DNA from: Bugulina stolonifera | Taxonomy: Eukaryota; Bryozoa; Gymnolaemata; Cheilostomatida; Bugulidae | NCBI GenBank assembly: GCA_935421135.1 | Contig: OW285189.1 | Location: forward strand, 18,559,072-18,623,071 | Direction: 5' to 3' | Length of the DNA: 64,000 nucleotides | Shown: positions 1 to 64,000 of the stretch, one piece after another | Numbering within the stretch: position 1 is the first letter of the stretch | How the letters are laid out: each line of letters begins with the position of its first letter | Notes under the pieces: model-generated | Databases searched by the model: none | The model's input: only the letters and a program-made list of their open reading frames with translations | Told to the model about the DNA's origin: nothing | Program-made: the position numbers and the translations under genes

Positions 1-1004
1 TTTTTTTATACAGTTATATCAGCTTTATTTCAGATGTAAACGTGTTATTTTGGTTAGTATTTGTTAGGCTTGAGTTCCAAGCTATCCTAAGGTTGGCTGT
101 GGGTGGGTACATTGAATGAGGAATCTGAGCCCATTTTCTAGTCATTCAAGGTCTTCATCTAAGCCAGCTGTTGTTTGTTGTACCTTTTCCTAGTCCATGC
201 CTGATAATCAAAGTTATTATTTGAAGTTATGTACCCATGATGTATCAAATGGCAATTTCCAATTATTTGGTAGGAATGTTCATCTCTTAGTTACCAAACT
301 GCATATTTTGATGTGTACCAAATTTAGCCCTTATTGTCGACTACCAGCAAAACACATTGCTTTGTCTAACTTTGTTCTAACTAATACCTGTGACTGCATA
401 GCATACCAATGAGTACCAGGATAAATAGTTGAACTGATAAGTTATTATATTATAATAACAGTGCTCTGATCAATGATTTTCATTTTTATTATTAATATAT
501 AACATTATAAGCAGTACATGGTATTCATTCAACTCATCCCTACAGTCTATACAATGTCATAGTGCTATATATACACAAATTATAAACATAAATTGAAAAG
601 AAATAATTACTAAATATACTACTATAGAACCGTTTAGGAAACATTGTATGTACGCCTTACAATCTATTAAAACACTCATTCTTATACAGAATATAAAATA
701 GTAGATGGACCAAAACATAAATAATATTATATGTAATCTGAACTGGCAGTAGGCATGTGGTTAACCACTGAAACAGGGTTGGTTGTTGTATATAATAACT
801 AAGGCTATGTGAACTAATACTGACTGTGGTGCACCAGGAAAATTCGGGTTATCCTGGAGCCCAGGCTACAAATAACACAATAAATTTGTGAATAATAAAA
901 ATAATGGAGAAAAGCAAAACATGACTTGTTAGAGAATATCACAGTCACCAGGTAATGCAGTGCTATTAATAGTGAGATCAGTGGGTAGTAGACAGCCCTG
1001 CGAG
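1..1004. other. 3' flank of the MBT gene, no coding region seen
   Basis: No ORF here resembles a known protein. The only candidate signal is an AATAAA on the minus strand at 490-485, about 515 bases after the MBT stop codon, which could serve as its polyadenylation signal. That assignment is weak. Confidence 0.4.
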
Positions 1005-14674
<13,670 letters not shown>

Positions 14675-14998
14675 CTTTTAAAAGTACTGAAACATATTCA
14701 AAGATAAATTAATTGCGTCTGCTATAGAATATTGTTGCTTTTTACAAATCACACTAATGAATAGTGAGTTTTAGTTGATTAAACTCATTACTTAGGCTAT
14801 CTTTGTAGAGTTTAGTCACAGATGATAGTGCTTCAACACTTCTGAGCAGCGACTGATGAACATTCTATCAAAGTGACCAACTTTTCCTGCGCCTGGTTAG
14901 TGACTTGGTGATCAAGAGTCAGGGTTAATCTACAACTTAAATATATTTGCTGAATTAGACAACAGCTACAATAGAATATTGTTTTCATCTGAAAAAAC

Positions 14999-15037
14999 TT
15001 TTGAAAATTATTAAATTTAATTTAATAATTTTCAAAA
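14999..15037. repeat. Perfect 39-bp palindrome
   Basis: The arms TTTTGAAAATTATTAAATT and AATTTAATAATTTTCAAAA are separated by a single T. It may be a cruciform or the remnant of a small fold-back element. Confidence 0.9.
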
Positions 15038-17122
15038 ATTTAAAATTAGATACATGTGATTATAAATAGCACTAGTGTGTTATTACTTAAGTGCAATTAG
15101 AAGGATATAGAAACACAAGATATTTATAACCCAATACTTATACTATTACATTCAGCTTAAACTAAGCTAATGAGAAAAAACTTAGCGTGAACTCAGTTTC
15201 GTTTGCAACTTAAACTAAGTGATCAGTGATGATAATCATAATCTAATAGTAGGTGCTAGGTGTATTAAGGTAACCTCACTACCTCAGTTAAAAGATGGAG
15301 TGAAGTATATGGAGCACAAAACAATGTTAAATGGATGCGCACTGAATTTTATTTCGGCAAAAGGTTGATTTATAATTAAAACAAAAAACTTAAACTAACA
15401 GACATATTTTTCTTGGAAATTAGTATAACCGGAAATGGACATGTCAAGTCGTTCAATTATATACTAGATCCAACTTCAATTGATAATACTAGCTAACCGA
15501 GAAGACAACTCTGCACAGGTCGTGCTAGACGGCACGTCTTATTGTCATCTCGCCCAGAGCTACAGAAAGAGGACAACTTCTCACTTTTCCTATTTTTCCA
15601 CAGAAATTGTGCATGATAAAATGTACTCTGCAACAGGACACAGTATAGTAAGTCATGGGTGACAGAAGTTGAGTAGGCTATTTACTTAACATAGTTAGAC
15701 TAAGAACTCCACTAAACTGTTTTGAGGGACACATTTAATTTTTCAAACAGTGCTCCATAGTTTGCTTCGTGCGGTGGAAAAGGTTTTGCTAGAACACAGG
15801 TCGGAGAAATGCTACAATGCTGAAAGTGTCAACATTATACACAATCTCAGCATGACCACATCATGTGAGATGTTATTTTTCTCATATTGTTGTTTCCTGT
15901 CCTGACTCTTGAGCCGATATTGTCTACATGTACAAGTGCCTAATAGCACTTTATTGTATTGCCTTACCGTCAATGTGCTTTCTTATATATTTAAGCAGCA
16001 CAGCACAATGTTCTAACAACTTTGCATCAACCCTGTTATTATGAACTGTATTCAAACTCTAATTTCTAGAAGCAGATTTTAGCATTATTTTCTTCCCTCA
16101 CATAAGCATCTACATAATTATACTGTGTATAAAGCAAAAGAATTCACTGTGTTTTGCAACTTTCAGCATAAAAGAAACTGAAAATTATGGGAGACAATTA
16201 AATTTTGTTGAGTGGGCTCACTGGGAGCTGCGTGAAAAATGCCACTAACAGTAGTCACTACATACATGTAGTTTAACCCTACCTAAGACAATTTTCAAAT
16301 TAATTTCAACATTAGCAGTTGATTGTATAATATGGTGGGCTGCTACGATAACAAGCTTGTCACAGAACCTTCTTATTCTGTAATTTGATTGGCGAGGTTT
16401 CCAAATGGGAATGAGGTCACTTCCATTAGAAACAGATTATACCATTGCGGGAGATCTCCAGTTGTAAATCAGCATCTATAATATGTAGACTATGAGTACA
16501 GTTACTATAATGTAAATTAGTGAGAGAATATTAATAGCCTTCTGAAGACCAGGAAATGTGCATAATATTATTGTTCGATTGTTTAACAATGTCAGGACAT
16601 GATGAATAACATTAACAATATTATAATATAATATGATGTTTTTTTATGAAACGAATTTGTCTTTTAAGCAGTCAGAGACAAAAACAATGATAAAATATTA
16701 TCTAGATGGCACAACACTAATTCCAAAGGTAATAGGCACCCAAAGAATGCCCAGCGTTTCCAGTTGGCAAGTCTGTCTAAATCAAAAGTTATAACATTCT
16801 ACAAGAAGACTTCTTGTACACTTGTTACATGAGCTACAGGCATGCCTTTCATAAGTCAGATTCCATACAGCTTTATGATGTTCATACTGACACAGGGCTA
16901 AAAAAGAGCTGACCTAAATACAAGTGTCAACTGCAACTTCAATTTATGATAGTAATTCCATCATAAATTGAGGCTTTCATGGTGACACACAGTCAATAGA
17001 CGCATGGTTAGGCGGCATGGAACTTTTTATAAATTGGATCGCACATTTAGCCCAATATTGTAATTGTACAGGACTGGTGTAACCATAATGTTGCACATAT
17101 ATAAATATCTATGCAGTGTACA

Positions 17123-17204
17123 ACATATTATACAAGCTACTAGTACATGTATGTAGTGGGTTACATATTATACAAGCTACTAGTACATGTATGTAGTGGG
17201 TTAC
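17123..17204. repeat. Tandem duplication, 40-bp unit, two copies
   Basis: The unit beginning ACATATTATACAAGCTACTA occurs twice in direct succession without change. Confidence 0.9.
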
Positions 17205-18141
17205 ACCTGTTTGCCCATGTCAGTGTACATGTTTATATATTATGTTTCACATCTCTATAGACTGGACTGGACATGTACGAACAGATCTATTCAATTTAAC
17301 ATAAAATGTCACTATTGATAATTTTGATGCCTTTATTCAAATACAAAATTAGTTTTTTCTAAATTTGACAAGTAACATTGGTTCGTGTCTGGGAGAGGAT
17401 TGATTAGTGGATGATCTCACTTCCTTTGGCCAAATGCCTGACTCTTGAAGTGTGTGGTACTTGGTGCCACCGATCTATTAGCCCACACATTAAACTACAG
17501 TTTACACAGACATATACACATGACGATACCAGAACTCCAGGCATAGTGACAGCAAATTCCTACACATGGTGGCAGCAGGCCCCACACATTGGCAGTAGAT
17601 GCGGCATATACAATGTACATGTACATAATATACTGTAGTAGGAGCTGTCAGGAAACAACAAGGAAATAATTTATCTACATCTACATGTAGGTAGATGGCA
17701 TTATTAATAGAAATTACCTACCTACCTACCTGGAGATTATGCCTAAATGTATGTAACACGAGCCTGGTGTGTGTTGAAATTTCGATATAAAAAATATATA
17801 TTTTTTCCTATACTTTACACAGCTTTGAATAAAAAGATATACCCATACATGGAGCCAAGTAGCGTAATCTTGGTTGTTTGTTATTGGTATCTCATGCTTC
17901 ACCAGAGGTGGAAGAGAGATTTAGAACCAACACTGACAAATGTGGGTAAAAGGAGAACCACACATACAGGGAAATGGGAGATATATCTGACAACGTTGTG
18001 TCACATATCTGTCACAGAGACTTAAGTGAAATCCACTTGAGGTTCTGTGAAGAATTAGAATGTAGGATGGGGGTGACACATACGACACATAAGAATTTAG
18101 GTTATGCAAGAGAACGCAGTAAGTCATGTGTGATAACTGGC

Positions 18142-18152
18142 TATATATATAG
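18142..18152 (+). promoter_or_regulatory. Candidate TATA box of TSR gene 1
   Basis: TATATATATAG lies about 70 bases before the first in-frame ATG (18213) and upstream of a well-formed donor (GTAAGT at 18225). Confidence 0.45.
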
Positions 18153-18212
18153 AGGTCAACTACAGATAAACACACCATTTGACAGCTGATATCTCTCAGC
18201 CACAACGCGTAA

Positions 18213-21200
18213 ATGCAGACTTGGGTAAGTTGATTTTTAGAAAATTGAAGTAGTAAGAATTGATTTTTGAGACAAGATTTTTCTTTTTACAGCATAATTT
18301 TTTCTATAAGGTAAGAATGAGGGTTTAGACTATCTCACTATACATAGCCATGAAACCAATAAAGGTGCTTATATTATAACATATAAAGGCCTTTATGGCT
18401 GTACCACCCAGCTTTACAATAAGATCTTTATGAGAGGATGCATAATTATCTTCTCATGTGAGTTATGTCATGCCCAAGAGGTATTTTGTAGAAAGCATTA
18501 GAAACATGACCTAGAATAAATCAAAATAATAAATAATACATGCACATACCTGTAGCCTACCGCATATTAATATTTCAGGTTTCTCGACCACATAGAATGG
18601 GAGGCTATGAACAGAAGCCCTATTATTTGACGATATGGTTGATACTAAGTCTAACTGCAACAATAACTGGTATGTGCTATGTGGGTTTTAATTGACACTG
18701 CTTATTGGTCTTACATTTACATGTACATGTAGTTGTACTGTACTTACATGTACATGTAGTTGTACTGTGCCTGCAACATGTGCAGTATTTGCCAGTAGAT
18801 CTATAACAGTTTTCAGCTAGTGGTAGGCTGCAAAACTTCACCAAATTATCAAAGAGCAGTGACAAAGATATTTTTAATCAATTTTGCACCATTATTAGCT
18901 TTGTACTACTTGAGCTAATTGAAAATACTAACTATAATGTAGTTAATCTATAACATTTAATTAAGTAAAGATGTCATTGAACTACTAGCTGTTACAGAAA
19001 GAAATTTCCACTAACCACAAAAATGAAGAATTATTGTTAAACTGTTTTGTTAATTAAGTGTATTAATTAATGTATTACAATGCTGTAAGCATTATTTTAT
19101 TTCTATTCTTTAAAAAGTAATATGATTGCTTTATAATAATTAAGAATTTAATTATAAAGTCTTCATTATTTGGACATTTACCAAGTTGACATTCATGTCT
19201 GGGCATTTGCGGAGGTTCCGAGGAAACAATGCCATCTCTGTGCCACTCGGTGAAACACACATAATATGATTAATACTCAAAACAATGCTCTTCAGAATGT
19301 TGACTGCGTACAAGATAAATACGATTTTGATTATTCAAAAGTTTAATTTTCTCATTAATTAAAATTGTTGTAAACTTTGTACCAATCCAACAGTTGGACA
19401 ACTGCCACGCTTATGTAATTCTGTAGGTGTGTACGATGTAATTAAAAATAGCTTAACGCAGCACTTGTGTGAGAATAGCCTGATTTCTAAGAAAATATCT
19501 CTTCTACTCCCTGCTCTTAATTACTAATCTATTCAGTTAAAACAAATCAACACACCTATGGCTATGATGTACATACATAGCAACATAATTATAAATGAAG
19601 TTTTTAAATTATATTAATACACATCAAGGTAGAATGGCTGTATAACAGCAAGTATATATTATACTTTCATGCATTGCCATGACTGTAAAAAACTTTTTAC
19701 CTTTTGACTAATGACACTCTTAAAAACGTTGTCTCCGATTTGAAATGAAAGTCCTCTATTGTCAGCAATTCTGGTTATGTTTGGGTTGCAACAACAAAAT
19801 TTTTTTCGCTCTTTTTTATTCATGCATTTTAATTGTATCAAGTTTTACCTGTAACAGGCTCGCAATGTAAAATAATATAAAACATCCCTAGGCTTCATGA
19901 TCACTTTAATTACAGCATTTAACAAAAGGTCTTTGGAAAAGATAGTCACATTGTTACGTCTAATTATGACATCTTCTAAGCCCAGTGAGTTAAAAAGTAT
20001 GTCAATTAAAATTCAATTGGTAGTTGCATGTAATTTCTGTAGGTTTACATGACTATTACAGAGTATTGCATACATGTATGGTTATATCAAACTTCTAGAA
20101 TGTTACTGACGCTGCAGCAATAATATAGCACTAATATTTACATGTACATAAAATCATAAGAAAATGGCGTGGGTTGTAGGACAATGAAATTGTACGGACT
20201 AGATATCAAAATGAGTATGCGCGTAGATGACATGGTGACATGGTATGGCATGATATACCCACAGTGAGGAAATTGTCGAGAGTATGGAATGAGGGCGTAC
20301 CATGGGGTGTACATGGTGCTATACAGAGGGGCTGTATATGTAATAAAACACACACACTACTTATTTTGACACACCAGAGTTTTGCAAACAGAAGAATTAA
20401 TTCCACCCTTTCAACAATTTCTGTAATTAATGCTGGCCCAAAGTGACATTCTATGCAATGAAGTACATGTTACTGTCATATGGACAGTTTGTATAATTGA
20501 AGGGCATTCCAGCTCATTACTCAGTATTTTGAGAATGTCTGTGCCCTAAACATTATGTAAATTTCTTTAGAGTACTCAGAGGATTGTGTAGGGGAGTAAG
20601 TGTAGAGTAGAGACATGCTCATGCTGTATGTAAAGTGACATTTTCTGACATTTCAGTAGATGCACAAGGTTGGGGTCAATGGACAGCCTATGGACCATGT
20701 TCAGCATCGTGCGCAGGAGGGGACCAGACTAGGGTCAGACACTGTTTAGATCAGAGATTTTGCAGTGGTACTGATGTGGATAGCAGAAACTGCAACAATA
20801 ATAAATGCCCAGGTACGTGTAGGAGAGCACAACTTCAAAATATTTTATGATATTTTTCTAAACAGCTTAAAAATATATAGTTCAACATAAAAAACAGAAG
20901 TGATTGTACATACACATACATGTACAATGTATATCTATATTCATTATTTATATATGTTGTATATAGCTTATGGCAACTATTTACATGTACATGTAATATA
21001 CACATGTACATGTAAAGGAAATCCACTATGGCCGTAGTGCTGAAGCAATCTGTGAATTCTGTGAATCAAAGGTGCTGGGTGAATATGGGCCATTTTGAAC
21101 ATGGCCTGCTCCACATAGCCTTTTTATTAAACTATTAAGATTTACAGTGGTAGTATCATTATGTTGGAAGTTACATGTGCACCTACATGTACTTAGTTGG

Positions 21201-21775
21201 TGTAAACTTGATTCATCTAAGCATTCCATATAATACATGTATGTTCCACCCTTTAGTTGATGGAGGCTGGGAAAATTGGGAAAGTTGGACGAGCTGCACT
21301 CAAACATGTGGAGGTGGGTCCACATCCAGAGAGAGAAGTTGTGATGCTCCTGTCCCTGACTTTGGAGGCAGATTCTGTCTAGGAGGAGTTCCAGAGAATA
21401 TAGACAGTGATGGAGTGGAATGGCAGTGGAAGGAGTGTAACACCCACAGATGTGCTGGTGAGAGTCAGAATCTCAGTCTAGCTTTCTAGTTTCAGACAAC
21501 GTTCAAAATTTGATTCAGTGCATGCATGATGCATATGCAACCATAGATGTCTTTATAAGCTGGTTATGCATGTAGACCATGCTCTCTTCTTGCATATCAT
21601 AATATGGGGCATAGTGTACAGTACCCACCATAATATTCGAATGTTGTTTTACCTGAAGCTATGTTTAAATTTCTACTCATGTTGTCTTATTTTAGATGAT
21701 CGACGTACTGGACCCCTACCCCCAGTGATTTTACCAACTGTACCCAGTAGTATGACAACAGCCAGACAATTCTAG
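18213..21775 (+). CDS. Secreted protein with two thrombospondin type 1 repeats (TSR gene 1)
   Basis: Exons are 18213-18224, 18579-18669, 20657-20812, 21257-21457 and 21696-21775 (540 nt, 179 aa). The first ATG is in frame with a second at 18597. Starting at the second gives a cleaner signal peptide (TIWLILSLTATITG). TSR 1 (exon 3) has WGQWTAYGPCSASCAGG. TSR 2 (exon 4) has WENWESWTSCTQTCGGG and is long because of an insertion after GGRFC. The C-x-x-S/T-C-G sites match the O-fucosylation consensus, and TSR 2 has the W-x-x-W C-mannosylation pattern. A short Pro-rich tail ends the protein. All internal junctions are phase 1. No membrane segment follows, so secretion into the extracellular matrix or fluid is inferred. 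Confidence 0.87.
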
Positions 21776-22948
21776 ACCATGCCTCGTTATATTAATATAC
21801 AAGTATTATATGAACACATAGAGATGCACAAAATGCATAATATCACAGTGGCAGTGTTGCTGACAACAGAAATATCCCACATGAAAGGAGCGAAATAATA
21901 CAGACACTACGTTTTATATACATTCTGTAGTTGATATAATCATTTATCAATTTTAAAATACCTACACCTAATCTATTACTACATGCACTGCATGTACATG
22001 TACACCTAACTATCATACCCGTCACTACATGTAGACCTAGCTATGCAAGTAATACATTTACACTTATCTGCACAGTCTCTACAATGTACGCCTATTTATG
22101 CAGGTATTTTTAGCACTTTGCCTGTTTGTTTGCTTGAAATGATATCCAATTGTTTCTTCATGAGCTGCAGGTAGTTTTGATGATTTTATTTTTGTCTTAA
22201 ACAAATGAATACACTAAGCAATATCGGATGTAATTCATCATAAATGTCTCATAATTAAACTATAATATAATAACTACAACAATGTATTCCAACTCCTACT
22301 CAAATCCAGCAATTTCTGGAGAAACATTTCTCTAATAGTCTATAGCAGCAGTTGTAACAGCAGCGACACTGCAAGCTACATGGCTGCTTACCTGGATGCT
22401 CCTATAAAGCATCTAGCAGTAGCCCTATATCTGCTTCCTGTGCTCAACTTCGTGACCAAAGTTAAAATGAAAATACTATTCTCTCTGGTGATCAAAACAG
22501 ATCAGAAAAAGTACACTAGTGCAGCATAGCATAATAATATATTTTACATTACGTATTTACATGCTTGCCTACATTAATAAAATAATGTAATAGTGTATAA
22601 ACTTTATGGAAGCAAAATTAAAGGACTTTCACAAAATCTGGTTCAGTGTTAAACATTATAAATGCATCCCAAGCACATTTGAACAAAAAATTATTCAGCA
22701 TAAACATGCAGAAGAACAAAATAGAGCAGACCTTTTTAATATATAATTATAATATTCTTAGTTAAACTTAAAATTTTGGAATACTGCGTCACAAATTCTG
22801 CGTTTCTCTAACTGTGAAAACGAGTAGTAAAATAATATTATAGAATTACCAGATGCTAGATGTACAAACAAAATAAAATATAAAGTAACACTCAAACATA
22901 AAGCTATACAGGTCTTCTATCAGTAACGTCCAGTATAGCATATAACAC
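21776..22948. other. Intergenic region between convergent TSR genes
   Basis: This holds the 3' flanks of the two TSR genes. No ORF with recognisable similarity, RNA gene or strong repeat was seen. Confidence 0.5.
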
Positions 22949-25900
22949 TCAGCATGGTACATCCATGTTACAGTCAACAGCATCAGCTGTAGGACCAACA
23001 CAGCCTGCGCCTCCATTTGATGGGGGTGGTCCTGTACATGTCCTACCTCGTGTTTTAGCTCCACCTCCACATGGGGAAGAGCACTTTGTCCATGCTGTCC
23101 ATGGTGCCCACATGCCATTTACTGTAATAGTATAATGTTATGACATAATCTACAAGCATACATATTCATGTATTTGCATAGGCATATTATTCAGACTTGA
23201 CTTCAGCCATGAAATTTATGTACTTGCTGTCCATTATGTTACAACCTCCAAATTTTTCAGCACCATAATTGATAGTGCCATATTCAGCTGTGGAACATGC
23301 TACATGTATAAACTCCCTACATCCCTTCTATAGGGGGCTAAATGTACTGCAAGTATCAATGGTTACCTGGACAGCCAATGCTTAGGTTACACGGCTCAGT
23401 GTGTGTGTCCTGGCCGACACAGTTGTCTCCACCTAGAGATGGAGCAGGTACTGTGCAGGTTCTACTCCTGGTATGGTTCCCTCCTATGCATGTAGAACTA
23501 CAGGCTCCCCATAAGGTCCATTGACTCCATCCACCATGTACTATTGGTAAAAGAGTTTATTACTATTTGTACACATAACATACAGTTTGGACAAAAATAT
23601 TGTGGATTTTGAAAATTTAGTATTAACTAAAAGTGTGCAACAGAAAAAAACAACATGAAAAAATACAATGCATTTGCAAGTATCTCACTTGGACATGGTG
23701 TGGCAGTATTGCAAGGTTTTGATTCCTTAGCTTCGCCTTTCAAACATATCCAACCACCATGGGAAGGGGGAGGGTTTGTGCACGTTCTCGTTCTTTCTAG
23801 CTTTCCTCCTTTACATGTTGAGCTACACGTGCTCCATAAACCCCATTCAGTCCAAGCACCATCGACTACAAAACACATCTAGACTATTGTCAAGTGCTTG
23901 CAGGTAGCTCTAGCAACACCATATAAACCTAGAAACATCAACCAAACAAACTAAAGTTCACAGAGAAGAAGAGAGAGAATGCTTTTGTTACACATTCATG
24001 ATTGCAGTACCTCATTAATAGTGAAGCTGACCTATTAGTTTTATAATCATTAGCTAATGACTTCATACATGTGCTCGAGTATATAGCGCCCTGCGTACTA
24101 TATCTTAAACTCTAATCAGTCTAGTGTGCTCTGAGTGCTGGTTCGAAGATGAATTACAACTAACTAAACAGGGAGGCTAAGACATGTGGTAGTGTTAATT
24201 TCGTTGAGCTACATTGTATGTCTACTTTCATGTAAGCAATATACATATACATATTAACTGAGTTAAAGATACTTGTTTCTTTATTGAGATGAAATGAATA
24301 ACTGATTAACAAAAAATAATAGAGAGATCTCATTAGTAAAACCCACCCACTAAACTAGGTGAAGCCAGTTTGCTCAGTCATTAAACTCAAAATGCTATAA
24401 TATAGTTCTATAAAAGATCATCTATTTACTGTAGTAGATATGCTGTATGATACAAATACCCATCTGACTTTTAGTATTCAAGTGTTAAGTGACCTTTACA
24501 TGACCTTTACATGACCTTTACGCAGCCTTTATGTCTGTAGTATTTGCTGTCCAGTAATTATAATGTGCACCATAGACCTATTAGCTAGTCAGTGCTTTCC
24601 GTCAAAAATTAGAATTTCAAGATTGATTTTGTGGGTTCAACTAACATTAATAGTCAATGCAAATAAACGGCCAATAAAGGTTAGTGAACACTTTGTGCAC
24701 GTGAATACTAAAGGTCACTTGGGTAAGGTAATTAAACAGAACTCAGCTCAAAAACACATTGCTTGTAATAAAATAATATTAACATAGTATGCTATAATAT
24801 AATTACATGTATATTACACAAGTCATATATAATTGAGAAAGCACTATGCTACATGCAGCATTATAACAGGAAAATGAATATGTATATATTATGTAAAACA
24901 CTGTTCCAACATACTTGGTCTTGTACCATTACATACAAAACACAGGCAAGCCAGTTGCATACTAGGTAACGTTACCAGTATACATGTACATTGCATATTA
25001 TAAACAATATGGTACATTTACATGTACACCTAGATGGTAGATAGTTGCTTCTAGTGCCGACAGATATACTCAAATATGAAATTCATTGAATTGGCTACTT
25101 TACATACATGTACATGTTGGCCTATTACATGTTGACCTATTGCATGTTGGCCCACGATATAATCTACATACCATAACATAGTACTTGTGTAAGTACAGGT
25201 TATACACACTGGATATTTGTATTATATTTGGGGTTCACCTGGGCAAGCTACTTGTGAATTGCAAGGTTTAGACTTTTGTTTAATTCCGATGCAGTCTTTT
25301 CCTCCGTAGATAGGGAATGGGTTGGTACAGGTTCTCTCTTGTGTGGAAGTACCACCACGACATGAAGAAGAGCAGTAACTCCATTCGCTCCAGAGGGACC
25401 ACACCCCATCAACTGTGGGAAATTATACAGTAAGATATTATCTGCAAATGTAGCTGTACTTACTATAGTGATGATAAAACCAGTAGTCATGTAAATTATT
25501 ATGTTTAGGTATCAGCACAATTATCAAAATAATGTTAGTTTCACCTCAGACATAGTTTGCTCAGTTTTCTCAAAGTTAGAAATAGGTCAAGGTGGATTAT
25601 TCTATTTGTTTTATAAATGTATAAGATGTTGCTCAACTCATTTAACTTTCTTCATTGTGCTATGTACAGGTGTATTGCACTTATAATAACTCACTGGGAC
25701 ATTTGACAAATTGGTTGCACTGTCTTGTCTGAGACGTCACGCCATCACACTCAAGACCACCATGAGCTGGTGCTGGATTGCTACAGTTTCTCTCCCTGGT
25801 GCTGGTGCCCCCTCCACAGGTCACTGTGCAATTGGTCCAAGCTGTCCATTCTGACCATGCCCCATTAACTGAAGTAGACGGCACACAATATATATGGGAA

Positions 25901-28900
25901 GAAGATCAGCCTAAATGGTGGCTCTATAAAAACCAGTCTTCTATTATCTTCTTAGTAGAAGTGCTTGCTCTTTACACTGAGCAAATTTGTTGGGGAGCCC
26001 AATGACTATCTTTGCATTTTTGTTGAGGTTTTTAAAAGTTAAGATTAGAATCCTACATATTTGAATAAATGTGACAGGATTGAGTATGCATTGCTCCAAG
26101 GCTTGCTGGTTAAATCTATCTAATTTTAAGACTATAACGACAGATGTTTAAGCATCAGCAAGAAAGTCATCCCTGGACAATGAGAGTAGTATCAAAGCTT
26201 CAACATCTTGCAAATTATTCATTTGTTTATTCTAAAGCTAAAACCTCAGTTATTGTTGGATAAAAAAAATCATATATTATCCTACAGCAGGGTTTGGTTG
26301 TTTCTAGCAAGTGGTACATAGCGAGCAGGAGAGGAGGTAAGCGTATATACCTGCACATGGGTGGGTGTTACAATCCTTCCACTGCCATTCTACAGACTCT
26401 CTATCAATGTTAGCCGCTACCCCTCCAACACAGAATCTACCTCCAAACGAAGGAGAGGGAGCATCACAACTTCTCTCTCTGGAGGAAACACCACCACCAC
26501 ATGTCTTGGTACAGCTAACCCAGGATTCCCATGGTTCCCAGCCTCCGTGAACTACATGATTACATAGATAGGATTACCTTCACATGCTTAGATTAGGACC
26601 ATGGTGAGAAGCTGGCTGCTATGTAACAAATGGTGAACATCAGCGACTTTTGACTACACTTCTGGCAGCGAGCATGTTGTGGATGACCATTAGCTGTTTC
26701 ATCCCACAGTTAAATAATGGTTATTAGTTGTGCAAAAGAGAGCAAGGGGTTAATGTGGAAAGGCTGTACACCATGTAAGTCGTTCTCTGGGTTTGTACAA
26801 ATAGATACCTGAATTTTATATTAAACTGTGTTCTGCAATCAATTATAAAAAGTGGTTATCTCTTACTTGGGCATCTAACAGTATTACAGTTTCTGTGCTG
26901 CGTTTCCCTTCCACCTCCGCATATGACATTATCCAGACAGTCTCTAAACCTGGTCTGGGAACCTCCAGCACAAGATACAGAACACTTGCTCCAGGGTGAC
27001 CAGGGTGTGTATCCTTTCTCCGCAGCATTCTGGGGTGTACTGGCTGGTGCAGGTTGGGATGCACTTGGTGCTGCATTCTGTGCAATGACAACGTCCAACA
27101 CTGCAATCGAGAGAATAATGTATTTAAATTACACAGGTACACTCTTTCTGATATATTGCAGATTTTTCATTTGAACTCCTTTTCTATCTTTATTGCAATT
27201 ATTAAAAACATTTTTTTTTTACCATTTGAAAATTTAGAGCCTAAATATAGCAAATAAAATATAATGTATTTGATATTTACATGTACATTCACATGACAGT
27301 ATAATGCGCAAATAGTTTAGCTTTAAGTCTTAAGTAATTACATGTACAGCCCTAGACTTAGTCCTTGAAACAATTATTAAAAGTTATATATCCATGTATA
27401 TACAGTGTATTTATTAAATTTATTAATTAGCATGATAATTATTATGCATAGTTGGTAATTAATATGTAGGTTTTAGAAGGTGTGAAACAATTGGTTGAGC
27501 GTGACATGACACGACAGATTGTTACTAATATTATCAGAGTATATAACAAGGGCGGCAGACAAGTTATTGTTACAACCAACCCATGTCACTTTTAATAGTC
27601 ACCATGGTTATAATAATTTTAACCTTTTAATGTTTTTTTACAAGTATCTGCAAAGTCAAACCCATGAAAATGTATACAACGTTACCTGTAGAACACAATT
27701 ACAATGCACTTTATAGAGATGACATTGCTCTTTCTGTCACTAAGAGACACATGAATATTTGATTTAAGGTGTAGACAGTCCACATTATAAGGAATGTGAA
27801 CCCAACTTAACCTTAGAAATGAGAAAAATATACAATATTAGATGTACGTATATTCACACCAATTATGGCTCTGTTGACCTGATTTGTTGGGAAGAAAAAT
27901 TAAGCTCAACAACCTTTTTTTTTCAGTGCGTTTATTGCTATTTTTGAAAGACATAAAAGGTATTGAAAAACATATATATATAAAAGCAAAGGGACAAACC
28001 AGATAGCCCGAAGCTAGAGAAAAGGCTGCCCATTATGCAAAATGGAGAATGCATTCTATTATACCTGCCTTTTTCATTATTTTAGTGTTACTTTACACGT
28101 AGGTAATAGCTTTGTATAAACCACAAATATTAGTTAATACAAGATTTTACTTGGACTACATTGGTTGAATTATACATAATAATATGCTCTGTTAGTGCCG
28201 TGGAGTAGAATGGCTAAATGTGAACATCGGCTGTTGCAGAGAAGAGGTTCATTGGACACCATTTGATTTAAACTTCCCATTGAACTGTGGAGAGGAAGTT
28301 GACATGTTACTCAAGCTGCTGGTTGATAACCATTCACTGTAGCTAATCAGTCCTTGGTTACATTTTATAGTGTTTAAATGACCTTATTGGCTGTTGGTGT
28401 CTTCTATTTTATTTCCCAAAACCTTCACCTTCATACATGTACAAACTCTTGCATACCATGTTGTTTTCGTGCAAGTACATGTACAATATGTATACTGGAT
28501 AGCTCTTGCCAACACTGAGTGGGTGGGTTGAATGGTTAACCATAATACATTGACCTAAGATTGGTATGAATTATTCATAGCTCAAGCCCTAGGCCTGCTT
28601 TCAATCCACATCCCTTCTTAATCACTCTACACCCTGGATTTTGGAGTGATTGAAAATTAGGCTACAGATGCACCAGCATTAGAATAAACAATGCAGAGAT
28701 TTTTATTATTTTATTATGCACATTAATAGATGAAGTGTATCAGGTAAAACACCTGAATGACTTTGTGCATTGGGTGGTGCTGTATAAATTTTGGCACATT
28801 TTGAATATGAAATTAATTAGAATGGCAGATGATTCTAAAATTATTGTATTAGATCAATTGTAATTTGGGTGGAATATAGTACTGTACGTGTATATTGTCA

Positions 28901-29177
28901 CTGCGTCAAATACCAGAATACCAAATATATCTCTAGTGCCAGGAACTGTATGATATACCGTAGGTAATTATTCATGTATGGCTACCCGACATTTCAGCTT
29001 TGTATGTGTGTTTGATAATGTGAAAGCATGTGCATACCAATATACCAATATACACGTATTCAATTACGGTATACCAAACCATAAAGAGAGTTTGCCATTT
29101 TTACTTAAGCTAAATTTACACTCACCTTGGACCGCTGCCAAGAGCAGAATTCTGATTCCAATAGTCGAAGGTGTCAT
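22949..29177 (-). CDS. Secreted protein with seven thrombospondin type 1 repeats (TSR gene 2)
   Basis: Exons in transcript order are 29177-29126, 27100-26867, 26551-26351, 25868-25695, 25412-25239, 23865-23689, 23540-23367 and 23121-22949 (1359 nt, 452 aa). Exon 1 encodes a signal peptide (IRILLLAAVQ). Exon 2 has an Ala/Pro/Ser linker and TSR 1 (WSPWSKCSVSCAGG). Exons 3-8 hold one TSR each, with WEPWESW, WSEWTAW, WSLWSEW, WTEWGLW, WSQWTLW and WAPWTAW starts. Every intron is phase 1, typical of exon-shuffled extracellular modules. TSR 7 has CSSPC, which lacks the Ser/Thr needed for O-fucosylation. Exons 2 and 3 are close relatives of exons 3 and 4 of the convergent TSR gene 1. A 5' UTR acceptor (TATTCCAG) lies upstream of the ATG near 29233. 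Confidence 0.9.
24490..24521 (+). repeat. Three direct TGACCT half-sites at 11-bp spacing
   Basis: TGACCTTTACA is repeated at 24490, 24501 and 24512. Read on the minus strand these are AGGTCA half-sites separated by 5 bp, the DR5 geometry of some nuclear receptors. It lies in the intron between TSR exons 23689-23865 and 25239-25412. It could equally be a chance short tandem repeat. Confidence 0.4.
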
Positions 29178-29239
29178 TCTCTATGTCGTCGTTTGGAGAA
29201 TTCTTGTCGATCTTGGTTGGTTTAGTTCTGGAATAATAA

Positions 29240-32200
29240 TAATAACTACCTTTGTTGAGATTGAACTAAGAAGAGCTTTTAATCCAAATGTGCAAATATT
29301 CATGTTCAATGTAAGATTTTAACACAAAACTTAATGTGAATTTGTACATTTAAGCAGAAAACTTTTGCCCAGAGGATATGTTATAGTGTATATCATGACA
29401 AATACTTATACATGTACATGTTTATACTCAGCATGTTAAACATTTTCATAGTTGTAAACTTCTGTTGCGAATAAATTTGGATGCGCTACGATAATTATAA
29501 TTAATTGCTTATTATATACACATGCACATTTATTTAGCGCAATTTAATTTTTTTGCGAAAGTACGCTTATGAGGTTATAAACTTATAGGCAATACTGAAA
29601 CTTGAAGGTTGATAGTATGCTTACCTAATATAAATACAGATCTCAAAGCTTGAGTTCTCTCCCTTCTGTGGGTTCACTCTAGTTGGCAGATTCTCTCTAG
29701 AAAGCAGGTGCTCTCTCTATGGAAGGTTCTCGTTTTATGACAGGTAAAGATCACCGACTGCCACCTTATAACTGACTTGCTGTCAACTCCCAATGTCAAA
29801 ATACTATTATAAATACATTGTATAACATGACTGTATGCACATTGCCACCCATTAGCATAAGAGGACATAGAAGGGTATGTCCAGTACTCTGAAAATACTG
29901 GGTGACTCTGCCACCCCTCCCAACATGCTCAATTTAGTTTCTTGCTTAATAAAGTCAAACCCAGAATTAACATAAAGGAATTGAAGAAACTACAATGCCC
30001 TATATAACTAGCAATGCATTCATCACAGTACTACATGTATGTTATGAATTAATATTATGATGTGGTCAAGGATACAGTGCAAGCTGAGCAAAATCTATTT
30101 ATTAAGTTTCAGTCAAAGAAGGATTGATGGACAATTTCTTTCTTATTTTTGACTTACTTTGTTTTTGAATTATCTTGGATCATCCAGATGAATAGAAACT
30201 GGATAATACAGTATCCATGGCAACTCTATTTACCCAATCTTAAAGATGGTAATACTTACTTCACAAGTGAATTGTAATTAATTATACACATGACTGTATA
30301 ATAGATGATGGAGGCCCATGGTATTTAATGATTGAGTTTGGTGCTCCTCTTGGACCACAGAAGATTAGGTGGGGAATTGTGCACATGTATGTATCCAGGA
30401 TAGGAATGTCATGACTCTGGGACGGGAATGTCATGACTAGATAGGTGTACACATGCATCTGAAGTTTCCAATATTTATTCAGATTCCCTATGTTGTTATA
30501 TTTTGGTCTTTGTCAGGTACGTGCACAATGTGTGTACATGTACATGTTTATGTACTGGTAATTCTGTTCCAAGAGGCCACATTGTTGCATGCAAAAAACT
30601 CATAGCCTTTTGCTAAGGTGTAGACCTGAATACTGCTAACATCTGTCATCATTTCTTTAATTTGTATAAATAATGATCTGGAACTTTCTTGCACTTGAGT
30701 AGCACTGGTGCGTTCTTTTTTCAAACAATATACATTACATGTACAATTACATGTAATGTATATATATATTGCTAATAGCTATAGATTAATACATCATTTA
30801 TGCTCTTATGGTTTAGATTAGTTGGCATAAATCATCGCATAAAAATTCCCATCACAAGCCTGCATGTATACGTTACTAAAAAATGAAAAATATAATTATT
30901 TTATATTATTGTCTGTGGATTTGTCTTTTCATTCTCCTTTAGGAGCACATAACTCCAACATGCTTCAAACGCTACACATAATTATATTATCTTATTGCAT
31001 AAAATTGTTCCCGTTTGAAACATATAATCAGATTGGAGTTATGTGTGCCTGAAGGAAAATGGGAAGGCGAATCCACAAACTATCATTATGTTGCCTTAGT
31101 TGAGTTATGCACTCTTGGAAGATGCATGCCAGCTTAGAGACTGTTCAAACCTACATGCTTGTGATTGTGACAGCTATGGTCTGTGAATGGAGTAACAGTA
31201 GCATTATGAGCATGCTTAGGCCAAACATTGTTGAGGTGATACATTGAAATGTACATGTAATATGGTGTACTAGAGAAATCTATGTTGGGTATTGTGTATG
31301 TTAGGTACTAATGCTTAGAAAGGAAGATGAGCTCCAGTAACATCACAATATCCAACTGCCTACCTAAATTGCAGCATTATGAATGTATACCAACAGATCA
31401 AATATGGTGTTGTAGATTTGGTTACAATCAAGAATTTTTACAAATACAATGTAGATAACAAAGTATGTAATGATAATGTTCATTCTCCCTGGGCCCAAGG
31501 GCCGAGACCTTCTACTACTCAGTAGTAGCAGTATTGCAATGGAGCTGTATTTACATGTTGCATGGAGGTTATGTATTTGAAGTTTGTATTTTTATTTTAT
31601 AAAAATATCGGCTTATAAAGTCATTTTCTGCATTGAAATATTACATAAACAAACTTCAGGTGTAGCTGGCAAAAAAATTAATTAATGGTTACAACTATTT
31701 GCTAGGAGAGAATAGCCAATGCTCCAAATAAACTAATATTGTGGGTAGGGGCGTTGGTGAGTTGTGCAGTAAATAGGCACTGTGTCTCCATCAAAGAGGT
31801 TAATTAATTTTCCCATGTTTTACTTGGTTTATCCGGTCATCTGATGGATTGATAGGATTAGCCTTGACGTTACTTCAACAACAAGGATTAGCTTAATTAC
31901 TAATATTTTCTTAATACATTGTACAAGCAGTGGTAGTCCTATTGTACATGTAGTAGCTTTTTAACTAAAATGAGTATTCACACACGCATATGCATATACA
32001 TTCATTCTTTTGTTTTATACACGGAGTATTGCACCAGATAAGATATACATTTATTTTACCTTTTAAACAACTATTTTCTAGCTTTACACGTTAATCTCTG
32101 AAATCTTTGGGAATTTATCATTTATTGTGGTCGATAAATTGGCTTATACAATGTATGACTAAGCTGACCTACAATGTAGGTCCACCATCACAGAATTCTA

Positions 32201-32701
32201 ACCTGTAGGCTGCAGGATACTATAAAGTGCTCTTGGCATTTAGTTTTAACATTGAAAGCCCACATGTAATACTAATAGTTATTGCTGCATTGCGGTAGTA
32301 TTAGCCAAGCTATCTGCATGTCATTATTATGAGAGTGGATAGTCAAGTAAAGGAATCATCATATTAATTCCAATATATGATAGAAAGCAATGCAACGCAA
32401 TATATTTCTCAAGAAACTTGTATGCCACACTTTTTATCCATAAAAAGTGTGCTTTTTGGTGTTTAATGCTTTCACCAGTGCAGGGACCTAGCAAAGACAG
32501 CGAGAATAACTACTCAGTTTATACATGTGTGATATAATTGTATTTAAATTGTATATATATGTATATTGTAGTAGTGACATAATATTGTGCAAACAAACAT
32601 TTTTAATGAAAATAATACCTGCCATATAACCCATTAAAACTGTGGAAAATTGTGCCAACTTATATGAATACAGTGATGTAGTCTGAACTGTCCATCAATA
32701 T
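29240..32701. other. Intergenic region between TSR gene 2 and the fucosyltransferase gene
   Basis: AT-rich sequence without a convincing gene. It contains the upstream part of TSR gene 2 and one inverted-repeat element (30914-31077). ORFs of 60-65 codons here have no recognisable motifs. Confidence 0.5.
30914..31077. mobile_element. Short inverted-repeat element (MITE-like)
   Basis: The left end starts TGTGGATTTGTCTTTTCATT and reaches ACATAACTCCAA. The right end is its inverse, TTGGAGTTATGT to AATCCACA. The arms are about 46 bp with a handful of mismatches, mostly transitions, and the interior is about 70 bp and AT-rich. The total is 164 bp. No coding capacity. A target duplication was not clear. 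Confidence 0.55.
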
Positions 32702-34336
32702 TTAAATATTCTTCCATCTTTCCATAGCATAAGATTTAGATGGAAACTCCTTGTAGTTTGAGCATAGTTTTAGGTCATTATATTCAGCTGAGAAATTCCG
32801 TATGGCAGGCATGGGTGGCTTTTCATTAGCTATTCTACATAACTCGCAAGCCGGGACTATATATAAATACTGAACAGTGCTCATCCACCATGTCTCTCGC
32901 CATTTATGGTAACTGTTGTATTCCTCTGGATGGTCCATCAAATAGCTAAGATAATTTCCTAGCGCCTCTATGTTCGTGAAATTACGCACATGAATAAAAG
33001 AGTTTGGTGGAGAAAGATTTGTGTACTCTTGAACAGTAAGACCTCCCATGGCTACTGGAACCATATTTGCTGAATCCGCAAGATTCTTCCAGAACTTTTC
33101 TGTAATGTATTCCTGACACAATGAGTTTTCGAAACTGAGATAAAAGAAATGTTTTTTGTGCATCTTAAGCCTTTCCTCGGCAGTGTGGCAAGGATCTGGT
33201 TTACCACAGATACCATAAAGGTTTATCTCTACATATTTTGAAAGAGCTTGTACCATTTTTAAACGATCATAGTGCACTGAATCACAATGACTAATATAAG
33301 CAAGTGCCCCCTTTGACTTTCCTGCTGCATAGTTGGTGGTAGCCAATGGCTTAGGATGTTCATGTAGGCAGCCTTTATATGCATGCCAGCTTGGAATAGT
33401 TGAGGAAGCGCTGTACGTGCTGCTAAAATTCATTTTGTTGTCCAATATTTCAGGCACAATATTTTCAGGAAAACCAGGAGACTCATCTGAAAAGAGTCCA
33501 AAATATTGATCTGGGCGTCTAGGTATTTGATCCACAGTTCTTCCACTGTTCATCCACGTCAGTTTAAACAGCATAATCTCAACCTTCTCAGCAAGGCCCT
33601 CCGGTGCCATTGGCTGATCATAGGTTGGGTGACCCGTACGATGTGGATTAATACCAACACAGTTTGTGTAAAGACACTGAGAGAAATTTAATGTGTTCCA
33701 CATAGGATGTGGGAATCCATGATATCCCAAAATAACTTTAATGTTATCGACATCACTTCTGTTAATCTTAATCATGTTGGATGAAAAAGCATCAAAAATA
33801 TCTTGAGAAGTTATATTTGATGCACCAAGTTTCTTAGAGACAGCATCTACTATCTCCTGAGCTGTTAGTGGATGAGTGATTTTACTGGAATTGATATGTT
33901 TATAGCAATGGGCGTCATAAGGGTCTGGAGAATGAACCAGCGAGACTCTGGTTTCAGCTGGAGAAGGAATTAATGCGCCTTCGGTTTCAGCTTTCATTGC
34001 ACTTGACAGTGTGGTTGCTTGAGCAGTTGTTGCTGCTGCTGCTGTTGTTGTCGTTGCGGTGGTGGTGGTGGTGGTGGTGGTGGTGGTGGTGGTGGTGGTG
34101 GTGGTGGTGGTGGTGGTAGTAGTTGAAGAAGCTGTAGAGCTTACAGTGGTAGTTGAAGTAGTAGGGTTCACTTGTTGTCCTGACTTTCTACTAATCCTTA
34201 TGTCTCGTTCGCTGATCTTAACAGGGATTTTTGTAGATGTGAAGTGAAAGCTTTCTCTGTGTACGAGTATAAGATATATTAACGCACAGGGTATTATTAA
34301 ACTGATCCATGTCTTGCTCAGAGTGAAGCTCTTCAT
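32702..34336 (-). CDS. Alpha-1,3-fucosyltransferase-like (GT10) type II membrane protein
   Basis: Single-exon CDS of 544 aa. The start chosen is the ATG at 34336, because it follows a candidate acceptor (TTTATGCAG) and gives a short cytosolic tail (MKSFTLSK) followed by one signal-anchor segment (ISLIIPCALIYLIL). An upstream in-frame ATG at 34474 would add a hydrophobic 46-residue extension that looks spurious. The stem is Thr/Ser/Ala-rich with a homopolymeric Thr run from an ACC repeat. The catalytic part has the GT10 signature (FYLSFENSLCQEYITEKFWK), followed by NMVPVAMGG. GT10 enzymes transfer fucose from GDP-fucose to N-acetylglucosamine on glycans in the Golgi lumen. The acceptor specificity cannot be read from the sequence. 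Confidence 0.9.
   Translation of the reverse strand: MKSFTLSKTWISLIIPCALIYLILVHRESFHFTSTKIPVKISERDIRISRKSGQQVNPTTSTTTVSSTASSTTTTTTTTTTTTTTTTTTTTTTATTTTAAAATTAQATTLSSAMKAETEGALIPSPAETRVSLVHSPDPYDAHCYKHINSSKITHPLTAQEIVDAVSKKLGASNITSQDIFDAFSSNMIKINRSDVDNIKVILGYHGFPHPMWNTLNFSQCLYTNCVGINPHRTGHPTYDQPMAPEGLAEKVEIMLFKLTWMNSGRTVDQIPRRPDQYFGLFSDESPGFPENIVPEILDNKMNFSSTYSASSTIPSWHAYKGCLHEHPKPLATTNYAAGKSKGALAYISHCDSVHYDRLKMVQALSKYVEINLYGICGKPDPCHTAEERLKMHKKHFFYLSFENSLCQEYITEKFWKNLADSANMVPVAMGGLTVQEYTNLSPPNSFIHVRNFTNIEALGNYLSYLMDHPEEYNSYHKWRETWWMSTVQYLYIVPACELCRIANEKPPMPAIRNFSAEYNDLKLCSNYKEFPSKSYAMERWKNI
34058..34117. repeat. Trinucleotide repeat (GGT)20 coding for poly-Thr
   Basis: Twenty perfect GGT units lie inside the fucosyltransferase CDS. 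On the coding strand they read ACC and give a run of Thr in the stem region. Length variation between individuals is likely. Confidence 0.95.
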
Positions 34337-34525
34337 GGCAGTAGATGAGGTTCTGCATAAACTACATAACAAACCAAAGAAATATGCAAGGCAAAGGGAG
34401 TGTAAGTGCAGGAGATATGCAAGGTAACTGCTAGTGTAAGTGCAGAATATTGTCAAAGTTGGATTTCTAAGCATTTGAATGGTAAATTATTTCTCATTCT
34501 GTACTGCTTTTACATACCCACATTT

Positions 34526-34930
34526 AAAAAAATGTACAATATTATCGATAAATGCTCAGGTGATAATTATTGAAAAACTAACCGTAAATGCCTAGATGTT
34601 TAGCAAAGGTAGCAACGGAAGTAATATCAGATCTCAAACTGCTTTGAGCATTTTTAAAATGAGGAGAAAATACAGGTGGCACTAAATAGCCTCCTTGTAG
34701 GCCTACTTAAGCAGATATCTGATCAGAATTAAAAAATATTATTCTTTGACCAGCGAAGCTCTCCAAACTAGGGCATGCAAAACTTTGCTGACAACATTGG
34801 CCTATAAGTTAAAATATTTGAAATAGTTTAACGGTCACTAAAATAATATATTTTATATTACAGGTAAGTCCACTTACTCTATTCTAAGATCCCTCTCCGG
34901 ATAGCTAGAGTTTCAGCTTCTAGCTACTCT
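34526..34930. repeat. Direct duplication, copy 1
   Basis: Sequence from AAATGTACAATATTAT through CTAGATGTTTAGCAAAGG and TTTGACCAGCGAAGCTCT to GATCCCTCTCC recurs, diverged, at about 35347-35925. It is non-coding and lies upstream of the fucosyltransferase gene. Confidence 0.8.
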
Positions 34931-35087
34931 ACTCCTACTTTACACTACTCCTACTCTAATCTACTGCTACTCTACTCCTTCTCCTACTCTACTTATGAGA
35001 TAAATTTGTTGATTTACTGACAATTTGTTGTTTGATTTTCACTACTATGTCAACTGCGCCATTTAATAGTGGCCTATATTACAGGTA

Positions 35088-35346
35088 TGTTTCTGAAACA
35101 ACTTGCAACTACATGTACATGATGTATCTGTAATTGTGAATAAATACTTCAACTTCACCTAAACCATGGTTGTTATGTTTTTATAATCTCAAGTTCATAA
35201 AGTGATATTGGTCTGTGATTGAAGTCGAGCTACATTACTTGCAAGTTATATTTGCATTAATTAAAAATCAGCAACCCTGTTATTGATGACTCCAGCATCA
35301 ATGATTGAATATGTACATGTAGTTATGTGTCAACCTACCTAATCTC
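35088..35346. repeat. Dispersed copy of the 3' flank of the Gly/Arg-rich genes
   Basis: This 260-bp block (GAAACAACTTGCAAC to TCAACCTACCTAATCTCTC) is about 90 percent identical by eye to 40975-41240, downstream of Gly/Arg-rich gene 1. It is more distantly like parts of 50680-50830 and 56215-56440. Here it sits alone between the two copies of another duplication, without a Gly/Arg-rich gene. Confidence 0.8.
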
Positions 35347-35925
35347 TCCTAAAAATGTACAATATTATTGATGAATGCTCAGGTGATAATATTATTGAAA
35401 AACTAACCGTAAATGCCTAGATGTTCAGCAAAGGTAGCAACAGAAGTAATATCAGATCTCAAACTGCTTAGAGCGATTTTAAAATGAGGAGGATATGTAC
35501 AGTGTAGGTGGTGTTTACATGTAATAACCTACTTGTGCTTAAGAGATATCTGACTAGAATTAAAAAATATTATTTTTTGACCAGCAAAGCTCTTCAAACA
35601 AAATCCTACTAGGGTATGTAAAATTCACTGACAATATTGGCCTATAAGTAAGAACATTTGAAATGGTATAAATGTCACTAAGATTAAACAAATATAACAT
35701 ATATTTAGGTTTGTATCATTTGCTGAAATTGCTTTTGAAGACCTATTGGAAAATTAATCAAACTGATCAAGAGATCAAAATTAAAACAATCAAAATGTCA
35801 AATCTCATGGAATACATACACAAACATTATCCAGTATACATGTAACTTACTGTGTAGTAATGTGCAGCTACTTACTCTAATATAAGATCCCTCTCCTTAC
35901 AGCTTGAGTTTTAGCTTTGAAAGAT
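35347..35925. repeat. Direct duplication, copy 2
   Basis: Diverged second copy of 34526-34930. The two copies are separated by the block at 35088-35346. Confidence 0.8.
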
Positions 35926-36103
35926 ATCCACTCTCCTCTGTTTATGATAACAAGCAGACCAAATAAATCAACTGGTCACCTTGCCGGATAGACAGGGCAT
36001 TGGGGAAGGGGGGGGGGGGATTAGTGGTAGAAGTAATAACAATATTATTTCTAAAAGCTGTATATTAATTATGTACAACGTACATGTATATTATTGCATG
36101 CCG

Positions 36104-37240
36104 AAGCAGCTTTCACACTGCAATTTTAATCGACTACCAGCAATTCATTGTTAACCACAATGTTCCTCACAATGCTTATAACGGTCAATACAGTGTTAAA
36201 AAGTTTTCAATGCTATAACAATAACACTGGCCATAATATGTCAGGCGGTCTTAAACTTATGCCAGTAACTGTAGAATGTCTTATGACCGATTGGGCCAAC
36301 AAACAGAGAATTTCCTTTTTATAAATAAAAAACCATCATAAATCCAAACGAAGTAGTATGGCCTCAAATCCATACATGTACAAAGCCAATCATTTTAATT
36401 GAAAAACCTGCTAGTGAGTGAACACAACACAAATGCACATGTAAGGCGATAAAAAGCTGAGTTTTTAGGAACAGGAAAAACAAGTAAGATATGTAAAATA
36501 TCTCCACCATCAGCAACTACACAAGACATAAAGTTTCTACCCATGGTAGGCCTAGCTTTAGGAGTTATGCTAGAACACTTCTACAAACAAGCTGACATTG
36601 TCAATGGTACTATTAAAAGTCAATGAAGCAGTCAACTAAATAAGAAATTCTCACTAAAGAATTTCATGTTTTTCTACATTTTACAGTACTCTTATATTAC
36701 CTATGTTCGCAATTCCAGTTTCAGTAAGAGCAAAATGCTATTATGGACCTACATGATTCTTTCATCTTTTAATAATAATTTATTTTCACCTTGTTTTCAC
36801 TAACATATACATGTATTCCTGAGTGACTGAGCACAAGTTAATAAAGCCATAACTCAGACTTATGACAACTTGACAACTTGACCATTTTGCTGGTCCACAG
36901 CTGAAGTCTGAGTTATTCAAGTCCCACTGTATGTGGTGGCATGGTCCAGTGAGCCATAAGGTTCAACGAATATAACAAGCTTCACTAACTGAAGCAGTTT
37001 TCACACTGCAGTTTTAACCAACTACTAGCAATGGGCTGGGCGACAGTCATTAACCACAAGTATGTTATAATATAGTGACATGTTCCAGTGAGCAATAGGG
37101 GTTATTAAGGTCAACTAGCTGAACTTTAAACTCCATCACTACCTAACACTTGTGCCAGCTATTAGTGCAGTATAGTTTACCACATGGCACATCGTGGTTA
37201 GCGCAGTGGTTGCAATGACCAACTGCAGTGTGAAAGCTGT
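36104..37240. repeat. Three copies of a terminal-repeat-like motif
   Basis: GCAGCTTTCACACTGCA near 36106 is repeated as GCAGTTTTCACACTGCA near 36988 and in inverted form as TGCAGTGTGAAAGCTG near 37222. Each is followed by a similar stretch containing TAACCAC. The inverted outer copies could be the ends of a DNA transposon remnant. No transposase frame was seen. Confidence 0.35.
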
Positions 37241-37920
37241 CCTTAGACAGAGTGAAGTTTATTTCTTTCGGGCATTTTGGCCTTAAGTACAACATGTTAA
37301 ATAAACCCAAATTAGATTGTGAAATTCCTCTCATGTGAAACACACGACTTGAACAGCAGGGGTAGATACAGTGAGCAAACTCACTACCAGTGAGAAGCTA
37401 CTAAGGAAAGTCTAAATTAGGGCATAAAAATATCCCGTAAGTTTAAAGCAAGTAGGGCTCTCTTTCAAGTCATGTCATTATTTCTTCTGCATGATCAACT
37501 GTGATACTTTGATAATAATTATTGGTTCTATTTCTAATGAGCTTGTGACCTGGTACATAGACTTAAAATCAACTTTATCAATTTTGAGACCACATTATTT
37601 TTTACTCTAAGTTAATTTTACATGTATATAAAACCACAATTGTAGAGACAAGCCTGGTATTGAGAGGAATATTGTATCCATATTGTTTGTATATTTGACA
37701 ACCACCTTATCCCAACTTGCAAAGAACTACATGTTGTATCAATGATCATGAACCTTATTGATAGCAAGCTGCTAAAGCATTAAAACTAGTCTGCAGCTAA
37801 AGCTGATAGTGGAAGTGAGAAACAGGGGAGGAGGCTACACCACCCTCTCTAGGTAAGTGCCAATTTGAAGTAAAAAGCAATTTAAAGCAGTGTCATCAGT
37901 TCACCAGCCACAATTTCTAG

Positions 37921-37956
37921 TGTACATGTACATGTACATGTACATGTACATGTACA
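37921..37956. repeat. Hexamer tandem repeat (TGTACA)6
   Basis: Six perfect copies of the self-complementary hexamer TGTACA. Shorter runs of the same motif occur throughout the window. Confidence 0.95.
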
Positions 37957-39731
37957 TTGTAACAAACGAGTGTTGTGGTCATGTAAGAGTTACCTGCTCA
38001 ATGAGAATGGATTACATGGACTGACAACTCTCAAATGGACAGATCATACACTTCCAATTAATCTTATAAATTTTCTGTATATCTTTCAACTCATTTTGTT
38101 TTTGCTAATCCCTTACTTAATTATTGTTATTGGAGCTACCTTGGACTGGTAACCGATTGTGTTAGTTACATGTATATATAATAATATGTGTGCTTTTTGT
38201 CTGATGTTTAACCTGAAGTGATCCATTGAATTCTTCACTCACATGTTGTAGAAGAATCAACCTCCATGTGATAACAGGAGCTTTGTCTACTTCCTTGATG
38301 CACTTCTAATGCCACTCCTCGATACTATATGTCATTATATAATATTGATAAATATGACATTAATAAATTTAATATTCATTTCCATAATTATATTGAACTC
38401 TAGTAAAGGATAACTTAACTTTCGAGAAATGTAGGCATATTAAGGATATATCACGAGTATACAATATTATGCTCGGGTTACTGCTAAGTCATCTATGGAA
38501 ATAGACCTCATCCATACAATGCATGCAGAGAATGTAAAAAGTGTATTGTTATTATGTACGTGATTGTATTGATGTACATTGTTGGCCATCAGTGGTGCAT
38601 GTATGTAGAATTTAGCTACAAATGACATGTCAACCTAGCTATCATAATTCTAGTAACGCCCACTGCAATGGGCAAAATTTCTACATTCTAAACCAAGTTT
38701 ATGCTCAGAAACAGCAAAATGGTTAAAAGGCCTCACTTCACATGCTAGATTCCGACTGCATGAGTGCAAGTTATATAATGATGTCGGAAAAACTACTAAA
38801 TGTTCATGTACTGTTTCAAATTTAAAATTCAAGGGGTGATAATGCAAACCATGATTTGAACTTGAATAAAATCTGCACTACATTTTAATTCATGGCAGAA
38901 CTAAACTAAGTTGCATTTAAATTTATATAAACATGATTCTCATTACACTACTCTTGTTACACACCTTATAGTGCAAATATATGTAGGAATACAGGATGGC
39001 ATGCCTTCCCTTACATATATTTGCTAGCTTATATGACAGAGTTGGCCTTTCCGTATAAATAAATGACCCTTTTAGTGCTTTTATTCCTAACATAAATCAA
39101 TTTAGTCGCAGTAGTGTTCATGTTCATGGTTTAATAAGAAGTGTTGCCAGGAGAGACCAGTGCATGGAGAATGGAGTTGAGAGTATTGATCTATAACCCA
39201 GAAAGTCTTGCATCAGGTGACATAATCACCTGATAAGTCTATCACAAGGGGGCAGAAGACGTATTAAGTTTACATATGGCTTCACTAAACTACACCAAGC
39301 CTCTTCTGGATTAGTATGTCAAAACTAAACCTGGCATTTTTCCTGAACAAAACTTTTACAGCATTTAACACACACAACTACTGGTCTTTTTATACATTGT
39401 GCAATAATAAAATAATACATGTACATGTAGCTTTTAACATTTTTTGCACAATGATAATTTCCATGGATTATCGGAGACAATGCACATGTGCAATATTATA
39501 GATGACTTAGCAGTAACACAAGTATAGTGACTGTCCAGTCATGATGTTCTACCTTTGTTGTATTTTTTATACCTTTGCGAGCAATGAATAACGTGAAAAT
39601 GAATACTCAATATCACATTAATTACTGTTAAACAAACACACCTTGAGGTCATCAAGGATATGAGTGTAGATACAACTCCGACTGTTATCATAATATAGAG
39701 ATTAATCCTTCTCTCTACATGGATATAAAAA

Positions 39732-39745
39732 GGTATAAATATGAG
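39732..39745 (+). promoter_or_regulatory. Conserved TATA element of Gly/Arg-rich gene 1
   Basis: GGTATAAATATGAG is shared, with small changes, by all six Gly/Arg-rich genes. It lies about 30 bases upstream of a conserved GAGCATCAGAC that probably marks the transcription start. A second TATA (39724) is present here but degraded in some copies. Confidence 0.65.
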
Positions 39746-40038
39746 TGGAGAATTCAGTTGAGCATCAGACTTACTTCAGCTAACATAACTTACAGTGTAC
39801 ATCTCAAACAGCAAGTACATATACAGTATTATTATATATGTATAACTAGCATCCGTTATCAACTGAGGAGTTCATTTTACTAGATAACGCAATGGCTTAT
39901 TGATGGCTATTAGGATATAAGCGCACTTCTGATATGTAAAGTAAGATTGCATTAGCATGAAATTTTCATTTTCACACTTTGTCGATTCATTTAATATTTA
40001 TATTCTGTTAACAGGTGACCACATCTCTAGTCCTCACC

Positions 40039-40320
40039 ATGAAGCTCATCACCATTTTAATAGTTGTATGCCTTGTGTTGGCTGCAGCTACTATGTTTGG
40101 AAGAGGAGGTCGTACAAGTGGTGGTAGAGGAGGAAGTGCAAGTGGTGGTAGAGGAGGCAGTACAAGTGGTGGTAGAGGAGGAAGTGCAAGTGGTGGTAGA
40201 GGAGGCGGTGCAATTGGTGGTAGAGGAGGGAGTACAAGTGGTGGTAGAGGAGGACGTACAAGTGGTGGTAGAGGAGGAAGTGCAAGTGGTGGTAGAGGAG
40301 GCAGTAGCAGAAGAAGTTAA
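40039..40320 (+). CDS. Gly/Arg-rich secreted repeat protein 1
   Basis: The 93-residue product starts with a signal peptide (MKLITILIVVCLVLAAATMF). The mature chain is eight near-perfect octads of the form SGGRGG plus two variable residues (SA, ST, RT or GA), ending SSRRS. It has no Cys, acidic or aromatic residue after the signal peptide, so it is strongly cationic and disordered. The ATG was chosen because the transcript is spliced just upstream: a non-coding exon ends at 39810 with a rare GC donor, and the coding exon starts at 40015. A donor at 40342, 21 bases after the stop, and an acceptor at 40683-40684 indicate a 3' UTR intron. Function unknown. Extracellular matrix, antimicrobial or polyanion-binding roles are all possible. 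Confidence 0.85.
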   Translation: MKLITILIVVCLVLAAATMFGRGGRTSGGRGGSASGGRGGSTSGGRGGSASGGRGGGAIGGRGGSTSGGRGGRTSGGRGGSASGGRGGSSRRS

Positions 40321-41671
40321 AGAGGACTATAAGAGTTTATCGTGAGTGAACTAATCAGCCAATTTAATGACTGTTTGTGTTTAATCAAACCAGGATACTA
40401 TGAAATATTTATGCTAGAAAACACAGTAAGTCATAAATATGTTATAATTAAATAGTTAAACTGTGAATAAACTGCTTGAAGTGAATTAACTGCTACTGGT
40501 CAGTGTCATGCCAAAAGAATGTTTTCCAGGCAGTAAGTTTTGCTAGGATTCATAATTTTAATTATTCATAGATACGGAGAAAATCTGAGTAAACTGTTGT
40601 ATACATGTACATGGACATAGACATTATTATATTGAAGTCAACAGTCACTCTATATACTAATTTCTACTTTTGAATTTCTTTTAGAGCACAACATATGACT
40701 TGGAAAAAGAAAGGCACTTGGAGCCTTTATTCTCATCAATGAGCATTATTTACAGGGTTTATCTTATAGTATTATTTTAAATATTTGATCTCTTTAGTAA
40801 TACACATAGTTTAATATTTAATGAGCAGGTAGATAAAATGGATTAGATGGTCACCTACAAAACTAAAATTTTACTATGATAGAGTAGTACATTTAATGTT
40901 AAATAATTAAGTCTGCAAGCAATTATTGTTATAAGTATCAAATTAAAATTCTGTAAACCATGAATCTCTTCTCTGAAACAACTTACAGCTACATGTACAT
41001 GTACATGATGCATCTGTAATTATAAATAAATACTTCAACTTCACCTAAACCATGGTTGTCATGTTTTCAGAATCTTAAGTTCATAAAGTGATATTGGTCT
41101 GTGATTGAAGTCGAGCTACATTACTTGCAATTTATATTTGCATTCATTAAGAATCAGCAACCCTGTTATCGATGACTCCGGTATCAATGATTGAATATGT
41201 ACATGTAGTTAGTGCCAACCTACCTAATCTCTCTTTCAGGGTAAAAAGACCCTTGATTCATATAACTTGGTAAAGTTAACAATACATACAATGCATTTCT
41301 TCCACCAAGATTGAGTGTGATGTCAACATGTTTATATTTATTCCTTATATTAGTTTAAAGAGATTATTGATAATCTATCCCCTTTACCATCCTAAAATAT
41401 CTTTGTTTGGAAGTGGGTATGGTGATTTTATCAAATAACAAAGACTCCAAAGTTCACATTCAGTGGCAATTGTTATAATGTTATGATAACCTACATGTAC
41501 ATGCAACTCAGCATTATATAATTCCTATAAATTGGGATAGGAAAGGGAGGTGATTTTCAGATCCCAAAATACTAGTGCTTCAAGATAATAGGTGGTTGTA
41601 TTGGTGAGTGACACCTACTACCAAGCTACATGTCATGCACTCAGCTTAAATTTCAAACTTCACATTCAACC

Positions 41672-41836
41672 TGTTGGAATTAGCAGTTCTTACTGTTATT
41701 CAGCTTACTTGCTAACTGACTCTATTTACTGTAACATGATATATGACTGAAATTACAGCTCAGAAACTTATATTTCAAGCCGAAGAAAAACAAACAACAA
41801 AAAAGCTTATAGCATACAATCTAATGATTCTCAACA
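41672..41836 (-). repeat. 3' LTR of the Copia remnant
   Basis: This 165-bp LTR begins TGTTGGAATTAGCAG and ends TTCTCAACA. It is clearly homologous to the MITE-interrupted copy at 43245-43680, with several substitutions. The element is therefore older than the Gmr1-like one. Confidence 0.85.
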
Positions 41837-42139
41837 CTCTGATTTACTGAGAGCATTTTTGTGATCACAATTTCTAAACAACATGGCAAAAGAAAAACAA
41901 CAACACTGAAATGTCACAATTATCTAAAACATCAATATGACTTTGTATTTACTCCCACTGAAACTAGTTACATAATACAAGGTACATGTATGTAAACCAA
42001 ATTAGACATTGAATTAGATCTACGTACGTTGAATATTGTGGTGAAACGTTCATATAATGCAATTTGTTCACCATAGTCCCCATGGCTTGAACTTGTCCAT
42101 GTTTGTCTCAGATCCAACATCGGTTTCGACCACATAGAA

Positions 42140-43165
42140 CAATCATTTGTGTTAAGTGGCAGCTTTTATTGATATCAGGTTCTCTGTCAGTTCTGGTGCA
42201 TAGAGTACATCCATAAGATAAACCCGCTTAGCTTTTGTACGACCAGTTTGTATCACCAATTGAACTGTTCCAGTTCCTACAACGGTGACACCATGGTTGT
42301 CTCCAACATGAACTTCTTTAGGTGGTGACAAACTCTCGATATTCAGTTAAAACTTTCTTATCTGGGTTCATGTGTGATGAGGCAGCAGAATTGATTATTC
42401 ATGATTTCCTGAAATCTTCTTTAGTACTGCCTGAAATTACAAACGCAACCGCCTCATCTTCTACATCATGACCTGACATTACACTATTCGCCACATTAAC
42501 ATCGCTCTTCAACCTACATGTATGTTTCGGAATAGGACAATCTCGTTGGAAGTGATCGGTGCTCCCACAGTTGTAGCATTTTCCACGGTTACACTTTCGC
42601 TGACCAGCTCTGGTTTGCACAGCATATGTAGATTCACCAGGATTTCCATTGATTATTGCATCATGTTTTTCTCGGTTCTGCTCTTCATCTAGCAAAGCTT
42701 GCTGTAGTTTTACTAGTGTTAAGTCCTCTTAAGATTCTAGGATTGTAGCTAGATGTGCATAACTGCCAGGTAAATTCCCAAAAGAGCAACAATCTGCTCC
42801 TCTCCAGAAATTACAGCTTCTACCGCAGCTAGTTTGTCGACCAGATCTTTCATATACTTAATGTGACTTGTTGCAGATGTACCCTCTGACATAGTGGCCT
42901 TTTTCAGATGAATTTTGCTAGCCAGTGTATTGAGCTCAAAATGTCTCTCAAGTTCGGACCAAGCTTCGGTCACACTCTCACATTCATGAATTAGGTATAT
43001 AAGCTCGCTGCTTACAGATAACACAAGAAGTGAGAATGCTTCGTAGCAGCAGTTCTTGGGTTTGGTAGTATCCATTAGCAATCATCTCACGCTTCATCTG
43101 GAACTTCCATGTTGAGCAATTCTCGCCATTAAACTTCTCCACCGATAATTTATCGAGTTGGGCCA
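42140..43165 (-). pseudogene. Copia gag and protease remnant, frameshifted
   Basis: Read on the minus strand: LDKLSVEKFNGENCSTWKF and further gag (UBN2-like) sequence, then a zinc knuckle (CYNCGSTDHFQRDC, about 42580-42540), then INSAASSHMNPDKK. That last block corresponds to the Copia protease active site, which normally reads DSGASSHM. The catalytic Asp is Asn and the Gly is Ala, so the protease is dead. Several frameshifts and stops interrupt the frame (gag is split between ORFs starting near 43165 and 43081). Integrase is missing, and RT is missing apart from a possible 3' scrap near 42060-42140. Confidence 0.8.
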
Positions 43166-43244
43166 TAGTACAGATACTCGCAACAACAAGCAGAGACAGA
43201 TCTCTAAAATCTACGGTCAAAGTCAGAACTCTGGGCCCATGACC

Positions 43245-43680
43245 TGTTGGAATTAGCTGTTCTTGATGCTATTCAGCTCACTTACTAACTGACTTTATTT
43301 ATGTGTAACATGATATATAACTGAAATTACGGCTCAGAAAACTACAGGTGTCTTCGCGACCTAAACTTTAGACCCAGGCCGATTTACGAAAATATTTTCC
43401 GGCACACATCCGTCACAGGATCGCGAACACACCGGCCTGGGCCAAAAGCAAAATCCTCATTTTCGCGCGAAGAAGTCAGGTGTGCCGATGAGCTAGGGAT
43501 GGTTTTGTCCGGCCAAGCAAAATCCCAGGCCAATAGCTCTTCTGACCTGGGTCAGGCGGCCATCTTGTGATTTTAATTAGCGACCCAGGTCCGTCCAAGA
43601 GGTCGCGAAGACACCTTATGCCAAGCCAAAAAAACCAACAACAAAAAAGCTCATAGTATACAATCTAATGATTCTCAGCA
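43245..43680 (-). repeat. 5' LTR of the Copia remnant, interrupted by a MITE
   Basis: Removing the 271-bp insertion leaves 165 bp, the same length as the other LTR. Confidence 0.85.
43346..43616. mobile_element. GC-rich MITE with perfect 17-bp terminal inverted repeats
   Basis: The ends AGGTGTCTTCGCGACCT and AGGTCGCGAAGACACCT are exact complements. The 271-bp interior is much more GC-rich than its surroundings and includes CpG-bearing motifs such as TTTCGCGCGAAG and GGCCTGGGCC. It has no ORF. TA is present near both ends, but the exact target duplication is ambiguous by one base. Confidence 0.85.
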
Positions 43681-43815
43681 CAACCAAGAAATTAAAATCA
43701 ACTACCAAAATACTCACTAATTATTAGAAGAGTTATACCAGAGGGTAGGAATGTAGCTCCCATGGTGTTCACTGTGTATTGAGTGGGCTTATCATTCAAG
43801 TATATTTATAATGCA

Positions 43816-43901
43816 TGCACTATAATCATTGGTTTTGTAGTTCCATTCATGTTACAAATTTGTAACTTGAATGGAACTACAAAACCAATGATTATAGTGC
43901 A
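43816..43901. repeat. 86-bp nearly perfect palindrome
   Basis: Two 43-bp arms meet at 43858/43859 (GTTACAAA|TTTGTAAC) with one mismatched pair. The left arm resembles the corresponding place in the other two cluster units. The right arm is its inverted copy and has no counterpart there. Confidence 0.95.
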
Positions 43902-44129
43902 ACGCTGCTATCGGTTCTTATAGATTTGTCATGATATCACATATATGCAAATACATTGTAGATAATGAGCTTATTGGTAATTGAATTAATGAAGATAATC
44001 TACATGTACAAAGATGGTACTTATTCGTTTCACCTGGCAACACTTACAACGGCACATAGGACAGCATCTACATGTACATGTATATAATGTTTTAAACATG
44101 CGTAGATCGAGAAGAATACTTGGTATAAG

Positions 44130-44420
44130 TGTGTAGGTTATATATTTCTATGACACATGTATATTAATATAAACGAATGTCTCACGATTTTGGAAGAAGG
44201 AGATTATACTTTTCGATATTTTATTTTTGGCTCATATTTGTCAGGCAGGCACAGAGCAGAATTATTCCCGTACATTTAAACTGAGTATTCTAGTTAATCA
44301 CATGATTTATAAATATTTTCCACCCACATCATGTTTGACATATAAAATATGGAAAAATCTAGTTGAGTTTTTACACCAAAGAGCCCAGAAACATGGAGGA
44401 CTCGTGTTCAAACTAAATGA
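44130..44420. repeat. Conserved non-coding block of the cluster unit, copy 1
   Basis: Homologous blocks lie at about 51600-51890 and 57270-57510, in each case between the plus-strand gene and the minus-strand gene. Shared segments include GAAGGAGATTATACTTTTC and CAGAAACATGGAGGACTCGT. The reading frames are not kept, so it is probably carried along in the duplication. Confidence 0.7.
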
Positions 44421-45076
44421 TAACTTCACACTATTCAACTGAGCAGATTAAAATAGCGACAACAAGATTTAGGTTTAATTTTAAAAGTTTGAGGTATAGA
44501 TATTTATTTAATTAACAACAAGTAAAATCACATAATACAGTAAGTGGTAAGTTCTTATATGCGTAAGGTTCATGGTTGTTGAACCTACACAGCAGTGTAC
44601 ATTAGCAGTTCTATATATCAGTTCTTTTACAGATGTATGGTGTGCTATTCATGTACTGAATTTTCTAATTGAAATTAAATCAAAAAATCAAATCAAAAAA
44701 AAAATTTCTGTGTTATAAATTATATTATCTTAGACAGTGTAAATAAATTGAACTAATAGTAACAAGTCGAGTGTAGAGTCCAAGTGTAGAGTCATGTTCA
44801 GATGTCTTTCCTTTCCGATTCTGCCAATTCTATTGGTTTCTAAAAGAAATACAGAAATATGAGAGATAGATTTTCACAGCTATCTTAACAGGAGGACTGA
44901 ATTATATATTATTATACATATGTATTATTATTATATATTATGCATTATATATGTATGGATAGTTGATGCATTTTTGAAGAAATAAATCACTAACTTGATC
45001 TCAATCGGAACAATATTACACTTACCTTTGCTTGTTTCAACAATAATACTTTTGTAATTTCAAGTGATGAATATAC

Positions 45077-45380
45077 TGTGGTAGATTCTAGAAGTGTTTT
45101 TGCAAGCTGGTATTGTAATTGTAAGGCTAGGGAAGCTGTTGCTTTTTTACCTATATAATAGCAGTTAGCTATATGTAGCTCTAGCTGCATGTAGCTATTT
45201 TAGATACTTATATATAAGGGATTTTTATATAAAGTAGGAGAGAAGGAGTAGAGTAAGTAGAGAGAAAGTGGAAGAGAAGTTGAAGTGTTAATAAAGCAAA
45301 AGTTAGATCTACAAGTGTATAGACAAACCCTGGAGAAGGTTTATGGAATAACAGTTGAATGAACAGTAGAATCCATAACA
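45077..45380 (+). repeat. 5' LTR of the non-autonomous element
   Basis: 304 bp, nearly identical to 46682-46983, suggesting a fairly recent insertion. Confidence 0.9.
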
Positions 45381-45440
45381 TTGGTGGCAGCAGTGGGATT
45401 TCGGTCTAAACACTCTAACTGCTCAACACTTACAACGGAC

Positions 45441-45775
45441 AGTCATGCTTAGATGGATAGGGTAGACTATCTTGTAAGAGTCCAGCGTGAGCATGGTGTT
45501 TATGCCATAGCCTATCATGCTGTGTATAGCTCATCAGGATCTACACCTAGGAGTAGTGAGCCAGGAAGCTGGAGGATACTTTCTCTCTAACACTTACAAC
45601 TCGTATTACACCGACTGACTCAGAAAGTCATGCTAAGATGGATAGGGTAGACTATCTTGTAAGAGTCCAGCATGAGCATGGTTTTTATGCCATAGCCTAT
45701 CAAGCTGTGTATAGCTCATCAGGATCTACACCTAGGAGTAGTGAACCAGGAAGCTGGAGGATACTTTCTCTCTAA
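45441..45775 (+). repeat. Internal tandem repeat of the non-autonomous LTR element
   Basis: A block of about 150 bp starting AGTCATGCTTAGATGG (45441-45590) recurs at 45627-45775. Further on, a second unit with GTGTATCCAG and CAACCTATAGGAGCCTCTAA recurs about four times (near 45880, 45995, 46245 and 46370). Confidence 0.85.
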
Positions 45776-46681
45776 TAACAATTGGATAGAAATTATTGTG
45801 TTATGTATTTATTTTAGTTTTTGTAATTATTTTAATTTCATGAGTACTGTTTGTTGGTGCCTGTTATATCTCGTCGTTCAGATGGTGTATCCAGAATCTA
45901 CGGTAGAATGGTATAATGCAACCTATAGGAGCCTCTAACCTTCTATTTGTGGAATCGATGCTACTAACATTGAAGTGAGCACAGGTGTGGTGTTCAGATG
46001 GTGTATCCAGTGCCTACTGTAGAATGGTGTAATGCAACCTATAGGAGCCTCTAACCTTCTATTTGTGGGACGTATACTACTAACATCAAAGTGATCACAG
46101 GTGTGATGTTCAAACATATGGAGGAGACACGAGAATCACTTGTATCTACTAATGGTGCTAAAGATAAAACAGGACAATGGTATAAAAACGGAGATTTCTA
46201 ACTACGGAGTACTTGTTTGTTGCCTACTATATATTGATGTTCAGCTGGCATATCCAAGGTCTACTGTAGCTTAACATGGTTTAATGCAACCTATAGGAGC
46301 CTCTAAACCTCTGCTTGGTTAGACTGATACTGCTTGCATTGAAGAGAGCACTGGTGTGATGTTCAGATGGTGTATCCAGTGTCTACTGTAGAATGGTATA
46401 ATGCAACCTATAGGAGCCTCTAACCTTCTATTTGTGGGACGCATACTACTAACATCGGAGTGAGCACAGGTGTGATGTCCAGAATATTGAGGAGGCAAAG
46501 GAGTATCTTTGTATCTGCTACCGCTGATGCTAAAGGCCAGACAAGACAATAGTGTAGAAACTAAGTTTTAAAACTAATGGACATTTACTAAAACTTTCTT
46601 CTACTTTTTATGATCAGGTTATCCATTGTGTTTATCGATGTAGGTGTAGGTAATACCCACACCTCATCTAGGAGGGGAGAA

Positions 46682-46983
46682 TGTGGTAGATTCTAGAAGT
46701 GTTTTTGCAAGCTGGTATTGTAATTGTAAGGCTAGGGAAGCTGTTGCTTTTTTACCTATATAATAGCAGTTAGCTATATGTAGCTCTAGCTGCATGTAGC
46801 TATTTTAGATACTTATATATAAGGGATTTTTATATAAAGTAGGAGAGAAGGAGTAGAGTAAGTAGAGAGAAAGTGGAAGAGAAGTTGAAGTGTTAATAAA
46901 GCAAAAGTTAGATCTGCAAGTGTCTAGACAACCCAGAAAAGGTTTATGGAATGACAGTTGAATGAACAGTAGAATCCATAACA
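46682..46983 (+). repeat. 3' LTR of the non-autonomous element
   Basis: 302-bp partner of 45077-45380, preceded by a purine tract. Confidence 0.9.
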
Positions 46984-47249
46984 ATACCACTATAATGATA
47001 GTTATACTAATTATCAATACCATTAAGCCTTATACATATAGCTATGCATATACATTGCAAATACTTATTTGTTACTTGAATATACCACTATAATGATAGT
47101 TATACTATATCAATACCATTAAACCTTATACATATAGCTATGCATATACATTGCAAATACTTATTTGTTACTTGAATAACATAATTATTAACATGGTGAG
47201 ATAAATTCAGTGTGAAAATTACTTGTATCCATCGTTTGTTCTATTCACC

Positions 47250-47732
47250 TCATAAGCTTCTCCTGCTATTACTTCTTCTGCTGCTCCTCCCACTACCTCC
47301 ACTACTGCCTCCTCTACCTCCACTACTGCTTCCTCTACCACCACTACTGCCTCCTCTACCACCACTTGCACTGCCTCCTCTACCACCACTTGCACTGCCT
47401 CCTCCTCTACCACCACTTGCACGGTCCCCACCTCTTACAGGAGTTCTACTTCCACTAGCACTTCTACCACCAGCAGGAGTTCTTCTACTGGGTCTACTGG
47501 TAGTTGTTACTCTACCCCTGGCAGTAGTTCTGTCACGTCCCCCACCACTCCCACCTCTACCAGCACCAATACCTCCTCTGCTACCTCCACTACCACTTCC
47601 TCTGCTTACTCCACTACTTCTGGTTCCACCTCTGCCTCCGCGTCTAGCACCACCTCTGGTATTGGATACACCAAACATAGCAGTTGCAGCCAACACAAGG
47701 CATGCTACTATTAGAATGGTGATGAGTTTCAT
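47250..47732 (-). CDS. Gly/Arg-rich secreted repeat protein 2 (long form)
   Basis: The 160-residue product has a signal peptide (MKLITILIVACLVLAATAMF) almost identical to that of protein 1. The mature chain begins GVSNTRGG, passes through a non-repetitive Arg/Ser/Thr segment (RDRTTARGRVTTTSRPSRR, about 75-95), and then carries SGGRGG octads and a basic tail (SSRRSNSRRSL). The coding exon starts at 47756 and a non-coding exon ends at 47967 (donor GTAAGT). Several Arg-Arg sites could allow proprotein cleavage. The gene is convergent with gene 1 and divergent from gene 3. Function unknown. Confidence 0.84.
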   Translation of the reverse strand: MKLITILIVACLVLAATAMFGVSNTRGGARRGGRGGTRSSGVSRGSGSGGSRGGIGAGRGGSGGGRDRTTARGRVTTTSRPSRRTPAGGRSASGSRTPVRGGDRASGGRGGGSASGGRGGSASGGRGGSSGGRGSSSGGRGGSSGGSGRSSRRSNSRRSL

Positions 47733-48031
47733 GGTGAGGACTATAGATGTGGTCACCTGTTGACAGAATATAAATATTAAATAAATTTACAAAGTGTGAA
47801 AATGAAAGTATCATGCTAATATAATCTTACTTTACATATCAGGAGTGCGCTTATATAACCTAATAGCCATCAATAAGCCATTTTATTATCTAGTAAAATA
47901 AACTCTTCAGCGGATAGCAGATGCTAGTTATACACATATAATAATACCGTATGTACATGTACTTACTGTTTGAGATGCACACTGTAAGTTATGTTAGCTG
48001 AAGTAAGTCTGATACTCAACTGAATTCTCCA

Positions 48032-48045
48032 CTCATATTTATACC
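48032..48045 (-). promoter_or_regulatory. Conserved TATA element of Gly/Arg-rich gene 2
   Basis: Minus-strand GGTATAAATATGAG in the same position relative to the non-coding first exon as in gene 1. Confidence 0.6.
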
Positions 48046-48329
48046 TTTCTGGTATCCATGTGTAGAGAAGGATTAGATAATAGTAGGAGTTTTGTCTATG
48101 TATATCCTTGATGTTTTCCAGATGTCTTTGTTTAACAATAACTAATGTTATATTAATTATTCATTTTCACATTATTCACTTCTTACCAAGATGTAAATAA
48201 TACAACAAAGGTGGGACATCATGAGTGTACAGTTATTATACTTGAGTTACTGCTAAGTCATCTCGATGTGCATTGTCTCTGATTATCCATGGAAATGATC
48301 CTAGTGAAAATGATTCCTAGTGGAAAATG

Positions 48330-49110
48330 TAAATATATCTACTGTTATATACAAAAAAGTAGATATCTACATGCATTTATACTACACGGATATTAAAATA
48401 CTTGGTTTATGACTATATTTTGGGTATCATATTTCATAACACCACTGTTATAAGATCAGGCACACATAAAACCTTGTATTTATTGTCACAAAGGTTTGAC
48501 AAACTCAAGGTAAAATCACTGACATAGGAATTTATCTACTAGGCAAAATTGATCAAAATTGATTATGATATTTCCTGTACATTAATATAATACATGTAAT
48601 TGTATGCATGATATTAATAGCTGTAGCTCATAGAATAACATACTCTACAAATCGCTCGGTCTTCCAACTGTCTCTTCTTATCTTATTCAAGACTGATTAA
48701 AGTTTATGATTTGATGAAATATGCATATATGAACTTGGTTAATATAATCACATATTATGGTGCACTAATATATAGAATATTTAGATTAAACATCATCACT
48801 AATTACAGGCGTATTAGATCAATGAGTACACCTATATTTATTTTCATAACGTTTTTTACTTGAATTGTTTTTATACAAGAAGCTCGTACTGAGCGTACAG
48901 TATAGTATATGAGTCCCTGGGCAGAGTTTAAAGTGAAAATGCTAGTGTAGGGGAGACATTAATAACACCAGTGTAAGGCTCCTAAATACCCAAGTGTTTT
49001 TAGTTCAGACTTTGCATTACTTTTTCAAACCAGTTTTTACAGCATCTAACATACACACAACTGCTGGTCGATTTATACATTGTACAATAATAACATAATA
49101 TAGCTTTGAG
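48330..49110. other. Spacer between divergent genes 2 and 3
   Basis: On each side the promoter regions of genes 2 and 3 form an inverted repeat of roughly 600-900 bp. The centre holds no recognised feature. Confidence 0.5.
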
Positions 49111-49412
49111 CATTTTTTTGCATGAGTTATATTACAATAAGGACCATTTCCACGGATAATCAAAGACAATGCACATCTAAATGACTTAGCAGTAATTCAA
49201 GTATAATAATTGCTTGGTCATGATGTCCCCCTTTGCTGTATTTTTTATATCTTTGCAAGCAATGAATAATATGGAAATGAATACTCAATATCACATTAAT
49301 TACTGGTAAACAAAGACATCTAGAGGTCATCAAGGATATGTGTGTACATGTAGATACAACTCCTACTGTTATCATAGAGAGGTTAATCCTTCCCTCCACA
49401 TGGATATAAAAA

Positions 49413-49426
49413 GATATAAATATGAG
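49413..49426 (+). promoter_or_regulatory. Conserved TATA element of Gly/Arg-rich gene 3
   Basis: GATATAAATATGAG followed by GAATTCAGTTGAGTATCAGA, as in the other copies. Confidence 0.6.
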
Positions 49427-49714
49427 TGGAGAATTCAGTTGAGTATCAGACTTACCTCAGCTAACATAAATCACAGTGTACGTCTCAAACAGTAAGTACA
49501 TCTTATTATACATGAGTATAACTAGCATCTGTCATCAGCTGAGGAGTTCATTTTACTAGATAACCCAATGGCTTATTGATGGCTATTAGGATATAACCGC
49601 ACTCCTGACGTGTAAAGTAAGATTATATTAGCGTGATATTTTCATTTTTGCACTTTGTCAATTTAGTTAACCTTTATATTCTGTTAACAGGTGACCACAT
49701 CTCTCGTCCTCACC

Positions 49715-50068
49715 ATGAAACTCATCACCATTCTAATAGTTGTATGCCTTGTGTTGGCTGCAACTGCTATGTTTGGAAGAGGAGGAAGTGCAAGTGGTGG
49801 TAGAGGAGGCAGTACAAGTGGTGGTAGAGGAGGCAGTACAAGTGGTGGTAGAGGAGGAAGTGCAAGTGGTGGTAGAAGAGGCAGTACAGGTGGTGGTAGA
49901 GGTGGTCGTACAAGGGGTGGTAGAGGAGGCAGTGCAAGTGGTGGTAGAGGAGGCAGTACAGGTGGTGGTAGAGGAGGTCGCACAAGTGGTGGTAGAGGAG
50001 GTCGCACAAGTGGTGGTAGAGGTGGTCGTACAAATAACGGGAGAGGAGGAAGTAGCAGAAGAAGTTAA
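49715..50068 (+). CDS. Gly/Arg-rich secreted repeat protein 3
   Basis: The 117-residue product has the family signal peptide followed by about eleven SGGRGG-type octads. Several have TGGGRGG or TRGGRGG variants and one has NNGRGG, before SSRRS. The non-coding first exon ends at 49491 and the coding exon starts at 49691. A 3' UTR intron begins at 50090, 21 bases after the stop, with its acceptor at 50434-50435. It is the longest of the three short-form genes because of extra octads. No function is assigned. Confidence 0.85.
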   Translation: MKLITILIVVCLVLAATAMFGRGGSASGGRGGSTSGGRGGSTSGGRGGSASGGRRGSTGGGRGGRTRGGRGGSASGGRGGSTGGGRGGRTSGGRGGRTSGGRGGRTNNGRGGSSRRS

Positions 50069-52680
50069 AGAGGACGATGAGAATATATCGTGAGTGAACT
50101 AATCAGCCAATTTAAAGATTGTTTGTGTTTAGTAAACCAGTATTACTATGAAGTATTTCCACTAGTTAACACAGCAAATCATAAATATTTTATACTGAAC
50201 TCATGTAAAGCTATAAAAAAGACTGCTTAAAGTGAATTAACTGCTACTTGTCAGTGTCATGCCGAATGAATATTTTCCAGGTTGTCATTTTTGTTACAAT
50301 TTATAATTTGAATTAATTATTGACACTGAGAAAATCTGAGTAAAATATTGTATACATGTACATGGACATAGACATTATTATGTTGAAGTTAACAGTCACT
50401 TTATATGCTCATTTCTACTTTTGAATTTCTTTCAGAGCACAACGTATGACTTGGTAAAGAAAGACACTCGGAGCCTTTATTCTCATCAATTAATATAATT
50501 TACTGCGTTTATTTTATAATGCTATTTTAAATATCTGATTGCGTCACAGTTTTATATTTAATGAGACAACTGATACAACTTTGCTGTAACATGGTATTAC
50601 TTTTACTGCTAAATATGTCTTCAACGAATTATTGTCATGACTATTAAATTAAAATTCTATAAACCATTAATCACTTTTCTGAAACAACCCACAATTATTT
50701 ATAGTTTAAATAAATACTTTGATCAACTTCACCTAAAACGTGGTTATTCATGTTTTTCATAATCTCAAGTTCATAAAGTGATATTGGTCTGTGATTGAAG
50801 CTGTGCTACATGACTTGAACGCTATATGTATTTCTTCCACCAAGAGTGAGTGCGATATCAATTTATATTTATATTTATTCCTTATATTACTTTAAAGGGA
50901 TTATTGATAATCTATCCCCTTTACCATCCAAAAATATCTTTATTTGGAAGTGGGTATGGTGATTTTATCAAATAACACAGATACTGTCTCATAGTATCGT
51001 TCAACTTTAGTGGCAATAGTTTTGTGATGATCTACAGGTGCTACATTATTATATAATCTGTATGGATTGGTACCCAATATACACGTACTAGTGCTTCAAG
51101 ATATTGAGTGGTTTCATTGGTGATTGACTTCAGAATAACTATCCAAAAAATGTACACAGCTTGAGGAATTACAGTCAACTACCAAAATACTTCCGAGTTA
51201 TTAGAAGAGTTATGCCAGACGGTAGGATTGTAGTTTCCATGCTGCTCACTGTGTGTGGATGTAATTAGATTGTTATGCAAGTGTGTTTATTATTAGCAAA
51301 TTTATTTGGCCATACTCAATGGTTTTGTATTTTCATTTATATACATGTACAAAGACAACCCTGCCATAATTTCTTATAGATTTTTCACAATCTAGTCTTT
51401 TTAAAGTTAGTCTACAACAGTTTGAAACATGCAGAAGTGTGGAAGTGTTCTAGCATTTGGGTAAGAGTTCAAGATAATCTATAGAGATGAGATGGTATTT
51501 AACCATTTCAACTGGCATACTTGTATATAAAGTATAACAATTACATTGCAATGGTTCAAACATGCGTAGATCGAGAAGAATACTTGGTATACAATGTAAG
51601 TGTGTAGGTTATATATTTCTATGACACATGTATATTAATATAAACGAATGTCTCACGATTTTGGAAGAAGGAGATTATACTTTTCTACAGTTTATTTTTG
51701 GCTCATGCTTTTTCAGGCAGGCAGAGAATAGAATTATTACCATTATGTGTAAATGGAGTATTCTAGCTAATTACATGATTTACAAATATTTACCAATCAC
51801 TGCATGCAGTATGTATAAAAGTTTAGAAAAATCTAGTTTCATTTTTGCATCGAATAGCCCAGAAACATGGAGGACTCGTGCTCAAACTAAATAATAATAA
51901 CTTCAGATTAGGGAACTTTATGGATTACGGTTGTAGTAACAAGATGTAGGTTACAATTTGAAAGCTTGAGGTATAAATATTTATTTAATGAACAAGAAGT
52001 AAAATTACATAATACAGTAAGTGGTAAGTTCTTATATATTATGTATGATTCATGGTTGAAAAACATACACAGCAGTGTACATTAGCAGTTCCACATAATT
52101 TTGTTACAGATGTATGGTGTGCTATTCATGCACCGAATATTCCAATTGAAATTAAATCAAACGGTTAAAGTTATATTTAATAATTACAAAAGGCATTTTC
52201 TGTATTATAAATTATATATGTTATAAATTATATATGTTATAAATTATTTGAGCTATTAGTAACAAATGCAGTGTAGAGTTCTGGTGTAGAGTCAAGTTCA
52301 GATGTCTTCCATTTCCGATTCAGCTTATTCTGTTGGTTTCTAAGAGAAATGCGAAAATATAAGTGATTAATTTTGACAGCTAGTAACAATGATGTCAACC
52401 TACATTATATATGAGTAGCTGATGCATTTTTGAAAAAACACAAACCTGATCTCACATGGAATCATTGCACTTCCCTTCAGTTGTTTCAACAGTACTATCT
52501 TTTGTAGTTTCAAGGGATGAATATGTCACCCTAATTATAGTGATACCAATCACGCCTTATATCTATGCATACGCAATGATACTACTTATTTGGTACTTGA
52601 ATAACATAATTATTACTATAGTGAGATAAATTCAGGTGGAAGAAAACTACTTGTATCCATTGTTTGTTTTATTCACCTCA

Positions 52681-53187
52681 TTAGCTTCTTCTGCTATTAC
52701 TTCTTCTGCTGCTCCTCCCACTACCTCCACTACTGCCTCCTTTACCACCACTTGAATTGCCTCTTCTACCACCACTTGCACCGCCTCCTCTACCACCACT
52801 TGCACTGCCTCCTCTGCCACCACTTGCACTGCTTCCTCTACCACCACTTGCACTGCCTCCTTTACCACCACTTGCACGGTCCTCTCCTCTTACAGGAGTT
52901 CTACTTCCACTAGCACTTCTACCACCAGTAGGAGTTCTTCTACTGGGTCTACTGGTAGTTGTTACTCTACTCCTGGCAGTAGTTCTGTCACGTCCCCCAC
53001 TACTCCCACCTCTACCTGCATCAATACCTCCTCTGCTACCTCCACTACCAATTCCTCTGCTTACTCCACTACTTATGGTTTCACCTCTGCCTCCACGTCT
53101 ACCACCACCTCTGGTATTGGATACACCAAACATAGCAGTTGCAACTAAAACAAGGCATGCTACTAGCAGGATGGTGATGAGTTTCAT
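52681..53187 (-). CDS. Gly/Arg-rich secreted repeat protein 4 (long form)
   Basis: The 168-residue product is close to proteins 2 and 6: signal peptide, GVSNTRGG start, Arg/Ser/Thr central segment (RDRTTARSRVTTTSRPSRR), SGG(R/K)GG octads and the tail SNSRRS. Some Arg are replaced by Lys (ASGGKGG). The coding exon begins at 53211 and the non-coding exon ends at 53411. It is divergent from gene 5 and convergent with gene 3. No function is assigned. Confidence 0.84.
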   Translation of the reverse strand: MKLITILLVACLVLVATAMFGVSNTRGGGRRGGRGETISSGVSRGIGSGGSRGGIDAGRGGSSGGRDRTTARSRVTTTSRPSRRTPTGGRSASGSRTPVRGEDRASGGKGGSASGGRGSSASGGRGGSASGGRGGGASGGRRGNSSGGKGGSSGGSGRSSRRSNSRRS

Positions 53188-53475
53188 GGTGAGGACTAGA
53201 GATGTGGTCACCTGTTGACAGAATATAAATATTAAATAAATTTACAAAGTGTAAAAATGAAAATATCATGCTAATGTACTCTTACTTTACATACCAGGAG
53301 TGCGCTTATATCCTAATAGCCATCAATAAGCCATTGTGTTATCTAGTAAAATGAACCCCTCAGTTGATGACAGATGCTAGTTATACACATGTATAATAAT
53401 ATGTACTTACTGTTTGAGATGTACACTGTAAGTTATGTTAGTTCAAGTAATTTTGATGCTCAACTGAATTCTCCA

Positions 53476-53489
53476 CTCATATTTATACT
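53476..53489 (-). promoter_or_regulatory. Conserved TATA element of Gly/Arg-rich gene 4
   Basis: Minus-strand AGTATAAATATGAG, one base different from gene 1. Confidence 0.6.
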
Positions 53490-53893
53490 GTTTTATATCC
53501 ATGTGGAGGAGTTGTGTCTATGAATATCTTTAATGTTTTCCAGATGTCTATGTTTAACAATAACTAATGTAGTATTAAACATTTATTTCCATACTATTCA
53601 TTTTTTGCAAAGATGCAACAAAGATCGGACATAATGAAAGGACAGTGTTATTATACTTGAGTTACTGCCAAGTCATCTACATGCAGATGTGCATTGTCTC
53701 TGATAATCCATGGAAGTGATCCTTATTTATTATAACTTGTGCAGGAAAAGGTAAACAGCTATTGTGTTACTGTTACGGATATTAAAATGCTTGGTTTACA
53801 TTCTATTTTAGGTATTTTATATAAATTTTGTAAAAACAACATAACAGAACGAGGTACACATAAAACCTTGTATTAGTTGTCGTTAAGATATGA

Positions 53894-53921
53894 CCATAGA
53901 GTTTGGTTCCAAACTCTATGG
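53894..53921. repeat. 28-bp fold-back
   Basis: CCATAGAGTTTGG and CCAAACTCTATGG are exact complements separated by TT. The homologous places upstream of genes 2 and 6 lack it, so it is a local insertion. Confidence 0.9.
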
Positions 53922-54199
53922 ATTTGACTAACTCGAGGTAAAGTCCCTGGCATTGGAATTTACTTGATCTGCTATATTGTCAAAAGTGATATTAAATTGC
54001 ACCAATACATAACTTCATGTATAATACTTGTGATTTTATAGACCAAAGTAAAAAAAAACATAATAATAACACTATATAGTAATGCCCATAAACATTCAAA
54101 ATGTTTTAGTTCAAACTTGGCATTACATGTCTTTGGTCAATTCATGTCTAACCAATGGCAGTTACCTACACACAGTTGATAACTTTTGTTTTGACATAT

Positions 54200-54700
54200 C
54201 TAGTGTTGGTGCAACTTAATTTTCGTCTTTTTCTCTGGAGACTAGCAATGTGTTTAACCAGGAGGTGCATAGTTTCAATCCCACCCCAATCTAATTGCCT
54301 CAATTGCTAACGATGATCCACCTGTTTAGGTCAATGTAAAATGATGTATCTAAACCTCTAAATGGAAATTTCCTCTTTAGTTTCGGAATGACTAGACCAT
54401 CTGCAGTAGAATTCACTCTTCCTACTCTAATCATCCATAATCATGTTATGTCAACTGATTAGTTACATCCAGCTAATTATTTGCTTTATTATTGCCGAAA
54501 AATGAAATTCTATCAGCAAAAAGAATGCATAGACATGAGTTAGCATATGACCGTGTATAAGTAGAGAGCAGGAGAGCCCAGAACTCAGAGAATGAACTCA
54601 GAAAGTCTCCCATCAGTTGAGGTATTCAGCTAATAAGTCAGTCACAGAAGTTTTAAATAATGTACATGTACATAGATAGCTGCTCTACTAGACAATACAA
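54200..54700. repeat. Upstream block shared with the gene 7 region
   Basis: Segments such as TGCATAGTTTCAATCCCACC, CTTTAGTTTCGGAATGACTA and GGAGTTAGCATATGA-like sequence correspond to 60810-61090, upstream of the Gly/Phe-rich gene. This ties gene 7 to the duplicated unit. Confidence 0.7.
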
Positions 54701-55073
54701 AACATGTTCCAGATTAGTGAATCAAAATCCACACACCGCTACTTGCCAACTGATGGAATAATAAGATAATAGCTTTTCGCATTTTTTACACAAGTTGCAT
54801 TACATAAGAATCATTTCCATGGATAGTCAGGGACAATGCACATCTAGATGACTTAGCAGTAATTCAAGAATAATAATTGCCTCATCATGATGTCCCACCT
54901 TTGTTGTATTATTTATGTCTTGGTAAGAAGTGAATAATTTGGAAATGAATAATTAATATTACATTAGTTATTGTTAAACAAAGACATCTGGAAAACATCA
55001 AGGATATGCATAGACAAAACTCCTACTATTATATAATCCTTCCCTTCACATGGATACCAAAAAGGTATAAATA

Positions 55074-55087
55074 TGAGTGGAGAATTC
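55074..55087 (+). promoter_or_regulatory. Conserved TATA element of Gly/Arg-rich gene 5
   Basis: GGTATAAATATGAG. The more distal TATA seen in genes 1 and 3 is destroyed here (TGGATACC). Confidence 0.62.
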
Positions 55088-55327
55088 AGTTGAGTATCAG
55101 ACTTACTTCAGTTAACATAACTTACAGTGTACATCTCAAACAGTAAGTACATACAGTATTATAATATGTGTATAACTAACATCTGTTTTCAGCTGAGGAG
55201 TCTATTTTAAGTGTACTCCTAATATGTAGCCAAGAGTACATTAGAATGATATTCTCATTTTTACACTTTGTCAGTTTGTTTAATATTTATATTCTGTTAA
55301 CAGGTGACCACATCTATAGCCCTCACC

Positions 55328-55585
55328 ATGAAACTCATCACCATTCTAATAGTTGTATGCCTTGTGTTGGCTGCAACTGCTATGTTAGGGAGAGGAGGCC
55401 GTACAAGTGGAGGTAGAGGAGGCAGTACAAGCGGTGGTAGAAGAGGCGGTACAAGTGGTGGTAGAGGAGTCAGTGCAAGTGGTGGTAGAGGAGGCGGTAC
55501 AAGTGGTGGTAGAGGAGGAAGTACAAGTGGTGGTAGAGGAGGAAGTACAAGTGGTGGTAGAAGAGGAAGTAGTAGAAGAAATTAA
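55328..55585 (+). CDS. Gly/Arg-rich secreted repeat protein 5
   Basis: The 85-residue product is the shortest family member, with the same signal peptide and about seven octads (SGGRGG with ST, GT or SA; one SGGRGV), ending SSRRN. The non-coding exon ends at 55142 and the coding exon starts at 55304. A 3' UTR intron begins at 55607 and ends with AG at 55929-55930. No function is assigned. Confidence 0.84.
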   Translation: MKLITILIVVCLVLAATAMLGRGGRTSGGRGGSTSGGRRGGTSGGRGVSASGGRGGGTSGGRGGSTSGGRGGSTSGGRRGSSRRN

Positions 55586-56990
55586 AGAGGACTAGGAAAA
55601 TTTAGCGTGAGTGAACTAATGGGCTAATTTGAAAGCTGTTGTGTTTATCAAATAGCTGTACTAGAAAACGCAGTGAATCACAATAATGTATTATACTAAG
55701 CACAAGTATAAGACGACCACCTGAAGTAGATTAACTACTACTGGTGAGTGTCATGTCAAAAGAATAATTTTCAGGCAGTAGGTTTTGCTAGGATTCATAA
55801 ATAGAATTATTTATTAACACAGAGAAAACTTGAATAACTTGCTGTATCATATGTGTACATATAAATGCACACACATGTAGAATGAGCAGAATTTCTTATG
55901 CTGAAATCTATGCCTTTCAAATTATTTTAGAACACCACTCAAGACTTGGAACAGAAAGACACTCAAAGCCTTTATTCTTACCAACTGATAAATTTACAGC
56001 AATTATTTGACACTATTATTTTCAATACCTGATCTTACCAGCTATATTCTATTATAGTTTATATGTTTAATAAGTCAGTAGTTAAAGTCGCATGATTAAA
56101 TAGTCATCCATAGCACTACAATTTTATGATCATATGTTATCACCTTTACTGTTGAATATGCCTTCAAGCAATTATTGTTATGAATACCAATTAAAATTTT
56201 ATAAACCATAAATCCCTTTTCTATAACAAATCACATCTGTTTGGAATTTAAATAAATACATTTAGCATAAATATTACCATAACATATAGCTATTATGTTT
56301 TAGACTTTTAGCTCATAAAGTGATATTGGTCTGTGATTTAAATCCTACTACATGACTTGCAAGCTAGATTTTTATTTATTAAAATCAGCAAGCCCATTGC
56401 GATGATTGGATGCGTATTAAGTGTCAACCTACCTATTCCATCTCCCAGGACAGAAATATTTAATTTGTAAAAGTTGGTAAAATTAACAATATACAGGTAT
56501 ACAACATGGAGTGTGATGTCAACATATTTATATTTATTTCTTATGCTACACGTAGTTGAAAAAAATTGCTATGCCAGGAATCCTAGGTTCAATTTCCGTA
56601 AAGGTCATTGGTGGTGGTAGGAAGGGTATCCAACCTTTTAATGCTCCTGTGCTACTTCGGTGACTTTGGTAACTTTGGCACTGGTGGGGTTGTCTTCTTA
56701 TCCCAAAAAGTAGAAAAAATGCAGATCTCTTTAGATCACTGCTTACTTCAGATTAGTAGTGAGAAGTAAAACTGGTAAGCAATTTGAAAATAGTTACTAT
56801 TTAATTTATAATCATTAAATGCCTTCATTTGAAAGTGGGTCTAAGTGCATAAGTAGTTTACTGTATATATACCACATTAGTCTAAGGATGTAGTTTCTAT
56901 GCCCTTCGCTATCCTGTGGAGTATATTTATAGTACACAGCTCTATGTGGCAATACTAAATGGTATTGTATTTTCATTTATAAACAAAGAC

Positions 56991-57090
56991 TGTTGTAGAC
57001 AAACTTCAGAAAGGCTAATGATACTAGTATTCTGGTATCATTAGTTATAGATTTTACATAACCTAGCCTTTCTGGAGTTGGTCTACAACA
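56991..57090. repeat. Nested fold-back in cluster unit 3
   Basis: Outer arms of 27 bp (TGTTGTAGAC at 56991, TCTACAACA ending at 57090) match in inverse with two mismatches. Inside is a second fold-back, CTAATGATAC and GTATCATTAG (57015-57044). The homologous part of unit 2 has only the right outer arm. Confidence 0.85.
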
Positions 57091-58091
57091 GTTTGAAATA
57101 TGTAGAAATGTGGAGAATTCCCAACATATGGGTAGGGAGTCCAAGATAATCTACATGAATGAAATGAAACATTCATTTTTTCTGGCACTTGCATGTACTA
57201 CGTATAGTACAGTAATTATAATTATAGCTTGCTTTAAACATTAGTGGACAAAGAGAGTATTTGGTATAGGTGTGTAGGTTATGTACAAATTACATGTATT
57301 TCTACATGTAGGTAAATTAATTTGGGAGATGGAGAATATATTTTCACAAATTACTTTTGGCTCATGTTTGGCTGACGGGCAGAGAGTAGAGTTATTACCA
57401 AATGTTTAAATGGACTGTTCTAGTTTATGAATTCATTTACAAATATTTTCCACCCACTGCACGCTTGACGTATGAAATATGAAAAAAATCTAGTTGCGTT
57501 TTACACCAAACTAGATGATAGCTTCACACTATGCAACTGAACGGATTGAAATTGTAATAACAAGATTTAGGTTATATTTTCAGTGCTATGTCTACGGATA
57601 ATGTCAAGAAAACAGGCAATGTTGAAACTCACAGCAACTATGAAGTCTTCCACTAACTGTTGGTGCTTTTGTGAACATTTCCGATTCTAAACGGTGTTGA
57701 GCACTTGTTGCTATTATGGGGTAAATGACACATATATAAATACATTTGTAAATGCTATCCTTTTAACAGCATAGTCTAATATGAATAATGTGCATGTACA
57801 TGACATTGTATATTATTACATAATATACAATGCAATAATAATATAATGACGTTAATAGCCAATTTTTGAAAGGTTGAGGTATGTTTATTAAATTCACAAG
57901 AAGTAAAATATTATATGTACGGTAAGTGGTGGGTTCTCATATGAGATTCATGGTTGTTGAACCTACACTACAGTATACATTTGTGGTTCTGTATAATATC
58001 GTGTTATATAGTAGATGTATGACATGCTATTCAAGTACTGAGTTTACTAATAGAAATTAAATCATAAGGTTGCAGTTATATAACAAAAAAA

Positions 58092-58162
58092 ACATATGTT
58101 GTATTATAAATTATATATATTATAAATTATATATATTATAAATTATATATATGTTATAAATT
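58092..58162. repeat. AT-rich tandem repeat
   Basis: TATAAATTATATATAT is repeated about four times. A shorter version lies at the homologous place in unit 2 (about 52205-52250). Confidence 0.85.
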
Positions 58163-58684
58163 AATTGAGCCAATAGTAACATGGCCAGTGTAGAGTAAAG
58201 TGTAGAGTCCAAGTGTAGAGCCCAGTGTAGAGTCCAAGTGTAGAGTCATGTTCAGATGTCCTTCCTTTCCCATATTCTACCTATTCTGTTAGCTTCTAAA
58301 AGAAATATGGAAATATCAGGCATAGATTTGCACAGAATTGCATAGAATATTATTAACAATATAATGTCAACCTACATATAATGTACATCATACATGACTT
58401 ATCGCTGATGTATTTTTGAAAAAGAAGCGCAAACCTGATCTTCTGATGACAACAATTACACTTACCTTTGCTTGTTACAACAGTAATACTTTTGTGATTT
58501 CAAGTGATGAATATACCACTAATAATGGTAGTTATACTATATCAGTCCCATTAAGCCTTATACATATAGCTATGCATATACATTGCAAATACTTATTTGT
58601 TACTAGAATAGCATAATTATCAACATGGTGAGATAAATTCAGTGTGAAAACTATTTGCATTCATTGTTTGTTCTATTCACCTCA

Positions 58685-59197
58685 TTAGCTTCTTCTGCTA
58701 TTACTTCTTCTGCTGCTCCTCCCACTACCTCCACTACTGCCTCCTCTACCACCACTTGCACTGCCTCCTCTACCACCACTTGTACTTCCTGCTCTACCCC
58801 CACTTGTACTTCCTCCTCTACCCCCACTTGCACTTCGTCCTCTACCACCACTTGCACTTGCACTGCCTCCTCTACCACCACTTGCACTGCCTCCTCCTCT
58901 TACAGGAGTTCTACTTCCACCACCAATTCTACCACCAGTAAAAGTTCTTCTAATGGGTCTACTGGTAGTTGTTACTCTACCTCTGGCAGTAGTTCTGTCA
59001 CGTCCCCCACCATTCCCACCTCTACCAGCACCAATACCTCCTCTGCTACCTCCACTACCACTTCCTCTGCTTACTCCACTGCTTCTGGTTCCACCTCTAC
59101 CTCCACGTCTACCACCACCTCTGGTATTGGATACACCAAACATAGCAGTTGCAGCCAGCACAAGGCATACAACTATTAGAATGGTGATGAGTTTCAT
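58685..59197 (-). CDS. Gly/Arg-rich secreted repeat protein 6 (long form)
   Basis: The 170-residue product has a signal peptide (MKLITILIVVCLVLAATAMF), a GVSNTRGG start, the conserved central segment (RDRTTARGRVTTTSRP), then octads with an irregular SASASGG joint and SSRRSNSRRS at the end. The coding exon begins at 59221 and the non-coding exon ends at 59419. It is convergent with gene 5 and divergent from gene 7. No function is assigned. Confidence 0.84.
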   Translation of the reverse strand: MKLITILIVVCLVLAATAMFGVSNTRGGGRRGGRGGTRSSGVSRGSGSGGSRGGIGAGRGGNGGGRDRTTARGRVTTTSRPIRRTFTGGRIGGGSRTPVRGGGSASGGRGGSASASGGRGRSASGGRGGSTSGGRAGSTSGGRGGSASGGRGGSSGGSGRSSRRSNSRRS

Positions 59198-59483
59198 GGT
59201 GAGGACTAGAGATGTGGTCACCTGTTAACAGGATATAAATATTAAATAAATTGACAAAGTGTGAAAATGAAAATATCATGCTAAAGTACTCTTGGTTACA
59301 TATCAGGAGTACTACACTTGTATCCTAATAGCCATCAAAGCCATTTTATTATCTAGTAAAATAAAGTTCTCAATTAATAAGAGATGCTAGTTATACACAT
59401 ATAATAATATGTACTTACTGTTTGAGATGTACAGTATAAGTTATGTTAGCTGAGGTAAGTCTGATGCTCAACTGAATTCTCCA

Positions 59484-59497
59484 TTCATATTTATACC
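59484..59497 (-). promoter_or_regulatory. Conserved TATA element of Gly/Arg-rich gene 6
   Basis: Minus-strand GGTATAAATATGAA in the family position. A second TATA (ATATAAAAAG) lies just upstream. Confidence 0.62.
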
Positions 59498-59934
59498 TTT
59501 TTATATCCATGTGGAGCGAAAGATTAGATAATAGTAGGAGTTTTGTCTATGTATGTATATCCTTGATGTTTTCCAGATGTCTATGTTTAACAATAACTAA
59601 TGTAATAATAATTATTCATTTCCATATTATTCATTTCTTACCAAGATGTAAATAATACAACAAAGGTGGGACATCATGAGAGGACAGTGTCATTGTACTT
59701 GAGTTACTGCTAAGTCATCTATAATATTGTGCATTGTCTCTGATTATCCATGGAAGTAATCTCTTTTTAATATAATATGTAAATGTGAGGAAAAGATGAA
59801 CAGCTATTGTATTACTGTTACGGATATTAAAATACTTGATTTACGGTTCTATTTTAGGTATAGTGCATAAATGTTGTAAAAACACTTTGAAGGACCCAGG
59901 TACACATCATAAACCTTTTATTTATTGTTATTTA

Positions 59935-60333
59935 GGGTGTCAGGGTGGCGCCGTTGGTGGCATACAAGCACATAAACCGAAAGGTTGTGAGTTCAAACCC
60001 CCAGCTGTGTCATTTCTGGCAAAGGCCTTCAGCAAGTCTCTCACTCGAGCTGCGCCTGTTCGGATCAGGGCGTATAAATAACACAGGAGGTCCCGTGTAG
60101 TGCATACATCAAAAGCATGCGCAATAAAGATCCAACTCTGCCCTGATTCGCAAAGAGAAGCCAGATTCTGGCGGGATATGAGACCATATTGGGGTGGCAG
60201 GTTGATGTATTGATCACTGGCCATGCACTCTTGTTGTGGAAGGTGAGCTCTTCCACTCAGAACCCAGCTCTTGTCGTTCATACAAGTTTCGGACTTCTGA
60301 GGTCCGTTAAATAGAATGGCCAAAAAAAAAAAA
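59935..60333 (+). mobile_element. tRNA-derived SINE with poly(A) tail
   Basis: The head has an A-box-like TGGCGCCGTTGG (about 59946) and a B-box GAGTTCAAACC (about 59989-59999) at tRNA-like spacing. A GC-richer body of about 330 bp follows and ends in twelve A (60322-60333). The flanks on both sides align with uninterrupted sequence upstream of genes 2 and 4, so the insertion limits are well supported. No clear target duplication was found. A 161-codon antisense ORF across it is incidental. Confidence 0.75.
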
Positions 60334-61349
60334 CTCAAGCTAAAGTCACTGACATTGGAATTTAAATTTAAGGATAACTTGATCCGTTTTATTGTTAAAA
60401 CTGATCTTTTTATTTTAGGCCTCATTAGGATATTGCCAGTACATATTCATGTATTAGTATGCATAATATTACAGTTGTAGCCCCCAATATAACACTCCCT
60501 TCCTATTTTATTTATGACTGAATACAGTGTATGTTTTTTATGAAATCTTCACACTGGTACCTGGTTACTTCAATCACACATTAAATTAATATTATTAATA
60601 ATTACGTGCGTTTTAAATGTATAAATAGTTGAGTACCTTAACATTCATTTTCATAAATACTTTTATCTGAATACAGTATAATGTGAGTTTAAAGTGAGAG
60701 CTGATGTAGGGAAACATATTAAAAACACCTCCAGTAATGCTCCTACACACCCAAACTACATGTAATAGTAATTAGTCACAGCAGAACCGTTAGAGTAACA
60801 TAACTTCCAACTGAGAGGGGGGCATAGTTTCAATGCTACCCAACCTGATTGCCTGAGTCCACAAAATTATCTAAGACTATCTGAAACGAAACAGCTAAAT
60901 CTGCCTTTACTACAACTAATTTCCTCTTTAGTTTTATAATGACTAAACCATCTACAGTAGAATCAACTCATGCTGTTCTAATCACTCAAACTAATTATTT
61001 ACTTTATTATTGATGAAAATGGAATTCTAAACAGCAAAAAGAACGCATAGGCAGGAGTTAGCATATGATGGTGTATAAGTAGTGGCAGTATAATATGTGT
61101 AAGGAGAGGTAAGACCTGTTTCAAGTGAGTAGAGGATGTATGTAGAGTTACCAGTAAAACCACTTTGAATACTGGAGGTGACTTGCTATTACTAACAGCT
61201 ATGGAAATAAATATATGTAACTGCTTACTGTCTGCCTGGAAGATTTCCATATAGAAGTAGCAATACATTTCTACATTGTATGTTCCACCTTGAAGAGATT
61301 TGGATCAAGCAAAGCTAAATAATGGTAATGATTATATCCTGTTTTCTCA

Positions 61350-61360
61350 GGTATAAAAGG
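61350..61360 (+). promoter_or_regulatory. TATA box of the Gly/Phe-rich gene
   Basis: GGTATAAAAGG, followed by CTTCAGTTGAGCAACACC, which parallels the TTCAGTTGAGCATCAGAC start region of the Gly/Arg-rich genes. Confidence 0.65.
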
Positions 61361-61656
61361 TAAGAATGTGAAAGATATCTTCAGTTGAGCAACACCTCTA
61401 TCTCACTAAACCTTAGTTCCAATACAGTCTTAAGTTAAAAGGTAAGTCAACACTTAGACTTAAATCTGTTTTGTAAAGCTTATAGAGTAATATTAGCATA
61501 CTAGCTTTAGGCTGGTATGATGCTTCTCATCTAACAGCCTGTACTGTGTGAAGTTCATTTTGAAGTATGAAATTAAATGCTATAGACAAGCTGTGCAGGT
61601 AACAGGGCAAATACAACATACTGTATGTTATGTTCTACTTCATGTTTTACAGAGAA

Positions 61657-62452
61657 ATGGGCGGAATTATGAAGTCTCTTCTACTTGTTCTGGTTGCATG
61701 TCTTACACTCACTTCAGCTGTAAACTTTGGTAGCCGTCTATTCAGAGGTTTTGGCTTTCCCAGTAGATTTGGCAGTAGATTTGGCAGTGGGTTTGGCAGT
61801 GGGTTTGGCAGTGGATTTGGTAGTGGGTTTGGCAGCAGATTTGGCAGTTTTGGAAATGGCTTTGGGCTCAGAGGGGGTAGAAGAATCGGAGGGTTTGGCT
61901 TCCAATTAGGCAGGTCAGGATTCGGAGGCAGGTCTATAACAGGTATGACCGCATAATGTACATATTATGTTATATTATTCATCCTTTTATTATATATGTG
62001 CTACTGACAGACTAAAATCAGACCTGTATGTCTGTATTCTTGTCTGTATTATCTACTCCTGACACTACACTAGATTATTCCTGATACTGTACTACTACTA
62101 CTGATACTGTACTGATACTATACTGTACTATCCCTGATACTATACTATACTACTACTGACACTATATTTACTATACTACTACTGACACTATACTATACTA
62201 CTACTGACACTATACTATACTACTACTGATGCTATACTGTACTATTAGTGACGCTGCTCATTTCGTTTCACAATCTGTGAGTGAATAGTGGCAAAAAGAC
62301 CCATTAACACAGTTACAGTACAGGTCACCTTTGACAAATAGCATCTGAGAATAAAGAACTTGAATGAATACACTTTGACTTCCCATCTACATTATATGCA
62401 GCCTATCCACACGGTATTTATACATGTAATCTCATTGTTTTTTGCAGGTTGA
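61657..62452 (+). CDS. Gly/Phe-rich secreted repeat protein (cluster gene 7)
   Basis: Exons are 61657-61942 and 62448-62452 (291 nt, 96 aa). The second coding exon supplies only the end of a Gly codon and TGA. A non-coding first exon ends at 61441 (AAAAG, then GTAAGT) and the acceptor at 61651-61652 precedes the ATG. A second in-frame ATG gives the same signal peptide (MKSLLLVLVACLTLTSA). The mature chain repeats FGSGFGSGFGS and FGSRFGS, then RGGRRIGGFGFQLGRSGFGG. It has no Cys. The Phe/Gly repeat resembles phase-separating or adhesive low-complexity proteins in composition only. Its position, strand, gene layout and upstream region match the short-form Gly/Arg genes, so common descent of the locus is likely. 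Confidence 0.82.
62070..62245. repeat. Imperfect tandem repeat of TACTACTGACACTATACTA
   Basis: About seven to eight diverged copies, around 21 bp each, in the intron of the Gly/Phe-rich gene. Confidence 0.85.
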
Positions 62453-62635
62453 GGCGCTGAAATCTCCTGTCTCCAGCCATAATATGGCAGTACATTTTTG
62501 CTGTTTTCAATATTGACTCCACTTTAATTGATACAACATATTCCAGAGTGTGCAAATGCATTTTAGTCCTAGCCATTTCTCATATCCAACAATATTGTTT
62601 AAAAATGCTTTTATTATAATGCATTTTATTTTCTC

Positions 62636-62641
62636 AATAAA
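62636..62641 (+). terminator. Polyadenylation signal of the Gly/Phe-rich gene
   Basis: AATAAA 184 bases after the spliced stop codon, the first on the plus strand downstream. Confidence 0.6.
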
Positions 62642-62699
62642 CGTCACTGACTTATGTACCAAACGACTTACCAAACGCAATGTTTGATATATAGCACTG

Positions 62700-64000
62700 C
62701 TTCTTATTGTAGCTCAAAATAGTGTAAGTAATCTATTCCATAAACTTTAACTTGGCACCTCTGCGGGGAAATAGAGAGAATGATAATGGTTCTCAGAGTG
62801 GTATCAGAATCTCTCATGTTCTTAAAGGGATAGCAACGCAATTGCTATACAACAAATACAAAACAATTGTTGTTATTATAGTAACATTATATTTAGTGTG
62901 GTATGTAATTTATACCTGAATGCTTGCTTTGAAAAAATGTCCATAATTTGTAAACATTTCATCCAATAATTATTTAACCAATAATTACAATGTGCGTCTA
63001 AAGTGTGCTACTGCTGGCTAATTCTGTTTAACTTTGCTACTAATTACTAAGGTACATCAACTTGGCATCAACTCTGACACTAAATCTATATACCTTTGTA
63101 ATCGTAATTTGACTGCAAAGTTGTCTTCCAGTTGCTTTTATTACAAAATTCCAAATACAACTTATTAGAAGTTGCCCACCCTTTTTCTATCAACAACTTT
63201 CAGATGAACACAATTCCAATAATAGAGGATTTCATTGTGTAGAAGATAACTATTTGGTAGCACACCATGCAATTGCATGGTGTTCCATCTTTAGACACAA
63301 TAATATCACCTCAATTGTAATGTAGTGACAATGACATTATTTCTAATAGTATGTTACGATTACTAGGTTACTAGGTTAATTGAGGTTATTGAGTTAATTT
63401 AGTAGCTTAGCAATCTGCTAAAGGTCATACTGGAAAGAAAAGGAAGCCAAAGTAAGCTTCCATTCCTGTTTTCTCGTTATTCAAAAACTGAAAGCTGATA
63501 CCCTGCTGTTTGAAGTCAGTCAGCTGTCCTTTTAAAAGTTGGCACTGCAAGGCCGTGTGGCCGTATGGGTGGATACGGCTCTGATAGCAAATACATGTAC
63601 TTACAAAGCAGATAACAGACAGCCAATCAAATTGCTTCAAGTTTATATCAATAGAACCTTGTAATGAATGCCCTTCAACACTATTGAATATTGGCATAAT
63701 AAGGAATTGATATTGTGACTACATGTGAATTTTGTATGTTTAGAAGTGTGCTACTGATAAATAAAGAAGTTCACTAAAATAGTCAGTAGCCCAGAGTCTA
63801 ACATGACTAAAAGTATATGTCAATACTCATTGAATAGCTTTCATTGACATGTTTTCTATAGAAGTACAAATAGAGTTGTTATTCAATTGTTATAATGAAA
63901 AACACACACACTATATTATGTAGTGGTGGACCAAGTATGGTTCATCTCCCCTGCGTTTACTGCCAATGCCCCTCCCCTGAAGACCTCCAACAAACCCATA
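62700..64000. other. Right end of the window, nothing recognised
   Basis: AT-rich sequence. A 90-codon minus-strand ORF at 63425-63697 has no recognisable motif and no splice context to support it. Confidence 0.45.

Follow-up and report, generated by a model that had tools for sequence, protein, structure and literature searches.

Bryozoans are common foulers. A 64,000-nucleotide stretch of chromosome 3 (C3) of the bryozoan Bugulina stolonifera, hereafter the window, carries six small open reading frames (ORFs) for Gly/Ser/Arg-rich proteins, and it raises the question of what purpose such a set of genes may serve. The analysis suggests that these six genes, together with further genes for repeat-rich secreted proteins, form an undescribed cluster for extracellular material, for instance a glue or a coating. 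If so, the cluster would provide testable genes for bryozoan settlement as well as an independent test of charge-paired low-complexity proteins as a general recipe for underwater materials. No recognisable account of bryozoan adhesive proteins was found among the listed titles and abstract openings of papers retrieved on bryozoans in combination with adhesion or glycine-rich terms.

Layout and composition of the six-gene family

The six ORFs described in the initial annotation as alternating between strands were all located (Table 1), with P1 to P3 on the forward strand and M1 to M3 on the reverse strand. Self-BLAST resolves them into three tandem convergent pairs, in agreement with the tandemly copied two-gene unit proposed there. 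The stop codons of the convergent pairs are 6930, 2613, and 3100 nt apart in units 1, 2, and 3, respectively, the first pair being longer because of two insertions. Once these are subtracted, the spacing of unit 1 falls to about 3.0 kb as had been claimed. Of the two supposed LTR elements, one is of LTR type, with TG..CA ends and ATAC at either edge by inspection. The other is about 2.04 kb of extra DNA that is missing from unit 2 and whose ORF pieces look copia-gag-like.

Table 1. Features of the window and the basis on which each was placed (CDS, coding sequence; aa, amino acids)
Feature	Position	Strand	Basis
P1 core promoter: TATAAAAAGG, second TATAAATA, TTCAGTTGAG	39724..39762 (C3:18598795-18598833)	+	pattern match, alignment
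P1 non-coding exon 1, predicted, GC donor	39756..39810	+	landmarks
P1 CDS, 93 aa	40039..40320	+	ORF list, composition
Second insertion, unit 1, ~2.04 kb	~41613..43686 (edges approximate)	.	self-BLAST
LTR-type insertion, unit 1	45077..46983	.	304-nt direct repeats 97% alike
M1 CDS, 160 aa	47250..47732	-	ORF list, composition
M1 non-coding exon 1, predicted	47967..48021	-	landmarks
P2 core promoter	49405..49443	+	pattern match
P2 non-coding exon 1, predicted	49437..49491	+	landmarks
P2 CDS, 117 aa	49715..50068	+	ORF list, composition
M2 CDS, 168 aa	52681..53187	-	ORF list, composition
M2 non-coding exon 1, predicted	53411..53465	-	landmarks
M2 core promoter	53459..53497	-	pattern match
P3 non-coding exon 1, predicted	55088..55142	+	landmarks
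P3 CDS, 85 aa	55328..55585	+	ORF list, composition
M3 CDS, 170 aa	58685..59197	-	ORF list, composition
M3 non-coding exon 1, predicted	59419..59473	-	landmarks
M3 core promoter	59467..59505	-	pattern match
Phe/Gly neighbour core promoter: TATAAAAGG and TTCAGTTGAG, motif as in the six	61352..61389	+	pattern match, reading
Phe/Gly/Ser/Arg-rich secreted-looking ORF, GFGS repeats	61657..61956	+	ORF list, inspection

A 391-nt upstream query, searched as DNA with a tool that skips simple repeats, found six places in the 235-Mb assembly, all of them the six genes. The assembly searched holds 27 contigs (234,951,659 bp); the published description, as excerpted, gives 30 scaffolds and 234,982,697 bp (PMC10213821), and small scaffolds were probably dropped. 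A genome search for RGG-like repeats returned 31 matches, six being the family and 25 being spread over ten other places. Four of these ten were inspected and set aside: three proved to be long tandem repeats that do not begin with a signal peptide, and the fourth has no Gly-rich frame by the filter used.

The proteins are Cys-free, strongly basic, and secreted-looking, as had been noticed earlier. A signal-peptide-like start is seen by inspection in all six, and with the mature chain cut after residue 19, placed by eye, the mature chains lack Cys and Tyr, have a pI of 12.0 and a charge of +12.8 to +28.8, contain 33-49% Gly and 18-21% Arg, and hold 0-5 acidic and 0-2 aromatic residues each. 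They are probably disordered. The earlier failure to name a family persists in the databases: neither Pfam nor NCBIfam gave a match for any of the six, and protein-database searches with the complete M1 sequence (threshold E 1e-3) and with M3 residues 1-45 (threshold E 10) yielded nothing. A PDB match at E 0.094 was taken as chance, and Rfam gave no match at gathering scores across the 64-kb window.

Common promoter and uneven conservation

Upstream alignment and measured landmarks reveal a single 5' layout in all six genes, in which a TATA element is followed by the initiator-like site TTCAGTTGAG. The non-coding exon 1 is predicted to span 55 nt in every copy, and the spliced 5'UTR 79 nt. The predicted donor reads ..AAACA/GTAAGT, with GCAAGT in P1 as the exception, and the predicted intron of 161-210 nt ends at the acceptor AACAG/GTGACCACATCT throughout the family. 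The upstream TATAAAA is intact in four genes, while P3 and M1 retain the second TATAAATA only. The TATA element and non-coding first exon that the initial annotation regarded as common to the family are present in this shared layout, with the splicing predicted. Genome-wide, the promoter pattern matched 11 times, namely in four of the six genes, at a Phe/Gly-rich neighbour, and in six places elsewhere; the reversed pattern, used as a control, matched 7 times. The motif was rejected as a genome-wide marker because the outside matches are at control level, and no clear secreted repeat ORF was seen within 1.5 kb downstream of any of these six.

Mean identity across the family is 91-95% in the core promoter, exon 1, exon-2 UTR, and signal-peptide codons, as against 87.5% in the intron and 78% in the distal upstream region. 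Over the 20 codons of the signal peptide, all 15 pairs have a Ks above Ka, with few changes per pair. Outside the repeats of the long M proteins, Ka is close to Ks (0.050/0.046, 0.063/0.093, and 0.092/0.078); thus, no clear purifying selection is seen there, and the composition of the chains rather than their exact sequence may matter. Gap lengths are divisible by three in 15 of 18 cases within the CDS and in 38 of 165 in the flanks, a comparison in which pairs overlap and which is biased by the many CDS gaps that correspond to complete repeat units. Openness of the frames alone is weak evidence, since all six remain open in 4-13% of runs when neutral substitution is simulated.

These values bear on the reading of the six as young orphan frames of little function, kept open mainly through repeat structure and gene conversion. 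The similarity of Ka and Ks in the M proteins and the outcome of the simulation fit this reading, as does the fact that several other frames through the repeats are likewise open. However, the high identity from promoter to signal peptide relative to distal upstream and intron, and the survival of the reading frame over many repeat-number changes, make it very improbable.

Neighbouring genes and proposed function

The cluster had been placed at 39700..59500, and within those bounds the six secreted-looking repeat genes stand; it is not whole, however, as one more gene carrying the family's promoter motif, the seventh, sits just beyond them. This Phe/Gly neighbour is single copy and, by inspection, also has a non-coding exon 1 and an intron. 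Two more families of short secreted-looking repeat proteins occur within about 160 kb (C3:18.63-18.78 Mb), comprising five Gly/Ser/Tyr-rich ORFs on the reverse strand, one or two of them decayed, and ten Ser-rich ORFs on the forward strand that partly alternate with them. The array of the six and this neighbouring one display the same alternating-strand layout, although such proximity is not co-expression.

A poly-Ser tail is present in 5/10 Ser-rich ORFs (20 Ser in 38 mature residues, with a 13-residue Ser/Arg tail), and before any phosphorylation seven of the eight copies measured are basic. S-x-E sites number 2, 3, 4, and 7 in four of the five Gly/Ser/Tyr-rich ORFs and 0 in the decayed one, and the genome holds two Fam20C-type kinase loci. 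Only one tyrosinase exon match was found in the genome, leaving a DOPA route unsupported. A siliceous sponge was considered as the source and rejected: an active-site search of Peptidase_C1 loci returned cathepsin-type motifs and no silicatein-like motif, and the best named match in a fucosyltransferase search was Watersipora subatra. In one of the Peptidase_C1 loci (L040) the catalytic Cys is replaced by Ser, while the surrounding stretch resembles cathepsin B.

The main rival explanation takes the six for antimicrobial or defence peptides of the linear, Cys-free, cationic, glycine-rich kind; immune peptides are often multiplied in arrays, as these genes would be. They are indeed small, secreted-looking, strongly cationic, and tandemly amplified; a Gly/Ser/Tyr neighbour gives a borderline match to PF10917 (Fungus-induced) over residues 1-43, with E 7.2e-5 and 23.5 bits where the cut-off is 24, and one ORF on C9 is Gly/Tyr-rich and secreted-looking. 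That match, however, spans mainly the signal peptide, the six themselves match neither PF10917 nor any other Pfam family, and their few aromatic and hydrophobic residues leave no obvious amphipathic face, so that a defence role is considered unlikely. Cuticles commonly hold Gly-rich repeat proteins. Bryozoan zooids bear a cuticular, often calcified ectocyst, according to an excerpted account (PMC7317743), and the six might be structural proteins of the cuticle or of a mineral-associated matrix, attached to chitin or calcite, rather than glue; they contain no Pfam chitin-binding domain and no acidic mineral-binding stretch, and this role likewise appears unlikely. A role as precursors of short signalling peptides would fit the pairs of basic residues that occur in the tails of the six and also in the Ser-rich family (HKRVYRSAS, HRRVYRSAS). 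In the repeat arrays of the six, however, arginines by inspection mostly stand singly among glycines, dibasic sites being few and irregularly spaced, and such a function is very improbable.

Tentatively, with somewhat less than even confidence, the six genes are best read as encoding arginine polycations that are secreted, probably disordered, and supply the positive charge of an extracellular material, in principle as in sandcastle-worm cement. Promoter, 5'UTR, signal-peptide-like start, repeats, copy number, and context are read from the sequence, and from them we infer secretion and condensation. The exported chain would meet polyanions, be they mucins, sulphated glycans, or neighbouring proteins phosphorylated on Ser, and its arginines may also contact the aromatic residues of the Phe-rich and Tyr-rich proteins nearby; condensation with these partners would yield a layer of adhesive, cuticle, or slime. 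Dosage would have been raised by duplication of the convergent pair, repeat number would have shifted mostly by 24-nt steps, and composition would outweigh exact sequence. Counted in favour are the signal-peptide Ks excess, the pI and charge with few acidic residues, the six copies in one place, the Phe-rich neighbour with its common promoter pattern, the adjacent Ser-rich and Gly/Ser/Tyr families, the Fam20C loci, and the precedents of worm and tick cement discussed below. Counted against are the Ka/Ks values of the M non-repeat part, the Ser-rich neighbours, which are mostly basic and in half of the copies lack the poly-Ser tail, and the lone tyrosinase exon match. A bolder reading, possible but doubtful, takes the 180-kb stretch C3:18.598-18.778 Mb as a bryozoan cement (or slime) locus, where neighbouring arrays of convergent pairs would jointly produce arginine polycations and Phe/Gly, Tyr/Gly, and phosphorylated Ser-rich proteins, which would blend into a coacervate glue that evolved independently of tubeworm cement.

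Comparison with known systems

Repeated Arg-Gly-Gly is a family trait of RGG-box RNA-binding proteins and is found in the six as well. Those proteins have an RNA-binding domain and no secretion signal, whereas the six have no Pfam domain, start like signal peptides by inspection, and are predicted to be secreted. The Gly-rich defence peptides of nematodes, among them PF10917, are short secreted chains encoded in arrays; in contrast, none of the six reaches the PF10917 cut-off and aromatic residues are almost absent.

The tick cement protein tick-GRP77 is likewise a Gly-rich secreted chain with spaced arginines, and its condensation is described, in the excerpt available, as driven by arginine and aromatic residues (PMC11794139). 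In tick GRPs, as described there, the chain itself contains 9-20% aromatics, whereas the bryozoan proteins do not combine arginine with periodic aromatics, and their 0-2 aromatic residues imply that a partner would be needed for tick-like condensation.

Sabellariid (sandcastle worm) cement, with Pc-1 to Pc-5 and Sa-1 to Sa-3, offers a similar low-complexity secreted set of basic Gly-rich and Ser-rich chains, in which Pc-1 and Pc-2 are basic and Gly-rich and Pc-3 bears phosphoserine, as stated in excerpts of the two papers (PMC12621633, PMC4275877). The counterpart of the polyphosphoserine partner Pc-3 would be the bryozoan Ser-rich family, in which phosphorylation is putative and the poly-Ser tail is confined to the five copies noted above. 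In the bryozoan system the cation is arginine, and the genes are clustered in one 180-kb stretch, where Tyr, which in the worm's basic Gly-rich repeats gives rise to DOPA, sits in the Gly/Ser/Tyr neighbours instead of in the six.

Anatomy and duplication of the six genes

All six open reading frames (ORFs) proposed by the initial annotation were found in place, as three short plus-strand genes (P1–P3) and three long minus-strand genes (M1–M3) arranged in convergent pairs, units 1–3. The tandemly copied two-gene unit it had proposed was recovered by self-BLAST as three tandem copies of the pair. Unit 1 additionally carries an LTR-type insertion, which has 304-nt repeats of 97% identity and TG..CA ends and is bordered on each side by ATAC, as well as roughly 2.04 kb of additional sequence.

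Upstream regions of the six genes can be aligned across several hundred bases. The common layout claimed for them holds throughout, with a predicted 55-nt exon 1 and a predicted spliced 5'UTR of 79 nt in 6/6 genes, while predicted introns are 204, 199, and 161 nt in P1–P3 and 210, 199, and 197 nt in M1–M3. Mean identity over the 15 pairs of genes is 77.6% in distal upstream sequence, 84.9% in proximal upstream sequence, 92.6% in the core promoter, 91.3% in exon 1, 87.5% in the 5'UTR intron, 95.0% in the exon-2 UTR, and 90.8% in the first 63 coding nucleotides. As this 5' portion is common to all six, one ancestral gene probably yielded the inverted pair first. Moreover, P3 and M1, which lie on opposite strands, show the closest match of all 15 pairs in their proximal upstream blocks (95% alike), a pattern suggestive of gene conversion acting between inverted copies.

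On alignment, P1, P2, and P3 likely have a 3'UTR intron in common, with a GTGAGT donor just 3' of the stop and a TTTTAG-like acceptor. Further downstream lies a 27-nt block with 26/27 columns identical across the three P copies, against 74–86% in its flanks, which is possibly a 3'-end processing element.

Coordinates of the six genes and of other features (window positions unless a contig or locus is named)
Feature	Position	Strand	Initiator-like A (upstream)	Remark
P1 ORF	40039-40320	+	39756	93 aa
P2 ORF	49715-50068	+	49437	117 aa
P3 ORF	55328-55585	+	55088	85 aa
M1 ORF	47250-47732	-	48021	160 aa
M2 ORF	52681-53187	-	53465	168 aa
M3 ORF	58685-59197	-	59473	170 aa
LTR-type insertion	45077-46983			unit 1
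Additional sequence	~41613 to ~43686			unit 1
27-nt block	41080-41106			~760 nt 3' of P1 stop; equivalent position in P2, P3
Phe/Gly-rich gene	61352-61956			single copy
Decayed Gly-rich secreted ORF	L061: 5474-5821			~7.5 kb past Phe/Gly-rich gene
Gly/Tyr-rich ORF (L075)	G000:C9:15177694-15177921			secreted-looking; weakly like Phe/Gly-rich gene (E 9.3e-4)
Cathepsin-B-like exon (L040)	G000:C5:14673300-14673470			Ser replaces catalytic Cys (CGSSWAF); normal paralogue L038 nearby
Open frame, 1482 codons	3576-8024	-		resembles Gypsy-type retrotransposon polyprotein, by appearance
Long tandem repeat	10326-12122			several frames open; flanked by MBT-repeat-like exons, by appearance
Thrombospondin type 1 repeat-like exons	20611-27128	both		several, by appearance
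Fucosyltransferase (Glyco_transf_10)	32702-34486	-		Thr-rich stem

Composition of the proteins and constraint on their frames

All six proteins begin with MKLITIL(I/L)V(V/A)CLVL, a signal-peptide-like start, followed by a Gly/Ser/Arg chain that lacks Cys, as had been described. With the cut placed by eye after residue 19, the mature chains proved strongly basic, again as claimed (pI 12.0, charge +12.8 to +28.8 at pH 7), with 17.6–20.6% Arg and only 0–5 acidic and 0–2 aromatic residues each. P proteins consist of the signal peptide, SGGRGGxx units (24 nt each), and an SSRRS/N end; M proteins have about 85 extra non-repeat residues ahead of the repeat units, plus the tail GRSSRRSNSRRS.

Over 20 codons of the signal peptide, Ks is higher than Ka in 15/15 pairs, with few changes per pair, while in the M non-repeat sequence (252 nt) Ka/Ks values are similar (0.050/0.046, 0.063/0.093, 0.092/0.078). 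Thus, constraint is apparent on the signal peptide, and on the mature chain at most for frame and composition. Gaps divisible by three make up 15/18 in coding sequence versus 38/165 in flanks (Fisher p 6.8e-7), although repeat-unit steps are inherently multiples of three and the pairs overlap. In 5000 neutral simulations all six frames stayed open in 13% (coding rate) or 4% (flank rate) of runs, so openness by itself is weak evidence.

Relatives and neighbouring secreted repeat families

In the 234,951,659-base, 27-contig assembly, where the window spans G000:C3:18559072-18623071, 391 nt of P2 used as a DNA query gave 6 matches, every one inside the window. The P2 protein gave 31, of which 6 are the family itself and 25 lie at 10 other places, 4 of them inspected. 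The chains were said to match no nameable family, and Pfam and NCBIfam each returned none for 6/6. The protein-database search, run against a database that includes Watersipora subatra proteins, covered M1 (no match at 1e-3 among 7990 scored candidates) and M3 residues 1–45 (no match at E 10 among 188 candidates). Absence from this database says little about transcription; as far as searched, the six-gene family is not found elsewhere. For the fucosyltransferase ORF of the window, the best named of 80 matching proteins is from the bryozoan W. subatra (49% identity).

The Phe/Gly-rich neighbour has an apparent non-coding exon and intron ahead of an ORF that opens with a signal-peptide-like segment and contains GFGS repeats; its product is 35% Gly and 21% Phe, with a pI of 12. 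Its promoter carries TATAAAAGG and a TTCAGTTGAG site, the latter identical to that of the six genes. Genome-wide, the promoter pattern has 11 matches (4/6 genes, this neighbour, and 6 elsewhere) against 7 for the reversed control.

Further along chromosome 3 (C3), relatives of the decayed ORF form a minus-strand array at 18665, 18674, 18684, and 18694 kb, with repeats such as GSSGYGRGGSGSASKES. This Gly/Ser/Tyr secreted family occupies five places, all on the minus strand; 3/5 ORFs have a C-terminal GGYKGYRKFGLY, the shortest (18665 kb) may also be damaged, and one scores just below the cut-off of the nematode defence family PF10917 (Fungus-induced). Additionally, a Ser-rich secreted family has 10 plus-strand copies at 18659–18778 kb (L088–L097), all inspected. 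Five end in SASSDSSSSSSSSRSSSS, with 20 Ser per 38 mature residues encoded by both AGY and TCN codons; of the five without this tail, four have one or two additional GKLHRRVYRSAS units. Four minus-strand and four plus-strand genes of these families alternate in the first 35 kb (18659–18694 kb), so the alternating-strand layout is present twice in this stretch of C3. The six-gene finding is real, and the cluster is larger than first described, extending to further secreted repeat families. Judged from sequence, the products of this wider bryozoan cluster would be short repeat proteins that are secreted.

Comparison with known extracellular systems

We infer a secreted condensate with an adhesive, cuticular, or mucous role, each functional step being putative: the polycations of the window would be paired with potentially phosphorylated Ser-rich chains and with Gly-rich chains bearing aromatic residues. 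Two loci of Fam20C type and a single tyrosinase exon match are present in the genome. Bryozoan larvae attach via secretions of the internal (metasomal) sac. Against this reading, the Ser-rich copies are themselves basic on paper in 7/8 measured (L088–L092, L094, L095, and L097), and their dibasic motifs (HKRVYRSAS/HRRVYRSAS) are also compatible with peptide precursors. Also counting against it is the near-cut-off PF10917 score of one Gly/Ser/Tyr neighbour.

In published accounts, tubeworm cement combines basic Gly-rich proteins bearing DOPA with a largely phosphorylated Ser-rich protein (PMC12621633, PMC4275877), and condensation of a tick cement protein is reported to be driven by arginine and aromatic residues (PMC11794139). 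A further point against the condensate reading is that, unlike the nearest cement proteins, the six lack Tyr and have few aromatics. By its sequence the system is of a known kind, that of low-complexity extracellular matrix or cement proteins, and the six-gene family is a variant of that kind with a candidate function only.
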